Virus record (IMG/VR): IMGVR_UViG_3300046781_000054
Coordinates: 1-64,000 of that record
Source: a virus
DNA length: 64,000 bases
Reading direction: 5' to 3' (one strand)
Of this stretch, positions 1-64,000 are shown in pieces. Numbering within the stretch: the stretch's first letter is position 1; each line of letters opens with the position of its first letter. The translations under genes and the position numbers were made by a program. The notes beneath the pieces were generated by a model, which was given only the letters and a program-made list of their open reading frames with translations, was not told where the DNA came from and did not search any database.

Positions 1-61
1 GGAATGCCGCGGCGGCCTGGAGCTGACGGTGTCGGCGGCGGGCGAGGAAGCGGGCGAGCAT
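1..61 (-). CDS. Partial small basic protein, runs off left edge
   Basis: The ATG is read on the minus strand at 61-59, with AAAGGA eight bases upstream, and the frame stays open to the window edge. The 20 visible residues begin MLARFLARRR and are Arg-rich. It is the last gene visible of the leftward operon that starts near 3357. I do not recognise it, and too little is visible to assign a family. Confidence 0.5.
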   Translation of the reverse strand, partial: MLARFLARRRHRQLQAAAAF

Positions 62-82
62 CGGCTGGGTCCTTTCTGGTGG

Positions 83-226
83 TCAGGCGGCGAGCTGGTG
101 GATGGCGGCGAGGTTCTGCTGGGCTTCGATCTCGGCGGGGCTCCAGTCCTCGGCGCCGTGTTCGGCGCGGTACTGGGGGCCGGTGGTCGGCTCGTCGGTG
201 GCGGGGGTCGGGGTGTCGGTGTCCAT
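83..226 (-). CDS. Small hypothetical protein, 47 aa
   Basis: A 47-residue acidic protein (MDTDTPTPATDE at the start), without cysteines or a membrane segment. The start is fixed by AAAGGAG nine bases upstream; a longer in-frame reading upstream would run through the hairpin module at 261-335 and has no ribosome binding site. The sequence has a Thr/Pro-rich head and a helical tail (SPAEIEAQQNLAAIHQLAA). No family recognised. Its TGA lies 22 bases before the start of the next gene, so the two are probably co-transcribed. Confidence 0.6.
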   Translation of the reverse strand: MDTDTPTPATDEPTTGPQYRAEHGAEDWSPAEIEAQQNLAAIHQLAA

Positions 227-260
227 GGGGCCTGCTCCTTTGAAGGCGGGGTGGTCGGTT

Positions 261-335
261 CTGGTGGGGAGCCGCACCCGTGGGGGTGGCGGATGCGGCT
301 TCCGACCAGCCGGGACCCGCGGGTGCGGGGCCCGG
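261..335 (-). repeat. Intergenic two-hairpin module, copy 1
   Basis: Read on the minus strand, an 11-bp GC hairpin (335-310, one mismatch) is followed by a roughly 19-bp imperfect hairpin (309-261) with CCACCCCC in its loop. It fills the gap between the genes at 343-495 and 83-226. Copies with the same order of elements lie at 535-616 and 1781-1861. It may be an attenuator or terminator; the conserved loop suggests more than simple termination. Confidence 0.7.
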
Positions 336-342
336 AAGGGGG

Positions 343-495
343 TCAGCGGCCGCTGTTCTTTGTGTTCTTGCGGCACTGGTGCCGGTCGGCGACCTGCTGA
401 ACGTTTCGGCCTTCGGCGATAATGCGGTGGCCGCAGGTGCGGCATGTCATGGAGACGGGGCCGTTGCCTGCCTGGAACCAGTCGAAGATGGCCAT
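343..495 (-). CDS. Small zinc-ribbon-like protein, 50 aa
   Basis: A 50-residue protein starting MAIFDWFQAG, with AAAGGA seven bases before the ATG. It holds CRTCGH near residue 18 and a third cysteine at 41, so it could form a minimal one-metal knuckle; the tail is basic (CRKNTKNSGR). It is flanked on both sides by the two-hairpin modules at 261-335 and 535-616. No specific family can be named. It resembles the many small Cys-pair proteins elsewhere in this window, which may act as DNA, RNA or host-protein binding adaptors. Confidence 0.65.
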   Translation of the reverse strand: MAIFDWFQAGNGPVSMTCRTCGHRIIAEGRNVQQVADRHQCRKNTKNSGR

Positions 496-534
496 GTCGG
501 TCCTTTCGGTGGGTGGTGGTCTGGTGGTGCTGGG

Positions 535-616
535 GGCGGTCTCAACGTGGGGGTGGTCGTTGAGACCGCCTCCGGCATCACCGGGCCGGGTTGGGGCCCG
601 CAGTGCGCGGGCCCCG
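535..616 (-). repeat. Intergenic two-hairpin module, copy 3
   Basis: On the minus strand a GC hairpin (616-594, 8-bp arms) is followed by a perfect 13-bp stem (570-535) whose ten-base loop is ACCACCCCCA. The stem sequence is unrelated to those of the copies at 261 and 1781, but the loop is the same. It lies between the stop at 625 and the start at 495. Confidence 0.75.
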
Positions 617-624
617 CGGGGCGG

Positions 625-1419
625 TCAGGCGGTGGGCTGGCCGGTGAGGCGGCCGATCTTCGCGACGTGCGCTTCCTGCTCCGCGATCAGGCGGGCGGTC
701 TGGGCCTGGAGGCAGCGGTCCCAGTCGCGCCACTCGCCCCGGTAGTCGGCGGTGTAGTCGTCGTGGCCGTGGATCTCCCAGTCGGTGGCCTCCGGGTGGC
801 CGGCCAGCCGCAGTGCCTCGTCGTGGCCGTAGCCCTCTTCGTGCATGTGGTCCCAGTGGATCTGGGCGATCTCCTGGGCCTTCTCGTCGAAGGCTGCGGC
901 GGCGGCCTTCAGCTCGGTGTGGGTGTCGATCAGCCGGGAGACGGCGGTGGCCCACTCCTTGGCGGCCTCCGGGTCGCGCAGGTAGGCGTACGCGGCGTCG
1001 GTGGCGGTCTTTGCCTGCCCCCAGCGCTTCCACGCGGTGGCGGCCTTCCCGTCGACCAGGACCTTCTTCAGCGCGGCCAGGTGCTTGGCGTTGCGCCACT
1101 CGGTGCGGGCCTCGGCGTAGACCTGCTCAAGGAAGTAGCGGGCCTTCTCACGGAGCTCGTACTCCTCCTCGGTGCCCACCTGGCGGCCGTCGCGCTCGTC
1201 CTCGTGGCGCCAGCGCAGCTTCGGGTCGTTCTTCCAGCGGTCGTACGGCTCCTCGGGCTCCGCCTCCGCGCCGGTGTACGGCTTGAAGGTGTAGCGGTTG
1301 CCCCAGCCGGACGGGTTGGGCTCGACGTTCTGCAGGTTCGCGGGCAGGTAGGGGGCGAGGCGGGCGTTGAAGATTTCCTTGAACTCGTCGGCGGTAACGC
1401 TGAAGGTCGTTCCGAGCAT
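625..1419 (-). CDS. Hypothetical phage protein, 264 aa
   Basis: A soluble, charged protein rich in Trp, Tyr and Glu, with long predicted helices in the middle (residues about 85-185) and a C-terminal half containing HMHEEGYGHDEALRLAGHP and EWRDWDRCLQAQT. There is no signal peptide or membrane span. AAAGGA lies 12 bases upstream of the ATG at 1419. I do not recognise the family. It is the largest gene of the left operon and sits directly downstream of a gene fragment duplicated from the neighbour at 2008-2412. Confidence 0.8.
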   Translation of the reverse strand: MLGTTFSVTADEFKEIFNARLAPYLPANLQNVEPNPSGWGNRYTFKPYTGAEAEPEEPYDRWKNDPKLRWRHEDERDGRQVGTEEEYELREKARYFLEQVYAEARTEWRNAKHLAALKKVLVDGKAATAWKRWGQAKTATDAAYAYLRDPEAAKEWATAVSRLIDTHTELKAAAAAFDEKAQEIAQIHWDHMHEEGYGHDEALRLAGHPEATDWEIHGHDDYTADYRGEWRDWDRCLQAQTARLIAEQEAHVAKIGRLTGQPTA

Positions 1420-1440
1420 GGCGGAGGTTCCTTTCGGGGT

Positions 1441-1560
1441 TCAGTCGTTGGTGATGGCGGCTGCGGCGTTGGCGGCGTGCTGGTGGAGTTGGTGGTCATC
1501 GGCGAGGTGGTGGACGAGGCGTTCACCGCACAGGCGGGCCTCTTTCGCCTGGTCGGGGTC
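1441..1560 (-). pseudogene. Duplicated C-terminal fragment of the gene at 2008-2412
   Basis: The minus-strand reading DPDQAKEARLCGERLVHHLA and onward to the TGA at 1443-1441 matches about 39 C-terminal residues of the protein at 2008-2412, roughly 80 percent by eye. The frame has no ATG, GTG or TTG between an upstream in-frame stop and the conserved block, so it cannot start by itself. It is either a remnant of a tandem duplication or is reached by a +1 shift from the gene at 1559-1744, which ends CTC TGA C just here. Confidence 0.6.
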
Positions 1561-1744
1561 AGAGCCGGATGTCGGTGATCGTCAGGGTGTCGTCCGCCTT
1601 GGCGTGGGCGCCGCAGGAACTGCACTTGAAGGTCGTTCCGCTGCCGGTGGTGGTCTCGTTGGTGCTGGTGCCGCAGCACTCGGGGGTCTCGTCGGGGCTG
1701 AGTTCGTCGCCTTCGGTGAGGTCGGCGAGGTCGATCTGGTTCAT
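1559..1744 (-). CDS. Small acidic zinc-ribbon protein, 61 aa
   Basis: The start MNQIDLADLT has CGGAGAAG upstream. Two Cys pairs (CC at 23-24 and CSSC at 41-44), spaced about 17 residues apart, suggest one zinc ribbon, followed by a short hydrophilic tail ending ITDIRL. The stop context is CTC TGA C, and the frame entered by skipping one base encodes the duplicated fragment at 1441-1560. The two-hairpin module at 1781-1861 precedes it. Role unknown. Confidence 0.7.
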   Translation of the reverse strand: MNQIDLADLTEGDELSPDETPECCGTSTNETTTGSGTTFKCSSCGAHAKADDTLTITDIRL

Positions 1745-1780
1745 GTGCTTCTCCGTTCGGTTCGGTTGGGCTCGGGGTTT

Positions 1781-1861
1781 CTGGTGGGGAGTCGTCCACC
1801 GGAGGGGGTGGTCCGGTGGACGGCTTCCGACCAGCCGGGACCCGCGGGGTGCGGGGCCCGG
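1781..1861 (-). repeat. Intergenic two-hairpin module, copy 2
   Basis: On the minus strand an 11-bp GC hairpin (1861-1835) is followed by a 22-bp stem (1834-1781) with only three imperfect positions and the loop ACCACCCCCT. The base of the stem (CTGGTCGGAAGCC) is shared with the copy at 261; the upper stem differs but still pairs, that is, it covaries. Confidence 0.75.
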
Positions 1862-1869
1862 GCCGGGGG

Positions 1870-1995
1870 TCAGGTGGTGCGGGGCTTCGGCTCGGTCGTG
1901 GTGTCACGGGGGTTGAACTTGATCCGGGAGGCGGGCTTGGAGACCGGTGCGGGTTTCTTGGCGGCGGTGCCGGTGATCCGGGACTTTCGGGTCAA
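1870..1995 (-). CDS. Small basic protein, TTG start, 41 aa
   Basis: GAGAGGA overlaps the stop of the upstream gene and sits seven bases before a TTG codon; no ATG or GTG is available. The 41 residues are rich in Lys, Arg, Pro and Thr (LTRKSRITGTAAKKPAPVSK at the start), so the protein is probably disordered and nucleic-acid binding. The frame ends in TGA just before the hairpin module at 1781-1861. No homologue recognised. Confidence 0.5.
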   Translation of the reverse strand: MTRKSRITGTAAKKPAPVSKPASRIKFNPRDTTTEPKPRTT

Positions 1996-2007
1996 GACGG
2001 GGTCCTC

Positions 2008-2412
2008 TCAGGGCTGGTGGTCGATGGCTGCTGCGGCGTTGGCGGCGTGCTGGTGCAGGTCGTGGTCGTCGGCGAGGTGGTGGACGAGGTGTTCGCCGTG
2101 GAGGCGGGCCTTCTTCGCCCGGTCGGGGTCGATGTGGGTGAGGGCGGGGTTGGTGTCGGGGTTCGTGATGAGTGCGGTGAGGTGGCCGACGACGGTCAGG
2201 ACATCGGCACCCGCCGACCCGGCGAGGACCGCGGCGAGAGTCTGGGAGGCGTCGGCGGTGTAGCGGCCGGTGAGGACGGCTTCGGCGATGGTGCGGAGCG
2301 CGGCCCGCAGGTCAGCGAAACCGGGGAGCCAGTCGAAGCCGTTGAGGTCGTCAAGGGTGTCGCCGAGCTCGGTGTCTTCGACCGCCGCGGGCGCGGTGTG
2401 GTGCGGGTTCAC
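2008..2412 (-). CDS. Hypothetical protein with His-rich C-terminus, 134 aa
   Basis: An acidic alpha-helical protein. The C-terminal 40 residues carry HGEHLVHHLADDHDLHQH and are His/Ala rich; this block is partly duplicated at 1441-1560. The start overlaps the stop of the gene upstream (ATGA, 2412-2409), which indicates translational coupling. The histidines could bind a metal, but their spacing matches no motif I know. Function unknown. Confidence 0.75.
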   Translation of the reverse strand: MNPHHTAPAAVEDTELGDTLDDLNGFDWLPGFADLRAALRTIAEAVLTGRYTADASQTLAAVLAGSAGADVLTVVGHLTALITNPDTNPALTHIDPDRAKKARLHGEHLVHHLADDHDLHQHAANAAAAIDHQP

Positions 2413-2714
2413 TGCTGCTCCCCGTTCACCAGCGCTTCGGCCTCAGCGATCACGCTGTTGATCGCGTCCGGGTCGGCATCGGGGAGGCCACCGGTGCGGG
2501 GGTCCCACAGGCGGAGCATGTTCCCAGCGGAGGCGATCGCCTCAACGAGGACACTGATCTCACGCGGGGAGACCTGCAGTTCACCAACGGGAGTGCCGGT
2601 GGGGCCGTACAGCTTGATGGTTCCTGCGTTGTCGGTGTCCTCGGACAGGGAGTAGAGGGCTTCGAGGATCGCCATCATGCGGAGGTCATCGTCGGAGAAT
2701 TCGACGTCGCTCAT
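2409..2714 (-). CDS. Hypothetical acidic protein, 101 aa
   Basis: Starts MSDVEFSDDD and has no Cys or membrane segment. The middle (LYGPTGTPVGELQVSPREIS) looks like a beta hairpin between two helical regions. It overlaps both neighbours by four bases (ATGA junctions), so the four genes 3357 to 2008 are probably translated as a coupled set. No family recognised. Confidence 0.75.
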   Translation of the reverse strand: MSDVEFSDDDLRMMAILEALYSLSEDTDNAGTIKLYGPTGTPVGELQVSPREISVLVEAIASAGNMLRLWDPRTGGLPDADPDAINSVIAEAEALVNGEQQ

Positions 2715-3022
2715 GACTGGCCTCCCCCGGTGATGACGGAGAAGCGGGCCTTGGATGCGACGTGGGAGGCCGCGGCGCGCGCGTCGGCCAGAGCGTTCGA
2801 GACGCCGGCATCCACGCTGTCCTGCGGCTGTGCTTCCAGGAGGGCGACGAGTCGGGTGATGCCCGCCCAGGTGAGCGAACCGTGGAACGCCTCCGTGCCG
2901 TCCGGGGTGGCGAGGGTGACGGTGAGGTAGGGGGCGGCGTTGGGGAGCGGGTTGAGGTCGCTCATGGCGCGGCCGAGGGCGATAGCGGCCTGGAGACTGC
3001 TCGTGATGCGCTGCTCAGCCAT
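2711..3022 (-). CDS. Hypothetical protein, 103 aa
   Basis: The N-terminal third is helical, followed by a beta-rich stretch (PYLTVTLATPDGTEAFHGSL) and an Ala-rich helix. TAATG joins it to the gene upstream and ATGA to the gene downstream. The alternation of helix and TVTLATPDG-type strands resembles its neighbour at 2409-2714 (IKLYGPTGTPVG), so the pair may be distant paralogues; this is an impression from pattern only. Confidence 0.75.
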   Translation of the reverse strand: MAEQRITSSLQAAIALGRAMSDLNPLPNAAPYLTVTLATPDGTEAFHGSLTWAGITRLVALLEAQPQDSVDAGVSNALADARAAASHVASKARFSVITGGGQS

Positions 3023-3357
3023 TAGATCGTCACCGCCTTCAGGACGCGGTCGGAGCCGGTCCAGACGGCGCAGGTGTGGCGGCGCTCGCCGGTGAAGATG
3101 TCGAGGATCTCGACCGCGAACTGGGCCGCGCGCCGCTTCAGGATGCGGCGGGCCTCGGACGGGTCGTGGATGACGGTGAGGACGCGGTAGGTGCCGGCTG
3201 CGTTGTCGTAGACGGTGCCCGGGGCCCGCGGGCCGAGGTCGGCGGCGACCGAACGGCGCAGCGCCTCATCGGCCTGGGTCGTGGCATTCGCGCCAACCGG
3301 GTGGACGTTGTCCATCGGTCGCGGTGCCGCGGAGACGGCTGTCGTGAGATCCTTCAT
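3022..3357 (-). CDS. Hypothetical protein, first gene of the left operon, 111 aa
   Basis: The start MKDLTTAVSAAPRPMD is chosen because AGGAGG lies nine bases upstream; an upstream in-frame reading would cross the divergent promoter. Residues 50-110 form an alpha/beta segment (YRVLTVIHDPSEARRILKRR) and a short hydrophilic tail with one Cys. The gene is directly downstream of the promoter and operator shared with the GntR gene, so it heads the operon GntR probably represses. Function unknown. Confidence 0.75.
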   Translation of the reverse strand: MKDLTTAVSAAPRPMDNVHPVGANATTQADEALRRSVAADLGPRAPGTVYDNAAGTYRVLTVIHDPSEARRILKRRAAQFAVEILDIFTGERRHTCAVWTGSDRVLKAVTI

Positions 3358-3471
3358 TCGGATCGACCTCCTGATGTAGCAGGTAGGGCCTGGTCCGTAC
3401 ACGCGGCTCCCGGTGGTGATGCACCGGGGGCCGTTCTGCGTGCTAAGACCGTCGTGATTGACTAGACCCAC

Positions 3472-3500
3472 CATATCTCTGGGCTAGCCCACCTTGTCAA
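3472..3500 (-). promoter_or_regulatory. Leftward promoter of the 3357-1 operon
   Basis: On the minus strand a consensus TTGACA (3500-3495) is followed by a 17-bp spacer and GATATG (3477-3472). The operator inverted repeat overlaps both elements. It faces the GntR gene, whose own -35 may be TTGTCA at 3495 with TTCAAT 18 bases on. Confidence 0.65.
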
Positions 3501-3515
3501 TAAGCTAGCCCAGAG
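3477..3515. promoter_or_regulatory. Inverted-repeat operator between GntR gene and left operon
   Basis: Perfect 12-bp arms CTCTGGGCTAGC (3477-3488) and GCTAGCCCAGAG (3504-3515) are separated by 15 bases. A third related half site, GACTAGACCCACC, lies at 3460-3472. This is the usual place for autoregulation by a GntR/HutC repressor; binding by the protein at 3548 is an inference. Confidence 0.7.
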
Positions 3516-3547
3516 TGTTCAATGGACTTACACGACAGGAGGCATGA

Positions 3548-4351
3548 ATGCCGATCCCAAACGGCCCGACGACCTACCGGGAGCTCGCTGAGCTGCTGAG
3601 AGGTCAGATCGAGGGGGGTGAATACCCGCCTGGGGCACCCCTACCGTCCATTCCGGAACTGATGGATCAGTGGAAGCTCGCGCGACAGACCGTGCGGTCC
3701 GCCATCAATCAGCTCGCATCGGAAGGGCTTGTCAGAACGGCTCCCCGCAGGGGGACCGTCGTCCAGGCCCGTACGGAGCGACGCCGCATCGCACGCAGCC
3801 AGGTAGTCACCAGGAGCAGTGCGGGCATGTACGTCTTCCCGGCCGCCGGATACCCGGACGAGGTGTGGCAGACCCACGGGACGCCGCACCGCTCGCAAGA
3901 GCCGGCGCCTGACCTTGTGGCCGAGATCTTCGGTGTCGAGGCGGGCAGCCCGGTTCTGCGTCGTCGTCGGGTGATGTCGCCCGAGGAAGAGCCGCCGTTC
4001 CAGATCGTCGATACCTGGCTGAGCCCTCAGGCGGTCGAGGACGCCCCTCGCATCGCGGAGAAGAGCACGGGTCCCGGTGGGTACCTTGACCGTCTGGAAG
4101 AGGCCGGCCATGGGCCGATCTCGTGGACGGAGACCACCAGGACGCGCATGCCTTCTGAGGAGGAGGCCCGGCTCCTGGAGATCTCCACGGCGCTGCCGGT
4201 GATGGAGTTGTCCCTGGTGGGGACGTCTGGTCGCACTGGAGACGCACTTGAGGTGACGATGCGCGTTATCCCGGGTGACCGTGTGGAGCTCGTGGCGGCC
4301 CTGGTGCGTGATGAGTCTGCGGCTTGGCCGCGAGGGGAGGGGGTGCGGTAG
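3548..4351 (+). CDS. GntR/HutC-family transcriptional repressor
   Basis: 267 residues. The N-terminal winged helix (about 8-75: TYRELAELLRGQIEGGEYPP then LARQTVRSAINQLASEGLV) is a typical GntR domain, followed by a UTRA-like ligand domain (about 85-255). AGGAGG lies five bases before the ATG. Streptomyces integrative elements and plasmids use relatives of this type (KorSA, TraR) to control transfer and maintenance genes. The inverted repeat just upstream suggests it represses itself and the left operon. The ligand is unknown. Confidence 0.9.
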   Translation: MPIPNGPTTYRELAELLRGQIEGGEYPPGAPLPSIPELMDQWKLARQTVRSAINQLASEGLVRTAPRRGTVVQARTERRRIARSQVVTRSSAGMYVFPAAGYPDEVWQTHGTPHRSQEPAPDLVAEIFGVEAGSPVLRRRRVMSPEEEPPFQIVDTWLSPQAVEDAPRIAEKSTGPGGYLDRLEEAGHGPISWTETTRTRMPSEEEARLLEISTALPVMELSLVGTSGRTGDALEVTMRVIPGDRVELVAALVRDESAAWPRGEGVR

Positions 4352-4466
4352 CAGATAGGTGACGGCCGACCGGTGGTTCAGACCGGCCGACCGTCGATGG
4401 TCGCCACCCTGCGAAAGAAGGCGACCTTGTGAGCCACCCAGCGATGAGTAGTCACGAAGAGGAGCC

Positions 4467-4487
4467 TACTAGTGAGCCCCACTAGTA
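4467..4487. promoter_or_regulatory. Inverted repeat before the gene at 4522
   Basis: TACTAGT, seven spacer bases, then ACTAGTA: a perfect 7-bp inverted repeat 35 bases before the start at 4522. The CTAG core is shared with the GntR operator at 3477-3515, so the same repressor might bind here. The rest of the gap 4352-4521 holds only a short GGTCGCC/GGCGACC hairpin near 4399-4426. Confidence 0.4.
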
Positions 4488-4521
4488 CCTACTCGGGCGT
4501 CCCAACGATCAGGGGCATCCG

Positions 4522-4803
4522 ATGAAGAAAGACCGAGACCTTCCGCCTGCTGTCACATTCCAGAGCGGCGCAGACCTGCTCATGCAGTTGAAGATCGTCG
4601 ACAGCATCACACACCAGGGCATCCGCTACATCGCGGACCACCACTCCGCCTGGCCGTTCGGGCCGGGCCGCAGCCACGCCTACTGGACGATCGCCAACGC
4701 CACCGTCATGGCGACAGAACCGTTCCTCACGTTCTTCCGCGAGCACCCAGCCGCAGGCCGCAGAACCGGCAAGCAGCGCTCTACCGAGGACAGACAGCAG
4801 TAA
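4522..4803 (+). CDS. Hypothetical protein, 93 aa
   Basis: Starts MKKDRDLPPAVTFQSG, with AGGGGC before the ATG. It contains HQGIRYIADHHSAWPFGPG and a helical C-terminal half. No Cys pairs, no signal peptide. It is the first gene of the run 4522-7086 and joins the next gene through TAATG. Position between a GntR repressor and a replication initiator is typical of small control genes in Streptomyces elements, but no function can be read from the sequence. Confidence 0.7.
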   Translation: MKKDRDLPPAVTFQSGADLLMQLKIVDSITHQGIRYIADHHSAWPFGPGRSHAYWTIANATVMATEPFLTFFREHPAAGRRTGKQRSTEDRQQ

Positions 4804-4964
4804 TGGTCACCGGGCATGAGATCGCAGCTCTCATCACCCCCGGAAACGCGGAACGGCCGGCATACGGGGCGCAGCACCCCTGCCGACCGGTCCAAGCACA
4901 ACCAGCGGATTGCAGGCCGCTGGCCATCGAACAACAGATGCTTCGTAAGGCAGGTCGTTCATGA
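4803..4964 (+). CDS. Small coupled ORF, 53 aa
   Basis: The ATG overlaps the upstream TAA (TAATG at 4801-4805), and the TGA overlaps the next start (ATGA at 4961-4964), so translation would be coupled at both ends. It starts MVTGHEIAALITPGN; its two Cys are far apart. The perfect fit into the gap, with no other explanation for these 160 bases, is the main evidence that it is real. Function unknown. Confidence 0.6.
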   Translation: MVTGHEIAALITPGNAERPAYGAQHPCRPVQAQPADCRPLAIEQQMLRKAGRS

Positions 4965-5617
4965 CCACAGTAGCGCCTCAACAAAAGTCGACAAGAGGCA
5001 CCCACCGGTTGCCGCTCCGAGCATCGCGCCAGGACGGCCCTCGGGATTGGTTTCGCGCGCTGGCCCGTGACGGTTCCGTAGACCCGACGGACAAGGCGGT
5101 GTACGCGGCCATCGCGTCCTTCGTCGACCCCAAGACTGGGATGTCGCCGTCCGTCACTGCCGATGTCGGCAGCACTGTGCTGCCGGAGAACATCCCCACG
5201 CGCAAGCGGCTTGCTTCGTGCATCGGGAAGTCCATCTTCACGGTAGACCGCTCCATTAAGCGCCTAGAGCAGCGTGGCCTCATCCTGGTCCACCGGCACA
5301 CGCACCCCGAGAACACGAAAGCGCACGCCCCCTCCCAATACGAACTGCTGCCGTACCGGCCACAGCCGACCCCGATCCCGAAGCAGACCGCCACAGTCGC
5401 CCGGAAGCGCCTCCCCATCAGCGCGACCAAGCGAACGCGCATCATGGCCCGAGACGGTCACAGGTGCCAGAAGTGCGGCGCCACCGAAGACCTGACCATC
5501 GACCACATCCAGCACTGGTCTCGCGGCGGTACGAACGCCGACGACAACCTCCGAGTCCTCTGCCGCTCCTGTAACAGCCAACGCAGCGACGGCTCTCTTG
5601 AAGGGCTCGACTCGTGA
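4961..5617 (+). CDS. Winged-helix protein fused to an HNH endonuclease
   Basis: 218 residues. Residues about 35-115 look like a winged helix of replication-initiator type (DPTDKAVYAAIASFVDPKTG, then SIFTVDRSIKRLEQRGLILV). Residues about 158-205 form an HNH nuclease: CQKCGA, TIDHIQHWSRGGTN, NLRVLCRSCN, with Cys pairs for a structural zinc and DH as catalytic pair. It overlaps the next gene by four bases and is probably coupled to the replication initiator at 5614. The DNA-binding domain may direct nicking or cutting to a specific site, for example the nearby origin; that is inference. Confidence 0.85.
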   Translation: MTTVAPQQKSTRGTHRLPLRASRQDGPRDWFRALARDGSVDPTDKAVYAAIASFVDPKTGMSPSVTADVGSTVLPENIPTRKRLASCIGKSIFTVDRSIKRLEQRGLILVHRHTHPENTKAHAPSQYELLPYRPQPTPIPKQTATVARKRLPISATKRTRIMARDGHRCQKCGATEDLTIDHIQHWSRGGTNADDNLRVLCRSCNSQRSDGSLEGLDS

Positions 5618-7086
5618 ACGAATCGACAAGCAGCGGCGCTAGCGTCTCCCGTATCCGCGGTATCGCGAAGCTGCTCGAACAGGTCCGCCAGCTCGACTCC
5701 ACCGACGAGCCGTTCGAAGTCGAAGCCGAGGACGAGCTGCCGTTCGTGCAGCTCGGGCACTGGGTTGCGCTGTCGGGCGTGAGCGCCGGCGCCTTGGCGC
5801 TCTACTGGATGCTCGCCCTGCACCTGAACCGAACCCGTGGTGACCGGTACGTCTGGCCGACCACGGACATCCTCGCCCACATGCTCGGCTACTCCCGGGG
5901 CGACAAGATCAAGCGGTTCGTGGATGAGCTGGTTGACATCGGTGCGATCAGAGTTATCTCGGTCCCTGACCTGCGAGGGCCGCAGAAGCGAAACGTCTAT
6001 CGGCTTCGGCGTACTCCGCCCGAGGGATACACCGGTCTGGTCTCCCTCAAGGAGTTCTACGCCCAGCTGGATGAGGCGTACGAGCAGGAAACCGCAGGTG
6101 ATCCCGTGTCCCCCCAAACGGGGGGACACGTCCCCCCTCATTCGGGGGGTGACGTAGCACCCGAACCCGGGGGGCACGTACCCCCCCGGGCGGGGGCGGT
6201 AACTACAAGAACCTCTAACTACATGAACGAGAAGGACGCGCCTTCGGCGCGTAGCGCCGCTGACGGCCGTAGGCCTTCTACAGGTAGTAGAGGCAAAAAG
6301 GTCGAAAGCGGCGTTGCCGCGTCCAGCAAAACCACCCCTCCCCCCTCCACCACGACAGCCCCCACCAAGGCACAGACCAGCAGCAAGGCGAAGCACAGCC
6401 GCCAGCAGCTGGAGACCGCCCGGCAGGTGGCCGCCGCCTACCCCGAGCAGCTCGGCGTCCGCCTCGTGCCGGTCCTCACCGATGCGATCCTTGCTGCGCT
6501 GGCCGGCGACGTGCCCGGGGCGGAGCGGACCGTGGCCCAGCTCGCCGCCCGTATCCAGCAGCGGTGGAACCACCACGGCTACGCAACCGCCTTCTACCGG
6601 GGCGAGATCGAGCGTCCGATCGGTGCGGCGGTGGAGATGGTGCGGCCACTGAAAGCCACGGCCCGCTACGGCTGCGCGAATCCGCGCTGTGAGGTCGGTG
6701 TGGACGTCGACACGGGCGCGGACTGCCCCGTGTGCCCGCAGCGTCTGGCGGACCGTCAGCGGGCCCGTCAGCAGGGCGTGGAGGCGGTTCCCGGGCCACG
6801 CTCCGGAGAGTCCGGGCCGCTGAAGTGGGTGTGTGGGTCGCCGACGTGTCGGATGGCCGTCAAGGGGCCGCGCACCGAGTCGGGTCTGTGCCCGGGCTGC
6901 ATCGCCGAACTCGATCGGGCCGGCGCCCCCATCACCCAGGCGCCCCCGCCTGTACCGCAGCCGGTCGTCAGTGGGCCGGAGGACACCGGGGTGGACGAGG
7001 AGACCGCCCGGCTACGCGCGCGCTACGCCCGCCAGTACGGCAGCCCCGAGCAGGTTGAGGCGTACTGCACCGGCGCCCCGTTCTGA
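5614..7086 (+). CDS. Replication-initiator-like protein with internal iterons
   Basis: 490 residues. N-terminal winged helix (about 45-130: GALALYWMLALHLNRTRGD, DILAHMLGYSRGDKIKRFVD), a low-complexity linker (165-265) with repeated GGHVPP/GGDVAP units, a helical segment (265-340), then two zinc ribbons (CANPRCEVGVDVDTGADCPVC and CGSPTCRMA with CPGC). The linker DNA contains three G6-N6-C6 type repeats and an AT-rich direct repeat, resembling an origin inside the initiator gene as in lambda O. It overlaps the HNH gene upstream (ATGA) and shares its wHTH style. Direct replication function is inferred from this layout. Confidence 0.7.
   Translation: MNESTSSGASVSRIRGIAKLLEQVRQLDSTDEPFEVEAEDELPFVQLGHWVALSGVSAGALALYWMLALHLNRTRGDRYVWPTTDILAHMLGYSRGDKIKRFVDELVDIGAIRVISVPDLRGPQKRNVYRLRRTPPEGYTGLVSLKEFYAQLDEAYEQETAGDPVSPQTGGHVPPHSGGDVAPEPGGHVPPRAGAVTTRTSNYMNEKDAPSARSAADGRRPSTGSRGKKVESGVAASSKTTPPPSTTTAPTKAQTSSKAKHSRQQLETARQVAAAYPEQLGVRLVPVLTDAILAALAGDVPGAERTVAQLAARIQQRWNHHGYATAFYRGEIERPIGAAVEMVRPLKATARYGCANPRCEVGVDVDTGADCPVCPQRLADRQRARQQGVEAVPGPRSGESGPLKWVCGSPTCRMAVKGPRTESGLCPGCIAELDRAGAPITQAPPPVPQPVVSGPEDTGVDEETARLRARYARQYGSPEQVEAYCTGAPF
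6106..6223. other. Candidate replication origin: iterons and AT-rich repeats
   Basis: Three 18-bp units start at 6120 (GGGGGGACACGTCCCCCC), 6144 (degenerate, GGGGGGTGACGT core) and 6169 (GGGGGGCACGTACCCCCC), 24-25 bp apart. Position 6106-6129 is also a perfect 10-bp-arm palindrome. Just downstream TAACTACA occurs twice (6200-6207 and 6216-6223) in the least GC-rich stretch here. Iterons plus an unwinding element inside an initiator gene suggest a theta-type origin. Confidence 0.6.
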
Positions 7087-7099
7087 GAGCAGGAGACCC

Positions 7100-7606
7100 A
7101 TGGATCAGAAGACCACCCGCAAGGAAGCCCCCCAGATGAACCACGAACTGGCCGCCCGGGCAGACGAGCAGCAGAACACGGGTACCGACGCCGCCGTCCG
7201 CGACTACGTCCAGGCGCTCCTGCGCCAGTTCCGCGCCGACGAAGACGTCCGCCAGGCGGCCATCCGCAATCTGGAGAAGGCCGGTCGGCGCATCATTACG
7301 GGCGGGCAGACCGGCGTTGACGAATGGGAGATCAGGGACTGGCGCAGCGGCGAAATCCTTGCCACAGGGTCCGACGGCCTTGAGGGCTACGACGCCACCT
7401 GCGCGCGTCTGGACCCCAACGGCACCTGGATCCACGTCGAAAGCGTCCCCGGCGAGCCGACCGACGTGCCCCGTTCCGGCCTCCCGTCCAGCCTTGCCGA
7501 TGCGTTGCAGGACTGGCTGGGGTCGATGGGGACGCCTGATGAGGATGTCGCCCAGTTCGTGGGATGGGCCGTCGAAGAGGTTGCCCGTCATCGGGAAGAG
7601 GACTGA
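7100..7606 (+). CDS. Hypothetical protein, 168 aa
   Basis: The start MDQKTTRKEAPQ has AGGAG four bases upstream; MNHEL at residue 13 is an alternative. The first 60 residues are helical; the middle (EWEIRDWRSGEILATGSDGL) resembles a small beta sheet; the end is an acidic helix. It follows the replication initiator by 13 bases. No family recognised. Confidence 0.75.
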   Translation: MDQKTTRKEAPQMNHELAARADEQQNTGTDAAVRDYVQALLRQFRADEDVRQAAIRNLEKAGRRIITGGQTGVDEWEIRDWRSGEILATGSDGLEGYDATCARLDPNGTWIHVESVPGEPTDVPRSGLPSSLADALQDWLGSMGTPDEDVAQFVGWAVEEVARHREED

Positions 7607-7726
7607 CCCCTAGCGCCCTGCCGGCCCGTGCTGGTGGGGCGTTGGCATGTCACAGATCAGCGACACCTCTCGGCGTCCGCACCTCGTGGCCCGCATCATG
7701 CCCTTTACAGCCTCTGGGGGGACATC

Positions 7727-8107
7727 ATGCGCAGCCGTACCATCACCGCGACCATCCTGACCGTGCTCGCGCTCACCGCGACCGCCTGCACCAGCAGCGA
7801 CGGGGACGGCGGCGGGGGCGGGAAGCCGGCCAAGCCCACCGCGGCGGCGAGCAGTAGTACGTCGGCTGCCGCGACCCCCACCGTCGACGAAGTCACCGCA
7901 CGCAAAGCCTGCATCAGCGCCTGGCTGAAGATCCTCGACAAGCCCGGCGACCCCGACCCCGCCGACCAGCCGACCGTGTGCGAGCAAGTCCCCGGCCAGG
8001 CGGCCGCCATGTACGCCGAAGCCCTGAAGGAACGCAACGCGGCCAACCGCAAGGAGCTGGACGACTGCCTGGACGACCCGACGTGCACCGAGATGCCCAT
8101 CCCGTAA
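7727..8107 (+). CDS. Small putative lipoprotein, 126 aa
   Basis: A lipoprotein-type signal peptide: basic start MRSRT, a hydrophobic stretch TITATILTVLALTATA and a lipobox Cys at residue 21, followed by a Gly/Ser/Ala/Thr-rich linker and a helical domain with three more Cys. GGGGGGAC precedes the ATG; a longer in-frame reading has no ribosome site. A phage lipoprotein may act at the host surface, for example in superinfection exclusion or lysogenic conversion. No specific homologue recognised. Confidence 0.75.
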   Translation: MRSRTITATILTVLALTATACTSSDGDGGGGGKPAKPTAAASSSTSAAATPTVDEVTARKACISAWLKILDKPGDPDPADQPTVCEQVPGQAAAMYAEALKERNAANRKELDDCLDDPTCTEMPIP

Positions 8108-8111
8108 CGAG

Positions 8112-8276
8112 TCAGCCCTCGTACGGGGTCCATGGGCCGGGCGGTGTGGTCGATCTTTCGCCGCACCACCAGCAGTCGAACCAATCCAGGTAGAAAGTGG
8201 AATTCCAGAATCCGCCACGCTCTGCGAAGGCCACGCACTCGGTCCCGCACCAGCCGCACGTAAACACGAACTCCAC
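8112..8276 (-). CDS. Small Cys4 zinc-ribbon protein on the opposite strand
   Basis: A minus-strand gene among rightward genes, encoding about 54 residues with CGWCGTEC and CWWCGE separated by an aromatic segment (GGFWNSTFYLDWFD): a clear four-Cys ribbon. GGGGAGG is next to the GTG at 8276, and a second GTG at 8267 has better spacing, so the start is uncertain. It converges with the lipoprotein gene, four bases from its stop. Confidence 0.5.
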   Translation of the reverse strand: MEFVFTCGWCGTECVAFAERGGFWNSTFYLDWFDCWWCGERSTTPPGPWTPYEG

Positions 8277-8386
8277 GCCACGCCTCCCCTGACAGGCCCC
8301 CGTCACCCCGGCGTACAGGGTCCCGCGCCCGGGCGGGGCGCGGCAACAAGAGGGCATTGACGGTGGTGGCTGCCAGACTGCCGTCC

Positions 8387-8749
8387 ATGACCTCGTTCGG
8401 ACAGATCACCGTCACCGACCTCAACGGCTGGCAGGCCCGCGCCCTGCGCGTCCTCACCGACCTCCAGGACGCCGGCCTCAAGGCCAGCCGGGAACCGCTG
8501 GACTGGACGGCGACCCGCAACGGATCGCTGCAAGGCGTCATCCCACGCTGGCAGCCCCGCCTCACCGACAACGACCGGCGGGCCATCTTCGACGAATGGG
8601 TCCACGTCCTCGACGGCAGCGAGCCCCGGGAGACAGTGCGGTTCGAGGGCGGGACCCGGCTGACATCCGTCTTCGCGGTGCCGACGAACCGCGGCAAGGT
8701 GAAGGGATCCATCGTGGTCGACTTCGACGAGCCGGACGAGGACGCGTAG
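8387..8749 (+). CDS. Hypothetical protein, 120 aa, probably leaderless
   Basis: Starts MTSFGQITVTDLNGWQ and has mixed alpha/beta character with no Cys. There is no ribosome binding site; instead CAGACT lies seven bases before the ATG, as in leaderless actinobacterial transcripts. The next gene has nearly the same upstream sequence. It stands alone between two promoters. Function unknown. Confidence 0.7.
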   Translation: MTSFGQITVTDLNGWQARALRVLTDLQDAGLKASREPLDWTATRNGSLQGVIPRWQPRLTDNDRRAIFDEWVHVLDGSEPRETVRFEGGTRLTSVFAVPTNRGKVKGSIVVDFDEPDEDA

Positions 8750-8790
8750 TTGGGCGGCGGCCTGTCAGTGGCTCCTGGCAGACTCCCGTC

Positions 8791-9069
8791 ATGAACAAAC
8801 CGGCACAGTACTTCGCCGCCTGCACCCCGAACAGCCACCCGCACCCCGACGGCCGCGTCGAACACGGGTACTCCATCACCATCCTCGACCAGGACATGCA
8901 ACTGGTGACCAGCGTGAACCTCCCCGGGTGGGAGACGTTCCGGCCCGAGGAAGTCGACCAGCAGCTGGCCATCACGGGGTTCACCGTGTCCGACAGTACG
9001 AATCCGTGGGCGCCGGCCGGGCCTAGGTACATGGCGACCGTTCACGCTACGGGGGAACAGCCTTCGTGA
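8791..9069 (+). CDS. Hypothetical protein, 92 aa, probably leaderless
   Basis: Starts MNKPAQYFAACTPNSH. The core SITILDQDMQLVTSVNLPGW looks like a beta sheet. CAGACT ends six bases before the ATG and no ribosome binding site is seen. A hairpin terminator follows at 9160-9190. No family recognised. Confidence 0.7.
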   Translation: MNKPAQYFAACTPNSHPHPDGRVEHGYSITILDQDMQLVTSVNLPGWETFRPEEVDQQLAITGFTVSDSTNPWAPAGPRYMATVHATGEQPS

Positions 9070-9159
9070 TCGGTGTCAGTCTGTAGGTGCCCTGGCGACA
9101 GGGCGAGTCCGCGAAGCGCCCCCATGATCCGTTAGGCCGGGGAGGGGAGAAGCTGCCAG

Positions 9160-9190
9160 GCCCTCGGGAGGTCACTGCCCGGGGGCTTTC
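9160..9190 (+). terminator. Hairpin terminator after the gene at 8791
   Basis: GCCCTCGGG (9160-9168) pairs with CCCGGGGGC (9178-9186) over nine base pairs with one wobble, followed by TTTCT. It separates the 8791 gene from the regulated promoter at 9237. Confidence 0.65.
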
Positions 9191-9236
9191 TGGTGTCCAG
9201 GAGTGGGAGTTGGGGCGACAACTTCCCGCATCACCA

Positions 9237-9265
9237 TGGCTATGCAATGCGTTATGGGTTACAGT
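9237..9265 (+). promoter_or_regulatory. Regulated promoter, ATGCGTTATGG family, site 1
   Basis: TGGCTA (-35), a 17-bp spacer TGCAATGCGTTATGGGT, and TACAGT (-10), 34 bases before the start at 9299. The spacer is identical to the one at 30219-30235 and differs by one base from that at 24141-24157. The shared spacer is the probable operator. Confidence 0.8.
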
Positions 9266-9298
9266 GGAGCTACCGCCGCATCCACCAGGGGGAACCCA

Positions 9299-9559
9299 AT
9301 GACTACCGCTACCCAGCCCGCCGTCACCCTCACCAAGGACGCCGTCACCCTCTACGACATCGAGCAGGGTGTGGTCTGGGACCAGATGAGCCACCGCCAG
9401 ACCCTCGCAGAACTCGCGGGCAGCAAGAGCGTCGGCGACACCGTCCAGGAGTACGAGACCACGGATCGCAACGGGCACCCCATGCGGGTCGTCCTTCAGG
9501 TCGGCGCCGAGGCGTACTACTCCGAGGACCAGGGCGGCATCTACGAGTTCACCCTCTGA
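9299..9559 (+). CDS. Hypothetical protein, 86 aa, first gene after regulated promoter
   Basis: Starts MTTATQPAVTLTKDAV, with AGGGGG before the ATG. The C-terminal half is beta-rich (HPMRVVLQVGAEAYYSEDQG). It is expressed from the promoter at 9237-9265, a member of the five-site family, and is followed by a strong hairpin at 9575, so it may be expressed singly. This suggests a dedicated early or control role, but no function can be read from the sequence. Confidence 0.75.
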   Translation: MTTATQPAVTLTKDAVTLYDIEQGVVWDQMSHRQTLAELAGSKSVGDTVQEYETTDRNGHPMRVVLQVGAEAYYSEDQGGIYEFTL

Positions 9560-9574
9560 CCCCCACCCCTACTG

Positions 9575-9607
9575 CTGCCCCGGCCCACCCCTCCAGGGCC
9601 GGGGCAG
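9575..9607 (+). terminator. Perfect 12-bp hairpin after the gene at 9299
   Basis: CTGCCCCGGCCC, loop ACCCCTCCA, GGGCCGGGGCAG. No T-run follows. The loop is C-rich like those of the two-hairpin modules at 261-1861. Confidence 0.6.
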
Positions 9608-9686
9608 CCCCCTACCCGAACCCGGGGCAACACCCCGCCCGAACCACGGCAACCTGAACACCCCGACCCTCAACGGGAGTCGCCCC

Positions 9687-9929
9687 ATGACCGAACCGGC
9701 CACCATCGGCAACCTTCCCGCCTCCACCGCCCCACTCGCCGACGGCTACCCACACGTCCACGGCACCTGCCCCGCCTGCCACCACACCGCCCTGTTCCTC
9801 GGCGTCGGCGGCCACATCACCTGCGCCACCGACACCTGCCCCGACTCCGACGCCGCGGGCAGACTCCTCGACACTCCCGACGGCGAAGACGACGCCATCC
9901 ACGACTTCCAGCCCCCGGAGGCCCGATGA
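9687..9929 (+). CDS. Zinc-ribbon protein, 80 aa
   Basis: Contains CPACHH at residues 28-33 and ITCATDTCPD about 15 residues later, so a Cys4 or Cys3His ribbon is likely. It overlaps the next gene by ATGA (9926-9929), the first of a long chain of coupled small genes to 12878. It may be a nucleic-acid binding adaptor. No specific family. Confidence 0.7.
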   Translation: MTEPATIGNLPASTAPLADGYPHVHGTCPACHHTALFLGVGGHITCATDTCPDSDAAGRLLDTPDGEDDAIHDFQPPEAR

Positions 9930-10339
9930 TCCGCGAGGACAAGTTCCTGATCTCTCGCAAGCCGTTCGCCGTCAACCTCGACAGCTTCCGCCGACGAGAG
10001 CGGGAGCCCGGCAACAGCTGGGCCTGGTTCACCGTCGACGCCATCTGGTTCCGCGGGACCAAGGACCAGCCCGTCGCCTGCATCGGCGACCTCCACACCC
10101 TGATCGACGACCCCGAGCCAACCACCGCGCAGGAGTTCCTTGAGCGGTTCACCGACGGACGCTATGGCGGCAACTGCGAAGGACGATGGAACGGCACCGG
10201 CTACTGGGGAGCCGAAGACCTCGACATCCAGAGGCAGCACCTCGCCGTCCTGAAGCCGATGCTCGCCAACTACCCGGCCCGGCCCGACGGCTGGGACGGC
10301 TGGTGGACGTTCCAGACCCCGAAGGGGCGGCGCCCCTGA
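9926..10339 (+). CDS. Hypothetical protein, 137 aa
   Basis: A Trp/Phe-rich alpha/beta protein starting MIREDKFLISRKPFAV, with WAWFTVDAIWFRG and a C-terminal GWDGWWTFQTPKG. One Cys pair is too widely spaced for zinc. Coupled upstream by ATGA and downstream by TGATG. Function unknown. Confidence 0.75.
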   Translation: MIREDKFLISRKPFAVNLDSFRRREREPGNSWAWFTVDAIWFRGTKDQPVACIGDLHTLIDDPEPTTAQEFLERFTDGRYGGNCEGRWNGTGYWGAEDLDIQRQHLAVLKPMLANYPARPDGWDGWWTFQTPKGRRP

Positions 10340-10509
10340 TGCACGCCGGGATATCCGACCTGCTGTGGATGTTCTACGCCGTCATCGCCTGGCACGCCCT
10401 CTACGCCGGCGCTGCGGCCACGATCCTCGTCCTCGGCGTCACCGCGGTCGTGTACAGCGTCCGCCACCGCACGACACCCCGCCCAGACGACTACAGGGAG
10501 GCCGCATGA
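10339..10509 (+). CDS. Small single-span membrane protein, 56 aa
   Basis: One long hydrophobic segment (LLWMFYAVIAWHALYAGAAA and onward to about residue 40), then a basic and charged tail (RHRTTPRPDDYREAA), so the C-terminus is probably cytoplasmic. TGATG joins it to the gene upstream and ATGA to the gene downstream. Role unknown; small membrane proteins of temperate phages often act in exclusion. Confidence 0.65.
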   Translation: MHAGISDLLWMFYAVIAWHALYAGAAATILVLGVTAVVYSVRHRTTPRPDDYREAA

Positions 10510-10793
10510 CAGCGTCCGCCCAGCTCGCCCTGGACGTGCCGCTTCCCAAGCCGCCCCCACCGCATCCTCCGACGTACTGGGAGAACCGCGGCCCCCACGA
10601 CTGGCAGCCCGTCCTCATCGTCCTCCGCTACGGCAACACCCGCGGCATGCCCGACCCCGCGTTCCCTCACGTACGCACGAAGCCGTCCGCACCCCGCAAC
10701 GTCTGCATCGAACGCGCCGACGGTGAACGGCTCGTCGTCCCCGTCCGCACCCTCCGCCGAGAGAACCCCAACGCCGGAAGGACCAGCCCGTGA
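10506..10793 (+). CDS. Hypothetical protein, 95 aa
   Basis: Pro-rich head (PLPKPPPPHPPTYWENR) and a compact beta-rich body (QPVLIVLRYGNTRGMPDPAF). One Cys. Coupled at both ends (ATGA and GTGA). No family recognised. Confidence 0.7.
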   Translation: MTASAQLALDVPLPKPPPPHPPTYWENRGPHDWQPVLIVLRYGNTRGMPDPAFPHVRTKPSAPRNVCIERADGERLVVPVRTLRRENPNAGRTSP

Positions 10794-11014
10794 CACCCCC
10801 AGCTCGAGCAGCCGGCACGGGGCGAGACCGCATGCCCCACCCGCCCTCGCTGGATCCCGGCTTCGTGGCGACCGCGAGTGTCGACGCGATCCGGGCCCAG
10901 TACGAGCGGGCGCAGCGCACGGCAGACCTGTGGGACGACCGGGCGCGAGCCCTGTTCCTGCTGCTCTGCCAGCGCGAGGAGCAGACCACCCAGCCCGAGA
11001 GGACCAGCACGTGA
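10790..11014 (+). CDS. Hypothetical helical protein, 74 aa
   Basis: GTG start after AAGGACCAGCCC. Residues 25-65 form one long helix (VDAIRAQYERAQRTADLWDD), which may be a coiled coil. The junction sequence before the GTG is repeated before the next four GTG-start genes. Function unknown. Confidence 0.65.
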   Translation: MTPPARAAGTGRDRMPHPPSLDPGFVATASVDAIRAQYERAQRTADLWDDRARALFLLLCQREEQTTQPERTST

Positions 11015-11379
11015 CCGGCACGCACTACGGCAACGACCAGATGGGCGCCCCCACCCTGCACCGCGGCCGCCTCGAGAACTGTCCCGCCCCCGACCGCCAG
11101 GACATCCTCACCGACCAAGCCGAGGAAGACACCACCCCGTACTGCACCGGCGATCGGTGCGGAGACTGCGAAGCACCCGACCCTGGTGACACCTACGGCG
11201 AGACCGACTGCTGCGAAGCCACCTGTGGCTGCTGCCCCCGCGTCAACGAACACGGCAACTGCGCCCTTGCCCCCGGCTCGGAAGACAACTCCAAGTACTG
11301 CGACCAGCACGGTGAGGGCTGGCTGTCTCCGCTGAACGAGCGGGCGCAGCGCATGTACGACGTCCTCCGCAACGCCTAA
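11011..11379 (+). CDS. Cys-rich protein, 122 aa
   Basis: GTG start after GAGAGGACCAGCAC. Residues 47-80 hold a dense Cys cluster (CTGDRCGDCEAP, DCCEATCGCCPR) and a later CALAPG and YCDQHG, enough for two or more zinc sites. No signal peptide, so the cysteines are probably metal ligands rather than disulfides. Family not recognised. Confidence 0.7.
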   Translation: MTGTHYGNDQMGAPTLHRGRLENCPAPDRQDILTDQAEEDTTPYCTGDRCGDCEAPDPGDTYGETDCCEATCGCCPRVNEHGNCALAPGSEDNSKYCDQHGEGWLSPLNERAQRMYDVLRNA

Positions 11380-11396
11380 CCCGAGAGGACCAGCCC

Positions 11397-11897
11397 GTGA
11401 CCGAGCAGCACGAACCACCGACCCACTGCTTTATGTGCAGCCACCCCGTCGAAGCCCACGACCAGGACGCGGACGGCAACCGCCCCTGCCGCTCCCCCGG
11501 CCACCCCAAGGGCGTCCCGTGCGCCGACTGCCGTGCCCTGCTCACCTCCGAGTACCGCAAGCGCCTTCAGGACGAACGGGAACAGCCCGGCTTCGAGAAG
11601 GCATGGCACGCGTTCCTCATCACCCGCGACGACGCTAGTCAGGCGTTCGGGGAGCACGCGCCTGTGTTCTTCACCGATATTCACCAGTCCGCTCTGGCTT
11701 CCGCGTTCATCCACTTCCGGGCAGCGGTACTGAAGCCCCTGGCGGACCTCCACAGCCCCGTACAGCACATGGGGCAGACCTGGTGCCGTGAATGCTCCGT
11801 CCAACGCTCTACGGGCCCGCACAGCGAGGAGTGGGTGGCGTACATCCCGCACCCCTGCCCCACCATCGACGCGCTCACCGAGAGGCTCCGCCCGTGA
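11397..11897 (+). CDS. Zinc-finger-containing hypothetical protein, 166 aa
   Basis: GTG start after GAGAGGACCAGCCC. The head CFMCSHPVEAHDQDADGN followed by CRSPGHPKGVPCADCRALL resembles small phage zinc ribbons; another CRECS lies near residue 132. The middle is helical. It is linked to the HIT gene by a GTGA overlap. The family-like N-terminus suggests nucleic-acid binding; not proven. Confidence 0.7.
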   Translation: MTEQHEPPTHCFMCSHPVEAHDQDADGNRPCRSPGHPKGVPCADCRALLTSEYRKRLQDEREQPGFEKAWHAFLITRDDASQAFGEHAPVFFTDIHQSALASAFIHFRAAVLKPLADLHSPVQHMGQTWCRECSVQRSTGPHSEEWVAYIPHPCPTIDALTERLRP

Positions 11898-12262
11898 CCG
11901 AACAGCCGTGCCCGTTCTGCGAGATCAACGTAGGGCACCTCCCCGCCACGTTCGTCGACGAGTGGTGCGACGCCTTCGCAATCGTCCCGATCAACCCCGT
12001 TGTCGACGGACACGTCCTCGTGATCCCGAAGACGCACACCCCCGACTTCGGCCACGACCCGGACGTGACCGCGGCCACGATGAAGCGCGCCGCCCAGTTG
12101 GCGCAGAAGTCGGACCAGCCCATGAACCTGATCACCAGTCGCGGTCGGGAGGCGACACAGTCCGTGTTCCATCTCCACGTGCACCTCGTTCCCCGCGCGG
12201 AGAACGACGGGCTGGCCCTGCCCTGGTACAGCGGCAAGCACTCGAAGAGGAGCAGCGCGTGA
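11894..12262 (+). CDS. HIT-family nucleotide hydrolase-like protein
   Basis: 122 residues from a GTG that overlaps the upstream stop. The head CPFCEINVG supplies a zinc pair, as in many HIT proteins; the core has VPINPVVDGHVLVIPKTHTP and the histidine triad HLHVHLVPR near the C-terminus. The family hydrolyses nucleoside phosphoramidates, dinucleoside polyphosphates or transfers nucleotides. Length and motif order are complete, so it is probably active. In a phage it may adjust nucleotide signals such as AppppA; substrate unknown. Confidence 0.88.
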   Translation: MTEQPCPFCEINVGHLPATFVDEWCDAFAIVPINPVVDGHVLVIPKTHTPDFGHDPDVTAATMKRAAQLAQKSDQPMNLITSRGREATQSVFHLHVHLVPRAENDGLALPWYSGKHSKRSSA

Positions 12263-12666
12263 CCGAGCAACTGCCTGAGACGACGCTGCTGGTCTGGTAC
12301 TGCGGACGATGCCGCAAGTCCTGCAAGGTCCAGCCGCCGGACGCCGAGCAGATCGCCTGCACGTGCGACACCCCCGTACCGAGCCTGCGCCCCACCCGTA
12401 TGACCGTCATGCACGCCCCGAAGCGGCGACCGGTACGGGCCATCAGCGACGAGGAAGGCAGGCTGCGGGCGCTCGGCCGGAAGGGCACACGCGTCCGCGT
12501 CACGTACGAAGGCGAGATCGCGGACGCCTGGGAGTGGTCCAACGGCATCTCCCGCGGCCTCGACTTTGTGGTCAAGTCACCCGACGGGCGCACCCACACC
12601 GTCAACGGCAGCCAGCCCGGCCTACGCATTGAAGCTATCCCGGCCGACGAGGAACCTGCGGAGTGA
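12259..12666 (+). CDS. Zinc-ribbon plus SH3-like hypothetical protein, 135 aa
   Basis: GTG start after GAGGAGCAGCGC. The N-terminus holds CGRCRKSCKVQ and ACTCDTP, a likely zinc ribbon. Residues 75-130 (GTRVRVTYEGEIADAWEWSN, HTVNGSQPGLRIEAI) look like a small beta barrel. Linked by GTGA at both ends. Function unknown. Confidence 0.7.
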   Translation: MTEQLPETTLLVWYCGRCRKSCKVQPPDAEQIACTCDTPVPSLRPTRMTVMHAPKRRPVRAISDEEGRLRALGRKGTRVRVTYEGEIADAWEWSNGISRGLDFVVKSPDGRTHTVNGSQPGLRIEAIPADEEPAE

Positions 12667-12878
12667 GGCGCCCGATCCGGAAGCGGGACCTGCAGGCCCG
12701 CATCGAGCGCCTGGAGAAGGCTCTCGGTACGCCGCTCCCCGCCCCGCTGCCGGGCCAGCAGACCATTCCCCTCCCCACCATCGGCCACCACGTGTACGAA
12801 GGCTCAGGCGGCGACTGTGAAGCCGAGTTCTTCGCCATCCCGTGCGGCCAACCCCGCGACGCCCACCACCACCCGTAG
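12663..12878 (+). CDS. Small coiled-coil protein, 71 aa
   Basis: GTG start overlapping the upstream stop. The head RKRDLQARIERLEKALGTPL is a short coiled coil; the rest is Pro-rich and ends with CGQPRDAHHHP, where Cys and His might bind metal. The next gene starts nine bases after its stop, with TAGGAG. No family recognised. Confidence 0.6.
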   Translation: MRRPIRKRDLQARIERLEKALGTPLPAPLPGQQTIPLPTIGHHVYEGSGGDCEAEFFAIPCGQPRDAHHHP

Positions 12879-12886
12879 GAGTAGCT

Positions 12887-13372
12887 ATGGCCGACGACCC
12901 GGAGCAGCGGACGGAGGCGCTCGCCGAACTCCTCTGCCACGCCTACGAGTACGGCGGCGGCCTCGAGGAGCAGCAGGCAGAAGACCCGCAGCGCGCCCAG
13001 GAACACCAGGGCGCGGCCGCGTTCCTGCTGTCCAAGCTGGAGCAGGCCCCGTTCAACGAGAAGCGGGCCGCGTTCCGCCGCGGCTACGACCGCGGCACCG
13101 AGAACGCGAAGAAGGCGGCCGCCGAGCACACCGCCCAGCTTGAGGCGGCGCTCGCCGAGCTCCGTCAGGACCGCGACCCCGACAGGCTGCGGGCCCGGAT
13201 CGCCGACCTGGAGTACGTCGTCCACGGCTACGGACGTCTCCACAAGCCCGGCACCGACCTGCGCGGCCAGCTCGCCGACGCCCTGGCCCGCCTTCAGGCC
13301 GCCCAACGGGAACTCGCCGAGCTGCGGGGTGTCCAGCCGTCCGACGCGACCGGGGAACGCCCCTCGGCCTGA
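12887..13372 (+). CDS. Coiled-coil hypothetical protein, 161 aa
   Basis: Start MADDPEQRTEALAELL after TAGGAGTAGCT. Residues 75-150 are strongly helical with heptads (AEHTAQLEAALAELRQDRDP, LADALARLQAAQRELAELRG). It is the last gene of the rightward run and ends one base from the stop of the convergent regulator gene at 13374. Function unknown. Confidence 0.75.
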   Translation: MADDPEQRTEALAELLCHAYEYGGGLEEQQAEDPQRAQEHQGAAAFLLSKLEQAPFNEKRAAFRRGYDRGTENAKKAAAEHTAQLEAALAELRQDRDPDRLRARIADLEYVVHGYGRLHKPGTDLRGQLADALARLQAAQRELAELRGVQPSDATGERPSA

Positions 13373-13373
13373 C

Positions 13374-14411
13374 TCAGGCGGCCTTCTCCACGTTGAGGTC
13401 CCGTTCCGGCGAGGTAGCCCACCGGAACGTGAGCTGGGCGACCGTCGCCTGCGGAAGGACCCACACCGCGCGGATCTGGTCCAACTCCCGCTGCAGCGTC
13501 CGCTTCGACATCTGCAATCTGCGGGCTACCCCGTCCTGTGTCTCCCCCTCCGACAGGCAGCGCAGGATCGCCCGCTGCCCCTCCGACAACCGTCCGCCGG
13601 CCGCCGCGGCCTGCCCGCCGCGGGTGCGGCGTTCCCCGTGCCACGGGCGGGCACGCCGCCACTCCTGCTCGAACGCGTGCTTGCAGAAGCCGACCATCGC
13701 CCGGTCCGTGATGATCCACGCCGCCCCGTCCGGGGCGTCGGGGATCACGTAGTTGGAGATGACCGCAATCCGTTCATCGACGATGACGACCCGCTCGAAC
13801 GGATCGGCCAGGGTGCGGAAATGGACGCCGCGCGGCGCCATCGTCGACGCCCACTCGCAGGTCACCGCATCATCGCGGACACCGTCCTGGTACAGGGTGC
13901 GATAGGTGACACCCCGCTCGAGGGCCGCCGTGTCGCGGGGGACACCGAGTTCCATCTGGGCGCGGGTGCGGGGCCCGTGCGGGTGCGCGCCGAGCAGTTC
14001 GAACTGCGCGCCCTCCAAAATGCTGCCGATCCGTTCGTTGATCTCCGCCCGGTCCGCGAGGAACTCCGATCCGGTGCCGGCCCGGTGTCGTGAGCCCGCG
14101 AAATGCACATCCAGTTCGCGCACCATCTGCGGCAGGCCCCGCAGCAGTTCCACCTGGCGTTCCAGGTGGGCGAGCGCGTTCTCGGCGATCGGCCACACCG
14201 CCTGCGTCGGCGGCAGCGCCACCGCCGTCGCCCCGTCATCGGTGAGGCCGGCCATCCCCCACGCCCGCAGCCTGGCGAACGCCTCCCCGTCGTCCGGGCC
14301 GGGCTGCCCGCCCGTGGTGAGCCGGCCGAACAGTTCCACCGCTTCCGGCGTCAGCCCCGCCTCAGGGAATGGCTGTCCCTGCACGCCAGCACGCGTAACC
14401 CGCTCTCCCAT
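13374..14411 (-). CDS. TrmB/LuxR-type transcriptional regulator
   Basis: 345 residues. N-terminal helical part with a winged-helix-like segment (EAVELFGRLTTGGQPGPDDG), a phospholipase-D-like sensor region (about 95-260: ADRAEINERIGSILEGAQFE, VVIVDERIAVISNYVIPD) and a C-terminal LuxR HTH (about 285-325: LSEGQRAILRCLSEGETQDG, RLQMSKRTLQRELDQIRAV). This order is common in Streptomyces regulators. GGGGGG precedes the ATG. It is a monocistronic, oppositely transcribed gene, as expected for an acquired regulator. Confidence 0.85.
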   Translation of the reverse strand: MGERVTRAGVQGQPFPEAGLTPEAVELFGRLTTGGQPGPDDGEAFARLRAWGMAGLTDDGATAVALPPTQAVWPIAENALAHLERQVELLRGLPQMVRELDVHFAGSRHRAGTGSEFLADRAEINERIGSILEGAQFELLGAHPHGPRTRAQMELGVPRDTAALERGVTYRTLYQDGVRDDAVTCEWASTMAPRGVHFRTLADPFERVVIVDERIAVISNYVIPDAPDGAAWIITDRAMVGFCKHAFEQEWRRARPWHGERRTRGGQAAAAGGRLSEGQRAILRCLSEGETQDGVARRLQMSKRTLQRELDQIRAVWVLPQATVAQLTFRWATSPERDLNVEKAA

Positions 14412-14718
14412 CAGTCCCCCCGCAAAAAAGATCAACACCGGCGGCTCGTACACCTGTTGGCGTATCCGTGCCAGTCACCAAGACGACAACAGTTTCGGTT
14501 GAAACGATGCCGCCACATACGACAAATTCTAGCTACGGGGCCCCTCCCGGCACCCCCGAACCGTCTCCCTACAGGTAACGGACAGGTCCTGGCCTGCCCA
14601 TCCACCTCGTAGGGATCGCAGCAGACGCATTCGGAGCCCAGGACTGCACAACCGCCGGGAGGCCCCACTAGTCCACTCACCTGATCTGTGAGCAGACATC
14701 CCCGGGGAAGGAACCACC
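14412..14718. other. Intergenic region between divergent genes
   Basis: Carries the upstream regions of the regulator (leftward) and of the secreted protein (rightward). A possible leftward promoter is TTGTCG with GATACG 17 bases on (near 14478-14450), and a small inverted repeat GTTTC-GGTT-GAAAC lies near 14492-14505. No gene seen. Confidence 0.4.
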
Positions 14719-14982
14719 ATGACCCACAGCGTGCGCCGTATCGGCGCTCTCATCGCTGTCACCGCGGCCGCCCTGGCCGCCCTCGCCGTCACGGCCGCGC
14801 AGACCGGCCCGGGCGCCAGCACCGGCACCGTCACGCACGCTGACTCCGTGTGGCGCGTCGCCGTCCCGGCCCCCGACAACGAGCCCAACCAGGCGGCGCC
14901 GGCCAACGAACCGAACCAGGACGCCCCGGTCGACGGCACCACCGACCAGCCGGATATCACGCCGCAGGACTCGGTCTGGTAG
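14719..14982 (+). CDS. Small secreted or anchored protein, 87 aa
   Basis: Signal-peptide-like N-terminus (MTHSVRRIGALIAVTAAALA and more Ala/Leu), then a short disordered region rich in Asn, Pro, Asp and Gln with two similar units (NEPNQAAPA, NEPNQDAPV). GGGGAAGG before the ATG. Probably exported; no enzymatic motif. It may be a lysogenic conversion gene. Confidence 0.65.
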   Translation: MTHSVRRIGALIAVTAAALAALAVTAAQTGPGASTGTVTHADSVWRVAVPAPDNEPNQAAPANEPNQDAPVDGTTDQPDITPQDSVW

Positions 14983-15004
14983 ACGGCCCCCAGCCGGTCT
15001 ACCC

Positions 15005-15067
15005 GGGGCCCGGACGGCCTGCACGCTACCCGCGGGGGGAAGCACCGTGCAGACCGCCCGGGTCCCC
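15005..15067. terminator. Long hairpin between 14982 and 15145
   Basis: GGGGCCCGGACGGCCTGCACG near 15005-15025 pairs, with a few mismatches, with the reverse complement at 15046-15067 (CGTGCAGACCGCCCGGGT, then CCCC). About 18-20 base pairs in all. TTTT follows some ten bases later, so it may end the 14719 transcript. Confidence 0.55.
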
Positions 15068-15144
15068 ACTCGTTTTCACCCTCCAGAACCCCTCCCCCCA
15101 GCCAGGCCCGGTCCTAGACTGTGGTCTTCAGCAGGGAGGCCGCC

Positions 15145-15699
15145 ATGGACCCAGTCGACGCCCACCCCGAGGCGATCAAGCCGCGGCCCGACTACCCGCC
15201 CAAAACCCCGCCCCCGCCGAAGAAACCCCCGTCCCCGCCGCCACCGGACCCGCCCCGCAGCGAAGCCGAGACACTCCTCGCGGGCCTGCCCGTACCCCAG
15301 CGCGTCCACCAGCGGCCCGGGCTGCCCGTCATGAAAAACCGGCAAGGCGCCTCCTGGACCATGGAGACCGGCGCGTGGATCCCGAAGAAGGCCGCCGCCC
15401 ACATCACCGGCCGACTCGCCGACTGGGGACTCCAAGCACCGAAGAGCATCGACGACGTCGTCCACCTGCTGGTGACCACGGTCATCGCCGACGGGGGGCG
15501 CCGCATCAGCGTCCACCTGTCCGAGCAGGACGGCCGGATCATCGTCCTCGCCCTCAGCCACCAGGACCCGGCCACCCCGCTCCCCGACGAAGTCCTGGCC
15601 GCACTGCGCGGGATGGGCGCGGCGTCCTGCGGCACGGAGACGACGGGCGAGGGCCGGCAGGTGTGGGCACTCCTTGACCTCCAGTCGGCCGCCGCCTGA
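15145..15699 (+). CDS. Degenerate histidine-kinase-like ATPase domain protein
   Basis: 184 residues. A Pro-rich head (TPPPPKKPPSPPPPDPP), then a region like the RsbW/anti-sigma ATPase domain common in Streptomyces (IDDVVHLLVTTVIADGGRRI and GMGAASCGTETTGEGRQVWA). The usual ELVTNA box appears as LLVTTV, so the metal-binding Asn seems missing and ATP binding is doubtful. AGGGAGG lies upstream. It could sequester a host sigma or anti-sigma partner without catalysis; that is inference. Confidence 0.55.
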   Translation: MDPVDAHPEAIKPRPDYPPKTPPPPKKPPSPPPPDPPRSEAETLLAGLPVPQRVHQRPGLPVMKNRQGASWTMETGAWIPKKAAAHITGRLADWGLQAPKSIDDVVHLLVTTVIADGGRRISVHLSEQDGRIIVLALSHQDPATPLPDEVLAALRGMGAASCGTETTGEGRQVWALLDLQSAAA

Positions 15700-15814
15700 C
15701 TAAATCCGGCGGAACCGGCACGCCCGGCCCGGCTGGGCTGACAGAGTGCTTCCCGTCTCCGGTATGACGGCGTGCACGGATGCCCCTGCAACAGTCGTGC
15801 ACGCAGAACCGGTT

Positions 15815-15854
15815 CGTCTGCCCCGCGGCCTCCCGTGAAGCCCCGGGGCAGACG
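15815..15854. terminator. Hairpin before the gene at 15901
   Basis: CGTCTGCCCCG pairs perfectly with CGGGGCAGACG across an 18-base loop. A smaller GTGCACG/CGTGCAC repeat lies just upstream (about 15773-15803). No clear T-run; the gap 15700-15900 contains no convincing gene. Confidence 0.5.
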
Positions 15855-15900
15855 CACAAGCTGGGGGAACAACCACGCCGGTCAGCGGGATCGTTGAGCC

Positions 15901-16173
15901 ATGCCACTCTGGAAGCGCCGCCCTCGCCCCACGCCCCGTCCCGACCTGACCCGCATCGCGGTCCTCGAGCACGATCTCCTCGGCATCGAACCCGACCCTG
16001 GCACGCCCGCAGCCCACGCCGTCGCCCTGGCCAAGCCCGTCGACCAGGACGCGTGCCCGCACGAGGACGTCATCGACGTCACTCTGCTCGGACAGGCCCG
16101 CTCGACCGGCATGTGCCAGCGCTGCGGCGCCGACATGGTGGAGAGCGACGAAGGCGACTGGGAACGCCCCTGA
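15901..16173 (+). CDS. Zinc-ribbon-containing hypothetical protein, 90 aa
   Basis: Basic Pro-rich head (MPLWKRRPRPTPRPD), a helix, then CPHEDVIDVTLL followed by CQRCGADM, which gives a CPH/CxxC metal site. There is no ribosome binding site, and the gene may be leaderless. Converges with the minus-strand gene ending at 16188. Confidence 0.65.
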   Translation: MPLWKRRPRPTPRPDLTRIAVLEHDLLGIEPDPGTPAAHAVALAKPVDQDACPHEDVIDVTLLGQARSTGMCQRCGADMVESDEGDWERP

Positions 16174-16187
16174 ACCCCGCGGGCGTG

Positions 16188-16463
16188 CTACCGGCCGCCG
16201 CTCGCCTGCCCGTTGTCCTCGTTATCGGCCGGACTGCCGACCTCGCCACTACCCCCACAAGCACCGCAAGTCACCGTGGTCTCGTTCCCGTCGGCGTCCC
16301 GCACCGTGATCTGCCCACCCTGGCAGTTACTGCACTTCGGCACGCGCCGCTCCTGCTCTTCCACGCGCTGCTGCTCAAGAAGCCGCCGGGACAGGCTAAA
16401 CAGCCGGTCGTACCGCCAGTCCTGTTGTAGGGCGGGAATGTGCTCTCGGTCGACCCAGCCCAT
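16188..16463 (-). CDS. DnaJ-type CxxC zinc protein, 91 aa
   Basis: Start MGWVDREHIPALQQDW with GAGGGGGC upstream. Residues 46-75 hold CSNCQGG and CGACGGSG, the CxxCxGxG type repeat of the DnaJ zinc domain, with VRDADGNETTVT between. A helical head precedes it. It is the last gene of the long leftward run. Such two-repeat proteins are common in actinophages; partner unknown. Confidence 0.7.
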   Translation of the reverse strand: MGWVDREHIPALQQDWRYDRLFSLSRRLLEQQRVEEQERRVPKCSNCQGGQITVRDADGNETTVTCGACGGSGEVGSPADNEDNGQASGGR

Positions 16464-16486
16464 GACGTGCCCCCTCGTGTCAGGGT

Positions 16487-16666
16487 TCAGCGTCCTCCCG
16501 CTGGCCGGGCGGGCGCAACGGGCTGACCCTGCGCCGCCTCGGCCGCCTCCAGGGCGGCGAGCGGCTTGCACACGTCGCACACCTGCACCTGAATCCCCAT
16601 CGCGTCCTCACGGAGCGCGAGCCGCGCCTGGTGCGCGTCGTACGTCGACCGGTCGTCCGCAGCCAC
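16487..16666 (-). CDS. Small zinc-knuckle protein, possibly 5-prime truncated, 59 aa
   Basis: The frame reads VAADDRSTYDAHQARLALRE, then VCDVCKPLAALE and an Ala/Pro-rich tail. The only start is a GTG without a good ribosome site. The same frame continues upstream a few codons (with CW) to a stop, which suggests that an original N-terminus was lost. Its stop precedes the ribosome site of the 16463 gene. Confidence 0.5.
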   Translation of the reverse strand: MAADDRSTYDAHQARLALREDAMGIQVQVCDVCKPLAALEAAEAAQGQPVAPARPAGGR

Positions 16667-16683
16667 CCAGCAGTCCGCACGGA

Positions 16684-16776
16684 TGGATCGGCGAGTACGG
16701 GCAGCCCGGCACCCGCATCACCCTCGTCGACACCACCACCGGCACGACCGTCCGGGAGTGGCCGCCGGCCGCCTGA
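16684..16776 (+). pseudogene. Possible C-terminal gene remnant on + strand
   Basis: The reading GWIGEYGQPGTRITLVDTTT then GTTVREWPPAA and a stop looks like a natural protein end, but no start is available; the frame upstream runs antisense to the 16487 gene. The terminator hairpin at 16787 follows directly. It may be the tail of a gene cut by recombination near 16680. Confidence 0.3.
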
Positions 16777-16786
16777 CACACGAAAA

Positions 16787-16824
16787 CGGGCCCGCCCCAC
16801 CACCGAAGCAGCGGGACGGGCCCG
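16787..16824. terminator. Bidirectional hairpin terminator
   Basis: CGGGCCCGCCCC pairs with GGGACGGGCCCG (11 of 12 plus one wobble). CGAAAA precedes it and CGAAAG follows it, so on the minus strand it ends in a TTTTCG run after the NERD gene. Confidence 0.6.
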
Positions 16825-16859
16825 AAAGCGGGGAGGCCCGATACGGCCACGCTACGCGC

Positions 16860-17489
16860 TCACCCAGTCACATAACGGGGGAACCGGGCATCCACCCTGG
16901 CCGCCAAGGCCGCAGCCGTAGACGGGTCCGGTCGGCCGCCCTCCCCCACCAGCAGAGGCAGCAGCCGGTCTGCGGGTACGACGCCGACCCCCTGCACCTC
17001 GAAGCCATCCCCGGCGACCGGGGCGACGTGCACGACGATCAGCCGCCACACCTGCACCCCGACCGCGTCCGCCACGCACTGCGCCTCCACGTTCAGGCTC
17101 CGCAGCTCCCGGTCCATCGGTGTCCGCCCATGCCACAACCGGCCACCCTGCGCATGGACGGTGGCGCCGCCGCGGGCGTGCCGCATCTTCGAATCGAGCA
17201 GGAACAGACGCCCGCCCGGCGACACCAGCAGGTGATCAGCGTTCGCCGAGTGCAGGCCCGGTATCCGCCGGTCGTGCCCCACCCACCAGCCGGACGGTAA
17301 ACGGGACAGCAGTTCCACTGTCCGCCGCTCACCCTCGCCTCCCGCGCCCCAGGCGGCTGCCTGAGCGTCCGCACGCCGGGTGTGGGCGGTGACACCCATC
17401 CGGGACAGGAGAGGCCGCCACACACCCCTGCGGGCATGCGCACGGATCGCTGCACCCTTCGCTTCCGCCGAGTTCTTGTACGCGGTCAC
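16860..17489 (-). CDS. NERD-domain nuclease-like protein
   Basis: 209 residues. After a basic head, residues 48-110 match the nuclease-related domain: GAGGEGERRTVELLSRLPSG, then IPGLHSANADHLLVSPGGRL and FLLDSKMRH. The GE, AD-H and D-x-K acidic/lysine positions are those of a PD-(D/E)xK fold, though the last acid is Asp rather than Glu. The family is found in plasmids and phages and is thought to process DNA. It overlaps the upstream gene by four bases. Confidence 0.75.
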   Translation of the reverse strand: MTAYKNSAEAKGAAIRAHARRGVWRPLLSRMGVTAHTRRADAQAAAWGAGGEGERRTVELLSRLPSGWWVGHDRRIPGLHSANADHLLVSPGGRLFLLDSKMRHARGGATVHAQGGRLWHGRTPMDRELRSLNVEAQCVADAVGVQVWRLIVVHVAPVAGDGFEVQGVGVVPADRLLPLLVGEGGRPDPSTAAALAARVDARFPRYVTG

Positions 17490-17974
17490 CGGCCCTCCTC
17501 GGCAAGGAGATCGTTGAAGCCGTCCAGCGTGGCCTTCAGAACGCCCGCCGCCACACTCACGAGAACGGTCGCGCCCTCCCGGTCAGCAGCGATCCGCTGC
17601 CACTTCGCGACCAGCGCCTGCGCCTGCCGCACCTGCTGCTCGGCCGTCTCCGCGCGCCGCCGCAACACGTCCGGGTCGTCGTCCTCCGGCCGATAGCCGG
17701 GCGCCAAGTAGCGTTCGTACTTCGCCCGCCACCCCACACACGCCTCACACGTAACCGCCGTGCCCTTGGGCAGCGCGCCCTGCCGCATCGAATTACCGCA
17801 CAGCGACATGCCCGTCGCCCATGCCTCGAAGGTCGGCAGCCACTCGTACACGGCCAGGTGCACCGAGTCCGGCTCGGTGTCGATCGGCATCGCCGCGACG
17901 GGCACCAGGTAGCGGAGGTTCTTGTCCAGGTCCTCACTCATCGGGGTGTTGGTCGCTTCAGTCGCTCGCTCCAT
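17486..17974 (-). CDS. Hypothetical protein with Cys pair and coiled coil, 162 aa
   Basis: MERATEATNTPMSEDL start, coupled to the gene upstream by TGATG; MSEDL at residue 12 is an alternative. Residues 55-80 hold CGNSMRQGALPKG and CEACVGW, a likely zinc site of the type seen in actinomycete zinc-finger proteins. Residues 98-145 form a coiled coil (AETAEQQVRQAQALVAKWQR). Function unknown. Confidence 0.7.
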   Translation of the reverse strand: MERATEATNTPMSEDLDKNLRYLVPVAAMPIDTEPDSVHLAVYEWLPTFEAWATGMSLCGNSMRQGALPKGTAVTCEACVGWRAKYERYLAPGYRPEDDDPDVLRRRAETAEQQVRQAQALVAKWQRIAADREGATVLVSVAAGVLKATLDGFNDLLAEEGR

Positions 17975-19104
17975 CACGCCCCGGCCTCCCCCGCCTGCTG
18001 CGTCTCGTCGGCCGCCCGCAGTTCCCGCGCCTGCTGGTGGAGGAGGTCGGCTTTCCACTCCCGGCCCTGCGCCCACCCGGCAGGCCGTGCCGGGGCACGC
18101 TCGGCGGCCGAAGCGTCGGCGGCGGCGTCCAGGACGTCGGCCACACTCACGCCGAGCCGGTCGGCCGCGTACACGGCGACGGTCTCGGCGAGGACGGTCT
18201 GCACGTCCCGACGGTTGACGGCGGGCGGAGCCTGCTGCGCCTCGTCGACCATGCGGCGCGCGACGGACGCTGCCTCGCGCCACTCCTGCGCTCGCTCTTC
18301 CAGGCTCGGCCGCATCTGCTCCTCGGCCAGGTCGGACAGTTCACCGGCCCGCTCCTGGAGCGCCGCGACGATGGCCGCTGCGACGCCGCGGTCGGCGGCC
18401 CGGTCGACGGGCGCGACGAGTACGGCCAGGACGGCGCCGGCTTCGCCGTAGTGGTGCGGGCGTATGGCGTTGGTGCCGGACAGGCCCGCGTTCCAGTCGT
18501 AGCGGGCGATCGCCACCGCGATCCGCTCGCGCAGCACGGGCCGGTCGGCAGGCGCAGGGAGGACGGCCAGGACGGCGTCGGCGATAGCCACGCGAAGGCC
18601 AGTCCAGTCGCCCTTGCCGAGCCGATCGTCCAGCCGCGCGTGAACAGCACCGTCGATGCGGTCGCGGAGGTTCTGGTCGGCGGGCTCGGGCGGGGCGGCG
18701 TGCGCACGGACGCGCATGACGGCGGCGCGGGCACCGACAGCAACGTCATCGTGCTGATCGCGGTAGTCAGCTTCGATCGCGTCGCACTCGGCAAGGACGC
18801 CGACCTGGTCGACGGGCGCAGCCTTCAGGTACCACTCGCCTTCCCAGGCGATGGCCGTCCGGTCCGCCAGGGCGAACAGCTCGGGGCCGAGGACGATCGT
18901 GTCGCCGTCGGGGTGCGGGTACGCGGGCTGCTTCAGCGACTCGGCGTGATGCCCGTACTCCAGGCAGGGGCCGGGTTCGCCAGAGCACTGCGTCGGGTCG
19001 GACTGCTCGGGCTGGATCGGCTGCGGCGCAGGGTCGTGGGACTCGTCGGTCATGCAGGCGATGCACGGGGATGTGCAGCTGGCGGGCGTCGGGTCAGTGG
19101 TCAT
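17974..19104 (-). CDS. Hypothetical repeat protein, 376 aa
   Basis: The start is the ATG six bases after AGGAG (MTTDPTPASCTSPCIACM), giving a Cys-rich head with CTSPCIAC. The middle has at least two units of the pattern LRDRI-----ADAVLAVLP (residues about 160-245), frequent in Streptomyces phage proteins, then helical segments to the end. The repeated units are probably four-helix or protein-binding modules. Function unknown. Confidence 0.7.
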   Translation of the reverse strand: MTTDPTPASCTSPCIACMTDESHDPAPQPIQPEQSDPTQCSGEPGPCLEYGHHAESLKQPAYPHPDGDTIVLGPELFALADRTAIAWEGEWYLKAAPVDQVGVLAECDAIEADYRDQHDDVAVGARAAVMRVRAHAAPPEPADQNLRDRIDGAVHARLDDRLGKGDWTGLRVAIADAVLAVLPAPADRPVLRERIAVAIARYDWNAGLSGTNAIRPHHYGEAGAVLAVLVAPVDRAADRGVAAAIVAALQERAGELSDLAEEQMRPSLEERAQEWREAASVARRMVDEAQQAPPAVNRRDVQTVLAETVAVYAADRLGVSVADVLDAAADASAAERAPARPAGWAQGREWKADLLHQQARELRAADETQQAGEAGA

Positions 19105-19190
19105 GGTCATCTCCTGGGGTCGATGCGAGGCTGTGCCGTGCACCGCCCGGCTAGGACCCGGGCGGTGCACCTGCGAGGTCACGGGGCGGG

Positions 19191-19730
19191 TCAGACGATG
19201 GGCAGGCGGTAGACGTGGACGGCGTACTCGTCGTCCTTGCTGGCCGGTGTCCAGACCCACGGGCAGAGGGCGCCTTCGGGCTCCCACACGAACTGCGACC
19301 ACTCCGGACTGAACTTCTCCAGCGCCACCTCATCGAGCGCCAGGCCTGCGTCCTCGGCATGCTGGCGCGCGACCCCCTTGGCCACGTCCAGGTCTTCGGT
19401 CACGACGATCAGGTCCTCGCTGTCCTCCCCGATCACCGCGTACAGGACGCCGCCCTTCTCGTAGATGGCGTTCCGGATGTCTGCGATCGGGGCGAACGGG
19501 CCCATGGGTAGCTCGGGTACCGGCCCGATCTCGTCGAGGAGTTGCAGGCTCTTCGTGTCGGGCAGTACGTCCGGGTGGATCCACAGGTTGGAGCGCTCCC
19601 CGTCCAGGCGGATCAGGTAGGCGCCGGTCTCGTCGATGCCGGTGATGACGCCGGGGTACGGGGTTGGGCTGCTGGCATAGCCGGTGAAGATCACGCGGCG
19701 GCCGGGCTCAGCGGTAAGGGACGTGGTCAT
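19191..19730 (-). CDS. Hypothetical protein, paralogue of the gene at 21383
   Basis: 179 residues, with AAGGAG nine bases before the ATG. A beta-rich first half (RRVIFTGYASSPTPYPGVIT, GAYLIRLDGERSNLWIHPD) resembles a small beta barrel. The end FVWEPEGALCPWVWTPASKD then DEYAVHVYRLPIV aligns with the end of the protein at 21383-21973 (FEWEPEGADYDWLMN, DEHAIRTYYLPA). No family named. Confidence 0.75.
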   Translation of the reverse strand: MTTSLTAEPGRRVIFTGYASSPTPYPGVITGIDETGAYLIRLDGERSNLWIHPDVLPDTKSLQLLDEIGPVPELPMGPFAPIADIRNAIYEKGGVLYAVIGEDSEDLIVVTEDLDVAKGVARQHAEDAGLALDEVALEKFSPEWSQFVWEPEGALCPWVWTPASKDDEYAVHVYRLPIV

Positions 19731-19758
19731 GTGCTGCTCCTTCGGGTCGGGTTGGGGA

Positions 19759-20010
19759 TCACGGGGCGGGGTGGGTGGTGGCGGTGTTGGCGACGTGCCG
19801 GTAGCCGGTGCTCGTCGGCCGGAAGCGGTCGAGGCGAATGCGGGTTCGACGGCCAGGCTTGGCGCTGCTGACGGGAGGGCGCGGCTGGTGAAGCGTGACG
19901 ATCGCGTGGGTGTCGTTGATCTCGACAATGCGGACCTGTCGGCCTTCGCTGCGCGGGTCGTTGTCTTCCCAGATCTGGCCGACGGCGGGTGCGGGAGTCT
20001 CGGTGGTCAT
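19759..20010 (-). CDS. DUF6354-like small phage protein, 83 aa
   Basis: Start MTTETPAPAVGQIWEDNDPR after AAAGGAG. The body GQIWEDNDPR-SEGRQVRIVE with R-T-R-I-R-L-D-R-F-R-P is a small beta barrel type seen repeatedly in actinophage accessory regions; family naming is from memory. Pro/Thr-rich tail. It may bind nucleic acid through its basic face. Confidence 0.6.
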   Translation of the reverse strand: MTTETPAPAVGQIWEDNDPRSEGRQVRIVEINDTHAIVTLHQPRPPVSSAKPGRRTRIRLDRFRPTSTGYRHVANTATTHPAP

Positions 20011-20086
20011 CGGGCTTCTCCTTTAGTCGAGTTGGGGTGGATCAAGGTCGGGGTGGGGTGGGTGCTGGCAGCGGGGTACTACACGG

Positions 20087-20269
20087 TCATGGGTTCCAGG
20101 TGTCGGGGCCGGGCACCGTACGAACACGACGCCCCTCGTGTCGGGTGGGCCAGATCCGGCCCACCGGCTTACGCGAGCGCGGGCAGGGGGGCGTGCCGTG
20201 CTTGTACAGGACACCCCGCGACGACATCGCCACGTCCTGAGCGCAGGCCGGGCACGGGATACGAATCAC
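20087..20269 (-). CDS. Small zinc-finger-like protein, 60 aa
   Basis: GTG start overlapping the upstream TGA. The head IRIPCPACAQDVAMSSRGVL then HGTPPCPRS gives CxxC and a single Cys with nearby His; the remainder is basic (RKPVGRIWPTRHEGRRVRTV). Similar small CPAC proteins are common in actinophages. Function unknown. Confidence 0.65.
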   Translation of the reverse strand: MIRIPCPACAQDVAMSSRGVLYKHGTPPCPRSRKPVGRIWPTRHEGRRVRTVPGPDTWNP

Positions 20270-20484
20270 GGGGCTGCCTTCCGGGCGTGCGCGCGACGGG
20301 TCCGGCCGGCGCGGGCGGTCCGGGCTGCACGACGGTGCTTCAGGAAGTCGAAGAGTTCGGCGGCCGCAATCGGGGCGAGGACCGCGGGGGCGGTCAGCCA
20401 GAACGGCATGTCCCACGTGTCGGCGCGTAATCGGTAGGCGATGCCGACGCATGCGGCGACGGCGGTGGCAAGCAGGGTGAACAC
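20266..20484 (-). CDS. Small two-span membrane protein, 72 aa
   Basis: GTG start with GGGAGG four bases upstream. Two hydrophobic segments (VFTLLATAVAACVGIAY and FWLTAPAVLAPIAAAELF) are followed by a strongly basic tail (HRRAARTARAGRTRRAHARK), so both ends may be cytoplasmic. The gap up to 20529 is short. Function unknown. Confidence 0.6.
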   Translation of the reverse strand: MFTLLATAVAACVGIAYRLRADTWDMPFWLTAPAVLAPIAAAELFDFLKHRRAARTARAGRTRRAHARKAAP

Positions 20485-20528
20485 AGACCCTCCCGGGCGT
20501 GATCGGTCTTTCCCGCCGGTGGCAGTGT

Positions 20529-20894
20529 CTAAGATGTCCGGATTTCCGGGGTCCGGTAGCCGCGGTTTGCGTCCGGGGAGACGACGACGTCCTCGAGGGA
20601 CAGCAGCCCCAACGCGAACCCGATCGCGACCGCATGAGCGCGGTCCGCGGCCCGGAGCTTGCGGCGCAGGACCTGCATGCGCGTCTTCACGGTCTCTTCG
20701 GCGACGCCGAGCTCCCGGGCGATGGCCTGGTTGGTCATGCCGTTCGCGGCGAGGCGCAGCGTCTCCTTCTCGCGTGCGGTCAGGTACGTACGCGGTGCGG
20801 CGGCGAGCGCTCGAGGGTGGGCGCGGAGCGCGCTGAGGGATGGTGCGGGCCCGCTGCTTGTGGCATGCGGGCCCGACAGAACAGGTGCGGTCAC
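20529..20894 (-). CDS. LuxR-type HTH regulator, 121 aa
   Basis: Residues 38-95 form a LuxR/FixJ C-terminal domain: LTAREKETLRLAANGMTNQA then IARELGVAEETVKTRMQVLR and KLRAADRAHAVA. There is no receiver domain, only a 35-residue Ser/Ala/Pro-rich head. A stand-alone DNA-binding regulator inside the early operon. The C-terminal extension DVVVSPDANRGYRTPEIRTS is unusual. Target unknown. Confidence 0.8.
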   Translation of the reverse strand: MTAPVLSGPHATSSGPAPSLSALRAHPRALAAAPRTYLTAREKETLRLAANGMTNQAIARELGVAEETVKTRMQVLRRKLRAADRAHAVAIGFALGLLSLEDVVVSPDANRGYRTPEIRTS

Positions 20895-20897
20895 GCG

Positions 20898-21371
20898 CTA
20901 CTCCTTGATGTCGGGGAACAGGGCCTGCGCGCGGCCGTGCGGGCACGGCGTGCCGTCGGAGGGAAACCACCAGTGCGCTTGGCATCCGCCGTTGTGGTCG
21001 AGCTGGCATGGCTCGGTCTGGGCCAGGTCCTGGACGAGCTGCTCAAGGTCCTCGCGGCTAGCGACCTCCCGGTCGGGCTGCACCGTCTTGCGGTAGCCGG
21101 CCACCAGGCGCTCGATGGCGCCTACGTGCTCCTTGGCCTCGGCCGCCTCCCCCTGCTCCGTCAGCGCGACGGCAAGGCGGGCGCTGTGCAGGATGGCGCC
21201 CAGCAGGGCGCGCGGGTTGGCGGGCTTGGTGTCGCCGTCGAACCGTTCACCGTGCGCACGAGCAGCGCACCGGAACCAGGCGGCCCACGTGTCGTCGTCC
21301 CAGTCGTCGCTGTCTGCGGGTGCGGCACGGAGGACACGGCGATCGTCGTCGGCGGTGTAGATGTCGGTCAT
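20898..21371 (-). CDS. Hypothetical protein with C-terminal Cys/His cluster, 157 aa
   Basis: Start MTDIYTADDDRRVLRA after GAGGCACCCC. The middle is helical; the end CQLDHNGGCQAHWWFPSDGT then CPHGRAQAL holds three Cys and three His and probably binds zinc. The start of the next gene is three bases downstream of its stop. No family recognised. Confidence 0.7.
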   Translation of the reverse strand: MTDIYTADDDRRVLRAAPADSDDWDDDTWAAWFRCAARAHGERFDGDTKPANPRALLGAILHSARLAVALTEQGEAAEAKEHVGAIERLVAGYRKTVQPDREVASREDLEQLVQDLAQTEPCQLDHNGGCQAHWWFPSDGTPCPHGRAQALFPDIKE

Positions 21372-21382
21372 GGGGTGCCTCC

Positions 21383-21973
21383 TCAGGCGGGCAGGTAGTA
21401 GGTGCGGATGGCGTGCTCGTCGCCCTCGGCGGCGTCGTTCATGAGCCAGTCGTAGTCGGCGCCTTCCGGCTCCCACTCGAAGACCGACCACTGGGATTTG
21501 AGGCGGTCGCTGGTGAGGTCGGCGACGTACCAGCCGTGGGCCTTCGCATAGCTGGTTATCGCCCGCATGGCGACGTCCCGGTCCGCGGTGAGGGTGAAGA
21601 GATCGCCCTCTTCCAGTTCGAACACCGGGACGCCTTCATGCGTCTCGGCCTTCAGCGCGACGGCGGTCGGCGTGAACCGGCCCATGGGGAGCGGCGGCAC
21701 GTCGACGACCTGGTTGAGGTAGCGCAGGCCAGCGCACTCCCGGTCGAGGCGGATCTTCAGGTTGGAGTTGCGCCTGCCGTCGATCCGGATGCAGGCGAGG
21801 GTGACGCCGGGGTAGCCGGGTTCGAGTGCGGTGATGATCCCGGGGTGCCACACGGTCGGCTCGTCGCTGTGGAGGTTGCTGTAGTAGGCGAACTCGATGC
21901 GCCGGCCGACAACGGCCTCGGCGGGAACAGCCTGGGCGGGCAGGACGGGCAGGTCGGATGTGGGTGTGGTCAT
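21383..21973 (-). CDS. Hypothetical protein, paralogue of the gene at 19191
   Basis: 196 residues, with GAAGGAG before the ATG. Same architecture as the 19191 protein: a beta-rich N-terminal half (GRRIEFAYYSN, GIITALEPGYPGVTLACIRI), a PPLPMGRFTPTA motif matching PELPMGPFAPIA, and the FEWEPEG ending. The pair looks like an old duplication with three genes or more between the copies. Function unknown. Confidence 0.75.
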   Translation of the reverse strand: MTTPTSDLPVLPAQAVPAEAVVGRRIEFAYYSNLHSDEPTVWHPGIITALEPGYPGVTLACIRIDGRRNSNLKIRLDRECAGLRYLNQVVDVPPLPMGRFTPTAVALKAETHEGVPVFELEEGDLFTLTADRDVAMRAITSYAKAHGWYVADLTSDRLKSQWSVFEWEPEGADYDWLMNDAAEGDEHAIRTYYLPA

Positions 21974-22005
21974 CGGCGGGTCTCCTTCGGAGTGTTGGTG
22001 CGGCG

Positions 22006-22371
22006 CTAGAACGGGACGTCCCCGCCCCAACTGGCGTAGGCCAGCGTCAGCTTGGGGATCGCGTCCCACCGGGATCGATCACGGCGGTCCTGAATGCGCA
22101 GCCACCGTCGGCAGGTGTCGGTCTTGCAGTCCGCGCAGTACGGCTCCCCGGACTCGCCCGTCGCGTCCGGCGCCCATGCCGTGACCGCGTGGTACTTCGG
22201 CTGCTCGCGGGTGAGGCGGGCGTGGCGGCGGGCCAGCATGCGCTGCTTGATGACCGTGTCGTCGGGCGCACGCCACTGGTGGCCGCCTTCGCCGAGGAGG
22301 AACTGGCGGCCATGCCGGTCGCGGGCAATGCCGCAGTCGGCGCAGCCGTAGGGGGTGAGGTCGGGCAGCAT
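22006..22371 (-). CDS. Zinc-binding hypothetical protein, 121 aa
   Basis: Two Cys pairs at the ends of the fold: CADCGIARDRHGRQF near residue 10 and CADCKTDTCRRW near residue 78, with GEGGHQWRAPDDTVIKQRML between. This head (YGCADCGI then HGRQ----GGH-W) is frequent in Streptomyces phage proteins. AAAGG lies upstream, and a two-hairpin block (22408-22466) precedes it. Function unknown. Confidence 0.7.
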   Translation of the reverse strand: MLPDLTPYGCADCGIARDRHGRQFLLGEGGHQWRAPDDTVIKQRMLARRHARLTREQPKYHAVTAWAPDATGESGEPYCADCKTDTCRRWLRIQDRRDRSRWDAIPKLTLAYASWGGDVPF

Positions 22372-22407
22372 GACGGCCTTTCAGGGGCGTTGTGCGGGGT
22401 GTGGGGT

Positions 22408-22466
22408 GGGGCCGCGTCCTCGCGGGTGGACGCGGCCCCAGGAGGCCTCCCAGGGGGCGGGAGGCC
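22408..22466 (-). terminator. Tandem hairpins between PP-loop gene and 22371
   Basis: On the minus strand GGCCTCCC/GGGAGGCC (22466-22444, loop GCCCCCT) is followed by a perfect 12-bp stem GGGGCCGCGTCC/GGACGCGGCCCC (22439-22408, loop ACCCGCGA). The order, two hairpins then ribosome site, matches the modules at 261-1861. Confidence 0.6.
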
Positions 22467-22468
22467 GG

Positions 22469-23305
22469 TCAGGTGAAGCAGGAGGAGTTGTCGCAGGCGC
22501 CGTCGGCCTCGTCGAACATCGGCAGCAGGTCGACACCGTCCGGGATCGCCTGCGCCAAAGGCCGCGCGAACCGGGTCAGATAGACCGGGTCCTTCGGCTC
22601 ACCGTTCTTGTCGAGCAGCGTGCCCCGCCGCTCAATGACCGTGGCCTCCAGTTCGCAGGCCTTCGCGAACAGGTCGGGCCGCTCCCGGCGCAGGCTCTGC
22701 CATTCCTCGGGACGCTTCATCGGGCAGAACCAGCACGCCGACTTCGGCGGCAACGGCAGCCCCGCATCGAGGATGATGCGCTGGCAGTCCGTGCGGCGCA
22801 GACCCAGCTCCAGCAGCGGGTACACGGTGTTCTCGACTGCCGAGTTCCTGCGGTTGTTCGCACGGTGCATCTCGTCGACACTGATCCCGATGCCGACGGT
22901 GGCGGGCTGTTCGGCGGTCGCTCCCATGCGGATGAGCTGCTGCTCGATCAGCTTGATCTTGAAGTCTTTGGTGCAGTTCCGGTTCCCTGGCGCCCCGTTG
23001 TCCATCCGCATCGGGATGTCGATGGTGCGGCTGGGTCGCATCACCTGCTGGTAGAGAGAGCGTTCCTCTCCCGTGCGCTTCATGACCCGACGCAGTTCCA
23101 CGATCTCCAGGCCGTGCTGTTGCGCGTACGGCTTCGCGACGGTGTCGACATAGTCGAGGGTGCGGGGGTCTTCGCTGTCGTCGCCGACGTTGGCGAACAG
23201 GAACGTCTTGTAGGGGATGCGGCCCTGCGCGGCGAGAACCAGGAGCGCATTGGACTGTTGGCCGCCTCCGTAGCTGATGACGGCTATTCGATCCGTGGTG
23301 GGCAT
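22469..23305 (-). CDS. PAPS-reductase/DndC-like PP-loop protein
   Basis: 278 residues. The nucleotide-binding PP-loop SYGGGQQS lies at residues 10-17, followed by KTFLFANVGDDSEDPRTLDY, GNRNCTKDFKIKLIEQQLIR and a Cys motif SACWFCPMKRPEEW near residue 188. This is the PAPS reductase/ATP sulfurylase-like superfamily, to which DndC belongs; it adenylates or activates substrates, sometimes for DNA or tRNA sulfur modification. No other Dnd genes are visible in the window, so a complete phosphorothioation pathway is not shown. Ends in an acidic CDNSSCF tail. Confidence 0.8.
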   Translation of the reverse strand: MPTTDRIAVISYGGGQQSNALLVLAAQGRIPYKTFLFANVGDDSEDPRTLDYVDTVAKPYAQQHGLEIVELRRVMKRTGEERSLYQQVMRPSRTIDIPMRMDNGAPGNRNCTKDFKIKLIEQQLIRMGATAEQPATVGIGISVDEMHRANNRRNSAVENTVYPLLELGLRRTDCQRIILDAGLPLPPKSACWFCPMKRPEEWQSLRRERPDLFAKACELEATVIERRGTLLDKNGEPKDPVYLTRFARPLAQAIPDGVDLLPMFDEADGACDNSSCFT

Positions 23306-23371
23306 GGGTGGGGAGCCTTTCGGTTGGCTGCTGTGAAGGGCCGGGGAAGGCTCGGTCCTTGGAACGGGGGC

Positions 23372-23485
23372 CTACTGGCGGTAGTGGTCGGACGGCTGGT
23401 CGGGTGGACCTTCGGTGCGGATGGCGCAGCCGTCTTCGTGGATGCCGGCCTGCTGTTCTTCGGGGGTGGCGGTGCAGTCGCACAT
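23372..23485 (-). CDS. Very small Cys-containing protein, 37 aa
   Basis: MCDCTATPEEQQAGIHEDGC and a short tail. The ATG is four bases after the stop of the gene at 23489. It has CxC and a third Cys with a nearby His. Small size and hydrophilic nature suggest an accessory peptide; the coupling to the upstream gene is the main support. Confidence 0.5.
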   Translation of the reverse strand: MCDCTATPEEQQAGIHEDGCAIRTEGPPDQPSDHYRQ

Positions 23486-23488
23486 GGG

Positions 23489-24100
23489 TCACGCAGCCTG
23501 CGAGTACAGGCGGCGGGCCATCTCGGCGAAGTAGCGCTCGCCCTCGCCGACGTTGGTGATGCCGGCGTCGACCATGTCGCCGAGGAGACCGACGAACTGG
23601 TACGGGGTCATCGCGTTGATGTGGGCGACAAGGTTCACGTCGGCGCGGCAGTCGTCGATGTGCTTCTCCCAGGACCGGAGTGCGGCGCCGGCGGTGCGGA
23701 AGATGGCCTCACGGTCGGCGTTGTACATGCCCGGGTTGTAGCTGGCTTCGGCGATCAGGTTGATGACGTCGCGGTGGCCGTCGACGGTCCACTTCTTGCT
23801 GTTGAAGCGGCGGGTGCGGGGGCCGATCTGAAGGTAGGAGCGCATCTCGCGGGCGAAGTTCTGGCCGGTGGTGGAGGCGGCGGCGAGCTGGGCCGCCTTC
23901 TCCTCCTTGCGTTCGGCGGCGATCAGGTTGTCGGCCGCTTCCTGGGCGGTGTCGCCGTGGCCGGCGAGCTCGCCGCGGGTGGCTCGCCACGTCATGTTGG
24001 GGCGGAGGCGGAGGGTGATGTCCGAGGCGGTCCAGGTCACGGCGTTGGTCGAGGTGAGGGGGGTGTGGGTGCCGTTGATGGTGATGGCCTCGGTGTTCAT
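23489..24100 (-). CDS. Hypothetical protein heading the 24100-16188 operon, 203 aa
   Basis: Start MNTEAITINGTHTPLTSTNA after AAGGGAG. The N-terminal region (VTWTASDITLRLRPNMTWRA) is beta-rich, the rest helical, with one Cys. It is the first gene behind the regulated promoter at 24135-24163. Its short segment DTAQEAADNLIAAERKEEKA could be a coiled coil. I do not recognise a family; being first in an early operon under the phage-wide motif makes it interesting. Confidence 0.75.
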   Translation of the reverse strand: MNTEAITINGTHTPLTSTNAVTWTASDITLRLRPNMTWRATRGELAGHGDTAQEAADNLIAAERKEEKAAQLAAASTTGQNFAREMRSYLQIGPRTRRFNSKKWTVDGHRDVINLIAEASYNPGMYNADREAIFRTAGAALRSWEKHIDDCRADVNLVAHINAMTPYQFVGLLGDMVDAGITNVGEGERYFAEMARRLYSQAA

Positions 24101-24134
24101 GCGTGCTCCCTTGGTGTGCCCTGGCGATGACTCC

Positions 24135-24163
24135 AACGTAACCTATAACGCATTGCATAGCAA
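24135..24163 (-). promoter_or_regulatory. Regulated promoter, ATGCGTTATAG variant, site 2
   Basis: On the minus strand TTGCTA (24163-24158), 17-bp spacer TGCAATGCGTTATAGGT, TACGTT (24140-24135). It drives the operon beginning at 24100. Spacer differs by one base from sites at 9243 and 30219. Confidence 0.85.
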
Positions 24164-24185
24164 TGGCTTTGTGGCATGAGAAAAG

Positions 24186-24213
24186 GGGCCCGACCCCGAA
24201 AGGCCAGACCCCA
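24186..24213 (-). terminator. Imperfect hairpin after ssb
   Basis: On the minus strand GGGGTCTGGCC pairs with GGTCGGGCCCC through several G-U pairs, followed by TTTTC. It ends the ssb transcript before the promoter at 24135-24163. Confidence 0.5.
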
Positions 24214-24232
24214 CAACCTCACCGACACAAGA

Positions 24233-24751
24233 TCAGAACGGCGGAGGCTCATCCCCCACTCCCCCACCAGCACCCCACCCACCCTGCGCCGGCTGCTGCC
24301 CACCCGGCACCTCACCCCACGGATCCCGACGCCCCTCCCGCGACGACTGCGCCCGCGCCTGCTCGTACCGCTCCCGCCCCTGCCCACCCCCGGCCTTCGT
24401 CACCTTCGCCGTAGCCGACCGAAGACTCACCCCAAGCTCCTCAACATCCAGCTCGTACACGGTCCGCTTCACACCCTCACGATCCTCGTACGACCGCTGC
24501 TTGAGTCGGCCCTGCACGATCACTCTCATCCCACGCTGCAACGACTCCGCAGCGTTCTCCGCGGCCTGACGCCACACCGAACACGTCAGGAACAAGGACT
24601 CGCCGTCGCGCCACTCATTGGCCTGCCGGTCGAACGTCCGCGGCGTCGACGCCACCCGAAACTTGCAGACCGCCGCGGACGACGGCGTGTACTTCAACTC
24701 GGGGTCGTCGACTAGATGCCCGCACACCGTGATCACCGTCTCGCCACTCAT
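24233..24751 (-). CDS. ssb: Single-stranded DNA-binding protein
   Basis: 172 residues with an OB-fold typical of bacterial [75 protein letters not shown] Gly/Gln/Pro-rich linker leads to the acidic-hydrophobic tip DEPPPF, which normally recruits partner proteins. It binds ssDNA during phage replication and recombination and may cooperate with the Rad52-like protein and RusA. It is the last gene of the 30145 operon. Confidence 0.93.
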
Positions 24752-24769
24752 GCCGTACTCCTTCTCTGC

Positions 24770-25936
24770 TCAACTCGCGCGCACGGCATCGGCCGGCGCG
24801 TCCAACTCGGTGTGGCCACAGAAGTGCGTCCGCGAGGCCCGCTTCGCCTCGAGCGTCTTGCCCGGCGCCCTCAACGGGCCCCCGGCATTGCGGTAGTTCC
24901 GGCCGCTCAGAATGTGATTCATCGTGTTCCGCGGAATGCCGTACTTCATGGCGAGCTGCGGCGCCGTGACACCACCCGCCGCGAACAGCTCCCGGATCTC
25001 CACGATCTGCTCGGCCGTGAACGTGCAGCGCGCCGGAGCCTTCAACGGGAACTCCTTACCCTCCCTCTCGTACTGGCGGCGCTGCCGCGACACGTACGAG
25101 GCGGTCGTGCCCTCCTTCAGGTTCCGCTCCCGGTCGATGTCCAGGTACGACATGCCCTTGCCCACGGCCAGCGCGATCGCCTCGACCTTCTGCTCCCTGG
25201 GCAGCCACACATCGCTCCCGGTAACCCACAGCTCCAGGTCGTTACCCGGGTCCTCAGGCTCCTCCTCAGGGGCGTCACCGTCGGCCAGCATCCGCCGGTA
25301 CGAGGCAAGCACGTCGTCCACCGCAGTCCGACCGATCCCCAATCGGGCGGCGATCTCCTTCAACGAAGCGCCCTCGTCCCGCCAACGGTGAATGTCCTCC
25401 GCCCGCGCGAACGCCCGCTCCTTCGCCGTCCCGCTCCGCAGACACGCAGCCGTCGGAGGCTTCCGCACCGGCACGTCCTCGCCGGCCAGACGGGCCGCCA
25501 ACCGCATCGTCGACTCACCCAGGCCCGGCTCGGCCACGTTCGCCACCGACTGGCCCACCGCCTGCGCCTCCAAGGCCAACAGGCGTGCCTCCTCGGCGTC
25601 GTACGGGCCATCGATGCGCTCGTCGACGAACAGCTGCGTGCGCTGCTCCCCTGTCAGGCCGGCACGGACCCCGTCCCGGTTCCACATGGTCTGCCCCTCC
25701 TCCGCCATGCGTGCTCGCAGGCATTCGTCGAGAACGGGGCAGGACAGGCACGTCTTGTGGGCCTTGGCTGTGAGAGCCGGGTTGTCGCCGTCCCACCACT
25801 CCATGGGCCGGTTGAAGCACGCCGAGCGGTCTTCCCAGGAGGTGGTGAGGGATTCGGGGCGGCGGCGCCAGTCGGCGGCGTGGCTGACGGCTTGTGCTAT
25901 TGGGCGGCCAGTTCCGTTAATGGTGTGGGTGGTCAT
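24770..25936 (-). CDS. WhiB-like iron-sulfur domain fused to several HTH domains
   Basis: 388 residues. Residues 34-100 form a WhiB-type domain: Cys at 40, 63, 66 and 72 (CLSCPVLDEC), expected to hold a 4Fe-4S cluster, and DGVRAGLTGEQR in the place of the GVWGG turn. The following 290 residues contain sigma-70-like or resolvase-like HTHs (about 178-212: ASLKEIAARLGIGRTAVDDV; 318-360: VTAPQLAMKYGIPRNTMNHI) and a middle motif with YLDIDRERNLKEGTTASYVS. Ordinary WhiB proteins are only 80-130 residues and depend on SigA, so the extra DNA-binding part is unusual. Redox-sensitive control of phage genes is possible. Confidence 0.82.
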   Translation of the reverse strand: MTTHTINGTGRPIAQAVSHAADWRRRPESLTTSWEDRSACFNRPMEWWDGDNPALTAKAHKTCLSCPVLDECLRARMAEEGQTMWNRDGVRAGLTGEQRTQLFVDERIDGPYDAEEARLLALEAQAVGQSVANVAEPGLGESTMRLAARLAGEDVPVRKPPTAACLRSGTAKERAFARAEDIHRWRDEGASLKEIAARLGIGRTAVDDVLASYRRMLADGDAPEEEPEDPGNDLELWVTGSDVWLPREQKVEAIALAVGKGMSYLDIDRERNLKEGTTASYVSRQRRQYEREGKEFPLKAPARCTFTAEQIVEIRELFAAGGVTAPQLAMKYGIPRNTMNHILSGRNYRNAGGPLRAPGKTLEAKRASRTHFCGHTELDAPADAVRAS

Positions 25937-26394
25937 GTCGTGGCTCCGGGCGGGTTGAGGAGTGCGAGGTGGTCGGGGTGGATGGAGTCGAGGTCGGTGA
26001 TCCACAGGACGAGTTGGGAGCCCTTGACGGGGGTGCCGATGCGGGGGTCGGGGCCGAGGAGGCGTTCACTGTTGTCGTCGGGGAGGATTCCGGCGTCCAC
26101 CAGGCCGTCGACTGCGGCCTTTGCTGACGGGGCCCAGTTGCCGGGGTCGCGGCGTTGGATCTGGGTGTCGGGGTGGATGACGAAGTAGATGTGGGCGCGC
26201 TGGAGGGCGGGGATTTTGCTGTGTCGTGCGGTGGCCCAGGCGGCGTTGCGGATGACTTTGACGAGTTCGGCTTTGCGCCTGAAGTGGAGGCTCTGGTTGG
26301 CGTTGATGAGTTTGGTCTTGGGCGGGAGGGCGAGGCGCCAGGATTGGGGGCGGGTGATGCCGCCGTGGCTGGTCTCTGGGCTGGTCGTGGTCAT
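25933..26394 (-). CDS. rusA: RusA-like Holliday junction resolvase
   Basis: 153 residues. Core motifs: HIYFVIHPDTQIQRRDPGNW, then VDGLVDAGILPDDNSERLLG, with acidic residues where RusA has its metal site, and a final beta segment. The family cuts Holliday junctions. The ATGA overlaps with both neighbours place it in the early recombination operon together with ssb. The symbol is by family resemblance, not proof of orthology. Confidence 0.8.
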   Translation of the reverse strand: MTTTSPETSHGGITRPQSWRLALPPKTKLINANQSLHFRRKAELVKVIRNAAWATARHSKIPALQRAHIYFVIHPDTQIQRRDPGNWAPSAKAAVDGLVDAGILPDDNSERLLGPDPRIGTPVKGSQLVLWITDLDSIHPDHLALLNPPGATT

Positions 26395-26783
26395 GTGGGC
26401 TGCTCCTGGGTTTGGGTGACGGCGATGGTGATGGGGACGGCGCCGTCGGCGGTGGCGGAGCAGAAGATCCAGCCGCGCCAGTCGTGGTCGGCTCGGGGGT
26501 AGTTCGGTGGCGGTTCGAGCGCGGTGAGGTGGACGTGCTCGTGGTGGGCTTGGTCGACGTACAGGTCGTTGCGGAGGAGAAGGTTGACTTCGACGGCGAA
26601 GGGGGTGAGGGGTTGGTGTCCGATGCGGAGGAGGTCGCCGTTCCAGGCGCGGAGCCCGGGGTGGTTGCGAACGGGGTCGCCGAGGGGTTTGGTGCCGTGT
26701 TCGGCTTCGTGGCGAGCAAGTTGCCGGGCCTGCTCTTCGGCGGCGGCGAGGGCGGCCGCGTAGCCGGGGGTGGTCTCAGGCAT
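26391..26783 (-). CDS. Hypothetical protein, 130 aa
   Basis: Start MPETTPGYAAALAAAEEQAR overlapping the stop region of the upstream gene. A helical N-terminal half, then beta-rich PFAVEVNLLLRNDLYVDQAH and a W-rich end. No Cys pair, no membrane span. It precedes rusA with a four-base overlap. Unknown. Confidence 0.7.
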   Translation of the reverse strand: MPETTPGYAAALAAAEEQARQLARHEAEHGTKPLGDPVRNHPGLRAWNGDLLRIGHQPLTPFAVEVNLLLRNDLYVDQAHHEHVHLTALEPPPNYPRADHDWRGWIFCSATADGAVPITIAVTQTQEQPT

Positions 26784-27471
26784 CGAGGTCGCCGCCCCAG
26801 CTGGCGCGGCGCAGGTTGCCCATGGCGGAGTCGTGTCGTCCGTCGTGCTTGTCGGGGAGTTCGCAGCGGGTGTAGCCCGGTCCGCCGTACTCGGCATGGC
26901 ACTGGTCCTGGGCCGACTCGATGGTCATGCCAAGTCGGCGGGCGAGTCCTTGGAAGGCGGTCTGGGCCTGCTGGAGGTCGGCCTTGGCCTGTGCCAGCTC
27001 GGTCTCGAGTTCGGTGACGCGGGCTTCGGCCTGCTGGCGGAACTCGTGCGGGGTGGGGCGGTGTCGGCGCTGGATGGTGACCGTGTAGGAGTCGGTCGGG
27101 TTCTGGCCGTCCTGGAGGTCCAGGGACACGGAGGGGGCGGTGATCTCGGTCTCGAGGTAGTTCTCCGCGTCGTGGCTGTCGAGCATGGTGCGCATGGTGG
27201 CGACGAGGGTCAGGAGGATCTCGCGGGCGGGTTCGAGGGAGAGCGTGGCGACGCCGTTCTTGATGTTGAGGCCGCGCATCATCGTGCCGTCGGTGAGGAT
27301 CTCGGCGGCGGTGTCGGCGAGGGCGTCCATGGCGATGTCGCCCATGAGTTTCCAGTCACCGTCGTTGAGGTGGTGCCACTCGTGGTGGGTGGTGCGGAGT
27401 GCCTGGGTGATGGCGTTGCGGGCTTGGAGCCTGCGCTTGTGCTTCTGGGCTTCGGTGAGTTCGGCGGTCAC
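26776..27471 (-). CDS. Hypothetical coiled-coil protein with C-terminal His/Cys cluster, 231 aa
   Basis: GTG start overlapping the upstream stop. A helical first half (TEAQKHKRRLQARNAITQAL, HHEWHHLNDGDWKLMGDIAM), a beta strand region, a coiled coil (residues 150-190: ARVTELETELAQAKADLQQA) and a tail with CHAEYGGPGYTRCELPDKHD, often seen in actinophage proteins as a zinc site. Function unknown. Confidence 0.7.
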   Translation of the reverse strand: MTAELTEAQKHKRRLQARNAITQALRTTHHEWHHLNDGDWKLMGDIAMDALADTAAEILTDGTMMRGLNIKNGVATLSLEPAREILLTLVATMRTMLDSHDAENYLETEITAPSVSLDLQDGQNPTDSYTVTIQRRHRPTPHEFRQQAEARVTELETELAQAKADLQQAQTAFQGLARRLGMTIESAQDQCHAEYGGPGYTRCELPDKHDGRHDSAMGNLRRASWGGDLDA

Positions 27472-28124
27472 GGCTGCGGGTGCTCCTTCGGCTGCTCGTT
27501 GTGGGCGCGGTCGTGGAGGCCGGCGGTGATCTGGTCGCGGGATAGGGGCTGGGTCTCGAGCGCGGAGGCTTCGGCGCGGCGGATGCCTTCGCGGAGCTGG
27601 AACACGGCCGGGGCCTTGGGGGCGGGCACGGGGGCGGTGCCGTGGTGGATGGCCTTGTTCCAGTCGTATTCGCGGCCGCCGTCGTCTCGGGTGGGCTGGG
27701 CGTGGACGGCGGTGCAGGTGCGGGTGAGGGTGCGGGCCTCGCGGAGGTCGGAGGCCGAGTTGATGGGCCAGCCGTGTATGGCGCCGTAGGGGCAGGCGAT
27801 GTGGGCGGTGAAGTGGCGGTCGGGGGCGGGGTTGTGGATGAGGAGGGTTCCGTCGGTGAGGTGGGCTTGGGAGCCGTTCCAGGCGCGGACGGGGATGGGG
27901 AGTTGGAGGGCGGCGGAGGCGAGGGCGGCTCGGACGGCGTACTGCTCGGTGGCGCTGAGCGGGCCGACGATGCCGGAGGGGCGTATGGGGAGGGGGTGTC
28001 GGAGGTCGACTGTGGTGCCGCGGTCAGGGGCCGGTGGGGTGGTCTTCTTCGCGGCGCGGGTTCGCTGCGGTGTGGCCGGGGTGGTTTTCTTGGCCGGGGT
28101 CTTTTTCGCGGTGCGTGTGCTCAC
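27468..28124 (-). CDS. Protein with histone-H1-like basic head, 218 aa
   Basis: GTG start with GGAG upstream. Residues 1-38 are a Lys/Ala/Pro/Thr-rich tail (TAKKTPAKKTTPATPQRTRA), like the basic arm of H1 or HupS. The remainder (VDLRHPLPIRPSGIVGPLSA, then AHLTDGTLLIHNPAPDRHFT) is a folded alpha/beta domain with two Cys. It may bind DNA non-specifically. Family not recognised. Confidence 0.7.
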   Translation of the reverse strand: MSTRTAKKTPAKKTTPATPQRTRAAKKTTPPAPDRGTTVDLRHPLPIRPSGIVGPLSATEQYAVRAALASAALQLPIPVRAWNGSQAHLTDGTLLIHNPAPDRHFTAHIACPYGAIHGWPINSASDLREARTLTRTCTAVHAQPTRDDGGREYDWNKAIHHGTAPVPAPKAPAVFQLREGIRRAEASALETQPLSRDQITAGLHDRAHNEQPKEHPQP

Positions 28125-28239
28125 GGTCGAGCTCCGATCGAGGGTGTGGCGGGGTGGTGCTCCGTCGGTTGTGGGGGTGGGTGATGAGGAGTGCTGTGGT
28201 GATGCCGAGGGCGAGGGCGATGCCGTCAGGCCACGTCAC
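28024..28239 (-). CDS. Possible small membrane protein overlapping the next gene, 71 aa
   Basis: GTG start (VTWPDGIALALGITTALLIT) just upstream of the stop of the 28226 gene. One hydrophobic segment, then a basic hydrophilic tail. It overlaps the following gene by about 100 bases, which is unusual here, so it may not be real. Confidence 0.35.
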   Translation of the reverse strand: MTWPDGIALALGITTALLITHPHNRRSTTPPHPRSELDREHTHREKDPGQENHPGHTAANPRREEDHPTGP

Positions 28240-28678
28240 TGGCTCGGCCGAGGGCGTCGTCCAGGTCCCACAGGTCGATGCTGTGGTTGCCGTGGTCACG
28301 GGCGCGGTCGGCGAGGTCCCGCGCGGCGCTCAGGCGGCTCTCGGCGGCGTCGCGTTCGGCGCGGACCGCAGCCAACTCGGCGAGGAGAGTGGGCACGTCG
28401 GTGCGGGCGTGGGCGGTGAACTCGGCGTCGGCCTTGACCTGCTCCCAGTCCTCCTCGGCGGTCCACTCCGTGTGGGTGGGGTCGTTGTCGAGGGGCTCCT
28501 CGTCGAAACGGGCGATGCCTCGGCGGGCCTGGTAGCCGTGACCCGTGTCTTTGAGGTCGGCGGCGATCTCGAGGAGGCCTCCCCCGCCGAACTCGTACGT
28601 GCCCCACGGGCCCGGCGTTGCTGCGTCGACGCGGGTGGTGATCGCGGTTTCGTGCTGCGGTGAAAGGCGCTCGGTCAT
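28226..28678 (-). CDS. Hypothetical protein of the phage Ea22-like type, 150 aa
   Basis: The pattern ITTRVDAATPGPWGTYEFGG, then DAEFTAHARTDVPTLLAELA and a coiled coil (AAVRAERDAAESRLSAARDL) is the common layout of phage accessory proteins that begin with TPGPW and end in a helix. They are abundant in actinophages, with no established function. It is coupled to the gene upstream by ATGA. Confidence 0.65.
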   Translation of the reverse strand: MTERLSPQHETAITTRVDAATPGPWGTYEFGGGGLLEIAADLKDTGHGYQARRGIARFDEEPLDNDPTHTEWTAEEDWEQVKADAEFTAHARTDVPTLLAELAAVRAERDAAESRLSAARDLADRARDHGNHSIDLWDLDDALGRASDVA

Positions 28679-28914
28679 CGCTGGGTCTCCTGCTTCTCGC
28701 GGAGGGCGGCGGTGACGCCGATCTGGTGGAGGTAGCCGTCGGCGTAGCCCTGGGCGTAGAGCGGGTCGTGGTCGTCGGCCATGGCGGCGCGGGCCATGGC
28801 GCGGCGGGCGGGCAGCTTCTCCAGGGCGGCGTACTCGCCGTCGGTGTAGCCGGTGTTGTACGAGTTGTCGCCGGGCTCGTCGGTCGGGACGGGGGCGATG
28901 GTCTGGATGGTCAT
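28675..28914 (-). CDS. Hypothetical protein, 79 aa
   Basis: Acidic head (MTIQTIAPVPTDEPGDNSYN), then SYNTGYTDGEYAALEKLPAR and YAQGYADGYLHQIGVTAALR, two similar Gly-Tyr-rich units. No Cys. Function unknown. It overlaps the downstream gene by four bases. Confidence 0.65.
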   Translation of the reverse strand: MTIQTIAPVPTDEPGDNSYNTGYTDGEYAALEKLPARRAMARAAMADDHDPLYAQGYADGYLHQIGVTAALREKQETQR

Positions 28915-28935
28915 GGCGTCGAGTTCCGTTCCGGG

Positions 28936-29217
28936 TCAGTGGGTGTGGATGGGGGCGCCGTCGGATTCCAGGGCGAGGGCGTGGACGTGAATGGGGGTGC
29001 CGGTAATGAAGTCGGTGCTGGTGTGGAGGGTCCAGAGGCGGACACCGGGGCCTGCGTCCTGGCTGGTGGTGGTGCCGCCGAGTTCGGTCTGCCAGGCGGT
29101 GAGTTCATCGAAGCTGGCGGTGAAGACGTGTACGGCGTCGTCTTGGGCGGTGATGCGGGCGTGGGGCAGGTTGTGGTGATCGGCGGCGACTTCGACCCTG
29201 TCGGCGGTGGTGAGCAT
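28936..29217 (-). CDS. Hypothetical protein, 93 aa
   Basis: Start MLTTADRVEVAADHHNLPHA with GGGGGAG upstream. Alternating beta/alpha pattern (ITAQDDAVHVFTASFDELTA, VRLWTLHTSTDFITGTP). No Cys pairs or membrane segment. Unknown; the strong hairpin at 29241-29278 isolates it from the gene upstream. Confidence 0.65.
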   Translation of the reverse strand: MLTTADRVEVAADHHNLPHARITAQDDAVHVFTASFDELTAWQTELGGTTTSQDAGPGVRLWTLHTSTDFITGTPIHVHALALESDGAPIHTH

Positions 29218-29240
29218 GTGGGTCTCCCCCGGGGTGGGCA

Positions 29241-29278
29241 CCCGGGAGCGGCGGCGTCGTGGTCCGGCCGCTCCCGGG
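29241..29278 (-). terminator. 12-bp hairpin between 29293 and 29217
   Basis: CCCGGGAGCGGC pairs perfectly with GCCGCTCCCGGG across a 14-base loop. No T-run; possibly a processing site or attenuator in the operon. Confidence 0.55.
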
Positions 29279-29292
29279 GAGCTGGTGGTGGG

Positions 29293-29766
29293 TCAGGCGG
29301 TCTTGGTCATCGGTCCGAAGTCACGGACGATGAGCGGAGCCGACTCGCAGTGGCGGACGATGCTCGACCCGGCCGCCGGGGTGTCCTCGTCGGCGCGCTT
29401 GATGTGCTGGAAATCCAAGATCCCGCCGAGGAACCTCCACGTGTCGCCGTACCGGTCCAGGTACTTGCCGTGGTCCGTGAACTCCTCGCCGTCGACATTC
29501 ACGTAGACGTTCACCTCAGGCTCCGGCTCGTCGGTGATGTCGGTCCAAGTCCCGCCGCTGTTCCAGTCGTCGAAGGTGCGCGGGTTCGGCGTCCAGATCC
29601 ACGCGTCGTCGGCGGTCCGGAGCCTGCCGTGCCAGCCGTAGGCGCGGGGCTCACCGGTTCGCGGGTCGGTAGTGACCTCGGTGCAGTAGAAGCGGAACCG
29701 CTCGTAGCCACCGGGCCAGCCAGCGCGTGCGGCATAGATGCGGCCGGTTTCGAAGAAGGAAGTCAT
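29293..29766 (-). CDS. phiSA1p31-related-type protein, 157 aa
   Basis: Near residue 90-120 it has VNVYVNVDGEEFTDHGKYLD then RYGDTWRFLGGI, the pattern Y-D-----Y-DR-G-TW-F that I associate from memory with phiSA1p31-related proteins of Streptomyces phages. The head MTSFFETGRIYAARAGWPGG is a beta-rich domain with a single Cys. Function unknown; such proteins are markers of Streptomyces hosts. Confidence 0.6.
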   Translation of the reverse strand: MTSFFETGRIYAARAGWPGGYERFRFYCTEVTTDPRTGEPRAYGWHGRLRTADDAWIWTPNPRTFDDWNSGGTWTDITDEPEPEVNVYVNVDGEEFTDHGKYLDRYGDTWRFLGGILDFQHIKRADEDTPAAGSSIVRHCESAPLIVRDFGPMTKTA

Positions 29767-29782
29767 CAGGTGGTCCTCTGCC

Positions 29783-30145
29783 TCAGGTGATGGGGCGGGG
29801 GTGGTCGTGGCCGCAGGGCGGGCACTGGAGGGCGCTCAGGTTGCAGTCGGGGGCGTTGGGGGCGGTGACGACGACGCCAGGCTCGTGGGCGTCGAAGATG
29901 GCGCCGCAGCCGCAGCCCTCGGTGAGGCAGTCGCAGACGGCGATGTCGTGGGAGTCGGGGGCGGCCATGCCCGCGGTGTGGGCGGCTTCGTCCATGGCCT
30001 CGCGGTACGCCTGGCCGGTGCCGGCGTGGTCGGCGCGGTTCATCCAGTGGTCGAAGGCGTCGCGCTGGGCCTGCGTCAGCGACGTGTAGTCGGCGGCGAT
30101 GGGGAGGGTGACGGTCTGGATCGGGGCGTGCGTCATCACGGCCAC
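29783..30145 (-). CDS. Cys-rich protein heading the 30145-24233 operon, 120 aa
   Basis: GTG at 30145, with GGAG upstream; GTG 30139 or ATG 30136 are alternatives. A helical head, then CDCLTEGCGCGAIFDAHEPG and a C-terminal CPPCGHDHP give at least one zinc ribbon. It is the first gene behind the regulated promoter at 30213-30241 and stands upstream of whiB-HTH, rusA and ssb. Function unknown. Confidence 0.7.
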   Translation of the reverse strand: MAVMTHAPIQTVTLPIAADYTSLTQAQRDAFDHWMNRADHAGTGQAYREAMDEAAHTAGMAAPDSHDIAVCDCLTEGCGCGAIFDAHEPGVVVTAPNAPDCNLSALQCPPCGHDHPRPIT

Positions 30146-30212
30146 GGCGGGCTCCGTTCAGCGCGAACTGGGGGTTGCCGCAGGTCAGTTGTGGTGCGGC
30201 GACGATGGAACT

Positions 30213-30241
30213 ACCGTAACCCATAACGCATTGCATAGCAA
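30213..30241 (-). promoter_or_regulatory. Regulated promoter, ATGCGTTATGG family, site 3
   Basis: On the minus strand TTGCTA (30241-30236), spacer TGCAATGCGTTATGGGT (17 bp), TACGGT (30218-30213). It drives the operon from 30145 to 24233. The 29 bases match the site at 24135 except at two positions. Confidence 0.85.
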
Positions 30242-30269
30242 TGGGTGCGCATGATGCGGGCATGAGAAA

Positions 30270-30300
30270 ACCCCTCACCCGGGGTCCGGGGGTGAAGGGT
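30270..30300 (-). terminator. Hairpin between 30328 and promoter site 3
   Basis: ACCCCTCACCC pairs with GGGTGAAGGGT across a short GGGGTCCGG-type loop; on the minus strand it is followed by TTTTC (30269-30266). It ends transcription from the xis-like gene at 30328. Confidence 0.65.
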
Positions 30301-30327
30301 CACAGGTGATGCGGTCGAGCCGGCCGG

Positions 30328-30546
30328 TCAGTCTCCGAGCATGTGGCGGGCATGCAGCTCAAGCAGCTCGCTGTCGGAATACCAGCCCTTCACGGACGTC
30401 AGCCCTGCCTGCTTCGCCCACCGTCTCATGGTGGACTCCGGCACGTGGTACCCCGTGGGGACCAGCAGGGCGCAGAACTCCCCGATGGTGACGGAGTCCT
30501 GGCGCCCGTCGGGGGTGGCGGTCGGACTGAGTGCGGCTGTGGCCAT
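30328..30546 (-). CDS. Excisionase-like or MerR-type small DNA-binding protein, 72 aa
   Basis: A small winged-helix protein: VTIGEFCALLVPTGYHVPES, TMRRWAKQAGLTSVKGWYSD, SELLELHARHMLGD. It resembles AlpA/Xis or HTH_17 proteins used as recombination directionality factors or transcription cofactors. A Thr/Pro-rich head is included; GTG or ATG alternatives exist. It is far from the integrase at 48391, so a role in excision is uncertain. Confidence 0.6.
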   Translation of the reverse strand: MATAALSPTATPDGRQDSVTIGEFCALLVPTGYHVPESTMRRWAKQAGLTSVKGWYSDSELLELHARHMLGD

Positions 30547-30672
30547 GGTGCGGCCTCCCAGATCGACGGCGTGCAGGTTCGCAGCTGACCGACGCCGATA
30601 CGGGACCGGACCTGGCTGGCCCGGTGGTGGATTCAGTTGTGGACTTGCTACCTACGACTCGTCACACGGGCA

Positions 30673-31224
30673 TCAGGTTGCACGTGCGGCGAGTCTTTCC
30701 TGGCGCTCGATGTGCTCGTGGGCCAGGTGTGCGAGCGTCCAGGTGGATGCCCGCCCGTCGGGGGTGCGGCAGTTGTGGTTGCGGCACACCGCGCGCTGGA
30801 CGGCGTCGCGCCAGTGGAGGCCGACGGTGCCGCAGCCGGGGCAGCGGTGCCGGCGGACGACTTGGGCGTCGCCCGTCATCGTCGCGTGCTCCAGGTACTG
30901 CCGGTAGATGATCGTGTCGCGGCGCCGCTTGGCCGTGTCGTCGTCCGTGGCGGTGTTGCGGACGCACCAGTCGTAGACCGCGGCCGCGGTGTGGGGCAGC
31001 GGTTCGAGGGTGCCGGGCGATTCGGCGTGCATGTAGTCGCGGATCTCGCGGACGGACGCGTCGATGTGGGAGACCGTGTCGATGTTGAGGGGTGCGGTGT
31101 TCTCGATGCTGCGGACGGGGGCGGTGCGGCCGGTGCGGCGGCCGGCGGGGAGTTCCACGAAGTGCTGGACGAGCTTGGTGAGTTGCGAGGCTGCTTGTGC
31201 TGCTGCGCTGTCCGTGTTCTCCAT
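30673..31224 (-). CDS. Zinc-ribbon hypothetical protein, 183 aa
   Basis: Start MENTDSAAAQAASQLTKLVQ with GGGGAC upstream. A helical head, then CPGCGTVGLHWRDAVQRAVC and RNHNC (a ribbon) and a tail rich in Glu, Arg and Ala. Reads as a DNA-binding or polymerase-associated adaptor but no family is recognised. The 237 bases between 31225 and 31461 hold a palindrome at 31440 and no convincing gene. Confidence 0.65.
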   Translation of the reverse strand: MENTDSAAAQAASQLTKLVQHFVELPAGRRTGRTAPVRSIENTAPLNIDTVSHIDASVREIRDYMHAESPGTLEPLPHTAAAVYDWCVRNTATDDDTAKRRRDTIIYRQYLEHATMTGDAQVVRRHRCPGCGTVGLHWRDAVQRAVCRNHNCRTPDGRASTWTLAHLAHEHIERQERLAARAT

Positions 31225-31439
31225 GGGCTTGTCCCCGTCCCCTGGCGGCCGCCCCCGGGTGCGCGGGGCGTCCGTACTGGGTGCGGGGCGCGCGCCGGGT
31301 GGGCCGGATTCTGTTACTCCCGGTGATTCCGGACGCCCCACTATGGCACTTGTGGGGCGGAAGTTGAACAGAATGTGGTAGATGATCAGCTCTGGGTGGC
31401 TGGTCTTCACATCTGACGTCCGGTCAAACGGTAAGAACC

Positions 31440-31455
31440 CCCGGCATATGCCGGG
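31440..31455 (-). terminator. 16-bp perfect palindrome downstream of 31462
   Basis: CCCGGCATATGCCGGG, followed on the minus strand by GGTTCTT. It could be a terminator or a protein site; the ATAT centre is unusual in this GC-rich background. Confidence 0.45.
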
Positions 31456-31461
31456 CGATCT

Positions 31462-31752
31462 TCACTGGTCGGTCACCAATCCTGCCGCGCGCCGCGCCCC
31501 CTCCAGCAGTCCTGCCAGCTGTGTCTGCTGCGCCTCGTCGACGATGCCCTGCGCGCCCGCGCCGGCCGTGACCTTCGCGGCGATCCCCATGGCGACGTCG
31601 AACGCGGCCCGCGTCCGCGGGTCGGTCAGGCTCATGTGCTCCGCGTTGTAGGTGAGTTCGATCATCTCGGCGAGCGGCCGCAGGATCGCTTCGTCACCGC
31701 GGCCGGGGTCCGGGCCGGAGTCTGGGTGGTGGGGTTGTGCTGGGCTGGTCAT
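31462..31752 (-). CDS. Hypothetical protein, 96 aa
   Basis: Start MTSPAQPHHPDSGPDPGRGD, with GGGGGACACGAC before the ATG; longer readings have no support. Disordered head, then a helical part (ILRPLAEMIELTYNAEHMSL) and an Ala/Gly-rich end. No Cys. Unknown. Confidence 0.65.
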   Translation of the reverse strand: MTSPAQPHHPDSGPDPGRGDEAILRPLAEMIELTYNAEHMSLTDPRTRAAFDVAMGIAAKVTAGAGAQGIVDEAQQTQLAGLLEGARRAAGLVTDQ

Positions 31753-32441
31753 GTCGTGTCCCCCGCTGCGAAAGGGCCGGCTGACGCGTGGTGTGAGTGG
31801 GATGATCCGGGCGCTGGTCGGGGCGCCGGAGTCGTTCCTTCCGTCCATCGGTGGGACGGGTTCGGCTGAGGGCATGGGGCGTCTCCGCTCCTCTGGCAGG
31901 GAGTGGGAAGGGTCCTCGTCACGCCGGTGTCGCAGGTCACCGGCCCCTTTCTCGCGGGCGCGGCTGCCAGTCCACACGCGCGAGGCTGCCACTGTGGCAG
32001 GAGAGGGGCCTGGCTCGGTAGACGCATCGGCGTTTTCACACCGAATCGTTGGCCAAAGGTGGCGGCTTTCGGCCTTGGCTGCTATCAGCCGGGGTGGTGA
32101 CGGTGTGTCACACGCGGAAGGGTGCGGCCCGGGTGCGGGCGGCGGGGGCGGGCATGCCCGTCCGATGACGGGGATTGTAGGCCGGGACGCCGCCACGGGG
32201 GAAGGGGTGTGCCGTGGTGCACCAGCCCGGGGTCCGGGGGCTGGTGGGGCGCCGGGCTGCGAGGCCCGTGGGGGTCCCGGCGCCCCGCACCGCGGGGCCC
32301 GCGCGGCCACCCGCACGGCCCGTCTAGGGCATCGTAGATATATGCATGTTGGAAGCCTTGGGCAACGGATTCACTCCTCTGGGTGACTCATAAACCCTGT
32401 CAATAAGCGGGTTTTCGACTGGAGTTGACCGGAAACGAAAA
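31753..32441. other. Long gene-free region between parB and 31752
   Basis: About 690 bp with no convincing gene. It contains stacked GC hairpins: CACCAGCCC/GGGCTGGTG (about 32220-32246) and GGGGCGCCGGG/CCCGGCGCCCC (about 32247-32288). A consensus TTGACA on the minus strand lies at 32402-32397 but without a matching -10. Its position next to parB and the lack of coding suggest a centromere, promoter or other cis function, but no parS-like palindrome is present in it. Confidence 0.45.
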
Positions 32442-32487
32442 GAGGGCCCCGCTCCCCCACCGGCTGGTGGTTCAGAGCGGGGCCCTC
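32442..32487 (-). terminator. Terminator of parB
   Basis: GAGGGCCCCGCTC pairs perfectly with GAGCGGGGCCCTC (13 bp) around an inner CCACC-GGCT-GGTGG hairpin; TTTTCG follows on the minus strand. It sits just after the parB stop. Confidence 0.8.
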
Positions 32488-32503
32488 GCGTCGGTCAGAC
32501 GGC

Positions 32504-33604
32504 CTAGGAGACCGTGGTGAGGAGTTCCTTGAGTTGTTCGTCGTTGCGCTCCGCGGCCTGCTTGAACAGGTAGGAGAGCAGCGTGAAGAACTCCGGGTCG
32601 GCAACACGTTCCCGAATCAGCCGTGCCACATACCCGGGCTGATCCCATGGGACGGGCCGAGCGTTCTGCTCCGCGGTCGTCTGCTCCTCAATCTCTGGAG
32701 CAGACGACAGCTCTTGCCCCTCCGCGTCCGGGGCAGGATGCTCGGTCCGCTGCTCGGGAAGCCCCTCCCCTGCTCCGCCAGCCGCTGCGGCGCCCGCGTT
32801 CAAAACGGCGTTTTGAACAGCACCGGCCCCCGCGTCGGGTTCCGACGCAGGCGCGGGGGACTCGGTCTTCAAAACGGCGTTTTGAGAAGCTGCCTTCTTA
32901 CGAGGCTTCGGCGTCTTCGCCGCCGCCTTGATCGCCTCAACCTGGGCGCGCTGCTCCTCAGGCTTCTTGGATGCCAGACCGCGGACCTGACTCGGCTTGA
33001 CCGCGCCGGCCTCCAGCTCGGCCCTCACCTCGTCGTCGAGCTTGAGGAGAGCGAGCCGGTGCGAGACGTACATCTGCGTCTTGCCGATGCGTCGTCCGAC
33101 CTCTTCCTGGCTGCCGTGCTTCTCCACCATCCGCTTCAGGAACTCGGCCTCCTTGATGGGGTCGATCTGCTTGCGGTGGATGTTCTCGATGATGACGGCG
33201 TCGTCGAGCTGGTCGTCTTCGCCGAGCCGGTCCTGGACGCGGATGTCGATGCGGGTCCAGCCGAGCTGGCGGGCGGCTGCCAGGCGGCGGTTGCCGGTAA
33301 CGACGATCCAGTCGGCGCCCTCAACAGCCTTGGCGAGCTCGGGCTTGGACATCACGTAGCGGGCGTGGGAGACGACCGCGAGCGGTTGCAGCTGTCCGAC
33401 CTCGCGCATGGTGTCCATGAGTTCGGCGAACTCAGGGTCCGCGTCGGTGTAGTCGTCGGCCAGACGGGGGTTCTCCGGGTTGCCGGTGATGGTGTGCATG
33501 AGCACGGTGGTCGGCGGTGCGACCGGCTTGTCGTCCGGTGTAGCGGTGGTTGCCTTGTCGTCCTTGCCGAGCAGGCTTGTGAAGCTCTTTTGCCTGTTGG
33601 ACAT
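32504..33604 (-). CDS. parB: ParB-family partition protein
   Basis: 366 residues. The N-terminal CTPase-type domain has MHTITGNPENPRLADDY, VVTGNRRLAAARQLGWTRID and AVIIENIHRKQIDPIKEAEF; then the HTH GSQEEVGRRIGKTQMYVSHR, and a KPSQVRGLASKKPEEQRAQV helix. The C-terminal half is a Pro/Ala/Glu-rich linker with two QNAVL units encoded by palindromes, and a helical end. It starts on TGATG from parA. It is expected to load at parS and cooperate with ParA in segregating a low-copy plasm-like prophage. Confidence 0.92.
   Translation of the reverse strand: MSNRQKSFTSLLGKDDKATTATPDDKPVAPPTTVLMHTITGNPENPRLADDYTDADPEFAELMDTMREVGQLQPLAVVSHARYVMSKPELAKAVEGADWIVVTGNRRLAAARQLGWTRIDIRVQDRLGEDDQLDDAVIIENIHRKQIDPIKEAEFLKRMVEKHGSQEEVGRRIGKTQMYVSHRLALLKLDDEVRAELEAGAVKPSQVRGLASKKPEEQRAQVEAIKAAAKTPKPRKKAASQNAVLKTESPAPASEPDAGAGAVQNAVLNAGAAAAGGAGEGLPEQRTEHPAPDAEGQELSSAPEIEEQTTAEQNARPVPWDQPGYVARLIRERVADPEFFTLLSYLFKQAAERNDEQLKELLTTVS
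32798..32818. other. parS-like palindrome 1 (inside parB)
   Basis: GTTCAAAACG G CGTTTTGAAC: perfect 10-bp arms around one central base. Two related sites are at 32867-32886 and 34461-34480. Candidate centromere half of the par system; it also encodes QNAVLN in ParB. Confidence 0.65.
32867..32886. other. parS-like palindrome 2 (inside parB)
   Basis: CTTCAAAACGGCGTTTTGAG: same core TCAAAACGGCGTTTTGA as site 1, arms of about eight bases. It encodes QNAVLKT. Distance to site 1 is 69 bases. Confidence 0.6.
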
Positions 33605-34335
33605 CAGCGGCCCTTCCTTCCGGCGCCGATCTCCAGGGCGAGCTTGTAGAAGTCCTCGCGGGCTTCCATCGCTACTCGGTTCTTCTTGTAGCGGGTGACG
33701 ACGAGACCTTCGACCGCCGCCCTCGTGTGGATCTTGTAGTGTCGGATGACGGTCTTGGCGAGGTTCCAGCCGTTGCCGAGAACGTACGCTCTGGTGTCTT
33801 CAAGGTCTGCCGTGCCGTCGCGGGGGTCCCAGTTGTTGATGACGACCCAGTACTGCTTGCCGAGGGGGCGGACGACCTGCTCGATGGTGTCGCGGGTGGG
33901 GATGAAGCCGAGCGGCTCGGGTTCGATGGGGACGATGATGTCGTCGGCGACTGTGAGCACGGCGCGCATGGCGTCGGCGGCGGCGCTCTTGCCGAACGGG
34001 TCGCCTGCTTGCTCTTGTTCGTCCTCGGGGAGGTCCATCCACCCGGGGGTGTCGATGAACGCGTGCTTGATCTTCTTGGACTTCTTCAGCTCGGGGAAGA
34101 AGTCGAGGTCCTTGCGTGTCTTGGTCTGCACGAACGAGAACGGCAGGTCGTCGCCTACCTGCTCGGACCACCACGTGGCCGACCCCTGCGGGTCGCTGGA
34201 TACCGCGACGACGTAGTCGGGGTCGTCGGCGGGGGACTCGCCGAGCACTTCGGCGGTGGTGGCGGATGTGTTCACGGTGAGGGTCGACTTGCCGACCCCG
34301 CCCTTGCGGTTAACGACCGCAGTGATGCGTGCCAT
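33604..34335 (-). CDS. parA: ParA-family partition ATPase
   Basis: 243 residues, ATG start with GGAG ten bases upstream. Deviant Walker A KGGVGKST at residues 11-18, Walker A-prime/B features (SSDPQGSATWWSEQVGDD, AFIDTPGWMDLPED) and a C-terminal region with RYKKNRVAMEAREDFYKLAL. There is no N-terminal HTH, so autoregulation would depend on ParB. It is translationally coupled to parB (TGATG). It binds DNA in ATP form and is expected to move ParB-parS complexes. Confidence 0.92.
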   Translation of the reverse strand: MARITAVVNRKGGVGKSTLTVNTSATTAEVLGESPADDPDYVVAVSSDPQGSATWWSEQVGDDLPFSFVQTKTRKDLDFFPELKKSKKIKHAFIDTPGWMDLPEDEQEQAGDPFGKSAAADAMRAVLTVADDIIVPIEPEPLGFIPTRDTIEQVVRPLGKQYWVVINNWDPRDGTADLEDTRAYVLGNGWNLAKTVIRHYKIHTRAAVEGLVVTRYKKNRVAMEAREDFYKLALEIGAGRKGR

Positions 34336-34460
34336 GGGTTGTTGCTCCGTAGGTTCCGTATGATTCCCGGCCCTTTGTGAGGCCGGTACTTCGGACCGGG
34401 ACAGCATGGCACGGCAGGCAGGGGAGGGACTGGACGGGGCACGGTGCGTCGCTCATGCGG

Positions 34461-34480
34461 GTTCAAAACGCCGTTTTGAA
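34461..34480. other. parS-like palindrome 3 (upstream of parA)
   Basis: GTTCAAAACGCCGTTTTGAA, the same palindrome as site 1 with the central G replaced by C. Unlike sites 1 and 2 it is outside any gene, between the small gene at 34482 and parA, so coding constraint cannot explain it. Confidence 0.7.
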
Positions 34481-34481
34481 G

Positions 34482-34655
34482 TCAGCCGTCGTCGTCTTCG
34501 CCCGCGGGGGCGAGCCGGTCCCACAGTTGCGTGAGCGTCAGGCCGCCCTCGTAGGCCGGTTCCTGGAACAGGCCCTGGTACGGGATGCGCGGCAGCTGCG
34601 GGCGCGGGCGGATGGTGGTGACGGGCCGGCGGGGTGGTGCAGCGGGTGTGGTCAT
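34482..34655 (-). CDS. Small hypothetical protein upstream of parA, 57 aa
   Basis: MTTPAAPPRRPVTTIRPRPQ, then a short fold (YQGLFQEPAYEGGLTLTQLW) and an acidic end. TGGAG precedes the ATG. Its stop adjoins parS-like site 3. Small genes in this place often help partition or copy control; no direct evidence. Confidence 0.6.
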   Translation of the reverse strand: MTTPAAPPRRPVTTIRPRPQLPRIPYQGLFQEPAYEGGLTLTQLWDRLAPAGEDDDG

Positions 34656-34670
34656 CGTCGGCTCCAGGGA

Positions 34671-34856
34671 TCAGGCGGCGAACGTGTAGGCGGGGCGCAG
34701 GGCGCGGATGTGGGTGTCGAGCCAGGCCCGTTCGGATTCCTCCTGGGCACGGTGCCAGGCTTCGCGTTCCTCGTCGGTGAGGCTGCGCGGGTCGACGTCC
34801 AGGTCCTCAAGCACGGTGGTGGCTCCGTCCGGTTGGTGCAGTGGATCGGTGATCAC
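34671..34856 (-). CDS. Small acidic protein, 61 aa
   Basis: GTG start without a good ribosome site (TAAATC about ten bases upstream, so perhaps leaderless). An acidic helical protein (LEDLDVDPRSLTDEEREAWH). It would be the first gene of the par transcription unit. Function unknown. Confidence 0.5.
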   Translation of the reverse strand: MITDPLHQPDGATTVLEDLDVDPRSLTDEEREAWHRAQEESERAWLDTHIRALRPAYTFAA

Positions 34857-34871
34857 AGTGCCTGAGATTTA

Positions 34872-34884
34872 GGGAACTGTTCCC
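34872..34884. promoter_or_regulatory. Palindrome in the gap before the par operon
   Basis: GGGAACTGTTCCC: 6-bp arms and one central base, 16 bases upstream of the GTG at 34856. Candidate operator for control of the par unit; no protein assigned. Confidence 0.4.
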
Positions 34885-34894
34885 TCCGCTCCGC

Positions 34895-35677
34895 TCAGGC
34901 GACGTCGAAGGCGCGTCGTGCGGGAGCCGGCCCGTTCTTCTCCTCGCCGCGCTTGAACGCGAGGGCGGCCTGGCGGGCGCGTTCGCTCTCCTTGTGGCGT
35001 TGGGCCGCCTCGTCGGGTGTCTCCAGCTGGCGGACGGTGGTGTCGCCGGGTAGACGGTGGGCGCGCAGGGCGGCGTCCTGGCGGGCGATCGCGGCGATGA
35101 GGTAGGGGTCGGTGGGTCCGTGTTCGGGCCGGTGGTCGAGGTGGGCCTGGAGGGCGTGCTGGTAGCCGGGTGAGGCGGTCGCGCGGGTCTTCGGTTCCGG
35201 CAGAACCGGTGCCGCTGCCGAGACGTCGGGCCGCTCGTCCGCTGCGGGCGTGGCGCCTGGCGGGAGGATCCGCAGAGCGCGGACCACGCTCTGCCCGGTC
35301 TTCTCCCAGATTCGGGCGAGGATCTGCCGCTGGAACATCCGTAGCTGTGTCGCGTACGCGGCGGAGAGGGGCTGCAGGTACAGGATGCCGGTGTCGTGGG
35401 TGAAGCGGGTCGCGTACACCTTGTCTGCAAGCTCGGGGGCGATCTGCGGCCACTGGTCGAGGATGCTGCCGCCTTCCTCGGGTGGTTCCCAGCCGCGTTC
35501 GTCCATCATCTGTCCGATGACTGCGGACAGGCCTTGCGGGTCGCGGCGGCCGGTGCGCTGCACGGTCTTCCGGGTGGGCTTCTTCGCCTTGGTGGTCGGC
35601 TGGGTTTTTGCGTGGGCGCGGGCGGCGGCGAGTGCGGCGCGGGCCAGGTCGGCGCCGGAGGGTGTGGGTTCGCTCAT
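34895..35677 (-). CDS. DciA/DUF721-like helicase loader protein
   Basis: 260 residues. Residues 55-130 match the DUF721/DciA pattern: LSAVIGQMMDERGWEPPEEG, ILDQWPQIAPELADKVYATR, ILYLQPLSAAYATQLRMFQR, and RIWEKTGQSVVRALRI. In bacteria DciA helps load the replicative helicase. A basic Ala-rich head and a charged helical tail flank the domain. It overlaps Rep (ATGA 35677-35674). Together they suggest a complete plasmid-style initiation module. Confidence 0.78.
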   Translation of the reverse strand: MSEPTPSGADLARAALAAARAHAKTQPTTKAKKPTRKTVQRTGRRDPQGLSAVIGQMMDERGWEPPEEGGSILDQWPQIAPELADKVYATRFTHDTGILYLQPLSAAYATQLRMFQRQILARIWEKTGQSVVRALRILPPGATPAADERPDVSAAAPVLPEPKTRATASPGYQHALQAHLDHRPEHGPTDPYLIAAIARQDAALRAHRLPGDTTVRQLETPDEAAQRHKESERARQAALAFKRGEEKNGPAPARRAFDVA

Positions 35678-36906
35678 GCAGGGCTCCCGTTGAGGAAGGC
35701 GAGGATGTCGGCCTCGGCGCCCGACTCGCTGCTGGCGGCGTCGGGGGTGTGGTTGAGGTTGTCCCAGCCTCGCGCCCGGCACGTGGCCTCGTAGGCGGCC
35801 TCTCCCTGCCGCAGCGCGGCCATGAGGTCGAGTCGGACACCGACGGGGGCAGTGAACGCGCCGGCGGCCGGGTTCTCCAGCTCAAACCGTTCGGCAGCAG
35901 CGGCCTGCAGGTCGGCGTGCTTCTGCTGGGCCTCGAGGGCGGTGGAGATGTAGGCGGCAGGGTTGCGGGGCCGCCAGTTGCCGCCGGGGTGCATTCCGTG
36001 GAGGTATTCGGCGATGCCGTACGCGTCGAGGCCGCGGTCGATGAGCGGCCGCAGCGCGAAGGCGAGTCGGCGCAGGCCCTCCGTCTGGGTCCAGTTCACC
36101 AGGGGCCTCACCTGCCGGGCGACCGTCACGTCCTTGGCGACCTGGAGGGGGCTGCGCCTCCCGCTGCTGCGGTTCTTCTTCGACGACTGGGTGGGGGACT
36201 GGCTGCTGCGCGCCGCCTGCGGGGTGTAGTTGCTCTTTTCCCCACCCTCTACCTTCAGCTTTCCCTCTTCTCTAACCAGGGTGAGGGAAGGGGTGACACG
36301 GCCCCCATCGGCACCCGAGTTATCCACAGGGGTCGTTTGGGCCGGGATCCGGGGTCGCTGGTCGACGATGATGCGGGCCTCGTAGCCCTCACCGACGACC
36401 TGGTGCCCCATCGCGTGGTCGTACACGGGCGGGGTGACCGCCCCGTACACGGTGGCGGTGCCTGCGTAGCCGCCCAGGCCGAGCGTGCGGCGGATGTTGG
36501 CGCGGGTGCCGTGCTCGACCCACACGAGGGCCCCGAGCTCGCGGAGGTAGGCGATGTGGCGCTGCAACTGGCGCAGGGACAGGCCGAGTCGGGCGGCGGT
36601 GTCGTGCTGGGCGTAGCGGACATGCCCGGTGTCGTAGTCCATGCGGTCGGCGAGGTCGTGGGCGACGCGTTGCGTGGTGGCGTTCGCGCGGGGGTGCAGG
36701 CCGGCTGCGATCAGCCATTCCACCGCGCGACGCCACCGCCGCGGGCCGCTGCGGCGCGACTTGGTGGCGTGCACCTCCTGGCAGGCGCCGCGCACGAGAG
36801 CGACCTGACCTGCACTGTAATAGATCTTCTGTTCGAATTCGATGTTGGGGGCGTGTGTGTCGTAAGGGGGTTTGGTGCACTGGGTGTCACCCGGGCGCGG
36901 GAACAT
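35674..36906 (-). CDS. Replication-initiator-like winged-helix protein
   Basis: About 410 residues if started at MFPRPGDTQC; no ribosome site is visible, and the upstream frame stays open to 37191 because of high GC, so the start is uncertain. The central region (about 45-115: WLIAAGLHPRANATTQRVAH, RLGLSLRQLQRHIAYLRELG) is a wHTH as in Streptomyces plasmid and phage Rep proteins. The linker (about 165-215) is unusually AT-rich in DNA and contains a DnaA box. The C-terminal third is helical (LRRLAFALRPLIDRGLDAYG, YLHGMHPGGNWRPRNPAAYI), a pattern known from actinobacterial Rep proteins. Confidence 0.72.
   Translation of the reverse strand: MFPRPGDTQCTKPPYDTHAPNIEFEQKIYYSAGQVALVRGACQEVHATKSRRSGPRRWRRAVEWLIAAGLHPRANATTQRVAHDLADRMDYDTGHVRYAQHDTAARLGLSLRQLQRHIAYLRELGALVWVEHGTRANIRRTLGLGGYAGTATVYGAVTPPVYDHAMGHQVVGEGYEARIIVDQRPRIPAQTTPVDNSGADGGRVTPSLTLVREEGKLKVEGGEKSNYTPQAARSSQSPTQSSKKNRSSGRRSPLQVAKDVTVARQVRPLVNWTQTEGLRRLAFALRPLIDRGLDAYGIAEYLHGMHPGGNWRPRNPAAYISTALEAQQKHADLQAAAAERFELENPAAGAFTAPVGVRLDLMAALRQGEAAYEATCRARGWDNLNHTPDAASSESGAEADILAFLNGSPA
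36320..36328 (+). other. DnaA box inside the Rep gene
   Basis: TTATCCACA, the perfect nine-base DnaA site, in a locally AT-richer stretch of the rep linker (36230-36330). With the second initiator it marks a possible second origin. Confidence 0.5.
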
Positions 36907-36989
36907 TCGTGAGGAATGGGGCGTGACGGGGCGCTCAAGCTGACAACTGGGGTGCGCGTACTGCACTATGTACCTGCCTGGTTCCGATG

Positions 36990-37222
36990 GATCAGGGCAT
37001 GAAAAGGCCCCGCTTCGGTGGTGCTGGTTCGGTGAGAACCTGAAAGATCGCTCAGCGGGTTGGCACCCGGTGGGCCTTAGCTCGTCCCTGGCAGGACGGG
37101 CCGTGATGTGAAGGCCGTGAGGCCGGACAGTGGGTGACACCACTGAACGGGCGTAAGCGGCCAGGCGGTTGAGGAAGACGCTCCCCGGCAAGGGAGCGGC
37201 AGGACCTCCCGCCGTAGATACG
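36990..37222 (+). ncRNA. Candidate structured RNA in the gap upstream of Rep
   Basis: The gap 36907-37224 is densely self-complementary on the + strand: GGTTC-GGTGA-GAACC, CGGGT-TGGC-ACCCG, CGTCC-CTGGCA-GGACG, GGCC-GTGA-GGCC, CAGTGG-GTGACA-CCACTG, GCTCCC-CGGCAA-GGGAGC. Six consecutive hairpins with tetraloop-like tips are too many for a leader of one gene. The AGGAA-hairpin-AGGA order recalls TnpB-type guide RNA ends, but no transposase gene is near. Strand could be either. Confidence 0.45.
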
Positions 37223-37224
37223 GG

Positions 37225-37437
37225 CTACGTCATCTGATCTCCCTCAATGGGCGAGGTCTGCCCCTGTGCCTGCTTGGCCAGGAAGTTGATGTGCTTGTCG
37301 ATCGCACCCATCAGAAGGTCGATCTCCCACTGCAAGGCGGGGCTCATCCGGGTGTGGCAGCAGATGGTTGAGGCCACCGTCTCCCGCAACTCCTCGCGGG
37401 TCATCGGCACGTTGGACCCGGGGAGAAGGGCGCTCAT
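37225..37437 (-). CDS. Small hypothetical protein, 70 aa
   Basis: MSALLPGSNVPMTREELRET, then ICCHTRMSPALQWEIDLLMG and a Gln/Gly-rich end. CCH could bind metal, but it stands alone. ATGA overlap with the J-domain gene. Unknown. Confidence 0.6.
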   Translation of the reverse strand: MSALLPGSNVPMTREELRETVASTICCHTRMSPALQWEIDLLMGAIDKHINFLAKQAQGQTSPIEGDQMT

Positions 37438-37871
37438 CGCTCGCCCCCCGACCGCCGTGCGTTTACCCGGGCCCGCTCGTACCGCTCATGGGCCTCAAGG
37501 AACGCCGCCTCCGAGCCACCCATGTCCGGGTGCGCGGCCCGCATAGCCGCCTTCAACTGGCCCAAGTCCGGCGCGGGCGCGTAGACCTCAAGCACGGGCG
37601 GCTGGAGGTACAGACGTGCATCCGCCTCCCACCACCCGGCCGACTTCCGCCAGATCTCGCCAGCAGCCTCGATCTCGTGCCGATCGATGTAGCCGACGTC
37701 GCCACGGCCTTCCGAGCGGATGTAGTAGATGCGCTTCGGCGTCTTCCTGGTGACGCGGAAGGTAATGACCGTCTTCGGCACGTAGAAGCGACTGTCGTCG
37801 CCTTCGTGGTGCTCGGCCTGGATGGCATACAGGTACTCCACGGCGAGGAGGTCCCCGCCCTGGGTGCTCAT
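37434..37871 (-). CDS. J-domain-containing protein, 145 aa
   Basis: N-terminal half: a beta-rich domain (VEYLYAIQAEHHEGDDSRFY, VITFRVTRKTPKRIYYIRSE). C-terminal residues 105-140 form a short J-domain-like unit with the HPD motif: LGQLKAAMRAAHPDMGGSEA, then FLEAHERYERARVNA. HPD normally stimulates Hsp70 ATPase. The N-terminal helix of a full J domain is present only in part. The start MSTQGG lacks a ribosome site, so expression may be leaderless. It may recruit host DnaK to phage DNA processes, as in replication. Confidence 0.65.
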   Translation of the reverse strand: MSTQGGDLLAVEYLYAIQAEHHEGDDSRFYVPKTVITFRVTRKTPKRIYYIRSEGRGDVGYIDRHEIEAAGEIWRKSAGWWEADARLYLQPPVLEVYAPAPDLGQLKAAMRAAHPDMGGSEAAFLEAHERYERARVNARRSGGER

Positions 37872-37886
37872 GCGACGGTCGGGGTA

Positions 37887-38093
37887 GTGGTGACAGGGCC
37901 CTCGCTCAACGCCGAACATGTGATGTTCACGGCGGAGACTGAGGTCCCACTGTCTGATCGCCCGGATGTCCGGGTACGCTTCGCCATAGAGCTGGCACCT
38001 TCATTCGTTCGCACGGTGTGGTGTCGGCGGGCCCCGCGTCCAGATGCTTCCAACATCAGGACTGCCGTTGAATCGGCGAGCGGGGCCTTTTGA
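37887..38093 (+). CDS. Uncertain small rightward ORF, 68 aa
   Basis: GTG frame with TGPSLNAEHVMFTAETEVPL then RFAIELAPSFVRTVWCRRAP, ending in TGA inside the T-run of a rightward terminator at 38030-38091. That terminator implies a rightward transcript, which supports the frame. GC content is lower than its neighbours. The remaining bases to 38222 hold no gene. Confidence 0.3.
   Translation: MVTGPSLNAEHVMFTAETEVPLSDRPDVRVRFAIELAPSFVRTVWCRRAPRPDASNIRTAVESASGAF
38030..38091 (+). terminator. Rightward terminator in the 37872-38222 gap
   Basis: GGCCCCGC (38030) pairs with GCGGGGCC (38080) across a 42-base loop, followed by TTTTGACTT. The T-run is on the + strand only. Confidence 0.5.
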
Positions 38094-38222
38094 CTTGTCT
38101 GGGAGACCGGCCGACCGCACATCTGAGTAGCCGTCTGGTCCATAGCGCAGTCTATCGGTTGGGGCTGACAATGTTCCCCGTGACTCGCGATCGTGTCGTA
38201 CGTCCCGCGCGGCACCCTTGAC

Positions 38223-38651
38223 TCACCCCTCATCGTGGCCCCGCCCCTCCGACTCACCGTCAGCCGGATGCTCCGACAAGGCCGTTGCCATCGACCGGGC
38301 CACCATTCCCGCCATCGCCGAATGGCCGGCCGCCGCCAACTCCCCGCGGAGCCGCTCCAGCTGGTCCCGGTAGAAGTACGGGCGGGCCGCCAGCCTGGCC
38401 GTGTACATCCCCACAACGAACGCCCGCTCCCACACCTCCTGCACCACCACCGGATCCGCCTCCGGGAACAAATCCATCGGCAGCTTCGACGGCCGGCCCG
38501 CCGTCTCCAGCTCGGCGGCCGCGATCAGCCCCGCCAGATGCTGGGCCGTCATCACCGCCCGCCCCGACAGGCTCAGGTCCGTCCGTGACGTCTCGAACGC
38601 CGCCAGGTCCTGCTCGGCGGCCGCGGTCTCGGGAGTGTGGAACGTGGTCAC
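38223..38651 (-). CDS. Hypothetical protein, 142 aa
   Basis: GTG start overlapping the upstream stop. Mostly helical (MTAQHLAGLIAAAELETAGR, WERAFVVGMYTARLAARPYF), acidic at both ends, no Cys. No membrane span. Function unknown; coupled to the WhiB-like gene. Confidence 0.7.
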   Translation of the reverse strand: MTTFHTPETAAAEQDLAAFETSRTDLSLSGRAVMTAQHLAGLIAAAELETAGRPSKLPMDLFPEADPVVVQEVWERAFVVGMYTARLAARPYFYRDQLERLRGELAAAGHSAMAGMVARSMATALSEHPADGESEGRGHDEG

Positions 38652-39481
38652 GCGGCAGCCTCCACAGGCGTGGTCGGAACAGACGGAGAGGGGAACACAG
38701 TCACCGAACCGCCCGGGCGGGCCTCGGCGTCGAACAGATCCAGCTCAAGCTGGCCGGCGATCGCAGCGAACTTCGACGGCTTCGGACGCACACCCCGCGT
38801 CCGCGACGGGCCGGCCGGACGCGTCGGCTCGTCCTCCCGCACCCGCGACAGCGCGGGCACCGTGCCGTCATCCCGGCGCACCACCCACCCCGGCGCCAGC
38901 AGCCCCCGCGCGGCCGCCTTGTCGATCAGCTCGTTCCGCGTCGCGGTCTTCGACAGACCGAGCTTGTCCAGGAGCCGGGACCGCTGCCAGTTCGTCGTCC
39001 GCAGCGTCAAACCGGTCACCCGGGCTATCACCCGCACATCCGCGTACTTCACGACCGCCCGCAGCACCTTCTGTGTCTGCTCCGTCGCGAAGTACTCATC
39101 CGGGGCCTCCCGCGGCACCTGCCTGCTCCGCGCCGCAATGACCTCCCTCGACCGGTCCAGGGCGCGCATCCCGCCGAGGATGCCCTCCCGCTCGATCAAC
39201 TGCCCGTCCGCGCCCACCGCCCGGCCGACCGCCAGGCACTGCACCATCACCGGACACGACACACAGACGTCGATGGCGGCCTCCTCGCGGGCCCGGCGCA
39301 CCGCCTGCGGCTCACCTCCGTCCCCGGACTGTGCAGTCCACGCATCCACCGACAGGCCCGGATTCCCCGCCGCACGCCGCGGATCATCCACATCGGGGGC
39401 GCACCCGCGGTACCGGTAGTGCGGATGCCAGGTCAACGCCTCATACGGCGACTTCGGCAACATCGTCTTGCTCGGGCTCAC
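38648..39481 (-). CDS. Second WhiB-like domain fused to an HTH region
   Basis: 277 residues from a GTG that overlaps the upstream TGA. Cys at 27, 73, 76 and 82 (CVSCPVMVQC) plus EGILGGMRALDRS in the GVWGG position make a WhiB-type iron-sulfur site; the gap between the first and second Cys is longer than usual. Residues about 128-190 form HTHs (YFATEQTQKVLRAVVKYADV, RVIARVTGLTLRTTNWQRSR, GLSKTATRNELIDKAAARGL). It is a second phage WhiB fusion besides the one at 24770. Role in controlling phage or host transcription inferred. Confidence 0.75.
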   Translation of the reverse strand: MSPSKTMLPKSPYEALTWHPHYRYRGCAPDVDDPRRAAGNPGLSVDAWTAQSGDGGEPQAVRRAREEAAIDVCVSCPVMVQCLAVGRAVGADGQLIEREGILGGMRALDRSREVIAARSRQVPREAPDEYFATEQTQKVLRAVVKYADVRVIARVTGLTLRTTNWQRSRLLDKLGLSKTATRNELIDKAAARGLLAPGWVVRRDDGTVPALSRVREDEPTRPAGPSRTRGVRPKPSKFAAIAGQLELDLFDAEARPGGSVTVFPSPSVPTTPVEAAA

Positions 39482-39723
39482 TGGTGGCCCCCTTCCTGCA
39501 CAGTGGACTGGCTCGTAGACGGGACCGGCCCGCCCGCCATAGCGGCGGCACGGGCCAGCTGAAGTTCGCGTTGATGGTCGGCGTGGACAACGTGGTCGAC
39601 GAGCCGGCGCCCGGCCCGCTCCGCCCTCAGGTCCTGCTCGAGCGCGCCGACACGACGCACCAGCCAGACGACAGCCCAGCCCGCGGCGAGGACCGTGAGA
39701 CTGGCACGTATTCGGTGGGACAC
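39478..39723 (-). CDS. Small single-span membrane protein, 81 aa
   Basis: GTG start. Short basic head, hydrophobic RASLTVLAAGWAVVWLVRRV, then a charged helical region (LEQDLRAERAGRRLVDHVVH). Membrane-anchored with the body in the cytoplasm. Function unknown. Confidence 0.6.
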   Translation of the reverse strand: MSHRIRASLTVLAAGWAVVWLVRRVGALEQDLRAERAGRRLVDHVVHADHQRELQLARAAAMAGGPVPSTSQSTVQEGGHQ

Positions 39724-39765
39724 GGGTCCTCACCACCTCTCTATCTGGGGAAGGGAATTCGGGGG

Positions 39766-40095
39766 TCACTGCTGCGGCTTGGACGCCTTCAAGAACTCCT
39801 CGAAGGCGATCAGTTCCGCCTCGTGCACGACCGGCTCGCCCGCGTCAGCCGCTGCCTGCAACTGGGCGCGGTGGGCTGCCTCCCACGCGACCTCGCCCTC
39901 GAGAGCCGCCTCGTCGGCGCGCAGTCGGTCGATTGCCTGCTCCACGCTTCCCGGATACACATCCGTCGGGAGTACTCCGCGGGCCCGGGCACGACGCCGG
40001 CGCCACGCGGCGAACGCACCGACCAGCCACACCCCGCACAGGATGAAGACGGTGCCGAGGGCGATGAGCCAGTTGTAGAAGGTGTCTTCGTTCAC
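39766..40095 (-). CDS. Membrane-anchored helical protein, 109 aa
   Basis: GTG start after GAGG. One membrane helix (WLIALGTVFILCGVWLVGAF), an Arg patch (AAWRRRRARARG), then a helical tail (ALEGEVAWEAAHRAQLQAAA). Resembles the 39478 product in layout, so the two may act together. Function unknown. Confidence 0.65.
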   Translation of the reverse strand: MNEDTFYNWLIALGTVFILCGVWLVGAFAAWRRRRARARGVLPTDVYPGSVEQAIDRLRADEAALEGEVAWEAAHRAQLQAAADAGEPVVHEAELIAFEEFLKASKPQQ

Positions 40096-40204
40096 GGCGG
40101 ACCTCGTTTCAGGCAAGGGGGAATCCCCGACTGGCGAACTGGTGAGGTGAAGCGGGTCCGGTGGGGCGGACGGGCGGGGCACTCAGACGTCCCCGCCAGG
40201 GGTG

Positions 40205-41548
40205 TTACGCGGCCGAGGCCAGAGCGTCCTGCAGAAACGGCACCCCGGTGGCGGCGGCCACGACGTGCGCGGCCAGGAGGGGCGGAACAGCGTTACCGAT
40301 CTGCTCGTACGCCTTGGTCTTCGTGCCCTGCCACGGATAGTCCTCGGGGAAGGACTGGAGGATCGACCCCTCCGGGACGGTCAACATGCGGCTCTTGTCG
40401 CCGTCCGTGAACACGTACTCGTTACGAGCGTGCCCGAACGCCAAGGTTGCGGCCGGCTCGGACATCGTGCGTACCGTGGCGTTGGCGCGGGCGTTGTGCT
40501 TGAGAACCCACTGCCCACCGGATTTGCTGGTAAGTGCGGGTGCGGGTGCGGTGTGCGGGTCAATCGTCTGCCGCGAACCGTCAGGCTGCTGATTCCGATT
40601 CGTGTGCAACGTCCACGACCGGGCCCTCGCCGTCAAAGCCTGCGACGGCTCATCCACCGGGAACTCGTTGCCGCCCTGCGTCTTGCGCTCACCGCGAGTG
40701 TTCACGATGAGGCTCGGGACCAGGCCGAGCGCGTCGGCCATCGTCACGTACTGCGGACGAGCCTCACCGAACAGATCCTCGGCCTCGATCTCCTTGCTGT
40801 GCGTCGGCGCCGGCGGGCCCATGGGACGCACGGCCGAAGCCAGGAGCACCGCACGCCTACGGGTCTGCGGCACTCCGTAGTCCGCCGCGTTCAAGACGCC
40901 CGACCACACGAACCAGCCCAGCCTGCGCAGCTCCTCGCCGTACACCTTCCACAGCGGCAGCACACCCGGCACCTGCTCGAACGCCGCCCACTCCAACGGG
41001 ATCCCGGCGGACGTGTCGCCGGTGGTCAGCTCCCACAGGTAACGAGCCGGCTCCAGCACCAGCACCGTCACGAACGCGTCCTCCCGCGCCGCCGCCTCCA
41101 CCTGGGCGACCGTCCAAGGCCGCTTGCCCTTCGCTACACGCTCGGCGTTGTCCGCCTCCTGCTGCGCCAACGCGACCGGGAAGATCCGCTCCCGCAACTC
41201 CTCGCGGCAGTCGTCGCCGCGCAGCATCCGCTGGATCCCGTCGGCGAGCAGGCCCATGACCCGCATGCCGAACTGCTTGCCGGCCGTGGAGAACTTCGTG
41301 CACGGCGGCGAGAACAGCAGTCCCCACACCTGGCCCACGAGCGGCGTCAGGACGAACGAGGAGACGTCCACCCGGACCGTCGTGTGCCCGGCAGCCCTAC
41401 GCGTCTCACAGGCCGCCGCATCCCACTCCAGACCCACATCCGTCAGGCCCAGCCAGCGGCGTATGCCTTCCGACCAGCCGCCCGGGCCAGCGCACCCGTC
41501 GAGGATGAGGCCCTTCTGCTGCGGCGCCCACCCGGCGAACACGGCCAT
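40205..41548 (-). CDS. C5 cytosine-specific DNA methyltransferase
   Basis: 447 residues. Motif I is LDGCAGPGGWSEG (residues 16-28), the catalytic loop is SPPCTKFS (80-87, Cys 83), QTRRR stands in the middle, and YEQIGNAVPPLLA closes the fold near the C-terminus. Between them a target-recognition region of ordinary size. It starts on TGATG from the Rad52-like gene. No restriction partner is visible, so it is probably an orphan enzyme that protects phage DNA or alters regulation. The recognised sequence is unknown. Confidence 0.92.
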   Translation of the reverse strand: MAVFAGWAPQQKGLILDGCAGPGGWSEGIRRWLGLTDVGLEWDAAACETRRAAGHTTVRVDVSSFVLTPLVGQVWGLLFSPPCTKFSTAGKQFGMRVMGLLADGIQRMLRGDDCREELRERIFPVALAQQEADNAERVAKGKRPWTVAQVEAAAREDAFVTVLVLEPARYLWELTTGDTSAGIPLEWAAFEQVPGVLPLWKVYGEELRRLGWFVWSGVLNAADYGVPQTRRRAVLLASAVRPMGPPAPTHSKEIEAEDLFGEARPQYVTMADALGLVPSLIVNTRGERKTQGGNEFPVDEPSQALTARARSWTLHTNRNQQPDGSRQTIDPHTAPAPALTSKSGGQWVLKHNARANATVRTMSEPAATLAFGHARNEYVFTDGDKSRMLTVPEGSILQSFPEDYPWQGTKTKAYEQIGNAVPPLLAAHVVAAATGVPFLQDALASAA

Positions 41549-42510
41549 CAGGCGGCGCTCCCCTCGGGTGTCTTGGTGGGCTGCAGTTCGGTGATCCGGG
41601 CCTCGAGCAGTGCGTCGAACGTGGTCCAGTTGCTCTCGGGCGGCGGACCCTGCACGCTCCGTTCGGACACCGCGTTCTTCTTGCCGTCCAAGCGGATCTG
41701 CAGCAGCGCCGTCGGGTTGTCCCAGCAGTTCCGGTACTGCGCGATCAGGCGCGCCAGAGGATCCTCGTCGGGCGCCGAAGTCGGCGGAGCCTGGTGAGCG
41801 TGCTCGCGGGCCTGCTCCGGCTCCGTACGGGCCGGTGCCGACTGGCCGCCCTGTTCCGCTGCCTCTCCGCCTCCGGACTCCAGGATCTCCAGGTCGGATG
41901 ACGTCCACAGATCCAGGGCCATCCCGAAGCGCATCCCCGCGTTACGGATCGCATCGCCGATGATCTCCTTCACGGCGTTCGCGCCGTCCTTACCGGTCGC
42001 GTCGCCGTACCCGATCCGCGTCATCCCGCACACCGTCATCCGGATCCACAGCCCGCGGTTCCCGTCGTACTGGGGAAGCCCGCTGCCATCCAACGCCAGC
42101 GGCAGCCAGTCCCAGAACGGATCCACGTTCAGCAGCCGGTTCGTGGCCTCGGCGTGCCCGATGTACTTCAGGCAGATGTGCGCCTCGGTGATTTTCTGGT
42201 TGTTGCAGCGCTGGCAGCGGATCTCGTTGTGGTTCTGGCACACCTTGGGCCAGCCCTGTGTCTGGCTGCACTTCTTGCACCAGGGCTGCGGCCGGTACCG
42301 CACTTCGCTGGTCGGGAACGGCTCCCGCAGCCGGTGCAGGGCCTCCATCTGCTCGGCCCGCGTGTAGCCGTACGTGCCGGAAGCGTTGGCCTTCTGCTCC
42401 TCCAGCCGCTCCAGACGGGCGACGAGGGCTTCCAGATCCGGGTTCGGGGTGTGCGAGGTCAGACCCTCCGCGATGCTGCTCTGTGCGGGGGCCTCAACGG
42501 CTTGCGCCAT
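41548..42510 (-). CDS. Rad52-like single-strand annealing protein with zinc finger
   Basis: 320 residues. Near residues 80-115 a zinc region (CKKCSQTQGWPKVCQNHNEI and CQRCNNQK), then the annealing core: YIGHAEATNRLLNVDPFWDW, MTVCGMTRIGYGDATGKDGA and NAVKEIIGDAIRNAGMRFGM. The C-terminal third is a disordered linker and a helix. This matches the phage Rad52/Sak type. It anneals ssDNA in phage recombination, probably together with SSB at 24233. It is coupled to the methyltransferase downstream. Confidence 0.85.
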   Translation of the reverse strand: MAQAVEAPAQSSIAEGLTSHTPNPDLEALVARLERLEEQKANASGTYGYTRAEQMEALHRLREPFPTSEVRYRPQPWCKKCSQTQGWPKVCQNHNEIRCQRCNNQKITEAHICLKYIGHAEATNRLLNVDPFWDWLPLALDGSGLPQYDGNRGLWIRMTVCGMTRIGYGDATGKDGANAVKEIIGDAIRNAGMRFGMALDLWTSSDLEILESGGGEAAEQGGQSAPARTEPEQAREHAHQAPPTSAPDEDPLARLIAQYRNCWDNPTALLQIRLDGKKNAVSERSVQGPPPESNWTTFDALLEARITELQPTKTPEGSAA

Positions 42511-42583
42511 GAGGGTTTCTCCTATGGGGTTATGCAGGGTGCGGGGCGGCCCACCAATCCGGGGGCCGGCATCCCGCCCCCGA

Positions 42584-43477
42584 TCAGTCGGTTCCGGCCG
42601 TCAGGCCGTACTCCTCGTCAAACAGCTCTTCCAAGCCCAACTCGTTCGCGAGCCAGCCCGTACCGATCGTCTGCGGCGACACCCGGTACTTCAGCGTCTG
42701 CTGCAACTCGGCCGCCTTCACCCGCACCGACGCGAACAGTTCCGCATCCACATACGGGCTCAACAGCTTCCGCTCGTACGTCGACCCGGGCGCTGCCTTC
42801 GGCACCGGCCACGGCTCCCACTCACCGGCGAGAACCTTCCGCAGACCCTCCTCAACGATCCGCCGCAACTCCGAGTCCGTGTTGTCCAGCCCCGCCAGAA
42901 TCGCAGCATGCAACTGCGGCGGCACCGGCATGTTCATCAGAGCCAGATCACTCTTCGGCACCTCGTAGGCGACACCGAACTCCTCGCACAGCAGCGCCGT
43001 CGCCATCTTCGGCACCGTCGCCTTCGCCTCGTACCCCAGCCGCCGGCCGATCTCCGCGACCTGATCCCGCATCCGAGCCAGCAGCTCCATGTCGACGGGC
43101 ACGTTCAGGTTCACGCGTTCCACGGCGGAATTGCGGGGGCTGCGCGGAATCTCGACCGGCTCGGCCTCACCGTCCAGGACAGCCCTGAACCGGTCGTTGA
43201 GGGCCTTGCCCAGCAACGCGGACACGCTCTTGCCCGGCTGCTTGGCCGCGCTCTGCAGAGCTGCACGCAGCGGCTCCGGCATCCCGATCGCCAGGTTCTG
43301 CGTCGTGTCCTCACTCAGATCGCCGGCGCGCTCGTCGTGCTGCAGCATCCGGAACCCGAACGGGGAACGCAGCTCCTCCAGCGTCGCGGCAACCTCGGGC
43401 AGTTGCCCCTCGACGGCGTCAGCGGCCAGCTTCAGGTGCTCGCGGACGGTCTCAACACTCTTGCTGCGGCGGGGCAC
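42584..43477 (-). CDS. Regulator with four tandem RHH-like repeats
   Basis: 297 residues. The GTG at 43477 has GAGAGGA eight bases upstream; an in-frame ATG at 43558 lies inside the promoter. Four ribbon-helix-helix-like units occur at residues about 59-101 (NLAIGMPEPLRAALQSAAKQ), 119-169 (RVNLNVPVDMELLARMRDQV), 177-218 (LALMNMPVPPQLHAAILAGL) and 236-287 (KLLSPYVDAELFASVRVKAA). Repeats 1 and 3 are short, 2 and 4 long, as if a two-unit block had doubled. RHH proteins act as dimers, so this would be a single-chain double dimer. Its own promoter carries the operator motif. Confidence 0.7.
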   Translation of the reverse strand: MPRRSKSVETVREHLKLAADAVEGQLPEVAATLEELRSPFGFRMLQHDERAGDLSEDTTQNLAIGMPEPLRAALQSAAKQPGKSVSALLGKALNDRFRAVLDGEAEPVEIPRSPRNSAVERVNLNVPVDMELLARMRDQVAEIGRRLGYEAKATVPKMATALLCEEFGVAYEVPKSDLALMNMPVPPQLHAAILAGLDNTDSELRRIVEEGLRKVLAGEWEPWPVPKAAPGSTYERKLLSPYVDAELFASVRVKAAELQQTLKYRVSPQTIGTGWLANELGLEELFDEEYGLTAGTD

Positions 43478-43546
43478 GGGGCGGGTCCTCTCGGCGGAGC
43501 GCCCGGTGCGGCGGTGCGGCGGGCGCGTGGGGGTATTGGCCACGCC

Positions 43547-43575
43547 ATCATCCTCCATAACGCATTGGTGGACCA
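43547..43575 (-). promoter_or_regulatory. Regulated promoter, ATGCGTTATGG family, site 4
   Basis: On the minus strand TGGTCC (43575-43570), 17-bp spacer ACCAATGCGTTATGGAG, GATGAT (43552-43547), leading to the RHH-repeat gene with a 5-prime leader of about 65 bases. Confidence 0.75.
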
Positions 43576-43623
43576 GAGGCGGCTGGTGCCGTCCCGGTGG
43601 TCACGACGATACGCACAAACCCC

Positions 43624-43652
43624 TTGCTTGTCCATGCGTTATGGATTACGTT
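43624..43652 (+). promoter_or_regulatory. Regulated promoter, ATGCGTTATGG family, site 5
   Basis: TTGCTT, 17-bp spacer GTCCATGCGTTATGGAT, TACGTT; drives the WYL gene at 43687. It faces away from site 4, with about 50 bases between the two -35 boxes. Confidence 0.82.
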
Positions 43653-43686
43653 CTAAGTATTCCAACTAGCAAGCGGGGGCACCCAC

Positions 43687-44112
43687 ATGAAGCACACCCA
43701 CAGCCAGCCGGCCACCAAAACCCTCGCCGACCTGTACCGCGCCATCGACCACCGCCGGGCAGTCACCATCACCTACCTCAAGCCCGGCGAGACCGAGCCC
43801 ACCGTCCGCACCATCGAGATCGCCGAACTCCGCACCGCCAGCGTCAAGGTGCGCAAGGGAGAACTGACCGGCGGCGGCATCGTCATCGTCGCCATGTGCC
43901 GGCTCCGCGGAGAGCGCCGCGAGTTCCACCTCTCCGGCCTGATCTCGTACACCGTCCACCGCATCGGCTACGTGCTGACCATGCCGCCCAACACCACCTA
44001 CGAAGCCCCCGTACCCGCGCCCGTCGACGACGTCCAGGCCCTGTTCTTTCACGAGCTGGCCCGCGACCGCGACGACGCCGACTACCGGCCCCGCGTACGT
44101 CTGGCGGCCTGA
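43687..44112 (+). CDS. Stand-alone WYL-domain protein, 141 aa
   Basis: Start MKHTHSQPATKTLADLYRAI with GGGGGC upstream. The fold matches a single WYL domain: IDHRRAVTITYLKPGETEPT, VRTIEIAELRTASVKVRKGE, and REFHLSGLISYTVHR, an Sm-like barrel that binds ligands or nucleic acid. There is no HTH, so it probably needs a partner, for example the divergent RHH-repeat regulator with which it shares the same operator type. WYL proteins often sense signals in phage defence and plasmid systems. Confidence 0.78.
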   Translation: MKHTHSQPATKTLADLYRAIDHRRAVTITYLKPGETEPTVRTIEIAELRTASVKVRKGELTGGGIVIVAMCRLRGERREFHLSGLISYTVHRIGYVLTMPPNTTYEAPVPAPVDDVQALFFHELARDRDDADYRPRVRLAA

Positions 44113-44133
44113 CCAGGGCCCACAACGAAGAAA

Positions 44134-44161
44134 GCCACCGACTCCGCATGGAGTTGGTGGC
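44134..44161 (+). terminator. Terminator of the WYL gene
   Basis: GCCACCGACTCC, loop GCAT, GGAGTTGGTGGC: 12 bp with one wobble. No T-run. Confidence 0.65.
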
Positions 44162-44254
44162 CAATCCTGATGGGCGCACGCCCGATTCGACGGAAGTCTA
44201 ACCCGGGAACGCGCCACCGATCAAGAAACTCTCCAAACTGGGGGAACGCTCAGC

Positions 44255-45187
44255 ATGCAGCAGTACGCCGTCAGATGCGGATGCGGCCGAACCATGAACC
44301 TGTACGGGCGCGCCGGCCGCAATGCCTTCCGCTGCGGATGCGGCACACGCGTACAGGTGGTGGCGGCGCCCGTCACCACCCGGATCTGCACGTTCGGAGA
44401 ATGTCGCACCCTGGCGACCACCAAGGAACCGCTGCGTTTCTGTCCCGAGCACGAGGAGCAAGCATCAACTCTGCTCGCCCACACCGCTGGCGCCGTCAAA
44501 GTGCGGGAACTGGAGATAGGCCTGACCCAGGGCGAGACGACATGGGCCCGCAGGTACGGATCCAGGATCCGGCGAGGCCCGCAGGACACGGCGCACGCCC
44601 CGACCGTCTACTTTGCCCGCAAAGAACACCTCATCAAGATCGGGACCACGACAAACCTGTATGTCCGGATGGCGACTCTATACACACAGGCCCTGGCAAC
44701 AGAGCCCGGCGGCATCGTCCGTGAACGTCAGCTGCACCGCCGCTTTGGGCACCTGCTAGCCCCTGGGCGAGGACGCGAATGGTTCCACCCGGAGCCCGAA
44801 CTGATGGAGTACATCAACGAACTCCGTACCGCATCCGGAATCCCGCCGGTCGGCAGCCCAGCGCCGCCCATAGGTCAATACGTAGAGATTGACACCTACC
44901 TGGCAGAGACCACCGAACAACGCCCTGTCCGGACACTCACGCAGAACGGAGAACCCCTGGCCGGTCGAATGGTCATGGAGAAGCTTGCCCGATCCCACCC
45001 TCGCTCGCAGGTGCACGCCGCCGTTACAGGTACGTGGCAGACCCGCAGACTTGCCGTGGCAGCCTGCACCCCGTCCAGGGAGATTGGTGCCGGATCAGGA
45101 GGTCTGGTTACCGCCTCCACGGTGCCCAGCCGAGACCTGTGTAACCGGCTTCCCTGCCTTGCCCGCTGGGACACGTTGACCGACTAA
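44255..45187 (+). CDS. T5orf172/GIY-YIG-type nuclease-like protein with zinc ribbons
   Basis: 310 residues. The head has CGCGRTMNL and CGCGTRVQVV, a ribbon, then CTFGECRTLA and FCPEHEEQ. Residues 118-185 match the T5orf172/Mug113 branch of GIY-YIG: TVYFARKEHLIKIGTTTNLY, RERQLHRRFGHLLAPGRGRE and WFHPEPELMEYI. The extended tail (200-310) is unrelated. It may cut or bind DNA; these genes are common phage accessories. Transcribed on its own after the WYL gene. Confidence 0.75.
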   Translation: MQQYAVRCGCGRTMNLYGRAGRNAFRCGCGTRVQVVAAPVTTRICTFGECRTLATTKEPLRFCPEHEEQASTLLAHTAGAVKVRELEIGLTQGETTWARRYGSRIRRGPQDTAHAPTVYFARKEHLIKIGTTTNLYVRMATLYTQALATEPGGIVRERQLHRRFGHLLAPGRGREWFHPEPELMEYINELRTASGIPPVGSPAPPIGQYVEIDTYLAETTEQRPVRTLTQNGEPLAGRMVMEKLARSHPRSQVHAAVTGTWQTRRLAVAACTPSREIGAGSGGLVTASTVPSRDLCNRLPCLARWDTLTD

Positions 45188-45243
45188 CCCAGACCGCCGC
45201 CACGGGGGAAGCCCCAGTTCAGGATCGCGCGAGAATCGATGCC

Positions 45244-45432
45244 ATGACCCGTCAGGAAGCCCTCACCGAGCAGCCATCCGGCCCCCGCCGGCGCGTCTGG
45301 TGCCGCGGCTGCCGCAAGGAACTGACCGACCCCGACAGCCGAACCCGCGGCTACGGCCCCGAATGCGATCCCGACACCCGCGCCGGCCACGAACGGCGCG
45401 ACGCCGACCAAGACCCCATCCCCGGACTGTAG
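45244..45432 (+). CDS. DUF6011-like small zinc protein, 62 aa
   Basis: The pattern VWCRGCRKELTDPDSRTRGY then GPECD is the CRxCGR-L-DP-SR--GYGP-C signature common in actinobacterial phages and prophages. The start has no ribosome site but GAGAAT lies seven bases upstream, so the gene is probably leaderless. Function unknown. Confidence 0.75.
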   Translation: MTRQEALTEQPSGPRRRVWCRGCRKELTDPDSRTRGYGPECDPDTRAGHERRDADQDPIPGL

Positions 45433-45467
45433 CGCGGGCCTCGGTGTACGTCGGGGCGCTGCGGATG

Positions 45468-46172
45468 TCAGGTGGTGTCGTCGTCTTCGGATTCGTCGGC
45501 GCCCGGGTCGGGGTTCATCTTGTCCCAGGCCCATCCTGCGCCGAGCAGGAGCGGGCTGACGACAAGCATGGCACCGCCGGCGTCCTCCAGGAGTTCCTTG
45601 GCCATCTCGCTCTCGACCTGGGCCTGTACCAGCACGGTGAAGACGAGGATGGCCCAGAAGGCGATGAACAGCTTCTTCTGCGCGGCCCAGGACAGGCCGG
45701 CGGGCTGGGAGGAGGCGAACGTGCGCGCGGTGTCGGCGAGCGTGTCGAGGAGTTCCTCATCCAGGTCGCCGGTGGTGTCGTCGACGTGGGCGGTGGCCTC
45801 GTCGACAACCCGTCGGGCCCACTCGCGCTGTTCGGCCGGCAGGGCGTCGAACGGGGAGGCGAGGACAGCGTCAACGTTCAGGCGGGAGACGTCCAGACGG
45901 AAGCCGTCGGTGTATCCGGCTGCCATGGCGCTCGCGGAGAAGGCCCTGGCAGCCTGGACGAACTGTTCGTTGCGTGCGGCGATGGCCGGGGCCATGGTGC
46001 GGGCGAACTGCTCGGCGTACCGGTTCGCGGTGCGCCGGGAGTGGCTGTGGACCGCGGCGGCGAACTCCTCGCTCTGGCGGCGCATGCGCTCCAGGGCGGG
46101 GCTGTCGATGATGGCGTCGGCCAGGCGGCGGGCCATCTCCTGGACGGGATCGGATCTGTAGGGCTGGGACAT
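45468..46172 (-). CDS. Helical protein with two C-terminal membrane spans, 234 aa
   Basis: Start MSQPYRSDPVQEMARRLADA after GAGG. Residues 1-165 are helical and charged; then KLFIAFWAILVFTVLVQAQV and GGAMLVVSPLLLGAGWAWDK are membrane spans, and the end is very acidic (GADESEDDDTT). A cytoplasmic body anchored by a C-terminal hairpin is often seen in exclusion or abortive-infection proteins; not proven. Confidence 0.7.
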   Translation of the reverse strand: MSQPYRSDPVQEMARRLADAIIDSPALERMRRQSEEFAAAVHSHSRRTANRYAEQFARTMAPAIAARNEQFVQAARAFSASAMAAGYTDGFRLDVSRLNVDAVLASPFDALPAEQREWARRVVDEATAHVDDTTGDLDEELLDTLADTARTFASSQPAGLSWAAQKKLFIAFWAILVFTVLVQAQVESEMAKELLEDAGGAMLVVSPLLLGAGWAWDKMNPDPGADESEDDDTT

Positions 46173-46238
46173 GCGGTACATCCTCACGGAAGGCGGGCCC
46201 CGGCCGGAAGCCGATCACTGAATCTCGCGGCTCAACAC

Positions 46239-46440
46239 GGGGTGCCGTTAACGAGCGGCTCCCCAAGTGACAAGTAGCTCTGCGTGATTGGCGGGAGCGC
46301 CAGTGAGCTGCATCGTTCACGGAGCGGAGTCGTAGCTCCGGAGGTCCGGTCCAGACCTCTCCTCGGATCAAGATCACGAAGCGCTGACCTGGTCTTTTTC
46401 GCTACTTGTCACTTCGTTCGCTGTTCGTTAGCGGCACCCC
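46239..46440 (+). ncRNA. Large foldable element with 40-bp arms and inner hairpins
   Basis: The arms 46239-46278 and 46401-46440 pair at 36 of 40 positions, three as G-U pairs on the + strand only. Inside, CGTGAT (46283) pairs with ATCACG (46373), and four consecutive hairpins follow: TGGCG-GGAG-CGCCA, GTGAGC-TGCATC-GTTCAC, CGGAGC-9-GCTCCG, GAGGTC-CGGTCCA-GACCTC. The pattern suggests a folded RNA, or a small inverted-repeat element. No gene in 46173-46706. Confidence 0.55.
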
Positions 46441-46549
46441 AACACGCAGGGGGATGGCGCTCCAGCGCACTCGCCACATCCGTCGTAGCGTGCAGTCAGA
46501 AGCACCCCGGGGGGCACGGATCCCCTCTTCAGCCCCATGATCACAATTC

Positions 46550-46666
46550 TTACGAACCCTCACACGCCCCTACCCACCAGGAGAAGCAGCGCGCGCATCG
46601 CCCCGCACTCTTCCCCGGACAGAACCCACCACCGCGCCTGGACGGTCGGGCCTTGAGGGTTCGTAA
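46550..46666. repeat. Inverted repeats upstream of the recombinase relative
   Basis: TTACGAACCCTCA (46550-46562) and TGAGGGTTCGTAA (46654-46666), a perfect 13-bp pair, extended with gaps to about 22 bases (TGATCA-CAATT side). Possible arm sites of an attachment region, or operators for the gene at 46707. Confidence 0.55.
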
Positions 46667-46669
46667 TAA

Positions 46670-46699
46670 TTGATCTCCCGTATGATCACCGGGCACTAT
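46670..46699 (+). promoter_or_regulatory. Promoter of the gene at 46707 (leaderless)
   Basis: TTGATC (46670), 18-bp spacer, CACTAT (46694-46699), then seven bases to the ATG at 46707. No ribosome site, so the transcript is probably leaderless. The -35 touches the inverted repeat. Confidence 0.6.
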
Positions 46700-46706
46700 A
46701 AGAGCC

Positions 46707-47558
46707 ATGAACCCCCGCGACCTGCTCGAAGCCTGGCTCACCGGTGGCACCCTGCGCCCCTCCACCGTCGGCCGCTACCAGCCGCAGGTCGACTCCTGGC
46801 TCACCTGGTGCGAGACCACCGGCACCGACCCCTACAACGTCACCATCCACGATGTCGCCGCCTGGTCCGCCGAACGCCTCGCCCCCCACCTCGACGGCCG
46901 CAGCTTCAACGGACCCGCCGACCTCGCCTGGCTCACCGAGAACGCACCCGACATCGCCGGCACCCACGACGGCTACATCACCGCCCTCACCGGCTACTAC
47001 AAAGCCGCCCACGACCGTCGCCTCATCACCGGCCCACCCGACCTCGGCGAACTCCGCTCCGGCATCGACCGCGACGCGAACACCCCCAAGAAGCTCGACC
47101 CACGGGAGAAGGCCGCCCTGATGGCGTGCATCGGCATGTGGGGTCCCGACCAGGCCCGCCACTACCGCCGCGACCGCCTCCTCGCCTACCTGCTGCTGGA
47201 GCGGATGCGCCCCGGCGAGATCGTCCGCCTCGACGCCCGCCACCTCCAGGAGCAGTCCGACGGCGGCTACGAGGTCCGCGCCCCCGACTACGAGTTCGAG
47301 GCCCTCGGCAAGCAGTTCACCCTGGACCCGCTCACCGGCGCCGCCCTGCGCGACTACCTGCCCCACCGACCCACACCCGCACCCGGCGCCTACGAGCTGA
47401 TCCTCGGCCAGGGCGGTCGGCCGCTGAACTCCCGCCAGCCCAACGTCATCGTCCGCGGCATCTGCGACATGCACCCCCTCCTCGCCACCCGCGAACCACC
47501 CGTCACCGCCGACACCATCGCCCACACCGGGCTCTGGGACACCCCCGAAGGCAGCTGA
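46707..47558 (+). CDS. Tyrosine-recombinase relative without catalytic residues
   Basis: 283 residues. An N-terminal core-binding domain (TGGTLRPSTVGRYQPQVDSW) is followed by the first half of the catalytic domain: YLLLERMRPGEIVRLDARHL carries an Arg at the expected place. Later VTADTIAHTGLWDTPEG aligns with the usual T-P-H-x-L-R-H motif but has Asp and Ala in place of His and Arg, and the chain ends before the nucleophilic Tyr. So it can probably bind but not cut DNA. It could regulate the full recombinase at 48391, or be a decaying copy. Confidence 0.7.
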   Translation: MNPRDLLEAWLTGGTLRPSTVGRYQPQVDSWLTWCETTGTDPYNVTIHDVAAWSAERLAPHLDGRSFNGPADLAWLTENAPDIAGTHDGYITALTGYYKAAHDRRLITGPPDLGELRSGIDRDANTPKKLDPREKAALMACIGMWGPDQARHYRRDRLLAYLLLERMRPGEIVRLDARHLQEQSDGGYEVRAPDYEFEALGKQFTLDPLTGAALRDYLPHRPTPAPGAYELILGQGGRPLNSRQPNVIVRGICDMHPLLATREPPVTADTIAHTGLWDTPEGS

Positions 47559-47829
47559 CTACAGCACGCGGCGTACTCCCTGACCGATTCACCTCATCGG
47601 TGGAGTCCGGTGTTCCGCAGGAACCTTGTTGGCCCGCTTCCATGTTGGTCAGGGTTGCCCGGGACGGCCCGCAGATACCAAGGTTGCGCGGCTAACAGCC
47701 CCTCAGACACTCTCTGAGTCCTGGGCATTCGCCCACCTGCACAGCGGAGCTTCCACCCGACAGATGCCTGGCCGGGCGTCGGGCGGAGCCCCCTGCGCGG
47801 ATCTCACACGATGACGAGGGAGACCTGCC
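47559..47829. other. Gap between 47558 and 47830
   Basis: 270 bp with no convincing gene or promoter and no tRNA-like sequence. It holds weak inverted repeats, for example CTCAGACACTCTCTGAG (47702-47718). It could be part of an attachment site of the recombinase; no direct sign. Confidence 0.3.
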
Positions 47830-47997
47830 ATGAACGGTAGCAACGACGAACACCTGGACAAGCCCGGAAAGCGGCCCGCCCGCCTGTGGCGGCGCCTGCG
47901 GACCTGGCAGTTGCAGCAGCAGCTGGCCCGCGGGCTGGCGTACGGCGTCGGCTCGGGGGCGGTGAGCCTGCTCCTGCTGTGGGTGCAGTCCCGGTAG
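47830..47997 (+). CDS. Small membrane protein, 55 aa
   Basis: MNGSNDEHLDKPGKRPARLW, a basic segment, then one membrane helix (GLAYGVGSGAVSLLLLWVQS). GGGAG before the ATG. Function unknown. Confidence 0.6.
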   Translation: MNGSNDEHLDKPGKRPARLWRRLRTWQLQQQLARGLAYGVGSGAVSLLLLWVQSR

Positions 47998-48143
47998 GCG
48001 GCGCGGACAGGGTGGGCGGTGCTGGTCAGTGCTGCGCCAGCACCGCCCACCTGGGCCGCACGCGGATCGTTAGCCGCCGATCCAACGCACGGTCGGCGTG
48101 GCACGGATAGGATCCCGGCCACGCCTACAAGGGGGACACCGCA

Positions 48144-48383
48144 ATGCCGCGCGCCAAGACCACCCAGCCCGACGCGTCGGAGACCTCCGCGGTCGATCCG
48201 GGCTTGCAGAAGCTCATCGCCGTGTTCGCCATGGGCATCGTCGGAACCGTGGTCGGCACCGCCCTGTACGGGTCCGACAAGCACAGTGAGCGGGCGTTCC
48301 GTCTCGTGGAGTGGTTGAGGCGGAGGCCGGACCTGGAGGCGGAGCCTGACGGACGCCGGACGCCGCGGGCGAAGCGCCGCTGA
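48144..48383 (+). CDS. Small membrane protein, 79 aa
   Basis: Hydrophilic head, membrane helix (LIAVFAMGIVGTVVGTALYG), then a basic tail (RLVEWLRRRPDLEAEPDGRR). AGGGGG precedes the ATG. Converges with the recombinase gene, seven bases away. Unknown. Confidence 0.65.
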   Translation: MPRAKTTQPDASETSAVDPGLQKLIAVFAMGIVGTVVGTALYGSDKHSERAFRLVEWLRRRPDLEAEPDGRRTPRAKRR

Positions 48384-48390
48384 ACTCGCG

Positions 48391-49482
48391 TCAGACGAAC
48401 TTGTCGACGAGGTGGTCGTACACCGCGACCGCGGCCGCCGCGTGCGCAGCCTTGCGGGCCCCAGAGTCGCGCCGGCGGATGTATCGCAGCGTGGTCTCGA
48501 TCGCGGCATGATCGGCGTACTCCTGAATCTCCTCCACGGGCACCTTCGCGTCGTGCATGTGGGTCAGCTTGGAGGCGCGCAGCACGTGCGGAGTCAGGTC
48601 GCGGCCGGACAGGACGAGGGCCTGCTTGCCGAGGCGGGTGAGCAGGTAGTCGACATCGTGGCGGGACATCGCCTTGTCGGCGTCGTTGAGGAGGAGCGGG
48701 CCTTCGGTGCGGCCGACGGTGGCGACGTCGATGAGCTGGGCGAGCCGATCCGGGAGCGTCCAGACGCGGCCCTTGCCGCCCTTCCTGCGCAGGTCCAACA
48801 GGCGTACGCCGTCATAGTCCTTGAGCTGGCCGAGGGTGGCGGCGCAGCACTCGGAGACGCGGCCGGCGAGCGTGTAGATGAGGACCGGGACGACGGCTTC
48901 CCGCGCGGTGGCGGCGGCTTCGATGACGCGTTGCAGTTCGGGGACTTCAAGGATGGGTGTGGCGGTGGTTTCGTCGTGGGGGTCGACCTTGGGCCGGTCG
49001 TGCTTGGTGACCGGGGAGACGACGGTGTGGTCCTTGGTCTTCCACTTGGCGTACTCGGACAGTGCGGTGAGGACGGACAGGCGGCGGTTGATGGTGCGCG
49101 GCGCTTTACCTTTGGCTTTCTGGACTTTGGTCCAGGTCTCGATGATGCCGGGGGTGATGGCGCCGACGAAGAAGCGGTCGTGGCCGCCCAACTCCCGTGC
49201 GACGCCTGCCCAGAGGCGGATGTCGTCGGCGTAGGCCTGCTTGCTGGTGGTGGCGGGGACGGCTTCGGAGCCGAGCCATGAGGTGATGAGGAGGAAGGTG
49301 TCGCGGTCGCAGAGTTCAGCGAGGAGTTCGAGGCGCCAGCGGCGTTCGCCGAGGCGTCGGGTGCGGGGGTTGCGGGGTGCAACGGTGCCGAGGATGTCGC
49401 GGAGGTAGTAGAAGGCTTCCTCGGCGGCGCCAGGCTGGGCAAGTTCGGCGCGGGGTCTCGCGGAGAGGTCGTGCTCGGTCAC
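48391..49482 (-). CDS. int: Tyrosine recombinase (integrase)
   Basis: 363 residues with the full set of catalytic elements: Arg in AGRVSECCAA, Lys in RRKGGKGR, HVLRASKLTH (His and Arg), a second His in YADHAAIETTLRY and the nucleophilic Tyr there. N-terminal core-binding helices at 85-165. It starts on a GTG overlapping the upstream gene. Candidate phage integrase, although with parAB it may instead act as a dimer resolvase. An attachment site cannot be fixed from this window. Confidence 0.88.
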   Translation of the reverse strand: MTEHDLSARPRAELAQPGAAEEAFYYLRDILGTVAPRNPRTRRLGERRWRLELLAELCDRDTFLLITSWLGSEAVPATTSKQAYADDIRLWAGVARELGGHDRFFVGAITPGIIETWTKVQKAKGKAPRTINRRLSVLTALSEYAKWKTKDHTVVSPVTKHDRPKVDPHDETTATPILEVPELQRVIEAAATAREAVVPVLIYTLAGRVSECCAATLGQLKDYDGVRLLDLRRKGGKGRVWTLPDRLAQLIDVATVGRTEGPLLLNDADKAMSRHDVDYLLTRLGKQALVLSGRDLTPHVLRASKLTHMHDAKVPVEEIQEYADHAAIETTLRYIRRRDSGARKAAHAAAAVAVYDHLVDKFV

Positions 49483-49793
49483 GGACGCCAGCCCGGGTGA
49501 TAGTTCGGGTGTGTCTCGAACCGGCTGCCCAGCTTCCTGGCGGTGAACAGCAGGCCGTCGATGTACGCCCGCGCCTTACCCATGAGGACGGCCGCGTCCA
49601 ACTCGTCGAGGATCTCCTCTTGGACGTCGATGCTCGCAACGGCTTGTTCGGCTTGCTTCAGGGGAAGCTTGTGGGCTTCGGCCCGCTGTTCGGCGAATCG
49701 CTTCCGGAGGAAGGTGGTGAGGTCGTCCACGTTGGATGGCCCGGACGCGGCGATGATGCCGCTGATGACGCGTGCCTCAAGGTCTGCGTTCAT
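49479..49793 (-). CDS. Hypothetical protein coupled to the recombinase, 104 aa
   Basis: A helical protein (VDDLTTFLRKRFAEQRAEAH, LPLKQAEQAVASIDVQEEIL) ending RFETHPNYHPGWRP. Coupled by GTGA with the recombinase. It may be a cofactor or directionality factor. CTTAAC-CCAC-GTTAAG (49812-49827) lies between it and the four-HTH gene. Confidence 0.65.
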   Translation of the reverse strand: MNADLEARVISGIIAASGPSNVDDLTTFLRKRFAEQRAEAHKLPLKQAEQAVASIDVQEEILDELDAAVLMGKARAYIDGLLFTARKLGSRFETHPNYHPGWRP

Positions 49794-49822
49794 GATCCCA
49801 TCCTAGTCGTTCTTAACCCACG

Positions 49823-50485
49823 TTAAGCGGGTGCCGGTGCGGTCTTCTCCCGGATGCGGCGGACGATGGTCGGACGGGCCACGCCGAACGAAGTGGCGAG
49901 GCTGCCGATCGACTCGCCGTCCCGGTGGCGGCGGCGGATCTCCTCGTCGGGCAGGTCCATCCTGCGGTGTCCAAGCGGGACCTTGGCGCCGCCCTCGGCC
50001 AGGCGGCGGGAGATCAGGGCGGGAGCGACATCGAGGTCTGCCGCGATCTGCTGGATCTCCTGCCGCTCGTCGCGGTAGCGGCGGACGATCTCCTGTGTAG
50101 GGACCGGGAGTTCAATGCGGCGCGTGGTGCGGCGCTTCACGTCGTGGCGCTTCATCACGTTGATGATCGTGGTTTTGCTGCACCCGTACCGTTCGCCGAT
50201 GACACGTGTCGGCTCCCCTGCCCGGTAGCTGGCGATGACCTCTGCTGCGGGCAGGGTGCGCACGAGGGGTTCGTCGGCCGGAGGCAGTGTGTGGCGTCCT
50301 GATGTGGCGCCGCGGGCGACTCGGGAGACCTGGGCACGGCTGAGTCCGGTAGCGCGGACGATCTCGGCTTGCCTTACGCCATCTCGGACGGCGGCGCGGA
50401 TGGCGTCGTGCAGCGCACTGGTGGTTGGACGGTTGGCGGCCCGGCGAACTTCCTTGAGTGCGTCCGGAGTTGGGGCGTGGGTCAT
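49823..50485 (-). CDS. Four-HTH DNA-binding protein, 220 aa
   Basis: The start MTHAPTPDALKEVRRAANRP is likely leaderless. Four HTH units can be seen: 36-57 (GVRQAEIVRATGLSRAQVSR), 92-113 (PTRVIGERYGCSKTTIINVM), 141-163 (RQEIQQIAADLDVAPALISR) and 189-212 (GESIGSLATSFGVARPTIVR). Each has the E--IA---GVS--TI-R pattern of resolvase/sigma-type HTHs. No catalytic domain. It probably recognises a long site, perhaps the attachment region or the operator of the recombinase operon downstream. Confidence 0.75.
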   Translation of the reverse strand: MTHAPTPDALKEVRRAANRPTTSALHDAIRAAVRDGVRQAEIVRATGLSRAQVSRVARGATSGRHTLPPADEPLVRTLPAAEVIASYRAGEPTRVIGERYGCSKTTIINVMKRHDVKRRTTRRIELPVPTQEIVRRYRDERQEIQQIAADLDVAPALISRRLAEGGAKVPLGHRRMDLPDEEIRRRHRDGESIGSLATSFGVARPTIVRRIREKTAPAPA

Positions 50486-50558
50486 GCGAATAGCGTGGCA
50501 CGGTTCCGCAGAAGTGTTCCCCCCGCTCCACCCGAGGGAGCACCCCGCGGAAATGACT

Positions 50559-50584
50559 GTGGCCCCTCCGCCAAGAGGGGCCAC
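50559..50584. terminator. Perfect 10-bp hairpin
   Basis: GTGGCCCCTC, loop CGCCAA, GAGGGGCCAC, with no T-run. It lies in the 366-bp gap between 50485 and 50852. The rest of the gap has no gene; the AT-richer part 50770-50830 contains CCAAG-GATTT-CTTGG and the promoter below. Confidence 0.6.
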
Positions 50585-50790
50585 TACGCAGTCCGACCGT
50601 TCCACCGCACCTGGCCAGAACCATCAGTGAGGAGAGAGTAGCAGGGCGCACTGACAGTCGGCTGCCTCCGGCGCCCCAGTCTTGAAAGGGCGTCAGATTC
50701 TTCGTCAGGAGCGATTCTCCGCTCGGACCCGATCAAGCGGACGGACGTTGCCCCACTTTCCGAATCCAAGGATTTCTTGGATTTCAAGCA

Positions 50791-50819
50791 TTGCCAAGAC
50801 ATTCAAGGATGGCTAAGTT
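50791..50819 (+). promoter_or_regulatory. Promoter of the 50852-52365 genes
   Basis: TTGCCA, 17-bp spacer, TAAGTT, about 33 bases before the ATG at 50852. The spacer lacks the ATGCGTTAT core, so control is separate from the five-site family. Confidence 0.65.
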
Positions 50820-50851
50820 GGGATCCAACGAAGACTGACAGGAGGCCCGCG

Positions 50852-51085
50852 ATGGCCACGTACAACGTTCCGCTCACCGGGTGGGCGAATATCACGGTCA
50901 CCGTCGAGACCGACGAGACCGACCCCGAGAAGATCGTCGAACTCGCCCAGTACGAGGCCGGGGTGTCGCTCTGCCACCACTGCGCCAGCAGCACCAACAA
51001 CTCGCTGGACATCGGCGACGAGTGGACGCCGAGCCGCGACGTGAAGACCGGTGCGCCCGACATCTACAAGGAGACCAGCAAGTGA
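50852..51085 (+). CDS. Hypothetical protein, 77 aa
   Basis: MATYNVPLTGWANITVTVET with AGGAGG upstream. A beta-rich head, then LAQYEAGVSLCHHCASSTNN and an acidic tail. CHHC could bind zinc. It overlaps the next gene by GTGA. First gene of a short rightward run. Unknown. Confidence 0.7.
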   Translation: MATYNVPLTGWANITVTVETDETDPEKIVELAQYEAGVSLCHHCASSTNNSLDIGDEWTPSRDVKTGAPDIYKETSK

Positions 51086-51384
51086 GCACCTCGGCTCAGC
51101 CCACCGGCCGCTGCTACTGCGGCTGCGGCAAGACCGTCGGCTACGGCCGGTACTTCGCCGCCGGGCACGACAAGACCGCCGAGGCCGCGTTCCTCGCCAT
51201 CCACCACGACGCATCCGTCGCGCAGATGCTCCACGCGCACGGCTACGGGCCCGACGACGACAAGTCGGTTACCAAGGCGGCCGTGGACAAGGGGCTTTGG
51301 CTGGACTGCCCGCTCGGCTGCGGGTACCGGGGCGCGCGGGAGAGCATCAACAACCACGTCAACCGGCACCACCGCGAGAATTGA
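51082..51384 (+). CDS. Zinc-finger protein, 100 aa
   Basis: GTG start. Head CYCGCGKTVGYGRYFAAGHD is a CxCGC knuckle common in actinophages; the end CPLGCGYRGARESINNHVNR with HH is like a C2H2 finger. May bind DNA or RNA. Coupled upstream. Confidence 0.7.
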   Translation: MSTSAQPTGRCYCGCGKTVGYGRYFAAGHDKTAEAAFLAIHHDASVAQMLHAHGYGPDDDKSVTKAAVDKGLWLDCPLGCGYRGARESINNHVNRHHREN

Positions 51385-51395
51385 GGACAACGCCC

Positions 51396-51605
51396 ATGCC
51401 CAACGAGGACAGCATGTTCGCCGTTTCGAAGATCGCCGATGGTGCCATTGAGTCCGGCACCATCGACCCCACCGACCCGATGTACGTCCACACACTGATC
51501 GTGTGGGCCCTCAAGAAGATCGGCATGTCACCGGAGGAAGCCGCCAGGTACGCAACCGCCCACCAAGAGCAGGCCGTCGAAGCCCACCTGACCGCCGAGA
51601 AGTGA
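51396..51605 (+). CDS. Small hypothetical protein, 69 aa
   Basis: MPNEDSMFAVSKIADGAIES, helical with no Cys. GAGGAC upstream. A conserved-looking YVHTLIVWALKKIGMSPEEA segment. Unknown. Confidence 0.6.
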   Translation: MPNEDSMFAVSKIADGAIESGTIDPTDPMYVHTLIVWALKKIGMSPEEAARYATAHQEQAVEAHLTAEK

Positions 51606-51612
51606 GGACGTC

Positions 51613-52365
51613 TTGCCGTTCTGGAAGAAGAAGCCCACGAAGTCACGGGACGATGAGCTGCGGGCGGCCCTGTACGCAGCGAACCCGGCGCTAGCCGCCG
51701 AGGTCGACCGGGGTCGCGAACGCCGTGCCGCGTCCGACGAGCTGCACGCTCACGAGATTAGCCCCGACGATGCCGCGCTCATCCGCATGATGGGCGGCTC
51801 CCAGTGGGGCGACGATGCGTCCTTGACGCTGCCGTCTGGGAAGACCATCACCGGTAGCGAAGCGCGGCGTTGGCTCAACTCGGACACTGCCGCTGCTCCG
51901 TCTGGTAAGCGGGAGTTACGCTCGCCCGCATTCCGTAAGGCCACTCTGGACGAGTACGTCGCATGGCTGCGGCTTTACCTGGATCAGGGCGGTAGGCCCA
52001 CCCACTACTACGACTACCCGTTCAGGGGTGAACGGTGGCTGATCGCCGAGCAGGACTTCACCACCGGCGGCGAGTGCGGCACGTTCTCTGCCGAGATCAT
52101 CGTCCCTGAGGGCGTCGAGTATCTCGGCGGCGGGCGCGGCCACAACGAGCTCTACTTCATGGACGGCGCTCGCCACATCGGCCACGTCGTCCCCGTCTTC
52201 GACGACCCCGTCTTCCGCGCCCTTTCCAAGGACGTCCCCATTTTCATCGCGGCGAAGAAGGCCGAGCGTGCGCAATGGGAGCGGGAACACAAAGCAATGG
52301 CCGAGGAGTCTGTCCGGCGCTCGCGGCAGAGCGACTTGGGCCGCTACCTTCGGCCGTCGGACTGA
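51613..52365 (+). CDS. Hypothetical protein, 250 aa, TTG start
   Basis: TTG at 51613 with GAGGACG upstream. Basic head (MPFWKKKPTKSRDDELRAAL), a helical region, then a beta-rich part with THYYDYPFRGERWLIAEQDF and VEYLGGGRGHNELYFMDGAR, and an Arg-rich tail. No catalytic motif recognised. Ends 17 bases before the terminator at 52382. Confidence 0.7.
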   Translation: MPFWKKKPTKSRDDELRAALYAANPALAAEVDRGRERRAASDELHAHEISPDDAALIRMMGGSQWGDDASLTLPSGKTITGSEARRWLNSDTAAAPSGKRELRSPAFRKATLDEYVAWLRLYLDQGGRPTHYYDYPFRGERWLIAEQDFTTGGECGTFSAEIIVPEGVEYLGGGRGHNELYFMDGARHIGHVVPVFDDPVFRALSKDVPIFIAAKKAERAQWEREHKAMAEESVRRSRQSDLGRYLRPSD

Positions 52366-52381
52366 TCCACGCGCATGTAGT

Positions 52382-52415
52382 GGTGCCCCGCCTGAGAGAA
52401 GCAGGCGGGGGCACC
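52382..52415. terminator. Convergent terminator between early and virion genes
   Basis: GGTGCCCCGCCTG, loop AGAGAAG, CAGGCGGGGGCACC (one bulge). It separates the rightward genes from the leftward tail genes. Confidence 0.75.
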
Positions 52416-52437
52416 GTCATGCAGCCTACGCGGCCCC

Positions 52438-54093
52438 TCACGCGCCAACGGCGGCCCACGGCCCGGCAAAGTCCGTCGCAGTGTTCGACGCCGGGGTGAT
52501 CGTCGACGGGAGGGACGTCCGGCCCGTCCCGTTGATCGCGAACCGGTACCCGGCCGCCGACAGGCCCAGACTCGCCGCCACCCCCACCCCCGTCCACCCC
52601 GACGCGCGCGTCAACGTCGGCGGCACCGACCCGTTGAACAGCAGCCCCACCCAGTAGAACGCCCCGCCCGTCAGCGCCTGTGCCGTGACCGTGGTGGTCT
52701 TCAGCCCCGCCGACGTGACGTCCGAGTCCACGGTCGCCGACGCCAGCAGCGTCCCCGCGCTGTTGTACAGGCCCACGAGGTTCTGCCCCGCCGTCGGCGA
52801 CGACCCCTGATTGCCCACCCACCAGTACAGCTTCGTCACGTTCACCGCGGCGGCAATGTTCACCCGCACCAGATACAGGGATCCCGCCGTCACTTGGGTC
52901 GAGTTCACGGCCAGGGCCGGGTCGTAGCACCAGGCGGCCGCCCCATGCGAAGCCGGTGAATCACTGCCGAGCGCGTACCCGCTGACGGCCAGGTTCCCGC
53001 TGATGGTGCCGCCCGCCACGGGCAGGGCGCCGATGTCAGCCGCCGTCAGGGCGTCGCCGCCACCGGTCGCGTGGCTCGTCTTGTGCGTCGTCGGCGTGCG
53101 CGAGTTCGTCGTGGACGGGTCGGTGGACCGCAGCGCGATCGTGGCTCCGGCACCGGCAGCACCCAGCGGGGTCGCGGTCGCCGGGTCCCCGGCCGGCCCC
53201 TGCGCTCCGGTGTCACCCTTGTCGCCCTTCGGGCCCTGAGCTCCGGCCGGTCCCGGGTCGCCTTGCGGGCCGGTCGCCCCGGTGGCGCCAGCCGTGCCGG
53301 CCGGGCCCTGAGATCCTGTATCGCCCTTGGGTCCTTGGGCTCCGGTCAGACCGGTGTCGCCCTTCGGCCCGGTCGCGCCCGTGGCGCCGGTCGCTCCGTC
53401 CGCACCAGCCGGGCCCTGGGCGCCAGTGTCGCCCTTCGGGCCTGCGGCTCCTGACGCGCCGTCCGCGCCTGCGGGTCCCGTCGCGCCGGTGTCACCCTTG
53501 GCTCCTGCCGGACCCTCACCACCCGCCGGACCTGCGGCGCCCTGCGGTCCCGCCGGGCCTGCGGGCCCTTGGGCGCCAGCCGCTCCGGGATCGCCCTTCG
53601 GGCCCTTCTGCGCGGCCAGGAACGCCGCCTCGTCCCCCGTGTTGCCCAGGGCCAGCCACAGCGCGTACGTCGACTGACCGTCCGTGCCATCGGTCCCGTC
53701 AGTCCCGTCGCTGCCTGGGGCGGCCGCCACGTAGACGACAGCCGTCTGCCCCGTCACCACGCCCGGGAGTTCGACGCGGATGTCGCCCAGCCAGTACGGG
53801 CCACCCGACTCCGGCACCAGGACGTACGTGGTGTTCGGGACGCCCGCGAGGGTGCGGCCCTCGGTGACCACCCACAGGGTGTCCCCGCCGGGTGAGGCGA
53901 TGCCCGGGTTCGGCACCAGGTCGCACGTCCAGGCGCCGTCCGTGCCCGGTGTGATGCGCAGCGGGCGGACAACTTCGCCTTCCACGTCGGCGACGTAACC
54001 CACCGCTGGCGTGCCGGTGCCGTCGACCAGAGCCGCGGTCACCTCCACGCGTTCCGGGTGTGATCCGATCAGCTTGCCAGTCACGGTGGTCAC
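52438..54093 (-). CDS. Collagen-like tail or fibre protein, 551 aa
   Basis: N-terminal beta domain (MTTVTGKLIGSHPERVEVTA), then about 160 residues of Gly-X-Y repeats from GPKGDPGAAGAQGPAGPAG onward, and a C-terminal beta-rich domain of about 220 residues that may trimerise and bind the host receptor (LYWWVGNQGSSPTAGQNLVG). Collagen triple helices form rigid shafts in several actinophages. It follows the lysis genes, a common place for tail-tip fibres. Proline-rich and likely trimeric. Confidence 0.85.
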   Translation of the reverse strand: MTTVTGKLIGSHPERVEVTAALVDGTGTPAVGYVADVEGEVVRPLRITPGTDGAWTCDLVPNPGIASPGGDTLWVVTEGRTLAGVPNTTYVLVPESGGPYWLGDIRVELPGVVTGQTAVVYVAAAPGSDGTDGTDGTDGQSTYALWLALGNTGDEAAFLAAQKGPKGDPGAAGAQGPAGPAGPQGAAGPAGGEGPAGAKGDTGATGPAGADGASGAAGPKGDTGAQGPAGADGATGATGATGPKGDTGLTGAQGPKGDTGSQGPAGTAGATGATGPQGDPGPAGAQGPKGDKGDTGAQGPAGDPATATPLGAAGAGATIALRSTDPSTTNSRTPTTHKTSHATGGGDALTAADIGALPVAGGTISGNLAVSGYALGSDSPASHGAAAWCYDPALAVNSTQVTAGSLYLVRVNIAAAVNVTKLYWWVGNQGSSPTAGQNLVGLYNSAGTLLASATVDSDVTSAGLKTTTVTAQALTGGAFYWVGLLFNGSVPPTLTRASGWTGVGVAASLGLSAAGYRFAINGTGRTSLPSTITPASNTATDFAGPWAAVGA

Positions 54094-54120
54094 GGTCGTG
54101 CTCCCTAGTGTCAGGCCGGG

Positions 54121-54429
54121 TCAGCCACTGCTGCTGGGGGTTGGAGTGGGGACGGTCGAGCAGATCTTGTCGGCTGCTGCGCGCACCGAAGCGGTGATCT
54201 TGCGGTCAGGTTCGTCGCGCAGTAGCGCCCACAGGGCGCAGGTGAGTTGCTGCTGGTCGGTGCGCTGAGAGGCGCCGGTGGTCTGTGCGGTGCGCAGTGT
54301 CGAGTAACGGTCCTGGGAGGCGGAGTTCTGCCAGACCAGCAGGGCAGCCACGAGGACTGCGGCGACACCGATGACGGCGATCAGCGGGGTGGTGTCGTGG
54401 CGTGGCTTGCGCGGGAAGGAGATGGCCAT
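54121..54429 (-). CDS. Single-span membrane protein, 102 aa
   Basis: Basic head, membrane helix (LIAVIGVAAVLVAALLVWQN), then a helical periplasmic-side domain with two Cys (CALWALLRDEPDRKITASVR, KIC) and a Ser/Pro tail. Located between fibre genes and lysis genes; may be a spanin-like or exclusion factor. Not recognised. Confidence 0.65.
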   Translation of the reverse strand: MAISFPRKPRHDTTPLIAVIGVAAVLVAALLVWQNSASQDRYSTLRTAQTTGASQRTDQQQLTCALWALLRDEPDRKITASVRAAADKICSTVPTPTPSSSG

Positions 54430-54440
54430 GGGGCTGCCTT

Positions 54441-55106
54441 TCAGGGAAGGACCAGGCGCAGCAAGCCCGGGAGTTCAGAGGCGGATTCGGACGGGCTGGA
54501 CGTCGGGGTGGGGCCGGTCGTCTCTGTGCTGGTGATGCGGCGGCACACGAGTGCGTCCGGGTCGTTGGGGTCGGGCTCGAGGCGGTAGCCGTCGGGGCAG
54601 GTCTGGCCGTCCTTACCGTCGGACCCGTCCTTGCCGTCGCTGCCGTTGCTTCCGTCCTGGCCGCTCTGGCCGTTCTGCCCCGCCGCGCCGGAGGGCCCGG
54701 GAACCGTGGAGTCCGCACCCGGCTGCCCGTCCTCACCGTCCCGTCCCGGCTGCCCGGACGCGCCCGGAGACCCCGGGGAGCCGGAGGGGCCGGGCGGTCC
54801 CGGCACCGTGGACGTCGGCCCCGGAGAACCGGGGGTGCCGTTCTGCCCGGGCTCCCCCGTCGCATCCCGGCCCGGCTTTCCCTCCGGCCCGGTCACCGGC
54901 GTCCCGCCCAGCTCCCGGACCTGCGCGGCCAACGCGTCCCGCTGCTCGGACGCCTGCGCCAGATCATGCGAGAGGGTCCGCAGCGTGATCAGCACATAGC
55001 CGAGGAGGGCCACGCACGCCAGCACGCCGACCGCCCACACCAGATCGGTGCGGCGCCGGCGCTGCCGGAACGTGCGCGCCTCCCGCTGCTCCCTCTGCCT
55101 ACTCAT
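54441..55106 (-). CDS. Membrane-anchored collagen-like protein, 221 aa
   Basis: Basic head, membrane helix (DLVWAVGVLACVALLGYVLI), a coiled coil (LRTLSHDLAQASEQRDALAA), then about 90 residues of Gly-X-Y repeats (GPEGKPGRDATGEPGQNG) and a C-terminal Cys-containing tail (CPDGYRLEPDPNDPDALVCR). An inner-membrane anchor with an outside collagen stalk is unusual for a phage; it might act in host surface change or in lysis control. Confidence 0.75.
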   Translation of the reverse strand: MSRQREQREARTFRQRRRRTDLVWAVGVLACVALLGYVLITLRTLSHDLAQASEQRDALAAQVRELGGTPVTGPEGKPGRDATGEPGQNGTPGSPGPTSTVPGPPGPSGSPGSPGASGQPGRDGEDGQPGADSTVPGPSGAAGQNGQSGQDGSNGSDGKDGSDGKDGQTCPDGYRLEPDPNDPDALVCRRITSTETTGPTPTSSPSESASELPGLLRLVLP

Positions 55107-55447
55107 TTCGATCCCTTGCTCGCCAGGTAGACCTGCAGCAGGGTCAGCAGCAGCGGCACGACGAGCGCGGTCAAGATGAGACGCTTGTCGGACGCCCTGC
55201 GGGTCTCTGCCTCGCGCTGCTCCTGCTGACGCCGCTCGGCCTCTCGGGCCCCGGCCTCCTCGAGGCTGGTGATCCGCGCCGAGAGGTTCGTGATCCGCTC
55301 GTCCCGGGCGTGCATCTGCAGCTCGAGGAGGCTCGTGTCGACCTTCGTGTCCAGACGTGCCGTGATGGCGCGCATGTCCTCTTTGAGGTCGACGAATCCG
55401 GCGTCGAGGCGGCGAGCCAGTTCACCATTGGTCGGCTCGTCGCTCAT
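55103..55447 (-). CDS. Coiled-coil, C-terminal membrane anchor protein, 114 aa
   Basis: Coiled coil over residues 10-90 (LKEDMRAITARLDTKVDTSL, ERITNLSARITSLEEAGARE), then one membrane helix (LILTALVVPLLLTLLQVYLA). It resembles the small holin-like or antiholin-like proteins that follow lysins in actinophages. Overlaps the collagen gene downstream by four bases. Confidence 0.65.
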   Translation of the reverse strand: MSDEPTNGELARRLDAGFVDLKEDMRAITARLDTKVDTSLLELQMHARDERITNLSARITSLEEAGAREAERRQQEQREAETRRASDKRLILTALVVPLLLTLLQVYLASKGSK

Positions 55448-55490
55448 GGTGGTGTCCCCTGTTCAGTCGCAGTACCGAGATAGGCAGCCG

Positions 55491-55862
55491 TCAGGCTGTC
55501 TTCTCCAGCGGGCTGGACTGCTCGGTGGACAGGGCCGGAACGGGCGCGGTGACCTCGCGGTGCAGAATCAGCGCAACCAGGCCCTCAACGGCGAACATCC
55601 ACAGCGCCTGCGTCTCGGCGGGCATGTCGAGGCCGAACGCGAGGAACAGGGCGAGGACGCCCTGGCCCAGGTTCACGATGGCCGCGCCGACGGCGCCGGT
55701 CTTCAGAACGATCGCGGTGGCGACGGCGACGATGAGGGACAGGACAGCCATGATGGCGCCCTGCTGCGCGTCGGAGACCTCGAGGCCGTACGCGGCCGCG
55801 AGCTTGAGGACGATGGAGACGAACGCCAGGGTGTAGACGGGCTCTCTACCAAGCAACTTCAC
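55491..55862 (-). CDS. Putative holin, 123 aa
   Basis: GTG start. Two or three membrane segments (VYTLAFVSIVLKLAAAYGLE, GAIMAVLSLIVAVATAIVLK, LGQGVLALFLAFGLDM) and a short polar tail. Just downstream of the lysin, as expected for a holin. Family not recognised; call rests on topology and place. Confidence 0.7.
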   Translation of the reverse strand: MKLLGREPVYTLAFVSIVLKLAAAYGLEVSDAQQGAIMAVLSLIVAVATAIVLKTGAVGAAIVNLGQGVLALFLAFGLDMPAETQALWMFAVEGLVALILHREVTAPVPALSTEQSSPLEKTA

Positions 55863-55915
55863 GGGATTCTCGATTCTCGGAGAGCCGCCGGGCGTATCCC
55901 GGCGGTCATGTCGGG

Positions 55916-57301
55916 TCAGACCTTCGGGATCTTCAGAGCGGCCCACGTTTTGGGGCCCGGGATGCCGTCGGCGTCGCCCTTGAGGTCGGCGCGGGACAGT
56001 TGGAACGCGCGGACGGCGGCCTTGTCGGCATTGGTCCAGTTCGGCCCCGGGCCGGTCTTATAGCTCTGACCGAAGCCGAGCGCGACGAGGCGGCGGCCCA
56101 TCGCGGTGACGATCGGCGAGTAGCGGCCACCGTGGAAGAACGCGGCACCGGGGAACGGCTCGTAGGCGGGCGCGGCCGTCGCGGACAGCTTCAGGACCTG
56201 CCCGACCTTGATCTCGTCGGCGTCCTTCAGACCGTTCGCGGAGACGAGCTTGGCGACGGTCGTGCCGTGGGCCTTGGCGATGCTGGTGAGCGTGTCGCCC
56301 TTCTTCACCGTGTACGTGCCCGTGCTGCTGCTCGTGCCGCCGCTGGACGCCTGAGTCGTCAGGTGGGCCAGGCGGCCGAGGACGTCCGCCGCATAGTCCC
56401 CGCCTGTGGTCACCGAATCCGGCGACTTCCCCGCCTTGATGGCGTCCTTCACACCGGTGAGGCCCGCGTTGTACGCGGCGACCGCCGGCCCCCAGCCGCC
56501 GAGCGCCTTGTAGTTGGCGGCGAGGAGCGTCGCGGCGTCCTCGGCCTGCTGACGCACGTTCTGGTCGTAGCCGTCGGGGATCGTCCACCAGCGGTCGTCG
56601 CGCTGCCAGACACCGTGCCCGTGGCCGCCGTCACCGACCTTGTTGGTCAGGTTCGTCTCCCGGGAGCCGACCGCGATCAGCAGGTTCGCGGGCAGGCCGT
56701 GGGTCTTCTCCACGGTGGGGATGAACGACCAGGTTTTCAGGGCGACGGTCTGCTGCTTGAGCATGGTGGCGGCCGTCTCGCGGGACTTCGGAACGATGCT
56801 GGAGCCTCCGACGAGCGCCTTGGCGCGCTTCACGATCTCCGGGAGCTGGGCCACGATCTTCGGGCCGGGGCATGCAGTGTGGCCACCCCAGTCGGCACCG
56901 CCCATGGCGTGGTAGCCGAGGCCCTTACCGCTGGGCGACTTGGCGACCTGCAGCGGCACGTCGTGCACCTTGTGCGCCCAGGCGAGGACCTGCGCGTTGC
57001 GGTCGAGCTGTGCGTCGGTGAGGGTGTCGCCGCCCTTGCCCTCGTTCTCCACCGACAGCCAGGTCCGATTGCCACTGGACTGCGCCCACGCGCGATCGGC
57101 CGTGCTCACCCACTGGTAGAGCAGGCCGGTCTTGCCGGTGCCGAAGTGGGATGACGCCTGCGCCTTCGGGTTGCGGAACCAGGAGTCCGTGCCTGCCAGC
57201 GTGCCCGCCATGATGTGGACGACGACGCCGCGGACTTCCTGCTGGCCGCCCTTGGTGCAGTTCGGGACGGGACGGTACGTCGCCCCAGACATGAGCGCCA
57301 T
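55916..57301 (-). CDS. Multidomain endolysin
   Basis: 461 residues, four parts: an Amidase_2 N-acetylmuramoyl-L-alanine amidase (residues 20-165, zinc-ligand type His in VVHIMAGT and GHTACPG), a lysozyme/transglycosylase-like domain (190-315, catalytic Glu in VGSRETNL, AAYNAGLTGVKDAI), a LysM domain (328-373: TYTVKKGDTLTSIAKAHGTT) and a C-terminal peptidoglycan-binding domain (384-460: NADKAAVRAFQLSRADLKGD). Two hydrolytic activities with two wall-binding parts suit the thick actinobacterial wall. Confidence 0.93.
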   Translation of the reverse strand: MALMSGATYRPVPNCTKGGQQEVRGVVVHIMAGTLAGTDSWFRNPKAQASSHFGTGKTGLLYQWVSTADRAWAQSSGNRTWLSVENEGKGGDTLTDAQLDRNAQVLAWAHKVHDVPLQVAKSPSGKGLGYHAMGGADWGGHTACPGPKIVAQLPEIVKRAKALVGGSSIVPKSRETAATMLKQQTVALKTWSFIPTVEKTHGLPANLLIAVGSRETNLTNKVGDGGHGHGVWQRDDRWWTIPDGYDQNVRQQAEDAATLLAANYKALGGWGPAVAAYNAGLTGVKDAIKAGKSPDSVTTGGDYAADVLGRLAHLTTQASSGGTSSSTGTYTVKKGDTLTSIAKAHGTTVAKLVSANGLKDADEIKVGQVLKLSATAAPAYEPFPGAAFFHGGRYSPIVTAMGRRLVALGFGQSYKTGPGPNWTNADKAAVRAFQLSRADLKGDADGIPGPKTWAALKIPKV

Positions 57302-57546
57302 CAGACGTCACCGTCCTCGGCGTCGTCGCTGGCGGCCATGCCCTGGACCTGGTCCTCGGGGGCGGTGTCGGCGACGGGCAGGTTCTGCATGCCTGCCGCG
57401 TCTTCGAGGGTGATCTCGCCGACCTTGGCGCCGGTGAGGTCGAAGACCGGCACGACGCCGTTGTCGTTCTCTGCGACGGTGATGCGCTGTGCGTCACCGG
57501 CCTGATCCTGTCCCTCGGTGTCGTCGACGGGACGAGGGTCTCCCAT
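57301..57546 (-). CDS. Small acidic protein before lysin, 81 aa
   Basis: Very acidic (MGDPRPVDDTEGQDQAGDAQ; ASDDAEDGDV), with a short beta core VVPVFDLTGAKVGEITLEDA. Coupled with the lysin. Unknown. Confidence 0.6.
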   Translation of the reverse strand: MGDPRPVDDTEGQDQAGDAQRITVAENDNGVVPVFDLTGAKVGEITLEDAAGMQNLPVADTAPEDQVQGMAASDDAEDGDV

Positions 57547-57661
57547 GACGTGCTCCTGCGTTCTCCCCGCGCCCAGAGCTGGCTGTCGTGGCGGGCCACT
57601 GCTTGTGGCCGTCCCTCGGGGAGTGGAGCAGGAGGATGGAGGGTCATCCTGTGATCTCAGA

Positions 57662-57702
57662 GTACGGGCGGCAGGGGCCAGGTGTTGCCCCTGCCGCCGT
57701 AC
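57662..57702 (-). terminator. Terminator between tail and lysis genes
   Basis: GTACGG-GCGGCAGGGGC and GCCCCTGCCGCCGTAC pair over 17 bp with an eight-base loop. It may end the tail transcript, leaving the lysis genes with their own promoter in 57547-57660. Confidence 0.7.
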
Positions 57703-57708
57703 GTGCGG

Positions 57709-58044
57709 CTACTCCTCTTCGGGCTGCGGGTCGAGCTTTGCCGCGGTGAGGATCTTGCAGTCGTGGTGGCAGACGCTGCAGTTCACCCGGATGTACGCGG
57801 GTTTGCCGTTGTTGGAGTAGAAATTGGGCTGGGTGCTGACGATGTTCTGGATCGTGCAGTCCTCGGTGAGGCACGCGAAGGTGATCGAGTACCAGGTGGC
57901 CGGTTCCCAGGTGATGGTGTCGCCCGGGCCGGGCGCCTCCGGGGGCGGTTCGGGCGTTGTGGGCGGCGGCTCAGTCGGAGAGGGCGGAGGTTCCTCCGGG
58001 ACGGTCCCCTCACCCGAGCCAGGTTCGAAATCTGATGCACTCAT
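57709..58044 (-). CDS. Cys-containing tail-operon protein, 111 aa
   Basis: Pro/Glu-rich head (PEEPPPSPTEPPPTTPEPPP), then a beta domain with CLTEDCTIQNIVSTQ and CSVCHHDCK, a zinc-type set. Start MSASDF overlaps the stop of the large tail gene (ATGA). May be a small baseplate component. Unknown. Confidence 0.65.
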   Translation of the reverse strand: MSASDFEPGSGEGTVPEEPPPSPTEPPPTTPEPPPEAPGPGDTITWEPATWYSITFACLTEDCTIQNIVSTQPNFYSNNGKPAYIRVNCSVCHHDCKILTAAKLDPQPEEE

Positions 58045-60674
58045 GCGCCGGTCACCTGCCAGTTCACAGTAGTAGCGGTCGTGTTCTCTCGGTTGACCCA
58101 TACGAGCGCCGACGAGGACGTCGTAGATGACATAGCGACACCAGTGACGCCGGCAGCCGATGGGGTTGCGTTGACGCGTGAGCCGGGCACGGTGGTCGCG
58201 GCGGTGGCGTAGCCGCGGAATGTGGTGCCTGCCAGCGTTGGGAAGGTCACCAGGGCGCTGGTGGGTGTGTTGGCGGCGCTGGGCGTGATACTCACGGAGC
58301 CGAACGCCATATTCCCGGCGGTCAGGATGCCGGTGAAGGCGACGTTGCCGTCCTTGTCGATGCGGAACTTTTCCACGCCGTTCTGCATGGCTCTCAGCAG
58401 GTAGCCGGTATGCGCGGCGAGAGCTTCGATGTAGAGGGCGCTGTTGTTGGAGGCGACGGGCAGGACTTGCAGGCGGCCGCCGTTGAGGGTGGCGAGGAGG
58501 GCTTCCACGATGAAAGACGTGTCCTGCGAGGGCGCGTCGGTGTTCTTGTAGTAGAGGCCTGCGGTGGTGGGGAAGAGACCTAGACGCCCGCCGATGATGG
58601 TGGCGGGGCTTCCGGTACGGAGGCGTTCGATGATGGCGGCGTCCCGGGCCAGATACTGGCGCCAGGCCATGTCGGTGTAGGAGCCGGATGTGAACTGCCC
58701 AGAGATCAATTCGAGGTTGGCGTCACCGATCGAGGGTTCTGTTACCTGCACGAAAGCCCTGTTGCTCTGGCCGGCATTCGAAAGAGAAATGTTGGGGTAG
58801 ACGGCGTTCGGGTTCAGGGAGAGGAGCGCGCCGGAGGTTCCCTTGACGATGAAGGCGGCCCCGGACAGGTCTCCGACCGGGTTGCCGGACGCATCGTAGA
58901 AGATGATTCTGTTGGCGTTGCCCTCGTTGACCGTGATGCGCTGCCCGCTGGCTGCGGTCTGGATGACAGCCCCGGTGATCGTCATGCCGTTGATCGCGGT
59001 CGCGGACAGGGCTGCCGCCGTAATCGACCCGGCCATGATCTTGTCGGCGGTGATGGCGTTCGCTGCGATCTTGTCCGCAGTGACGGCCAGCGCATCGAGT
59101 TTCGCGGTCGTCACCGCGCCCGCGGCCAGCTTGTCGGTGTTCACCGCGCCGGACGCGATCGTCGCCGTCTGCACCGCGCCCGCGATCAGCTTCGGCGTGC
59201 TGATCGCCCCATCAGCGATGTTCACGGTCTGCACGGCGCCAGTCTCGATGACCTCCACTGTGACCATGTTGACCTCGGCGGTGCCCGTGCCTCCGTTGTA
59301 GTTCGCGTAGAAGAGCGGACTGATGAACCGGGCATTGGCATGCAGCGCACCGGGAGTGTTCGGGGAGGGGGCCGCGGTGGAGGTTCCGTTGCCGGTCGCG
59401 TAGCCCTTCAGGTATCCGGTGAACCGCTGGAACCCGGCGCCCGCGGTCAGGTTCTGGGAGGCGACGGCCACGTAGTGCTGCGAGCTGGCGGCGGACGCTC
59501 CAGTCGTGTTGACGAGGGTCGTCCCGTCCGCTGCGATGCCTGCGACACCGCAGAACACGCGCTGCTGGGCGGTATCGCTGCCCGCAACGGTCTGCCGCAC
59601 CGTGAAGCTGATCCGGTAGAGGACGTTGGGGTCGAACGGAATCAGGATGTCGGGCCGCCACGCTGCGGTCACGCCGCCGACGGCCCGCATGACGTAGCTG
59701 CCGGACTGCGCATCCGTCACCGCCACCGATGTCAGACCGGGTATTGCCACGGCGGTCGTGGTGCTCGTGCCCAGAGAGCGCCACTTCGCCGCTTCGGCGC
59801 CGGTGTCGTACAGCTTCTGCACGACGGATGCCGCGGTCGTGACCGACAACTGGCTGGTCGTCACCGACCCGGCGACAACCCGGTCGCCATTCAGCGTGCC
59901 GACAGCGATCCGGTCGCCCTGGATCGAGTTCGCCACCATTTTCGGAGTGGTGATCGCCCCGTCTGCGATCTTTGTCGACCCGACCGCACCAGTGGCGATC
60001 TTCGCTTGGGTGACGGCGTCGTCGGCGAGGATCAGAGAGTTGACCGCCCCCGCCTGGATCTTCAGGTTGGTGACGGCGCCTGCCGCGATTTTCGCCTCGG
60101 TGACTGCGTCCGACGCCAGCTTCAGGGCGGTGATGGTGCCGTCCAGGACGTCGTTGGCGACGACCGGCGCCTTGCTGACAGGGCCGACCTGGTCCGATGG
60201 TGTGGACGCGGTGCCGGAGGTGTTGCGGGCCACCAGCCGCACGTACACGGGATCGTCGGTGGGGACGACAACAGTGGCGCCCTGCGCCGTCTCGATCGTG
60301 GACCGCAGCGTCTCCGGGAGCGGCGTGAACCCTGCCGCAGTGGAGGCGTGGACCTCGATGCGGGACCAGTCCAGCGGCAGGACCGCCCCGTTCGCGAACA
60401 GGCCGTCCCAGGTGGCCTGCACGCCCCCGAGGTACGGCGCGACGGCCGGGGCCGAAGGCTGCGGCGGCGGGGGCCCGTTGACGGCCTGCACACCGACCGT
60501 GCCGTCGCCCTGGGCCCCGACGATCGCCCGCAGGCTTCCGGTGCTGTCGTTCACCTGGAGGGCGGCGTTCTCGATGCTGCCGCCGTGCGCGTACCGGGAC
60601 CCCCGCTGTAGCTGTTCCACGGCGCGGCGCAGGCGGGCGACTTCCTCGGCCAGAGCACTGTTGGTGGGCATCAC
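58041..60674 (-). CDS. Large tail-fibre/tail-tip protein, 877 aa
   Basis: Short coiled coil at the head (LAEEVARLRRAVEQLQRG), an Fn3-like region (VEVHAS-type strands), then a long array of repeats of the form IADGAITTPKMVANSIQGDR / IAAGAVTNLKIQAGAVNSLI, i.e. (K)IA-GAVT--K, typical of phage tail tip and fibre proteins, a jelly-roll-like region (WRPDILIPFDPNVLYRISFT), and a C-terminal fibre tip. Probable role: host recognition at the tail tip. The gene is coupled to both neighbours. Confidence 0.85.
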   Translation of the reverse strand: MMPTNSALAEEVARLRRAVEQLQRGSRYAHGGSIENAALQVNDSTGSLRAIVGAQGDGTVGVQAVNGPPPPQPSAPAVAPYLGGVQATWDGLFANGAVLPLDWSRIEVHASTAAGFTPLPETLRSTIETAQGATVVVPTDDPVYVRLVARNTSGTASTPSDQVGPVSKAPVVANDVLDGTITALKLASDAVTEAKIAAGAVTNLKIQAGAVNSLILADDAVTQAKIATGAVGSTKIADGAITTPKMVANSIQGDRIAVGTLNGDRVVAGSVTTSQLSVTTAASVVQKLYDTGAEAAKWRSLGTSTTTAVAIPGLTSVAVTDAQSGSYVMRAVGGVTAAWRPDILIPFDPNVLYRISFTVRQTVAGSDTAQQRVFCGVAGIAADGTTLVNTTGASAASSQHYVAVASQNLTAGAGFQRFTGYLKGYATGNGTSTAAPSPNTPGALHANARFISPLFYANYNGGTGTAEVNMVTVEVIETGAVQTVNIADGAISTPKLIAGAVQTATIASGAVNTDKLAAGAVTTAKLDALAVTADKIAANAITADKIMAGSITAAALSATAINGMTITGAVIQTAASGQRITVNEGNANRIIFYDASGNPVGDLSGAAFIVKGTSGALLSLNPNAVYPNISLSNAGQSNRAFVQVTEPSIGDANLELISGQFTSGSYTDMAWRQYLARDAAIIERLRTGSPATIIGGRLGLFPTTAGLYYKNTDAPSQDTSFIVEALLATLNGGRLQVLPVASNNSALYIEALAAHTGYLLRAMQNGVEKFRIDKDGNVAFTGILTAGNMAFGSVSITPSAANTPTSALVTFPTLAGTTFRGYATAATTVPGSRVNATPSAAGVTGVAMSSTTSSSALVWVNRENTTATTVNWQVTGA

Positions 60675-61768
60675 ACGTCCTCGGGGCTGCCGTAGTGGAA
60701 GGAGTCGGCGCGACGCAGCGTCAGGACTGCCTGGTCGGGGCTGTCGCCGGGCTTAAAGGAATCAGCGGTGATCCGAGACCAGCCGGTCCACGACACCCAC
60801 TCGTTGTTGACGGTGACTGGGACGTCGTCGCCGATCTGCCAGGAACCGAGCGGCGCAGACGGGTGGTCGCGGACGGTGATGGTCTGCACATCGCCCATGA
60901 CCTGCCGGTAGCGGCGCTCCGCGGTCGCGCGGCGGCCGAGGGCGTCATTGCCGTTGATGGTGGGCAGCGCCAGCGGCGACTCGATGCGCAGGTGCCCGTC
61001 GCGGGCGGGGCTGACGGCGAACCGGCGTGCGGTTCCTTCGCCGTCGCCGGTGGCGACAATGACGTTGGCGAAGTCGTCCCCGGAGTACGTGACAGGGGTA
61101 GAGGAGACGATGTTGACGCCGGTCGAGAACGAGATGTCCTTGCGGCGGGTACCGAGGCGGGGGAAGCCGAGCTTGATGCGACGCCGGATGGTGCCGTTGG
61201 CCTGCCAGGAGCAAGCGTTGGTGTACTGCGGAGCCCCGTCTTCGGAGACGAGGTCGTCGACCTGGTCGCCAAGGTTCGGGGATTCGTACCAGAACGACGC
61301 CCACGGCTCGGCTGGCGTGCCCGCCTTCGCGGTCGAGTTCGTGGAGTCGACGGTGACGCCGAGGTTCCCGTCGGGCTGCTCCTGCGCGTACGCCCAGATG
61401 TCCCGGATGATGACGCACGGGTCCTGGTAAACGTAGGGGCCGCGGCCGGCGAGGTTGCCGTGTTCGTCGATCCGCCGGTTTAGGTACGACGACCAGCCCG
61501 CGCCTTCCATGCGGAACTCAGAGCCTTCGGGTTCAACGGACCAGATAAGGCCGCCCCAGCGCAGAATCCCGGCGGCTTCCGCGTAGATGAGGGCGATGCC
61601 CGGCATGAGGGAGTCGACGTTGGCTCTCACCCAGCGGGGTGCGAGGGTCGCGGAGAAGCTGCCGGGCCCGTTGAGTTCGCTGGAGAACTCCACCTGCGAC
61701 AGGGGCAGCGCAGAGTGGAGTATCTCGCCGGTGAGGGCGTGCTGGGTGAAGTACCGCCACCGGGCCAT
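60671..61768 (-). CDS. Minor tail (baseplate hub-type) protein, 365 aa
   Basis: A beta-rich protein with WRYFTQHALTGEILHSALPL, GGLIWSVEPEGSEFRMEGAG and a phage-hub-like middle (YVYQDPCVIIRDIWAYAQEQ), followed by YRQVMGDVQTITVRDHPSAP. The layout resembles Gp37-like siphophage tail proteins, which form the hub that carries the tip. Next gene overlaps by four bases. Role inferred from place and fold. Confidence 0.75.
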   Translation of the reverse strand: MARWRYFTQHALTGEILHSALPLSQVEFSSELNGPGSFSATLAPRWVRANVDSLMPGIALIYAEAAGILRWGGLIWSVEPEGSEFRMEGAGWSSYLNRRIDEHGNLAGRGPYVYQDPCVIIRDIWAYAQEQPDGNLGVTVDSTNSTAKAGTPAEPWASFWYESPNLGDQVDDLVSEDGAPQYTNACSWQANGTIRRRIKLGFPRLGTRRKDISFSTGVNIVSSTPVTYSGDDFANVIVATGDGEGTARRFAVSPARDGHLRIESPLALPTINGNDALGRRATAERRYRQVMGDVQTITVRDHPSAPLGSWQIGDDVPVTVNNEWVSWTGWSRITADSFKPGDSPDQAVLTLRRADSFHYGSPEDV

Positions 61769-62713
61769 CTACAGGGCGCCTTCAGTGAACTCGATGTCGA
61801 TGTTGAACGTGGTGGTCGCGTCGACGCCGATCTTCGCGGCGTTCGAGGAGCGGGTGCGCATCCTCGATTTGAAGGCCTGCGTGGTGCCGCGCATTGCAGC
61901 GCCGGACGTGGTGGTCAGGTCGATCGTCTCGACCATCTGGACGGTGTTGCGTCGGGCGGCGGTGCCCTGGTTGTCGTCGATGCCGACCCACTGCGCGGCT
62001 TCGTAGGTGCCGAGCATGAACCGGAAGTTTCCCCAGGCGTTGCCGTCGACGAGGCGGATCCCGCACACGGTGAACACGACCTTCGCGTTGGCCGCCCAGG
62101 TGGGGATGGGAATGTTCTGCATGGTCAGGTTGGGGAAGGTCTGCCACGTCTCGGAGGTGCCGGAGATCTGCACCAGCGGGTCCTGCGCGTAGTACGGGTA
62201 CAGGGAGCGTTCCTTGCGCGGGTTGGCGACCTTCCGCAGATCCTTGATCATGGCGTTGGTGATGGTCGCCGTCGATGAGGGGATGTCAATGCGGGCCAGC
62301 GGGATCGCCGAGTAGCCGTTCGGCACCGTGGTGGCGCTGGAGGAGACGTTGGAGATGACGTCGAAGAAGGCAGCCGTGTCAGGGGTCTTGTTGCCCTCGT
62401 AGTTGGGGTCCTGGACACGGGCGACGAGCATGTCAGAGCGTCCGGTGCCGCCCGTCGCGGCGATGCTGACGGAGTCGGTGCCGACGTTGTAGACGTTGTA
62501 GGCGCCCTGCCCGGCCGCGTACACACCATTGATGACCGCCGACCCGGCGCCGATCTGAACGCCGGCCCCCGGAGTGGAGAGTGCGGACGGCTTCAGGTAA
62601 CCGCCCTGGGTAATGCCCTGGTTGCCTTGCGCCAGATCCTGGATCATCAGGCGCATCTGCTGTGCGGTGTGGGCGCCGCCGGTGACGGCGAACGGCGTCG
62701 TGATCAGTGCCAT
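61769..62713 (-). CDS. Minor tail protein, 314 aa
   Basis: Starts MALITTPFAVTGGAHTAQQM; Gly-rich beta regions (GAGVQIGAGSAVINGVYAAG, GTDSVSIAATGGTGRSDMLV), typical of tail-tip proteins of actinophages (upper baseplate). The C-terminal part has a jelly-roll-like string of strands. No enzymatic motif. Located between Dit-like and hub proteins. Confidence 0.75.
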   Translation of the reverse strand: MALITTPFAVTGGAHTAQQMRLMIQDLAQGNQGITQGGYLKPSALSTPGAGVQIGAGSAVINGVYAAGQGAYNVYNVGTDSVSIAATGGTGRSDMLVARVQDPNYEGNKTPDTAAFFDVISNVSSSATTVPNGYSAIPLARIDIPSSTATITNAMIKDLRKVANPRKERSLYPYYAQDPLVQISGTSETWQTFPNLTMQNIPIPTWAANAKVVFTVCGIRLVDGNAWGNFRFMLGTYEAAQWVGIDDNQGTAARRNTVQMVETIDLTTTSGAAMRGTTQAFKSRMRTRSSNAAKIGVDATTTFNIDIEFTEGAL

Positions 62714-62725
62714 GCTCGGGGCCTC

Positions 62726-63625
62726 CTACAGGGCCTTGTAGGCGGGCCACCAGGTGACGGCCAGCGTGGATGTGAGGGTGTTGTCCGTCGCCGACCAGCG
62801 GATCTCGTTCACGCCCGGGGTGAGGACGAACTGGTCGATGCGCGAAGTCGGGGTGAGGGGGGCGGAGCCGCCGTTCTCGCGGAGCACGGTCCGCCAGCCG
62901 GGCCGGGTGTCGATCTCGACCCACTCCCCCGCAACGAGCGTCGTCTGCACCGTCAGGACCCGACCCGACGTGACGTGCGTGATCTTCGGGTTGGCGCACG
63001 GCCCGTTGACGCGGATCACCGGCCATGTCGGGGCTGTGCCCGTGACGGTGAGGTAGCCGGGCCGGCCGACGGCGGAGGCGTCACCGGCGATCGTGAACGG
63101 CATCTGCAGCGGGAACGTGACGCCGCCCTGGGTGAGGGAGCCGAGCGGCATCGACGTCGAGTCGGGCAGGTCGGTGTAGTACAGGTGGTCCTGGGCCTGG
63201 AACTCGATGTCGACCGGTCCGTAGCCGTGGATGATCGTGGAGGCGTCGGGTTCGAACTTGCGGAGACGGCCGCGGATCACCCGGCTGGGGCGTCCCGGGA
63301 ACTTCAGGCGTAGGTCCATGGTCGTGCCGCCCTGTGCCCGGACCTGGGCGGTGTCCGCCCTGTCCTGCAGCAGCGCCCAGGTGTCGAGGACTGTGGCCGC
63401 GCTGGCCGTGGCTGCCTTGACGGCTGCATCGATGCGCAGGGTGCGGCCGGCGTAGTAGTCGGCGCCCAGCCAGGTGCCGTCCTCTCCGGGAGGCTCGACA
63501 TCGCTGCTGCGCACCGTCGGCTGGCCCAGACCCTCGATCGTCTTGATGTCGACGGTCGTGCCGCGGCCAATGAGGACACCGCCGAGTTCGTGCTGGTAGT
63601 CGACCAGGTCGACGGGTGTACTCAT
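62726..63625 (-). CDS. Distal-tail (Dit)-like protein, 299 aa
   Basis: N-terminal part (VDYQHELGGVLIGRGTTVDI, YYAGRTLRIDAAVKAATASA) and LKFPGRPSRVIRGRLRKFEP fit the belt domain of a distal tail protein, followed by a galectin-like C-terminal domain (LTVQTTLVAGEWVEIDTRPG, WRTVLRE). Position right after the tape measure gene is the usual place. Overlaps it by ATGA. Confidence 0.78.
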   Translation of the reverse strand: MSTPVDLVDYQHELGGVLIGRGTTVDIKTIEGLGQPTVRSSDVEPPGEDGTWLGADYYAGRTLRIDAAVKAATASAATVLDTWALLQDRADTAQVRAQGGTTMDLRLKFPGRPSRVIRGRLRKFEPDASTIIHGYGPVDIEFQAQDHLYYTDLPDSTSMPLGSLTQGGVTFPLQMPFTIAGDASAVGRPGYLTVTGTAPTWPVIRVNGPCANPKITHVTSGRVLTVQTTLVAGEWVEIDTRPGWRTVLRENGGSAPLTPTSRIDQFVLTPGVNEIRWSATDNTLTSTLAVTWWPAYKAL

Positions 63626-64000
63626 CGGGCTCCCACTCCCCCGCGGGCCAGCCGGCGCAGCTGGTAGGCGTTGTCGGCGTCGATACGGCGGGCGGTCGCC
63701 GCGGCGTCACCGCCGGAGGTGACGTGCCAGGTCTGGTTGCCGACCATCGGCGCGTCCTGGCGGATGATGACGACCCGACCGGCGGAGGCGTCGGTGAGGC
63801 CGACACCGAACCGGGAGGCGACGTCGGACAGGACGGGCAGGGCGCTGCGGCGCTTGTTCTGGCCGAGCGGGATGAACGCTTCCCCGCCGGTGGAGGGCTC
63901 GGCGAAGGTGACGGCGCCGCCCGCAGTGGAGTAGATCCCAGAACGGATGCCGCCGTTGGCGTACGCCAAGCCCTTGTTGGCCTTGACGAGGTCGGCGAGG
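63622..64000 (-). CDS. Tape measure protein, C-terminal end
   Basis: The frame is open to the right edge. The last residues include LADLVKANKGLAYANGGIRS, GGAVTFAEPSTGGEAFIPLG and a helical tail: FAEPSTGGEAFIPL is the C-terminal signature seen in many siphophage tape measure proteins. Partial only; the rest lies beyond the window. Confidence 0.8.
   Translation of the reverse strand, partial: LADLVKANKGLAYANGGIRSGIYSTAGGAVTFAEPSTGGEAFIPLGQNKRRSALPVLSDVASRFGVGLTDASAGRVVIIRQDAPMVGNQTWHVTSGGDAAATARRIDADNAYQLRRLARGGVGAR

Follow-up and report, generated by a model that had tools for sequence, protein, structure and literature searches.

The 92,058-bp virus record IMGVR_UViG_3300046781_000054 begins with the stretch of DNA analysed here (64,000 nucleotides, hereafter the window), which carries tail-fibre, minor-tail, endolysin, methyltransferase and integrase genes. 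The replication initiator gene (rep, Table 1) has relatives in 66 plasmid records, many of which are circular and measure 85-93 kb, as well as in the Streptomyces phage ZL12 (the plasmid-phage pZL12 of 90.4 kb), and the gene order GntR regulator, small gene, (HNH), rep is common to the window and to pZL12-like elements. Because of these relatives and of the common neighbourhood, the source is most likely a pZL12-like Streptomyces phage-plasmid. The GntR/UTRA regulator is encoded upstream of the rep region (3548-4348, plus strand) and is syntenic in ZL12, pSAM1, pCQ3 and others. The integrase gene (48394-49482, minus strand; phrog_1 and phrog_216) resides on the same element as the plasmid-type initiator, so that autonomous replication is possibly not the only lifestyle of this element.

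The initiator matches the replication initiation protein PHROG 270 (E 5e-6), and its homologues are those of ZL12 and of Streptomyces plasmids. In an AlphaFold model, built from a 19-row alignment and of moderate overall confidence (pLDDT 70, pTM 0.35), the N-terminal winged helix is followed by a linker, predicted to be disordered exactly across the stretch that codes for the putative origin, then by a helical domain (residues 263-343) and a cysteine-rich segment. The latter, in which C354, C359, C371 and C374 are invariant, probably binds zinc, and the C-terminal domain with these cysteines is homologous to that of the initiators of pFP1/pZL12-type replicons. Fold matches in the PDB include the DnaD N-domain and a plasmid Rep-DNA complex (best E 1e-3), and those among viral models include the lambda-O-N-domain and replisome-organiser proteins, while NCBIfam and PDB sequence searches returned nothing useful. 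The codons of the winged helix lie upstream of the putative origin and those of the flexible linker over it, which is the arrangement of lambda-O-type initiators. No lambda O-like family profile matches the whole protein, however; only PHROG 270 and 428 do so, via the N-domain and linker, and an O-like C-domain was not found in these searches. The initiator is therefore filed as working like lambda O, and not as a member of that family by homology.

Table 1. Features of the rep region (positions in the window)
Feature	Position	Strand	Remarks
HNH nuclease carrying the winged helix of a different type of initiator (fusion)	4961-5617	+	Overlaps rep start; neighbour, not part of the origin
Replication initiator gene (rep)	5614-7086	+	490 aa; GTG start overlaps HNH gene stop; PHROG 270, homologues, fold matches
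Codons of predicted iteron-binding winged helix, residues 58-131	5785-6006	+	AlphaFold, pLDDT about 80-93
CGCAGGTGA box	6093-6101	+	Just upstream of iterons; 14/47 loci including all five non-coding origins; background 4.8%
Codons of disordered linker, residues 163-255	6100-6378	+	AlphaFold, pLDDT < 50; coincides with putative origin
Iteron 1, CCCCCCAAACGGGGGG	6110-6125		Dyad
Iteron 2, CCCCCCTCATTCGGGGGG	6132-6149		Dyad
Iteron 3, CCCGAACCCGGGGGG	6160-6174		Imperfect dyad
Iteron 4, CCCCCCCGGGCGGGGG	6181-6196		Dyad
AT-rich stretch, probable DNA unwinding element, with TAACTACA direct repeats	6198-6235		AT peak
Hairpin A, GCGCC-TTC-GGCGC	6238-6250	-	GNA loop on bottom strand; arm shared with B; covariation; loop TNC in 30/32
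Hairpin B, GGCGC-GTA-GCGCC	6246-6258	+	Covariation; loop GNA in 30/32
Hairpin C, GGCC-GTA-GGCC	6265-6275	+	Covariation; loop GNA in 30/32
GGTAGTAG, conserved linear motif	6283-6290	+	G and GTA-type columns (near-)invariant in alignment A1
Hairpin E, GCGGC-GTT-GCCGC	6308-6320	-	Relatives GCGGC-TNC-GCCGC; loop in the window deviates

A repeat search of the window finds a 44-nt unit three times at 24-nt spacing (6105, 6129 and 6153), within the stretch encoding PQTGGHVPPHSGGDVAPEPGGHVPP between the winged helix and the C-terminal domain. A first-pass annotation had noted repeats in these linker codons, and both the repeat search and the predicted disorder bear this out. It had further described them as three G6-N6-C6 units, of which two are exact while the middle one reads GGGGGGTGACGTAGCACCC, and the conserved unit is another one: a C(3-7)-N(3-7)-G(4-7) dyad is present in four copies each in the window and in its relatives L065 and L002, which have the same N-domain, whereas the two relatives each retain a single instance of the G-N-C register, which was ruled out as the iteron unit. 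The dyads are spaced by about 24 bp in the window as well as in L065, where they read CCCCGAAACGGGGG, CCCCCGAAACGGGGGG, CCCCTCAAACGGGGGGG and CCCCAAACGGGGGG. Thus, tandem dyad iterons lie within the initiator gene, as in origins of the lambda-O type. The CGCAGGTSA box upstream of them was dismissed as a universal origin part, given its distribution among the loci (Table 1).

In principle, the DNA repeats could merely follow from peptide repeats that are selected as protein, since the linker is predicted to be disordered and such linkers are often repetitive. However, the dyads and the hairpins described below vanish upon synonymous recoding: none of 400 recodings of the same protein stretch matched the perfect-dyad content of the window (p = 0.0025, the minimum possible), and in the coding linkers of relatives the same test gave p < 0.05 for 27 of 41, whereas control stretches from these genes reached this in 8 of 160 cases. 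Proline codons in the repeats are all CCC or CCT and never CCG, which the gene prefers elsewhere (Fisher p = 0.013), and glycine GGC is avoided at p = 0.07. Furthermore, the linker peptides of relatives differ widely (FQDSGTA, GRKSDPA, GGGKPTAQ and GSAVQRTT), yet dyads persist in the DNA, with arrays of TTCCAGGATTCTGGAA in ZL12, GGGTCGGAAATCCGACCC in the pSAM1 group, and GGGACTCTCAGTCCC, GCCGCATGGATGCGGC, GGCGTCATGGGTGACGCC and GGTGACACAGATGTCACC in others. Loss of the repeats from relatives with an intact gene, which the annotation had named as counter-evidence, was looked for: the exact sequence changes, nearly all relatives keep a dyad array in place, and five carry it outside the gene.

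These five plasmids provide the strongest evidence, comparative in nature, for selection on the DNA rather than the peptide, because the same block occurs in them outside any gene. In pSLUN2 (L009), NBC_01310 (L018), pZL1 (L022) and NBC_00161 (L030) it lies between genes and has stops in every frame, as it does in pFP1 (39,360 bp), where the non-coding module is located about 0.94 kb past the rep stop (L078 5280-5380, E 1e-16). Overall, the non-coding blocks lie 0.7-3.9 kb downstream of rep and contain iterons of ~24-bp spacing, the AT-rich stretch and the hairpins in unchanged order, the order also of pFP1/pZL12-type replicons. Protein-level selection is thereby refuted as the main explanation and appears barely conceivable, whereas the proposal of the annotation that selection on the DNA gave rise to the GGHVPP/GGDVAP peptide repeats as a by-product gains support from both the recoding tests and the non-coding copies. 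The occurrence of one origin inside and outside its initiator gene makes constraints on coding and on DNA directly separable. The RepA of pFP1 is reported to bind its iterons, with rep plus iteron given as the replication locus (PMC3583192); the block is thereby anchored to a plasmid with a studied replication locus. A further candidate, L033, was set aside as a non-coding origin, as it resembles a decayed copy: at about 2850-3100 of this locus, from a 918-kb linear plasmid of S. atratus, the module is intact and the reading frame is broken, apparently a decayed intragenic origin.

The 30-nt windows with the highest AT content in the gene (63%) start at 6198-6207, directly after the last iteron, and 45 loci as well as the non-coding origins have an AT peak at the equivalent position. 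The two AT-rich direct repeats of the annotation are both present, with TAACTACAAGAAC at 6200 and TAACTACATGAAC at 6216; the second TAACTACA copy is kept in L065 but not in L002. It is the AT-richness at this place that is conserved and not the second 8-mer. The lambda origin lies in the middle of the O gene, where an AT-rich tract sits next to four iterons (PMC7466680), and an AT-rich tract likewise adjoins the iterons here and at the same position in relatives, so that the comparison lends support to the earlier proposal of a lambda-O-like arrangement inside the initiator gene. Alternatively, the iterons could be operators for autoregulation of rep, or an incompatibility or handcuffing site, with the true replication start elsewhere, and winged helices do often act as repressors. 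However, the array lies within or far downstream of the gene and not at a promoter, the AT-rich stretch and the module always come after it, and the pFP1 equivalent lies on a plasmid for which rep plus iteron has been described as the replication locus (PMC3583192), all of which makes an operator array improbable.

The repeats lie at 6106-6223, the extent originally given, but the most conserved part of the locus is found beyond it, at 6238-6320, in the form of a module of ~85 bp. This module consists of triloop mini-hairpins together with GGTAGTAG and is common to about 50 Streptomyces phage-plasmids and plasmids; the 92-kb record contains exactly one copy. Relatives were found by blastn with 6196-6380 and by nhmmer over the fetched loci, giving an alignment of 33 loci (A1), in which GGTAGTA is present beside hairpins A, B, C and E. 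In IMG/VR, about 17-18 of 38 loci with the exact pattern were confirmed by a covariance model, the rest being treated as chance. For hairpins B, C and E taken together, 97.5% of the cells in the alignment are paired, as compared to 30-55% when the partners are slid, and cells in which both partners have changed number 41, as compared to 11.5 in shuffles (0 of 500); with A in place of B, 96.6% are paired. The loop of hairpin E is mostly TNC across the loci. Since TNC reads GNA on the complementary strand, all hairpins offer a GNA-type triloop, B and C in the top strand, A and E in the bottom one. Triloops of the type d(C-GNA-G) are exceptionally stable in single-stranded DNA. Real loci contain 3.4 GNA/TNC triloop hairpins per 120 nt, synonymous recodings 0.25, and the test is individually significant in 39 of 40 coding loci. 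Five IMG/VR relatives (L047, L051, L059, L064 and L069) lack hairpins A and B but keep C, GGTAGTAG and E, which therefore form the core of the module. A role of GGTAGTAG as a hairpin arm, suggested by CTACTAC-AG-GTAGTAG in L002 and L021, was ruled out, because the left arm is not conserved.

A covarying hairpin can also be RNA, and the region might be the proposed origin and yet contain a module that acts as RNA, either in the rep transcript or in a short primer or regulatory transcript, thereby controlling rep expression or priming. Indeed, the stems covary as those of an RNA would, the RNA of 6230-6335 folds stably (z = -5.2), the orientation relative to rep is always the same, and hairpin B contains G-U type pairs. 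On the other hand, B and C have the GNA-type triloop on the top strand but A and E have it on the bottom one, so that a single transcript cannot use the two sets alike, and C-GNA-G is a stable loop of the DNA type. Moreover, an Rfam search with the module gave no match near the gathering score, and the module stays beside the AT-rich stretch even when located 0.7-3.9 kb from rep. On balance, action as RNA seems unlikely, though it has more in its favour than an operator array.

Among the loci, pairs with similar N-domains share the iteron sequence (at least five 8-mers) in 86% of cases, and in 84% when their C-domains differ, whereas pairs with the same C-domain and different N-domains share iteron 8-mers in 25%, the background being 10%. 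Thus, by sequence, N-domain and iteron type travel together while the C-domain is swapped, although linkage between adjacent N-domain and iterons could alone give this coupling, so that the statistic by itself is no proof of binding. In pZL1 and NBC_00161, however, with iterons outside rep, the N-domain is that of L031, L037 and L070, with iterons inside rep, and the iterons of all of these are of the GGTGAC...GTCACC type. From such pairings, initiator/iteron pairs can be predicted for dozens of Streptomyces phage-plasmids, as a source of compatible vectors. The module is situated exactly between the two exchanged halves, and domain swapping is frequent, which would fit a mere recombination block kept by gene conversion and not by origin function. 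Gene conversion keeps sequence, however, whereas here the stems vary by compensating changes that leave pairing and loops intact, and the module is also kept in non-coding origins without the flanking domains; we consider such a block, like the operator array, improbable.

The hairpin module accompanies the cysteine-rich C-domain family in all such loci fetched, and it was not found in Thermobifida phage P1312, Amycolatopsis FU40 and Arthrobacter Altadena, all three of which have the winged helix but other C-domains. Because the module tracks this C-domain and was not found in these three, the C-domain or a partner of it is the best candidate for a reader of the hairpins. Gene 55 of P1312 and the rep of the Amycolatopsis FU40 plasmid resemble the window in their homologous winged helix and intragenic repeats, and differ in the other C-terminal domain and in that no hairpin module was found. 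The repeats of P1312 (L016 2995-3088) consist of CCCCGGAAAAGCGGGG at 22-bp spacing, which resembles the iterons of the window, followed by GGTGGAACAATACGAA, and those of FU40 are located at L015 2947-3054.

We propose that the stretch 6093-6320 is, in all likelihood, the theta origin of a pZL12-like phage-plasmid, embedded in the codons for the disordered linker of its own initiator, and probably a lambda-O-like origin of the pFP1 type that is intragenic here. Comparison of the loci shows, at the level of sequence, selection on the DNA, the pairing of iteron and N-domain types, the AT-rich stretch, the conserved hairpins and the non-coding equivalents; replication from this stretch and binding of the iterons by the N-domain would be the activities behind these features. 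The winged helix, in the form of N-domain dimers, would load onto the four dyad iterons (6110-6196), and torsion from the bound array would melt the AT-rich stretch. The single strands to the right of it would then fold into C-GNA-G triloop mini-hairpins (A/B, C and E), which together with GGTAGTAG may constitute a structure-specific signal that marks the loading of helicase or primase, that is, a single-strand loading or priming signal. Reading of this signal would probably fall to the C-terminal domain, which is conserved and probably binds zinc, or to a host factor, and the peptide repeats would be a by-product. Against this reading, the GC skew does not switch at 6.2 kb in the direction that a bidirectional origin would give; as evidence on the direction of replication it was dropped as uninformative.

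As in phage lambda (O/ori-lambda) and the lambdoids, the putative origin is placed in the middle of the initiator gene with iterons and an AT-rich tract, and lambda-O-N-domain proteins are among the fold matches of the initiator. By contrast, the C-terminal domain has no recognisable relationship to that of lambda O, a conserved hairpin module follows the AT-rich stretch, some relatives have the origin outside the gene, and the N-domain/iteron cassette is swapped against the C-domain. Other parallels are pFP1 (RepA and iteron), with a homologous C-terminal domain and the same hairpin module behind 24-bp-spaced repeats, and pZL12, whose gene pZL12.82 contains intragenic TTCCAGGATTCTGGAA iterons as well as the module; iteron sequences and N-domains of both differ from those of the window, and the origin of pFP1 is non-coding. 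In the linear Streptomyces plasmid pSLA2, too, iterons lie inside an initiator gene, reportedly located within rep1 by Chang et al. in 1996; pSLA2 is not among the initiator matches. In the PLEs of Vibrio cholerae the initiator (RepA) N-domain, which binds DNA, and the origin iterons are likewise exchanged as a unit, although the PLE origin is located in a non-coding region (PMC8263062).

No description of the hairpin module was found in the literature searched, nor anything pertinent on GNA triloops in origins; relative to this literature, what is new is that a triloop-hairpin module is conserved and that one origin type occurs both in and out of the gene. More speculatively, and with somewhat less than even confidence, the module may represent a new class of origin element: C-GNA-G mini-hairpins on both strands and in fixed order, which would appear upon AT-rich melting and whose structure the zinc-binding C-domain, or else a loader of the host, would read. 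In that case the origin would be bipartite, with an exchangeable key (N-domain and iterons) and a shared lock (C-domain and hairpins), and exchange of the key could be driven by origin-directed nucleases such as the product of the neighbouring HNH gene. The family as a whole suggests that theta origins of GC-rich bacteria contain a hairpin signal that is conserved and defined by structure, and it ties the swapping of initiator modules to possible origin-targeting nucleases among competing phage-plasmids.

The winged helix of the HNH protein is 61% identical to that of initiator L059 and 55% to that of L034; its N-domain scores 288-312 against the initiators L059, L034 and L063, and 26, which is background, against the initiator of its own element. 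The matching genes of pCQ3 and NBC_01005 likewise have background similarity to their own initiators. Odn of phage ICP1 cuts rival origins via an initiator-like domain (PMC8263062), and the two have in common that a phage nuclease carries an initiator-type DNA-binding domain; they differ in that the nuclease domain of Odn is discussed beside GIY-YIG (PMC8263062), whereas that of the window is HNH, known from sequence. By this analogy, the HNH gene possibly encodes an origin-directed nuclease like Odn, a lead and not a finding. CCGCA-N3/4-TGCGG sites were found neither in the window nor in the examined stretches of two other HNH-bearing records, and with mismatches allowed there is no array in the window. 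The iterons of L034 are GGCCGCANNGATGCGGC, and the predicted target of the nuclease would be such iterons in rival phage-plasmids. Genes combining HNH and winged helix are also located at L021 1426-2043 (pCQ3) and L037 1200-1823.

What the first reader, a model, noticed from the sequence alone, without database searches (positions are those of the whole stretch)
9237..43652. Five promoters share one operator in the same frame: a phage-wide regulon
At 9237, 24135, 30213, 43547 and 43624 a -35 and a -10 are separated by exactly 17 bp, and the spacer carries ATGCGTTATRG in each case. Sites 24135 and 30213 differ at two of 29 bases. They precede two long leftward early operons (SSB, RusA, WhiB-HTH, NERD, PP-loop protein), a single gene at 9299 and the two divergent regulator genes. 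The spacer position of the motif means one protein could switch all five.
Basis: seen in the sequence. Interest (0 to 1): 0.88.

Follow-up and report, generated by a model that had tools for sequence, protein, structure and literature searches.

The report
Phage-plasmid repressor and its operators
This virus, which lives in Streptomyces as a plasmid, appears to control its early genes and its own control genes with one DNA-binding protein that sits on a short repeated DNA sign inside each promoter, and related viruses keep the sign in the same places but spell it differently.

Summary
ATGCGTTATRG occurs five times in the 92,058-bp record, outside my called genes, 22-86 bp before a start codon; shuffles give 0.005 copies. 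Four copies sit in 17-bp spacers of plausible promoters. The fifth (43547) does not: its "-10" lies on the repressor gene's ribosome-binding region. The record is a pZL12-like Streptomyces phage-plasmid. Relatives carry a dyad, TTGC-N3/4-GCAA with lineage-specific arms, over the -35 of the same promoters; dyad plus -10 occurs 59 times in 18 genomes against 0-5 in shuffles. The dyad recurs between two divergent genes (perfect core in 21 of 28 loci; 6 of 2000 shuffles): a repressor candidate, here predicted to hold four ribbon-helix-helix units, and a lone WYL domain. Operator spelling beside the pair follows the RHH protein (r=0.53), not the WYL protein (r=0.02). Best reading: an autoregulated RHH repressor holding early operons off, with diversified specificity as in phage immunity groups. 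Binding is untested; operators far from the pair do not single out the RHH gene.

The parts
9237..9265 (+). promoter TGGCTA-N17-TACAGT with operator (11-mer at 9247-9257); heads gene 9299-9559
24135..24165 (-). promoter TTGCTA-N17-TACGTT with dyad operator CATTGC-TAT-GCAATG and arm CGTTATAG; heads the leftward genes from 24100 (PAPS reductase-like, LuxR-like)
30213..30243 (-). promoter TTGCTA-N17-TACGGT with dyad operator and arm CGTTATGG; heads the leftward genes from 30145 (RusA, WhiB-HTH, SSB). The first gene follows an operator in 17 of 18 genomes by BLAST clustering
43624..43652 (+). operator O1 and promoter PR (TTGCTT-N17-TACGTT) of the WYL gene; the window's core has 2 mismatches to TTGC/GCAA
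43606..43634 (-). promoter PL (TGGACA-N17-TATCGT) of the RHH gene; its -35 is the right half of O1, so the two divergent -35 boxes overlap
   Evidence: counterpart TANNNT in 27 of 28 loci (the scan read the window's as ATGGAC-N18)
43555..43575 (-). operator O2 in the leader of the RHH gene, ending on its Shine-Dalgarno; not a promoter in this frame; carries the 11-mer, but its dyad fails the criterion
42584..43543 (-). RHH repressor candidate, 319 aa from GTG 43543 (or 324 aa from ATG 43558); four beta-alpha-alpha units predicted
43687..44112 (+). standalone WYL-domain protein, 141 aa
24233..24751 (-). SSB gene, last gene before operator 24153 in the leftward series headed by 30231
24770..25936 (-). 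WhiB-like plus HTH protein
25933..26394 (-). RusA-like resolvase
22469..23305 (-). PAPS-reductase-like (PP-loop) protein

Best explanation
The leftward gene at 42584 encodes a ribbon-helix-helix (RHH) repressor. It binds dyad operators laid over the -35 box and spacer of the early promoters and blocks RNA polymerase there. One operator (O1) carries the -35 boxes of both divergent promoters of the regulator locus, so the same protein would hold the WYL gene off and limit its own synthesis; a second operator (O2) in its leader would add a roadblock. In the plasmid-prophage state this would keep the SSB/RusA/WhiB operon, the 24100 operon and gene 9299 silent. Different lineages carry different RHH proteins with matching operator arms, as expected of immunity groups. 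Shown: operator layout, its recurrence, the predicted RHH fold, association of operator spelling with RHH sequence. Inferred: binding, repression, lysogeny maintenance, heteroimmunity.
For: Dyad plus -10 sites: 59 in 18 genomes against 0, 2, 2, 1, 5 in five shuffle rounds and 4 in reversed sequence (my sum of its per-genome counts). At the regulator locus the best dyad core is perfect in 21 of 28, 1 mismatch in 3, 2 mismatches in 4; in 2000 shuffled regions from 10 loci it is perfect in 6. A leftward TANNNT on the dyad's other half in 27 of 28. Eight further Streptomyces loci: core perfect in 5 and 1-2 mismatches in 3, TANNNT at 17/18 bp in 7, and an RHH-family gene beside the WYL gene in 8 of 8 by tblastn. 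The first gene after the 30231 operator also follows an operator in 17 of 18 genomes. The 319-aa protein is predicted as four beta-alpha-alpha units, pLDDT 83; module 1 matches F-plasmid relaxosome chains (Z 8.8, rmsd 3.4, 98 aligned) and single-chain Arc (Z 6.2, rmsd 3.1, 80 aligned). O1 distance follows RHH distance (r=0.53, P=0.0002, 26 loci), not WYL distance (r=0.02, P=0.36). Pairs with RHH identity of 55% or more have mean O1 distance 3.3 (17 pairs), pairs with WYL identity of 70% or more 9.7 (91), all pairs 9.7 (325). Distal operators, 17 genomes: r=0.39, P=0.0002 for RHH; r=0.085, P=0.21 for WYL. Of the eight new loci, the two whose RHH is 83% and 73% identical to a known one have O1 distance 1 and 0 to that locus, and 9 and 11 to their best WYL match.
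Against: No binding, expression or immunity data. Distal operator spelling also follows gene 30673 (r=0.43), DciA (0.44), genes 27468, 45244 and 55916 (0.40-0.49) and, more weakly, several virion genes (0.23-0.31, P 0.01-0.04); with gene 30673 or DciA held constant the RHH term is not significant (P=0.13, P=0.055) while those genes keep P=0.011. O1 lies next to the RHH gene, so linkage helps its correlation. Counter-examples: the closest distal operators of all (W06/W14, 3.0) go with RHH 30% identical; W08/W09 (5.6) with 29%; W05/W15 have RHH 60% identical but distal distance 13.7. In the six new loci with RHH at or below 50%, the best RHH match predicts O1 no better than the best WYL match (my means: 8.8 and 8.5). 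The bare 'at most 2 mismatches' criterion for O1 is weak: 818 of 2000 shuffled regions pass. The rightward -10 is TANNNT in 20 of 28 loci, CANNNT in 5, none in 3. The window's own O1, O2 and 9247 dyads are imperfect. RHH family profiles score below cut-off, and Foldseek's best PDB E-value is 0.043.
Confidence: 0.72

Rival explanations
1. The RHH protein binds these operators but is a Cro- or Arc-like lytic-phase shut-off regulator, not the immunity repressor; another protein maintains the prophage.
For: In relatives the gene just behind it is often annotated as a Rad52/ERF/Bet-type recombination protein, which looks like lytic DNA metabolism; the window's own gene there (41548-42510) has no Pfam hit. 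P22 Arc, an RHH protein, is a lytic regulator (recalled).
Against: Diversified matching operators are what immunity groups show (PMC6550527, passages read). The same leftward region holds ParA, ParB and DciA genes, functions of the plasmid state; whether they are in one operon with it is not known.
Confidence: 0.25
2. The operators are bound by another phage protein (for example the product of 30673-31224, found in 17 of 17 relatives), and the RHH-WYL pair is only one of its targets.
For: Distal operator distance follows gene 30673 at least as well as RHH (r=0.43 vs 0.39; partial P=0.011 vs 0.13).
Against: For O1 the partial test goes the other way (RHH P=0.0003, gene 30673 P=0.14). 30673 has no Pfam hit and no operator near its own start. 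RHH is a DNA-binding fold.
Confidence: 0.15
3. The conserved block is not an operator but promoter sequence for a phage or alternative sigma factor, or a binding site for a MerR-like activator.
For: The block covers -35 and spacer and precedes early operons.
Against: Spacing is the ordinary 17-18 bp, not the 19-20 bp of MerR-type promoters (recalled); the sequence is a dyad whose arms change between lineages while TTG and the -10 mostly stay; O2 carries the motif without a promoter.
Confidence: 0.06
4. Chance or shared ancestry of five promoters without a common regulator.
For: Sites 24153 and 30231 are nearly identical and could be a recent duplication.
Against: 0.005 copies expected; the layout recurs with different sequence in relatives, so the layout and not the letters is kept.
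Confidence: 0.02

Closest known systems
Cluster A mycobacteriophage immunity repressor with operators and stoperators (L5, Bxb1, Trixie)
   Same: One repressor, several sites in one genome, promoter-located operators, lineage-specific operator spelling matched to the repressor (PMC6550527, passages); Cluster A includes extrachromosomal prophages (PMC7157519, passages).
   Different: There the repressor is helix-turn-helix, sites are 13-bp and asymmetric, 20-30 per genome and mostly outside promoters. Here the protein is predicted RHH, sites are dyads, about 3-6 found per genome and mostly at promoters.
F-plasmid TraY and P22 Arc (RHH proteins)
   Same: Tandem RHH units in one chain: module 1 aligns to F relaxosome chains (which I take to be TraY from recall; the listing does not name the chain) and to permuted single-chain Arc.
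   Different: The window protein has two such modules plus an Arg/Pro-rich N-terminal tail and a helical segment; no significant sequence match; different operators.
Streptomyces plasmid-phage pZL12 and plasmids pSLE1, pSAM1
   Same: Same RHH-WYL divergent pair with an O1 dyad.
   Different: Operator arms differ (pZL12 distal sites: CGTATTGC-N3-GCAATACG). The records call the RHH gene a hypothetical protein.
WYL-domain regulators DriD, PafBC, BrxR, CapW
   Same: WYL fold: Z 11.5 to PafBC, 10.3 to BrxR, 10.1 to DriD bound to ssDNA, 10.0 to CapW bound to ssDNA; the related Hfq/Sm fold follows at Z 8.6.
   Different: DriD carries its own DNA-binding domain (for the others recalled); here the WYL domain stands alone beside a separate RHH gene.

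Membership tests
Ribbon-helix-helix DNA-binding proteins | beta-alpha-alpha fold | tested here: met
   four beta-alpha-alpha units predicted; fold matches to F relaxosome chains and Arc; a prediction, not a solved structure
Ribbon-helix-helix DNA-binding proteins | sequence match to a curated RHH model above its cut-off (usual, not defining) | tested here: not met
   Pfam Antitox_RHH 12.8 bits (cut-off 27.2), RHH_5 10.5 bits (cut-off 26); PHROG Arc-like repressor E 0.29
Ribbon-helix-helix DNA-binding proteins | sequence-specific binding by the beta sheet | not testable with these tools
   needs binding assays
Temperate-phage immunity regulon | operators at early promoters and at the repressor's own promoter | tested here: met
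   as sequence sites:
Temperate-phage immunity regulon | operator spelling varies with the repressor | tested here: inconclusive
   O1: met (close RHH pairs). Distal sites: correlated but not unique to RHH
Temperate-phage immunity regulon | repressor alone confers immunity | not testable with these tools
   no experiment
pZL12-like phage-plasmids | partition genes together with capsid, terminase and tail genes, about 90 kb | tested here: met
   ParA, ParB, DciA, integrase; capsid, portal-like, terminase, tape-measure homologs; record 92,058 bp
pZL12-like phage-plasmids | circular replicon | not tested
   ends of the record were not examined
WYL-domain proteins | WYL domain | tested here: met
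   Pfam 29.8 bits, cut-off 21.8; fold
Cluster A stoperator systems | many sites outside promoters that stop elongation | tested here: not met
   only one of five window sites (O2) lies outside a promoter core

The most novel reading that the evidence does not exclude
A split lysis switch: the standalone WYL domain, folded like the ssDNA-binding WYL domains of DriD and CapW but without a DNA-binding domain, is the damage sensor that takes the separate RHH repressor off its operators; the repressor half is swapped between phages for new immunity while the sensor half is kept.
Probability: 0.25. Interest if true: 0.8.

Novelty: new variant of a known kind. Interest (0 to 1): 0.62.

Why it matters
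WYL relatives of this switch lie on 37 Streptomyces plasmid records, 27 of them 86-102 kb, yet the paper searches made here listed no account of how such prophage-plasmids stay silent. This names a candidate repressor, its operators and a set of natural specificity variants, so that immunity groups, superinfection and induction can be tested directly. It also offers an RHH family with many protein-operator pairs, useful for working out RHH recognition.

Tried and rejected
Exact 17-mer search of IMG/VR: five hits, about what chance allows in a collection of that size (own rough estimate), not pursued. Direct search for the 324-aa protein in viral contigs and phage records: none; six weak plasmid matches; relatives were reached through the conserved WYL neighbour. 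The plain dyad scan without a -10 is useless on its own: 255 hits against 365 in reversed sequence. Perfect ATTGC-N3-GCAAT alone occurs in only 10 of 24 records, because the centre is 3 or 4 bp and arms vary. The number of RHH modules did not go with centre length, by eye. A direct repeat GTTAYGG-GTTACGG seen by eye in the window sites was set aside as probably the -10 itself. Profile searches of solved structures gave weak hits only, among A1's five a VapB26 antitoxin and an archaeal-virus protein that I take from recall to be RHH. The viral-structure search gave 6 matches with E 0.001 or less, of low TM-score, and some entries named RHH below that. WYL was considered as the operator binder and set aside: no DNA-binding domain found, and its distance does not follow the operators. 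The founding pZL12 paper is not held, so that it describes a repressor cannot be excluded.

Rows dropped and hand work: one search used 26 loci (L020 left out as duplicate of L019, L023 as the same record as L033, L021 for a short RHH frame, L036 for no clean RHH frame); eight of its 26 O1 operators were set by hand because the script had not found them; L031 and L032 RHH were read from within the frame. One search used 28 loci (L020, L023 and L025 left out as duplicates). Distal analysis: 52 sites in 18 genomes, 17 genomes in the correlation (W11 left out for lack of a clean RHH frame); one weak W03 site removed and seven sites added by hand in W03, W13, W14, W16, W17; the window's 9247 site was not included. 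W17 was scanned over 100,000 of its 102,011 bases. Of 37 plasmid records with the WYL gene I fetched 16, plus phage ZL12. Of 12 genome-contig loci, L124, L125 and L129 have the contig lengths and about the identities of L015, L016 and L024 and were taken as repeats, and L134, a metagenome contig, lacks the layout; 8 were counted. In one search my ORF choice for the RHH gene failed in 3 of 8 loci; one search repeated it by tblastn.
Full report
What was checked. Dinucleotide shuffles of the record give 0.005 copies on average (200 shuffles, maximum 1). All five lie outside the genes of my own gene call and point at a start codon 22-86 bp away. A position weight matrix made from the five finds no sixth site of comparable strength: the five score 37.5-55.4 bits, the next 12.4 (the five match by construction).

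What is wrong in the observation. At 9237, 24135, 30213 and 43624 the motif sits in a 17-bp spacer between a TTG/TGG-type -35 and a TANNNT -10. At 43547 it does not: the supposed -10, GATGAT, lies at 43547-43552, touching the ribosome-binding sequence of the leftward gene, and the -35 TGGTCC is weak. The leftward gene has a better promoter upstream, TGGACA-N17-TATCGT (-35 43629-43634, -10 43606-43611), whose -35 is the other strand of the 43624 operator. So there are four promoter operators, one of which (O1) serves two divergent promoters, and one leader operator (O2).

Where it comes from. In a megablast of 24 kb of the window against phage records the only match is Streptomyces phage ZL12, over 197 bp of ParA at 77%. 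The gene right of the divergent region encodes a lone WYL domain (Pfam PF13280) with relatives in 12 IMG/VR loci, 37 Streptomyces plasmid records, 27 of them 86-102 kb, phage ZL12 and further Streptomyces contigs. The window's record has ParA, ParB, DciA and integrase genes and capsid, portal-like, terminase and tape-measure homologs: a phage-plasmid.

What the motif is. I took the DNA of 16 plasmids and ZL12. Between the WYL gene and the divergent gene lies a dyad TTGC-N3/4-GCAA whose left half serves as the WYL promoter's -35 and whose right half, on the other strand, as the -35 of the divergent gene. Over 28 loci the best dyad core is perfect in 21, has 1 mismatch in 3 and 2 in 4. Shuffled regions from 10 of these loci give a perfect core in 6 of 2000 but a core with at most 2 mismatches in 818 of 2000, so the perfect cores carry the weight. 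A leftward TANNNT fits in 27 of 28; the rightward -10 is TANNNT in 20, CANNNT in 5 and absent in 3. A second dyad, 13-23 bp from the divergent gene's start, meets the loose criterion in 23 of 28; the window's own O2 misses it but carries the 11-mer. In two of the 28 loci (L021, L036) the divergent reading frame is short or unclear. Eight further Streptomyces loci found later have O1 with a perfect core in 5 and 1-2 mismatches in 3, with TANNNT at 17/18 bp in 7 of 8. Genome-wide, dyad plus -10 occurs 59 times in 18 genomes, against 0, 2, 2, 1 and 5 in five rounds of shuffling all 18. Arms differ by lineage: CGTATTGC-N3-GCAATACG in ZL12 and W02, TGCATTGC-N3-GCAATGCA in W09, ATAACCCATTGC-N4-GCAATGGGTTATGG in W12, CTTACCTGTTGC-N4-GCAACAGGTAAG in W11, ATTCCTATTGC-N4-GCMATGGGAAT in W04 and W13.

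Conserved position. The gene that follows the 30231 operator (29783-30145) also follows an operator in 17 of 18 genomes by BLAST clustering, about 75-104 bp away. An SSB match lies within 9 kb downstream of that operator in 15 of the 16 relatives in the cluster (not W10). In the eighteenth genome (W11) the operator at 63947 has WhiB and SSB matches 4.7 and 5.2 kb downstream, but its first gene did not join the cluster. Eight genomes share another first gene behind a second operator, with a LuxR-like gene 1.9-8.2 kb downstream in six of them; the window's 24153 first gene joined no cluster.

Which protein. The divergent gene product is poorly conserved: over its first 200 residues 21-34% identical to the window's in 16 genomes. 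It matches RHH families only below cut-off. AlphaFold2 with 11 sequences gives four beta-alpha-alpha units (pLDDT 83); the first pair aligns to chains of the F-plasmid relaxosome (Z 8.8, rmsd 3.4, 98 residues) and to permuted single-chain Arc (Z 6.2, rmsd 3.1, 80 residues). Foldseek's own best E-value is 0.043, and the tool warns that Z under 8 can be a common arrangement. I read the relaxosome chains as TraY from recall. Some relatives have one module and some two.

Does operator spelling follow a gene? For O1 in 26 loci, distance follows the RHH protein (Mantel r=0.53, P=0.0002), not the WYL protein on the other side (r=0.02, P=0.36). Seventeen locus pairs with RHH identity of at least 55% have mean O1 distance 3.3; 91 pairs with WYL identity of at least 70% have 9.7, as do all 325 pairs. 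Clear cases: L018 and ZL12 have RHH 94% and WYL 45% identical and O1 distance 3; L013 and the window have WYL 81% and RHH 30% and O1 distance 9. In the eight new loci, the two with a close RHH match (83%, 73%) have O1 distance 1 and 0 to it, against 9 and 11 to the best WYL match; the six without one (50% or less) show no such rule. Operators far from the locus follow RHH too (17 genomes, r=0.39, P=0.0002) and not WYL (r=0.085, P=0.21). Against: gene 30673, DciA, genes 27468, 45244 and 55916 follow them as well (r 0.40-0.49), several virion genes weakly (0.23-0.31), and holding 30673 or DciA constant removes the RHH signal for distal sites, while for O1 RHH keeps it. The closest pair of distal operators (W06/W14) has RHH only 30% identical. 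So the data favour the RHH protein without proving it.

Mechanism. An RHH protein on a dyad over the -35 and spacer would block RNA polymerase. At O1 it would close both divergent promoters, giving autoregulation and control of WYL; at O2 it would be a roadblock. The WYL model (pLDDT 69) has the fold of WYL domains in PafBC, BrxR, DriD and CapW, including entries bound to ssDNA (Z 11.5 to 8.7), with Hfq next at 8.6. DriD is activated by ssDNA bound in its WYL domain (PMC12340889, passages). A WYL protein without a DNA-binding domain, next to a repressor and under its control, could be the inducer; this step is inference only.

Literature. Ten searches of open papers (two of the lists, 82 and 85, showed only part of the hits) listed no paper on a repressor or operators in pZL12-like elements, as far as titles and abstract starts show. 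Passages of PMC4487206 (pSLE1), PMC7157519 (which calls pZL12 a singleton without close relatives), PMC12889140 and PMC10023795 mention pZL12 or phage-plasmids without such an account. The founding pZL12 paper could not be read.

Verdict.

Noticed in passing
L025 (W01) 7569 - strand; W07 (CP075614.1) 88551 - strand: A second, different dyad (GGGTTGC...GCAACCC) with a nearly identical promoter tail ending TCTTTCTTGGCACA in two plasmids; that tail was not found in the window's record or the other 15 genomes. Possibly the operator of another regulator.
   Followed up: partly
W12 (NZ_CP046906.1) 86631, 86961, 87030: Three close copies of ATA-TTGC-GAC-GCAA-TAT without a -10, within about 410 bp.
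   Followed up: no
window 29783-30145 and its counterparts: First gene of the SSB operon keeps an N-terminus like M..AVMTHA in most genomes and its distance to the operator, although the protein is only 32-60% identical where tblastn found it (14 of 17).
   Followed up: partly
window 30673-31224: A 183-aa protein of unknown family with Cys/His spacing like a zinc ribbon (by eye), found in 17 of 17 relatives; its divergence follows distal operators as well as the RHH protein's does.
   Followed up: partly
window 42584-43558: The repressor candidate most likely starts at GTG 43543 behind GGAGG, not at ATG 43558; the N-terminus is Arg/Pro-rich (like GRPPRGPR in relatives), resembling an AT-hook (resemblance recalled).
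   Followed up: partly
L018 and L040: RHH proteins 94% identical beside WYL proteins 45% identical: recombination between the two divergent genes.
   Followed up: yes
plasmid records over 150 kb (10 of 37): The WYL gene also lies on ten larger Streptomyces plasmid records (154-411 kb); whether these hold integrated phage-plasmids was not looked at.
   Followed up: no
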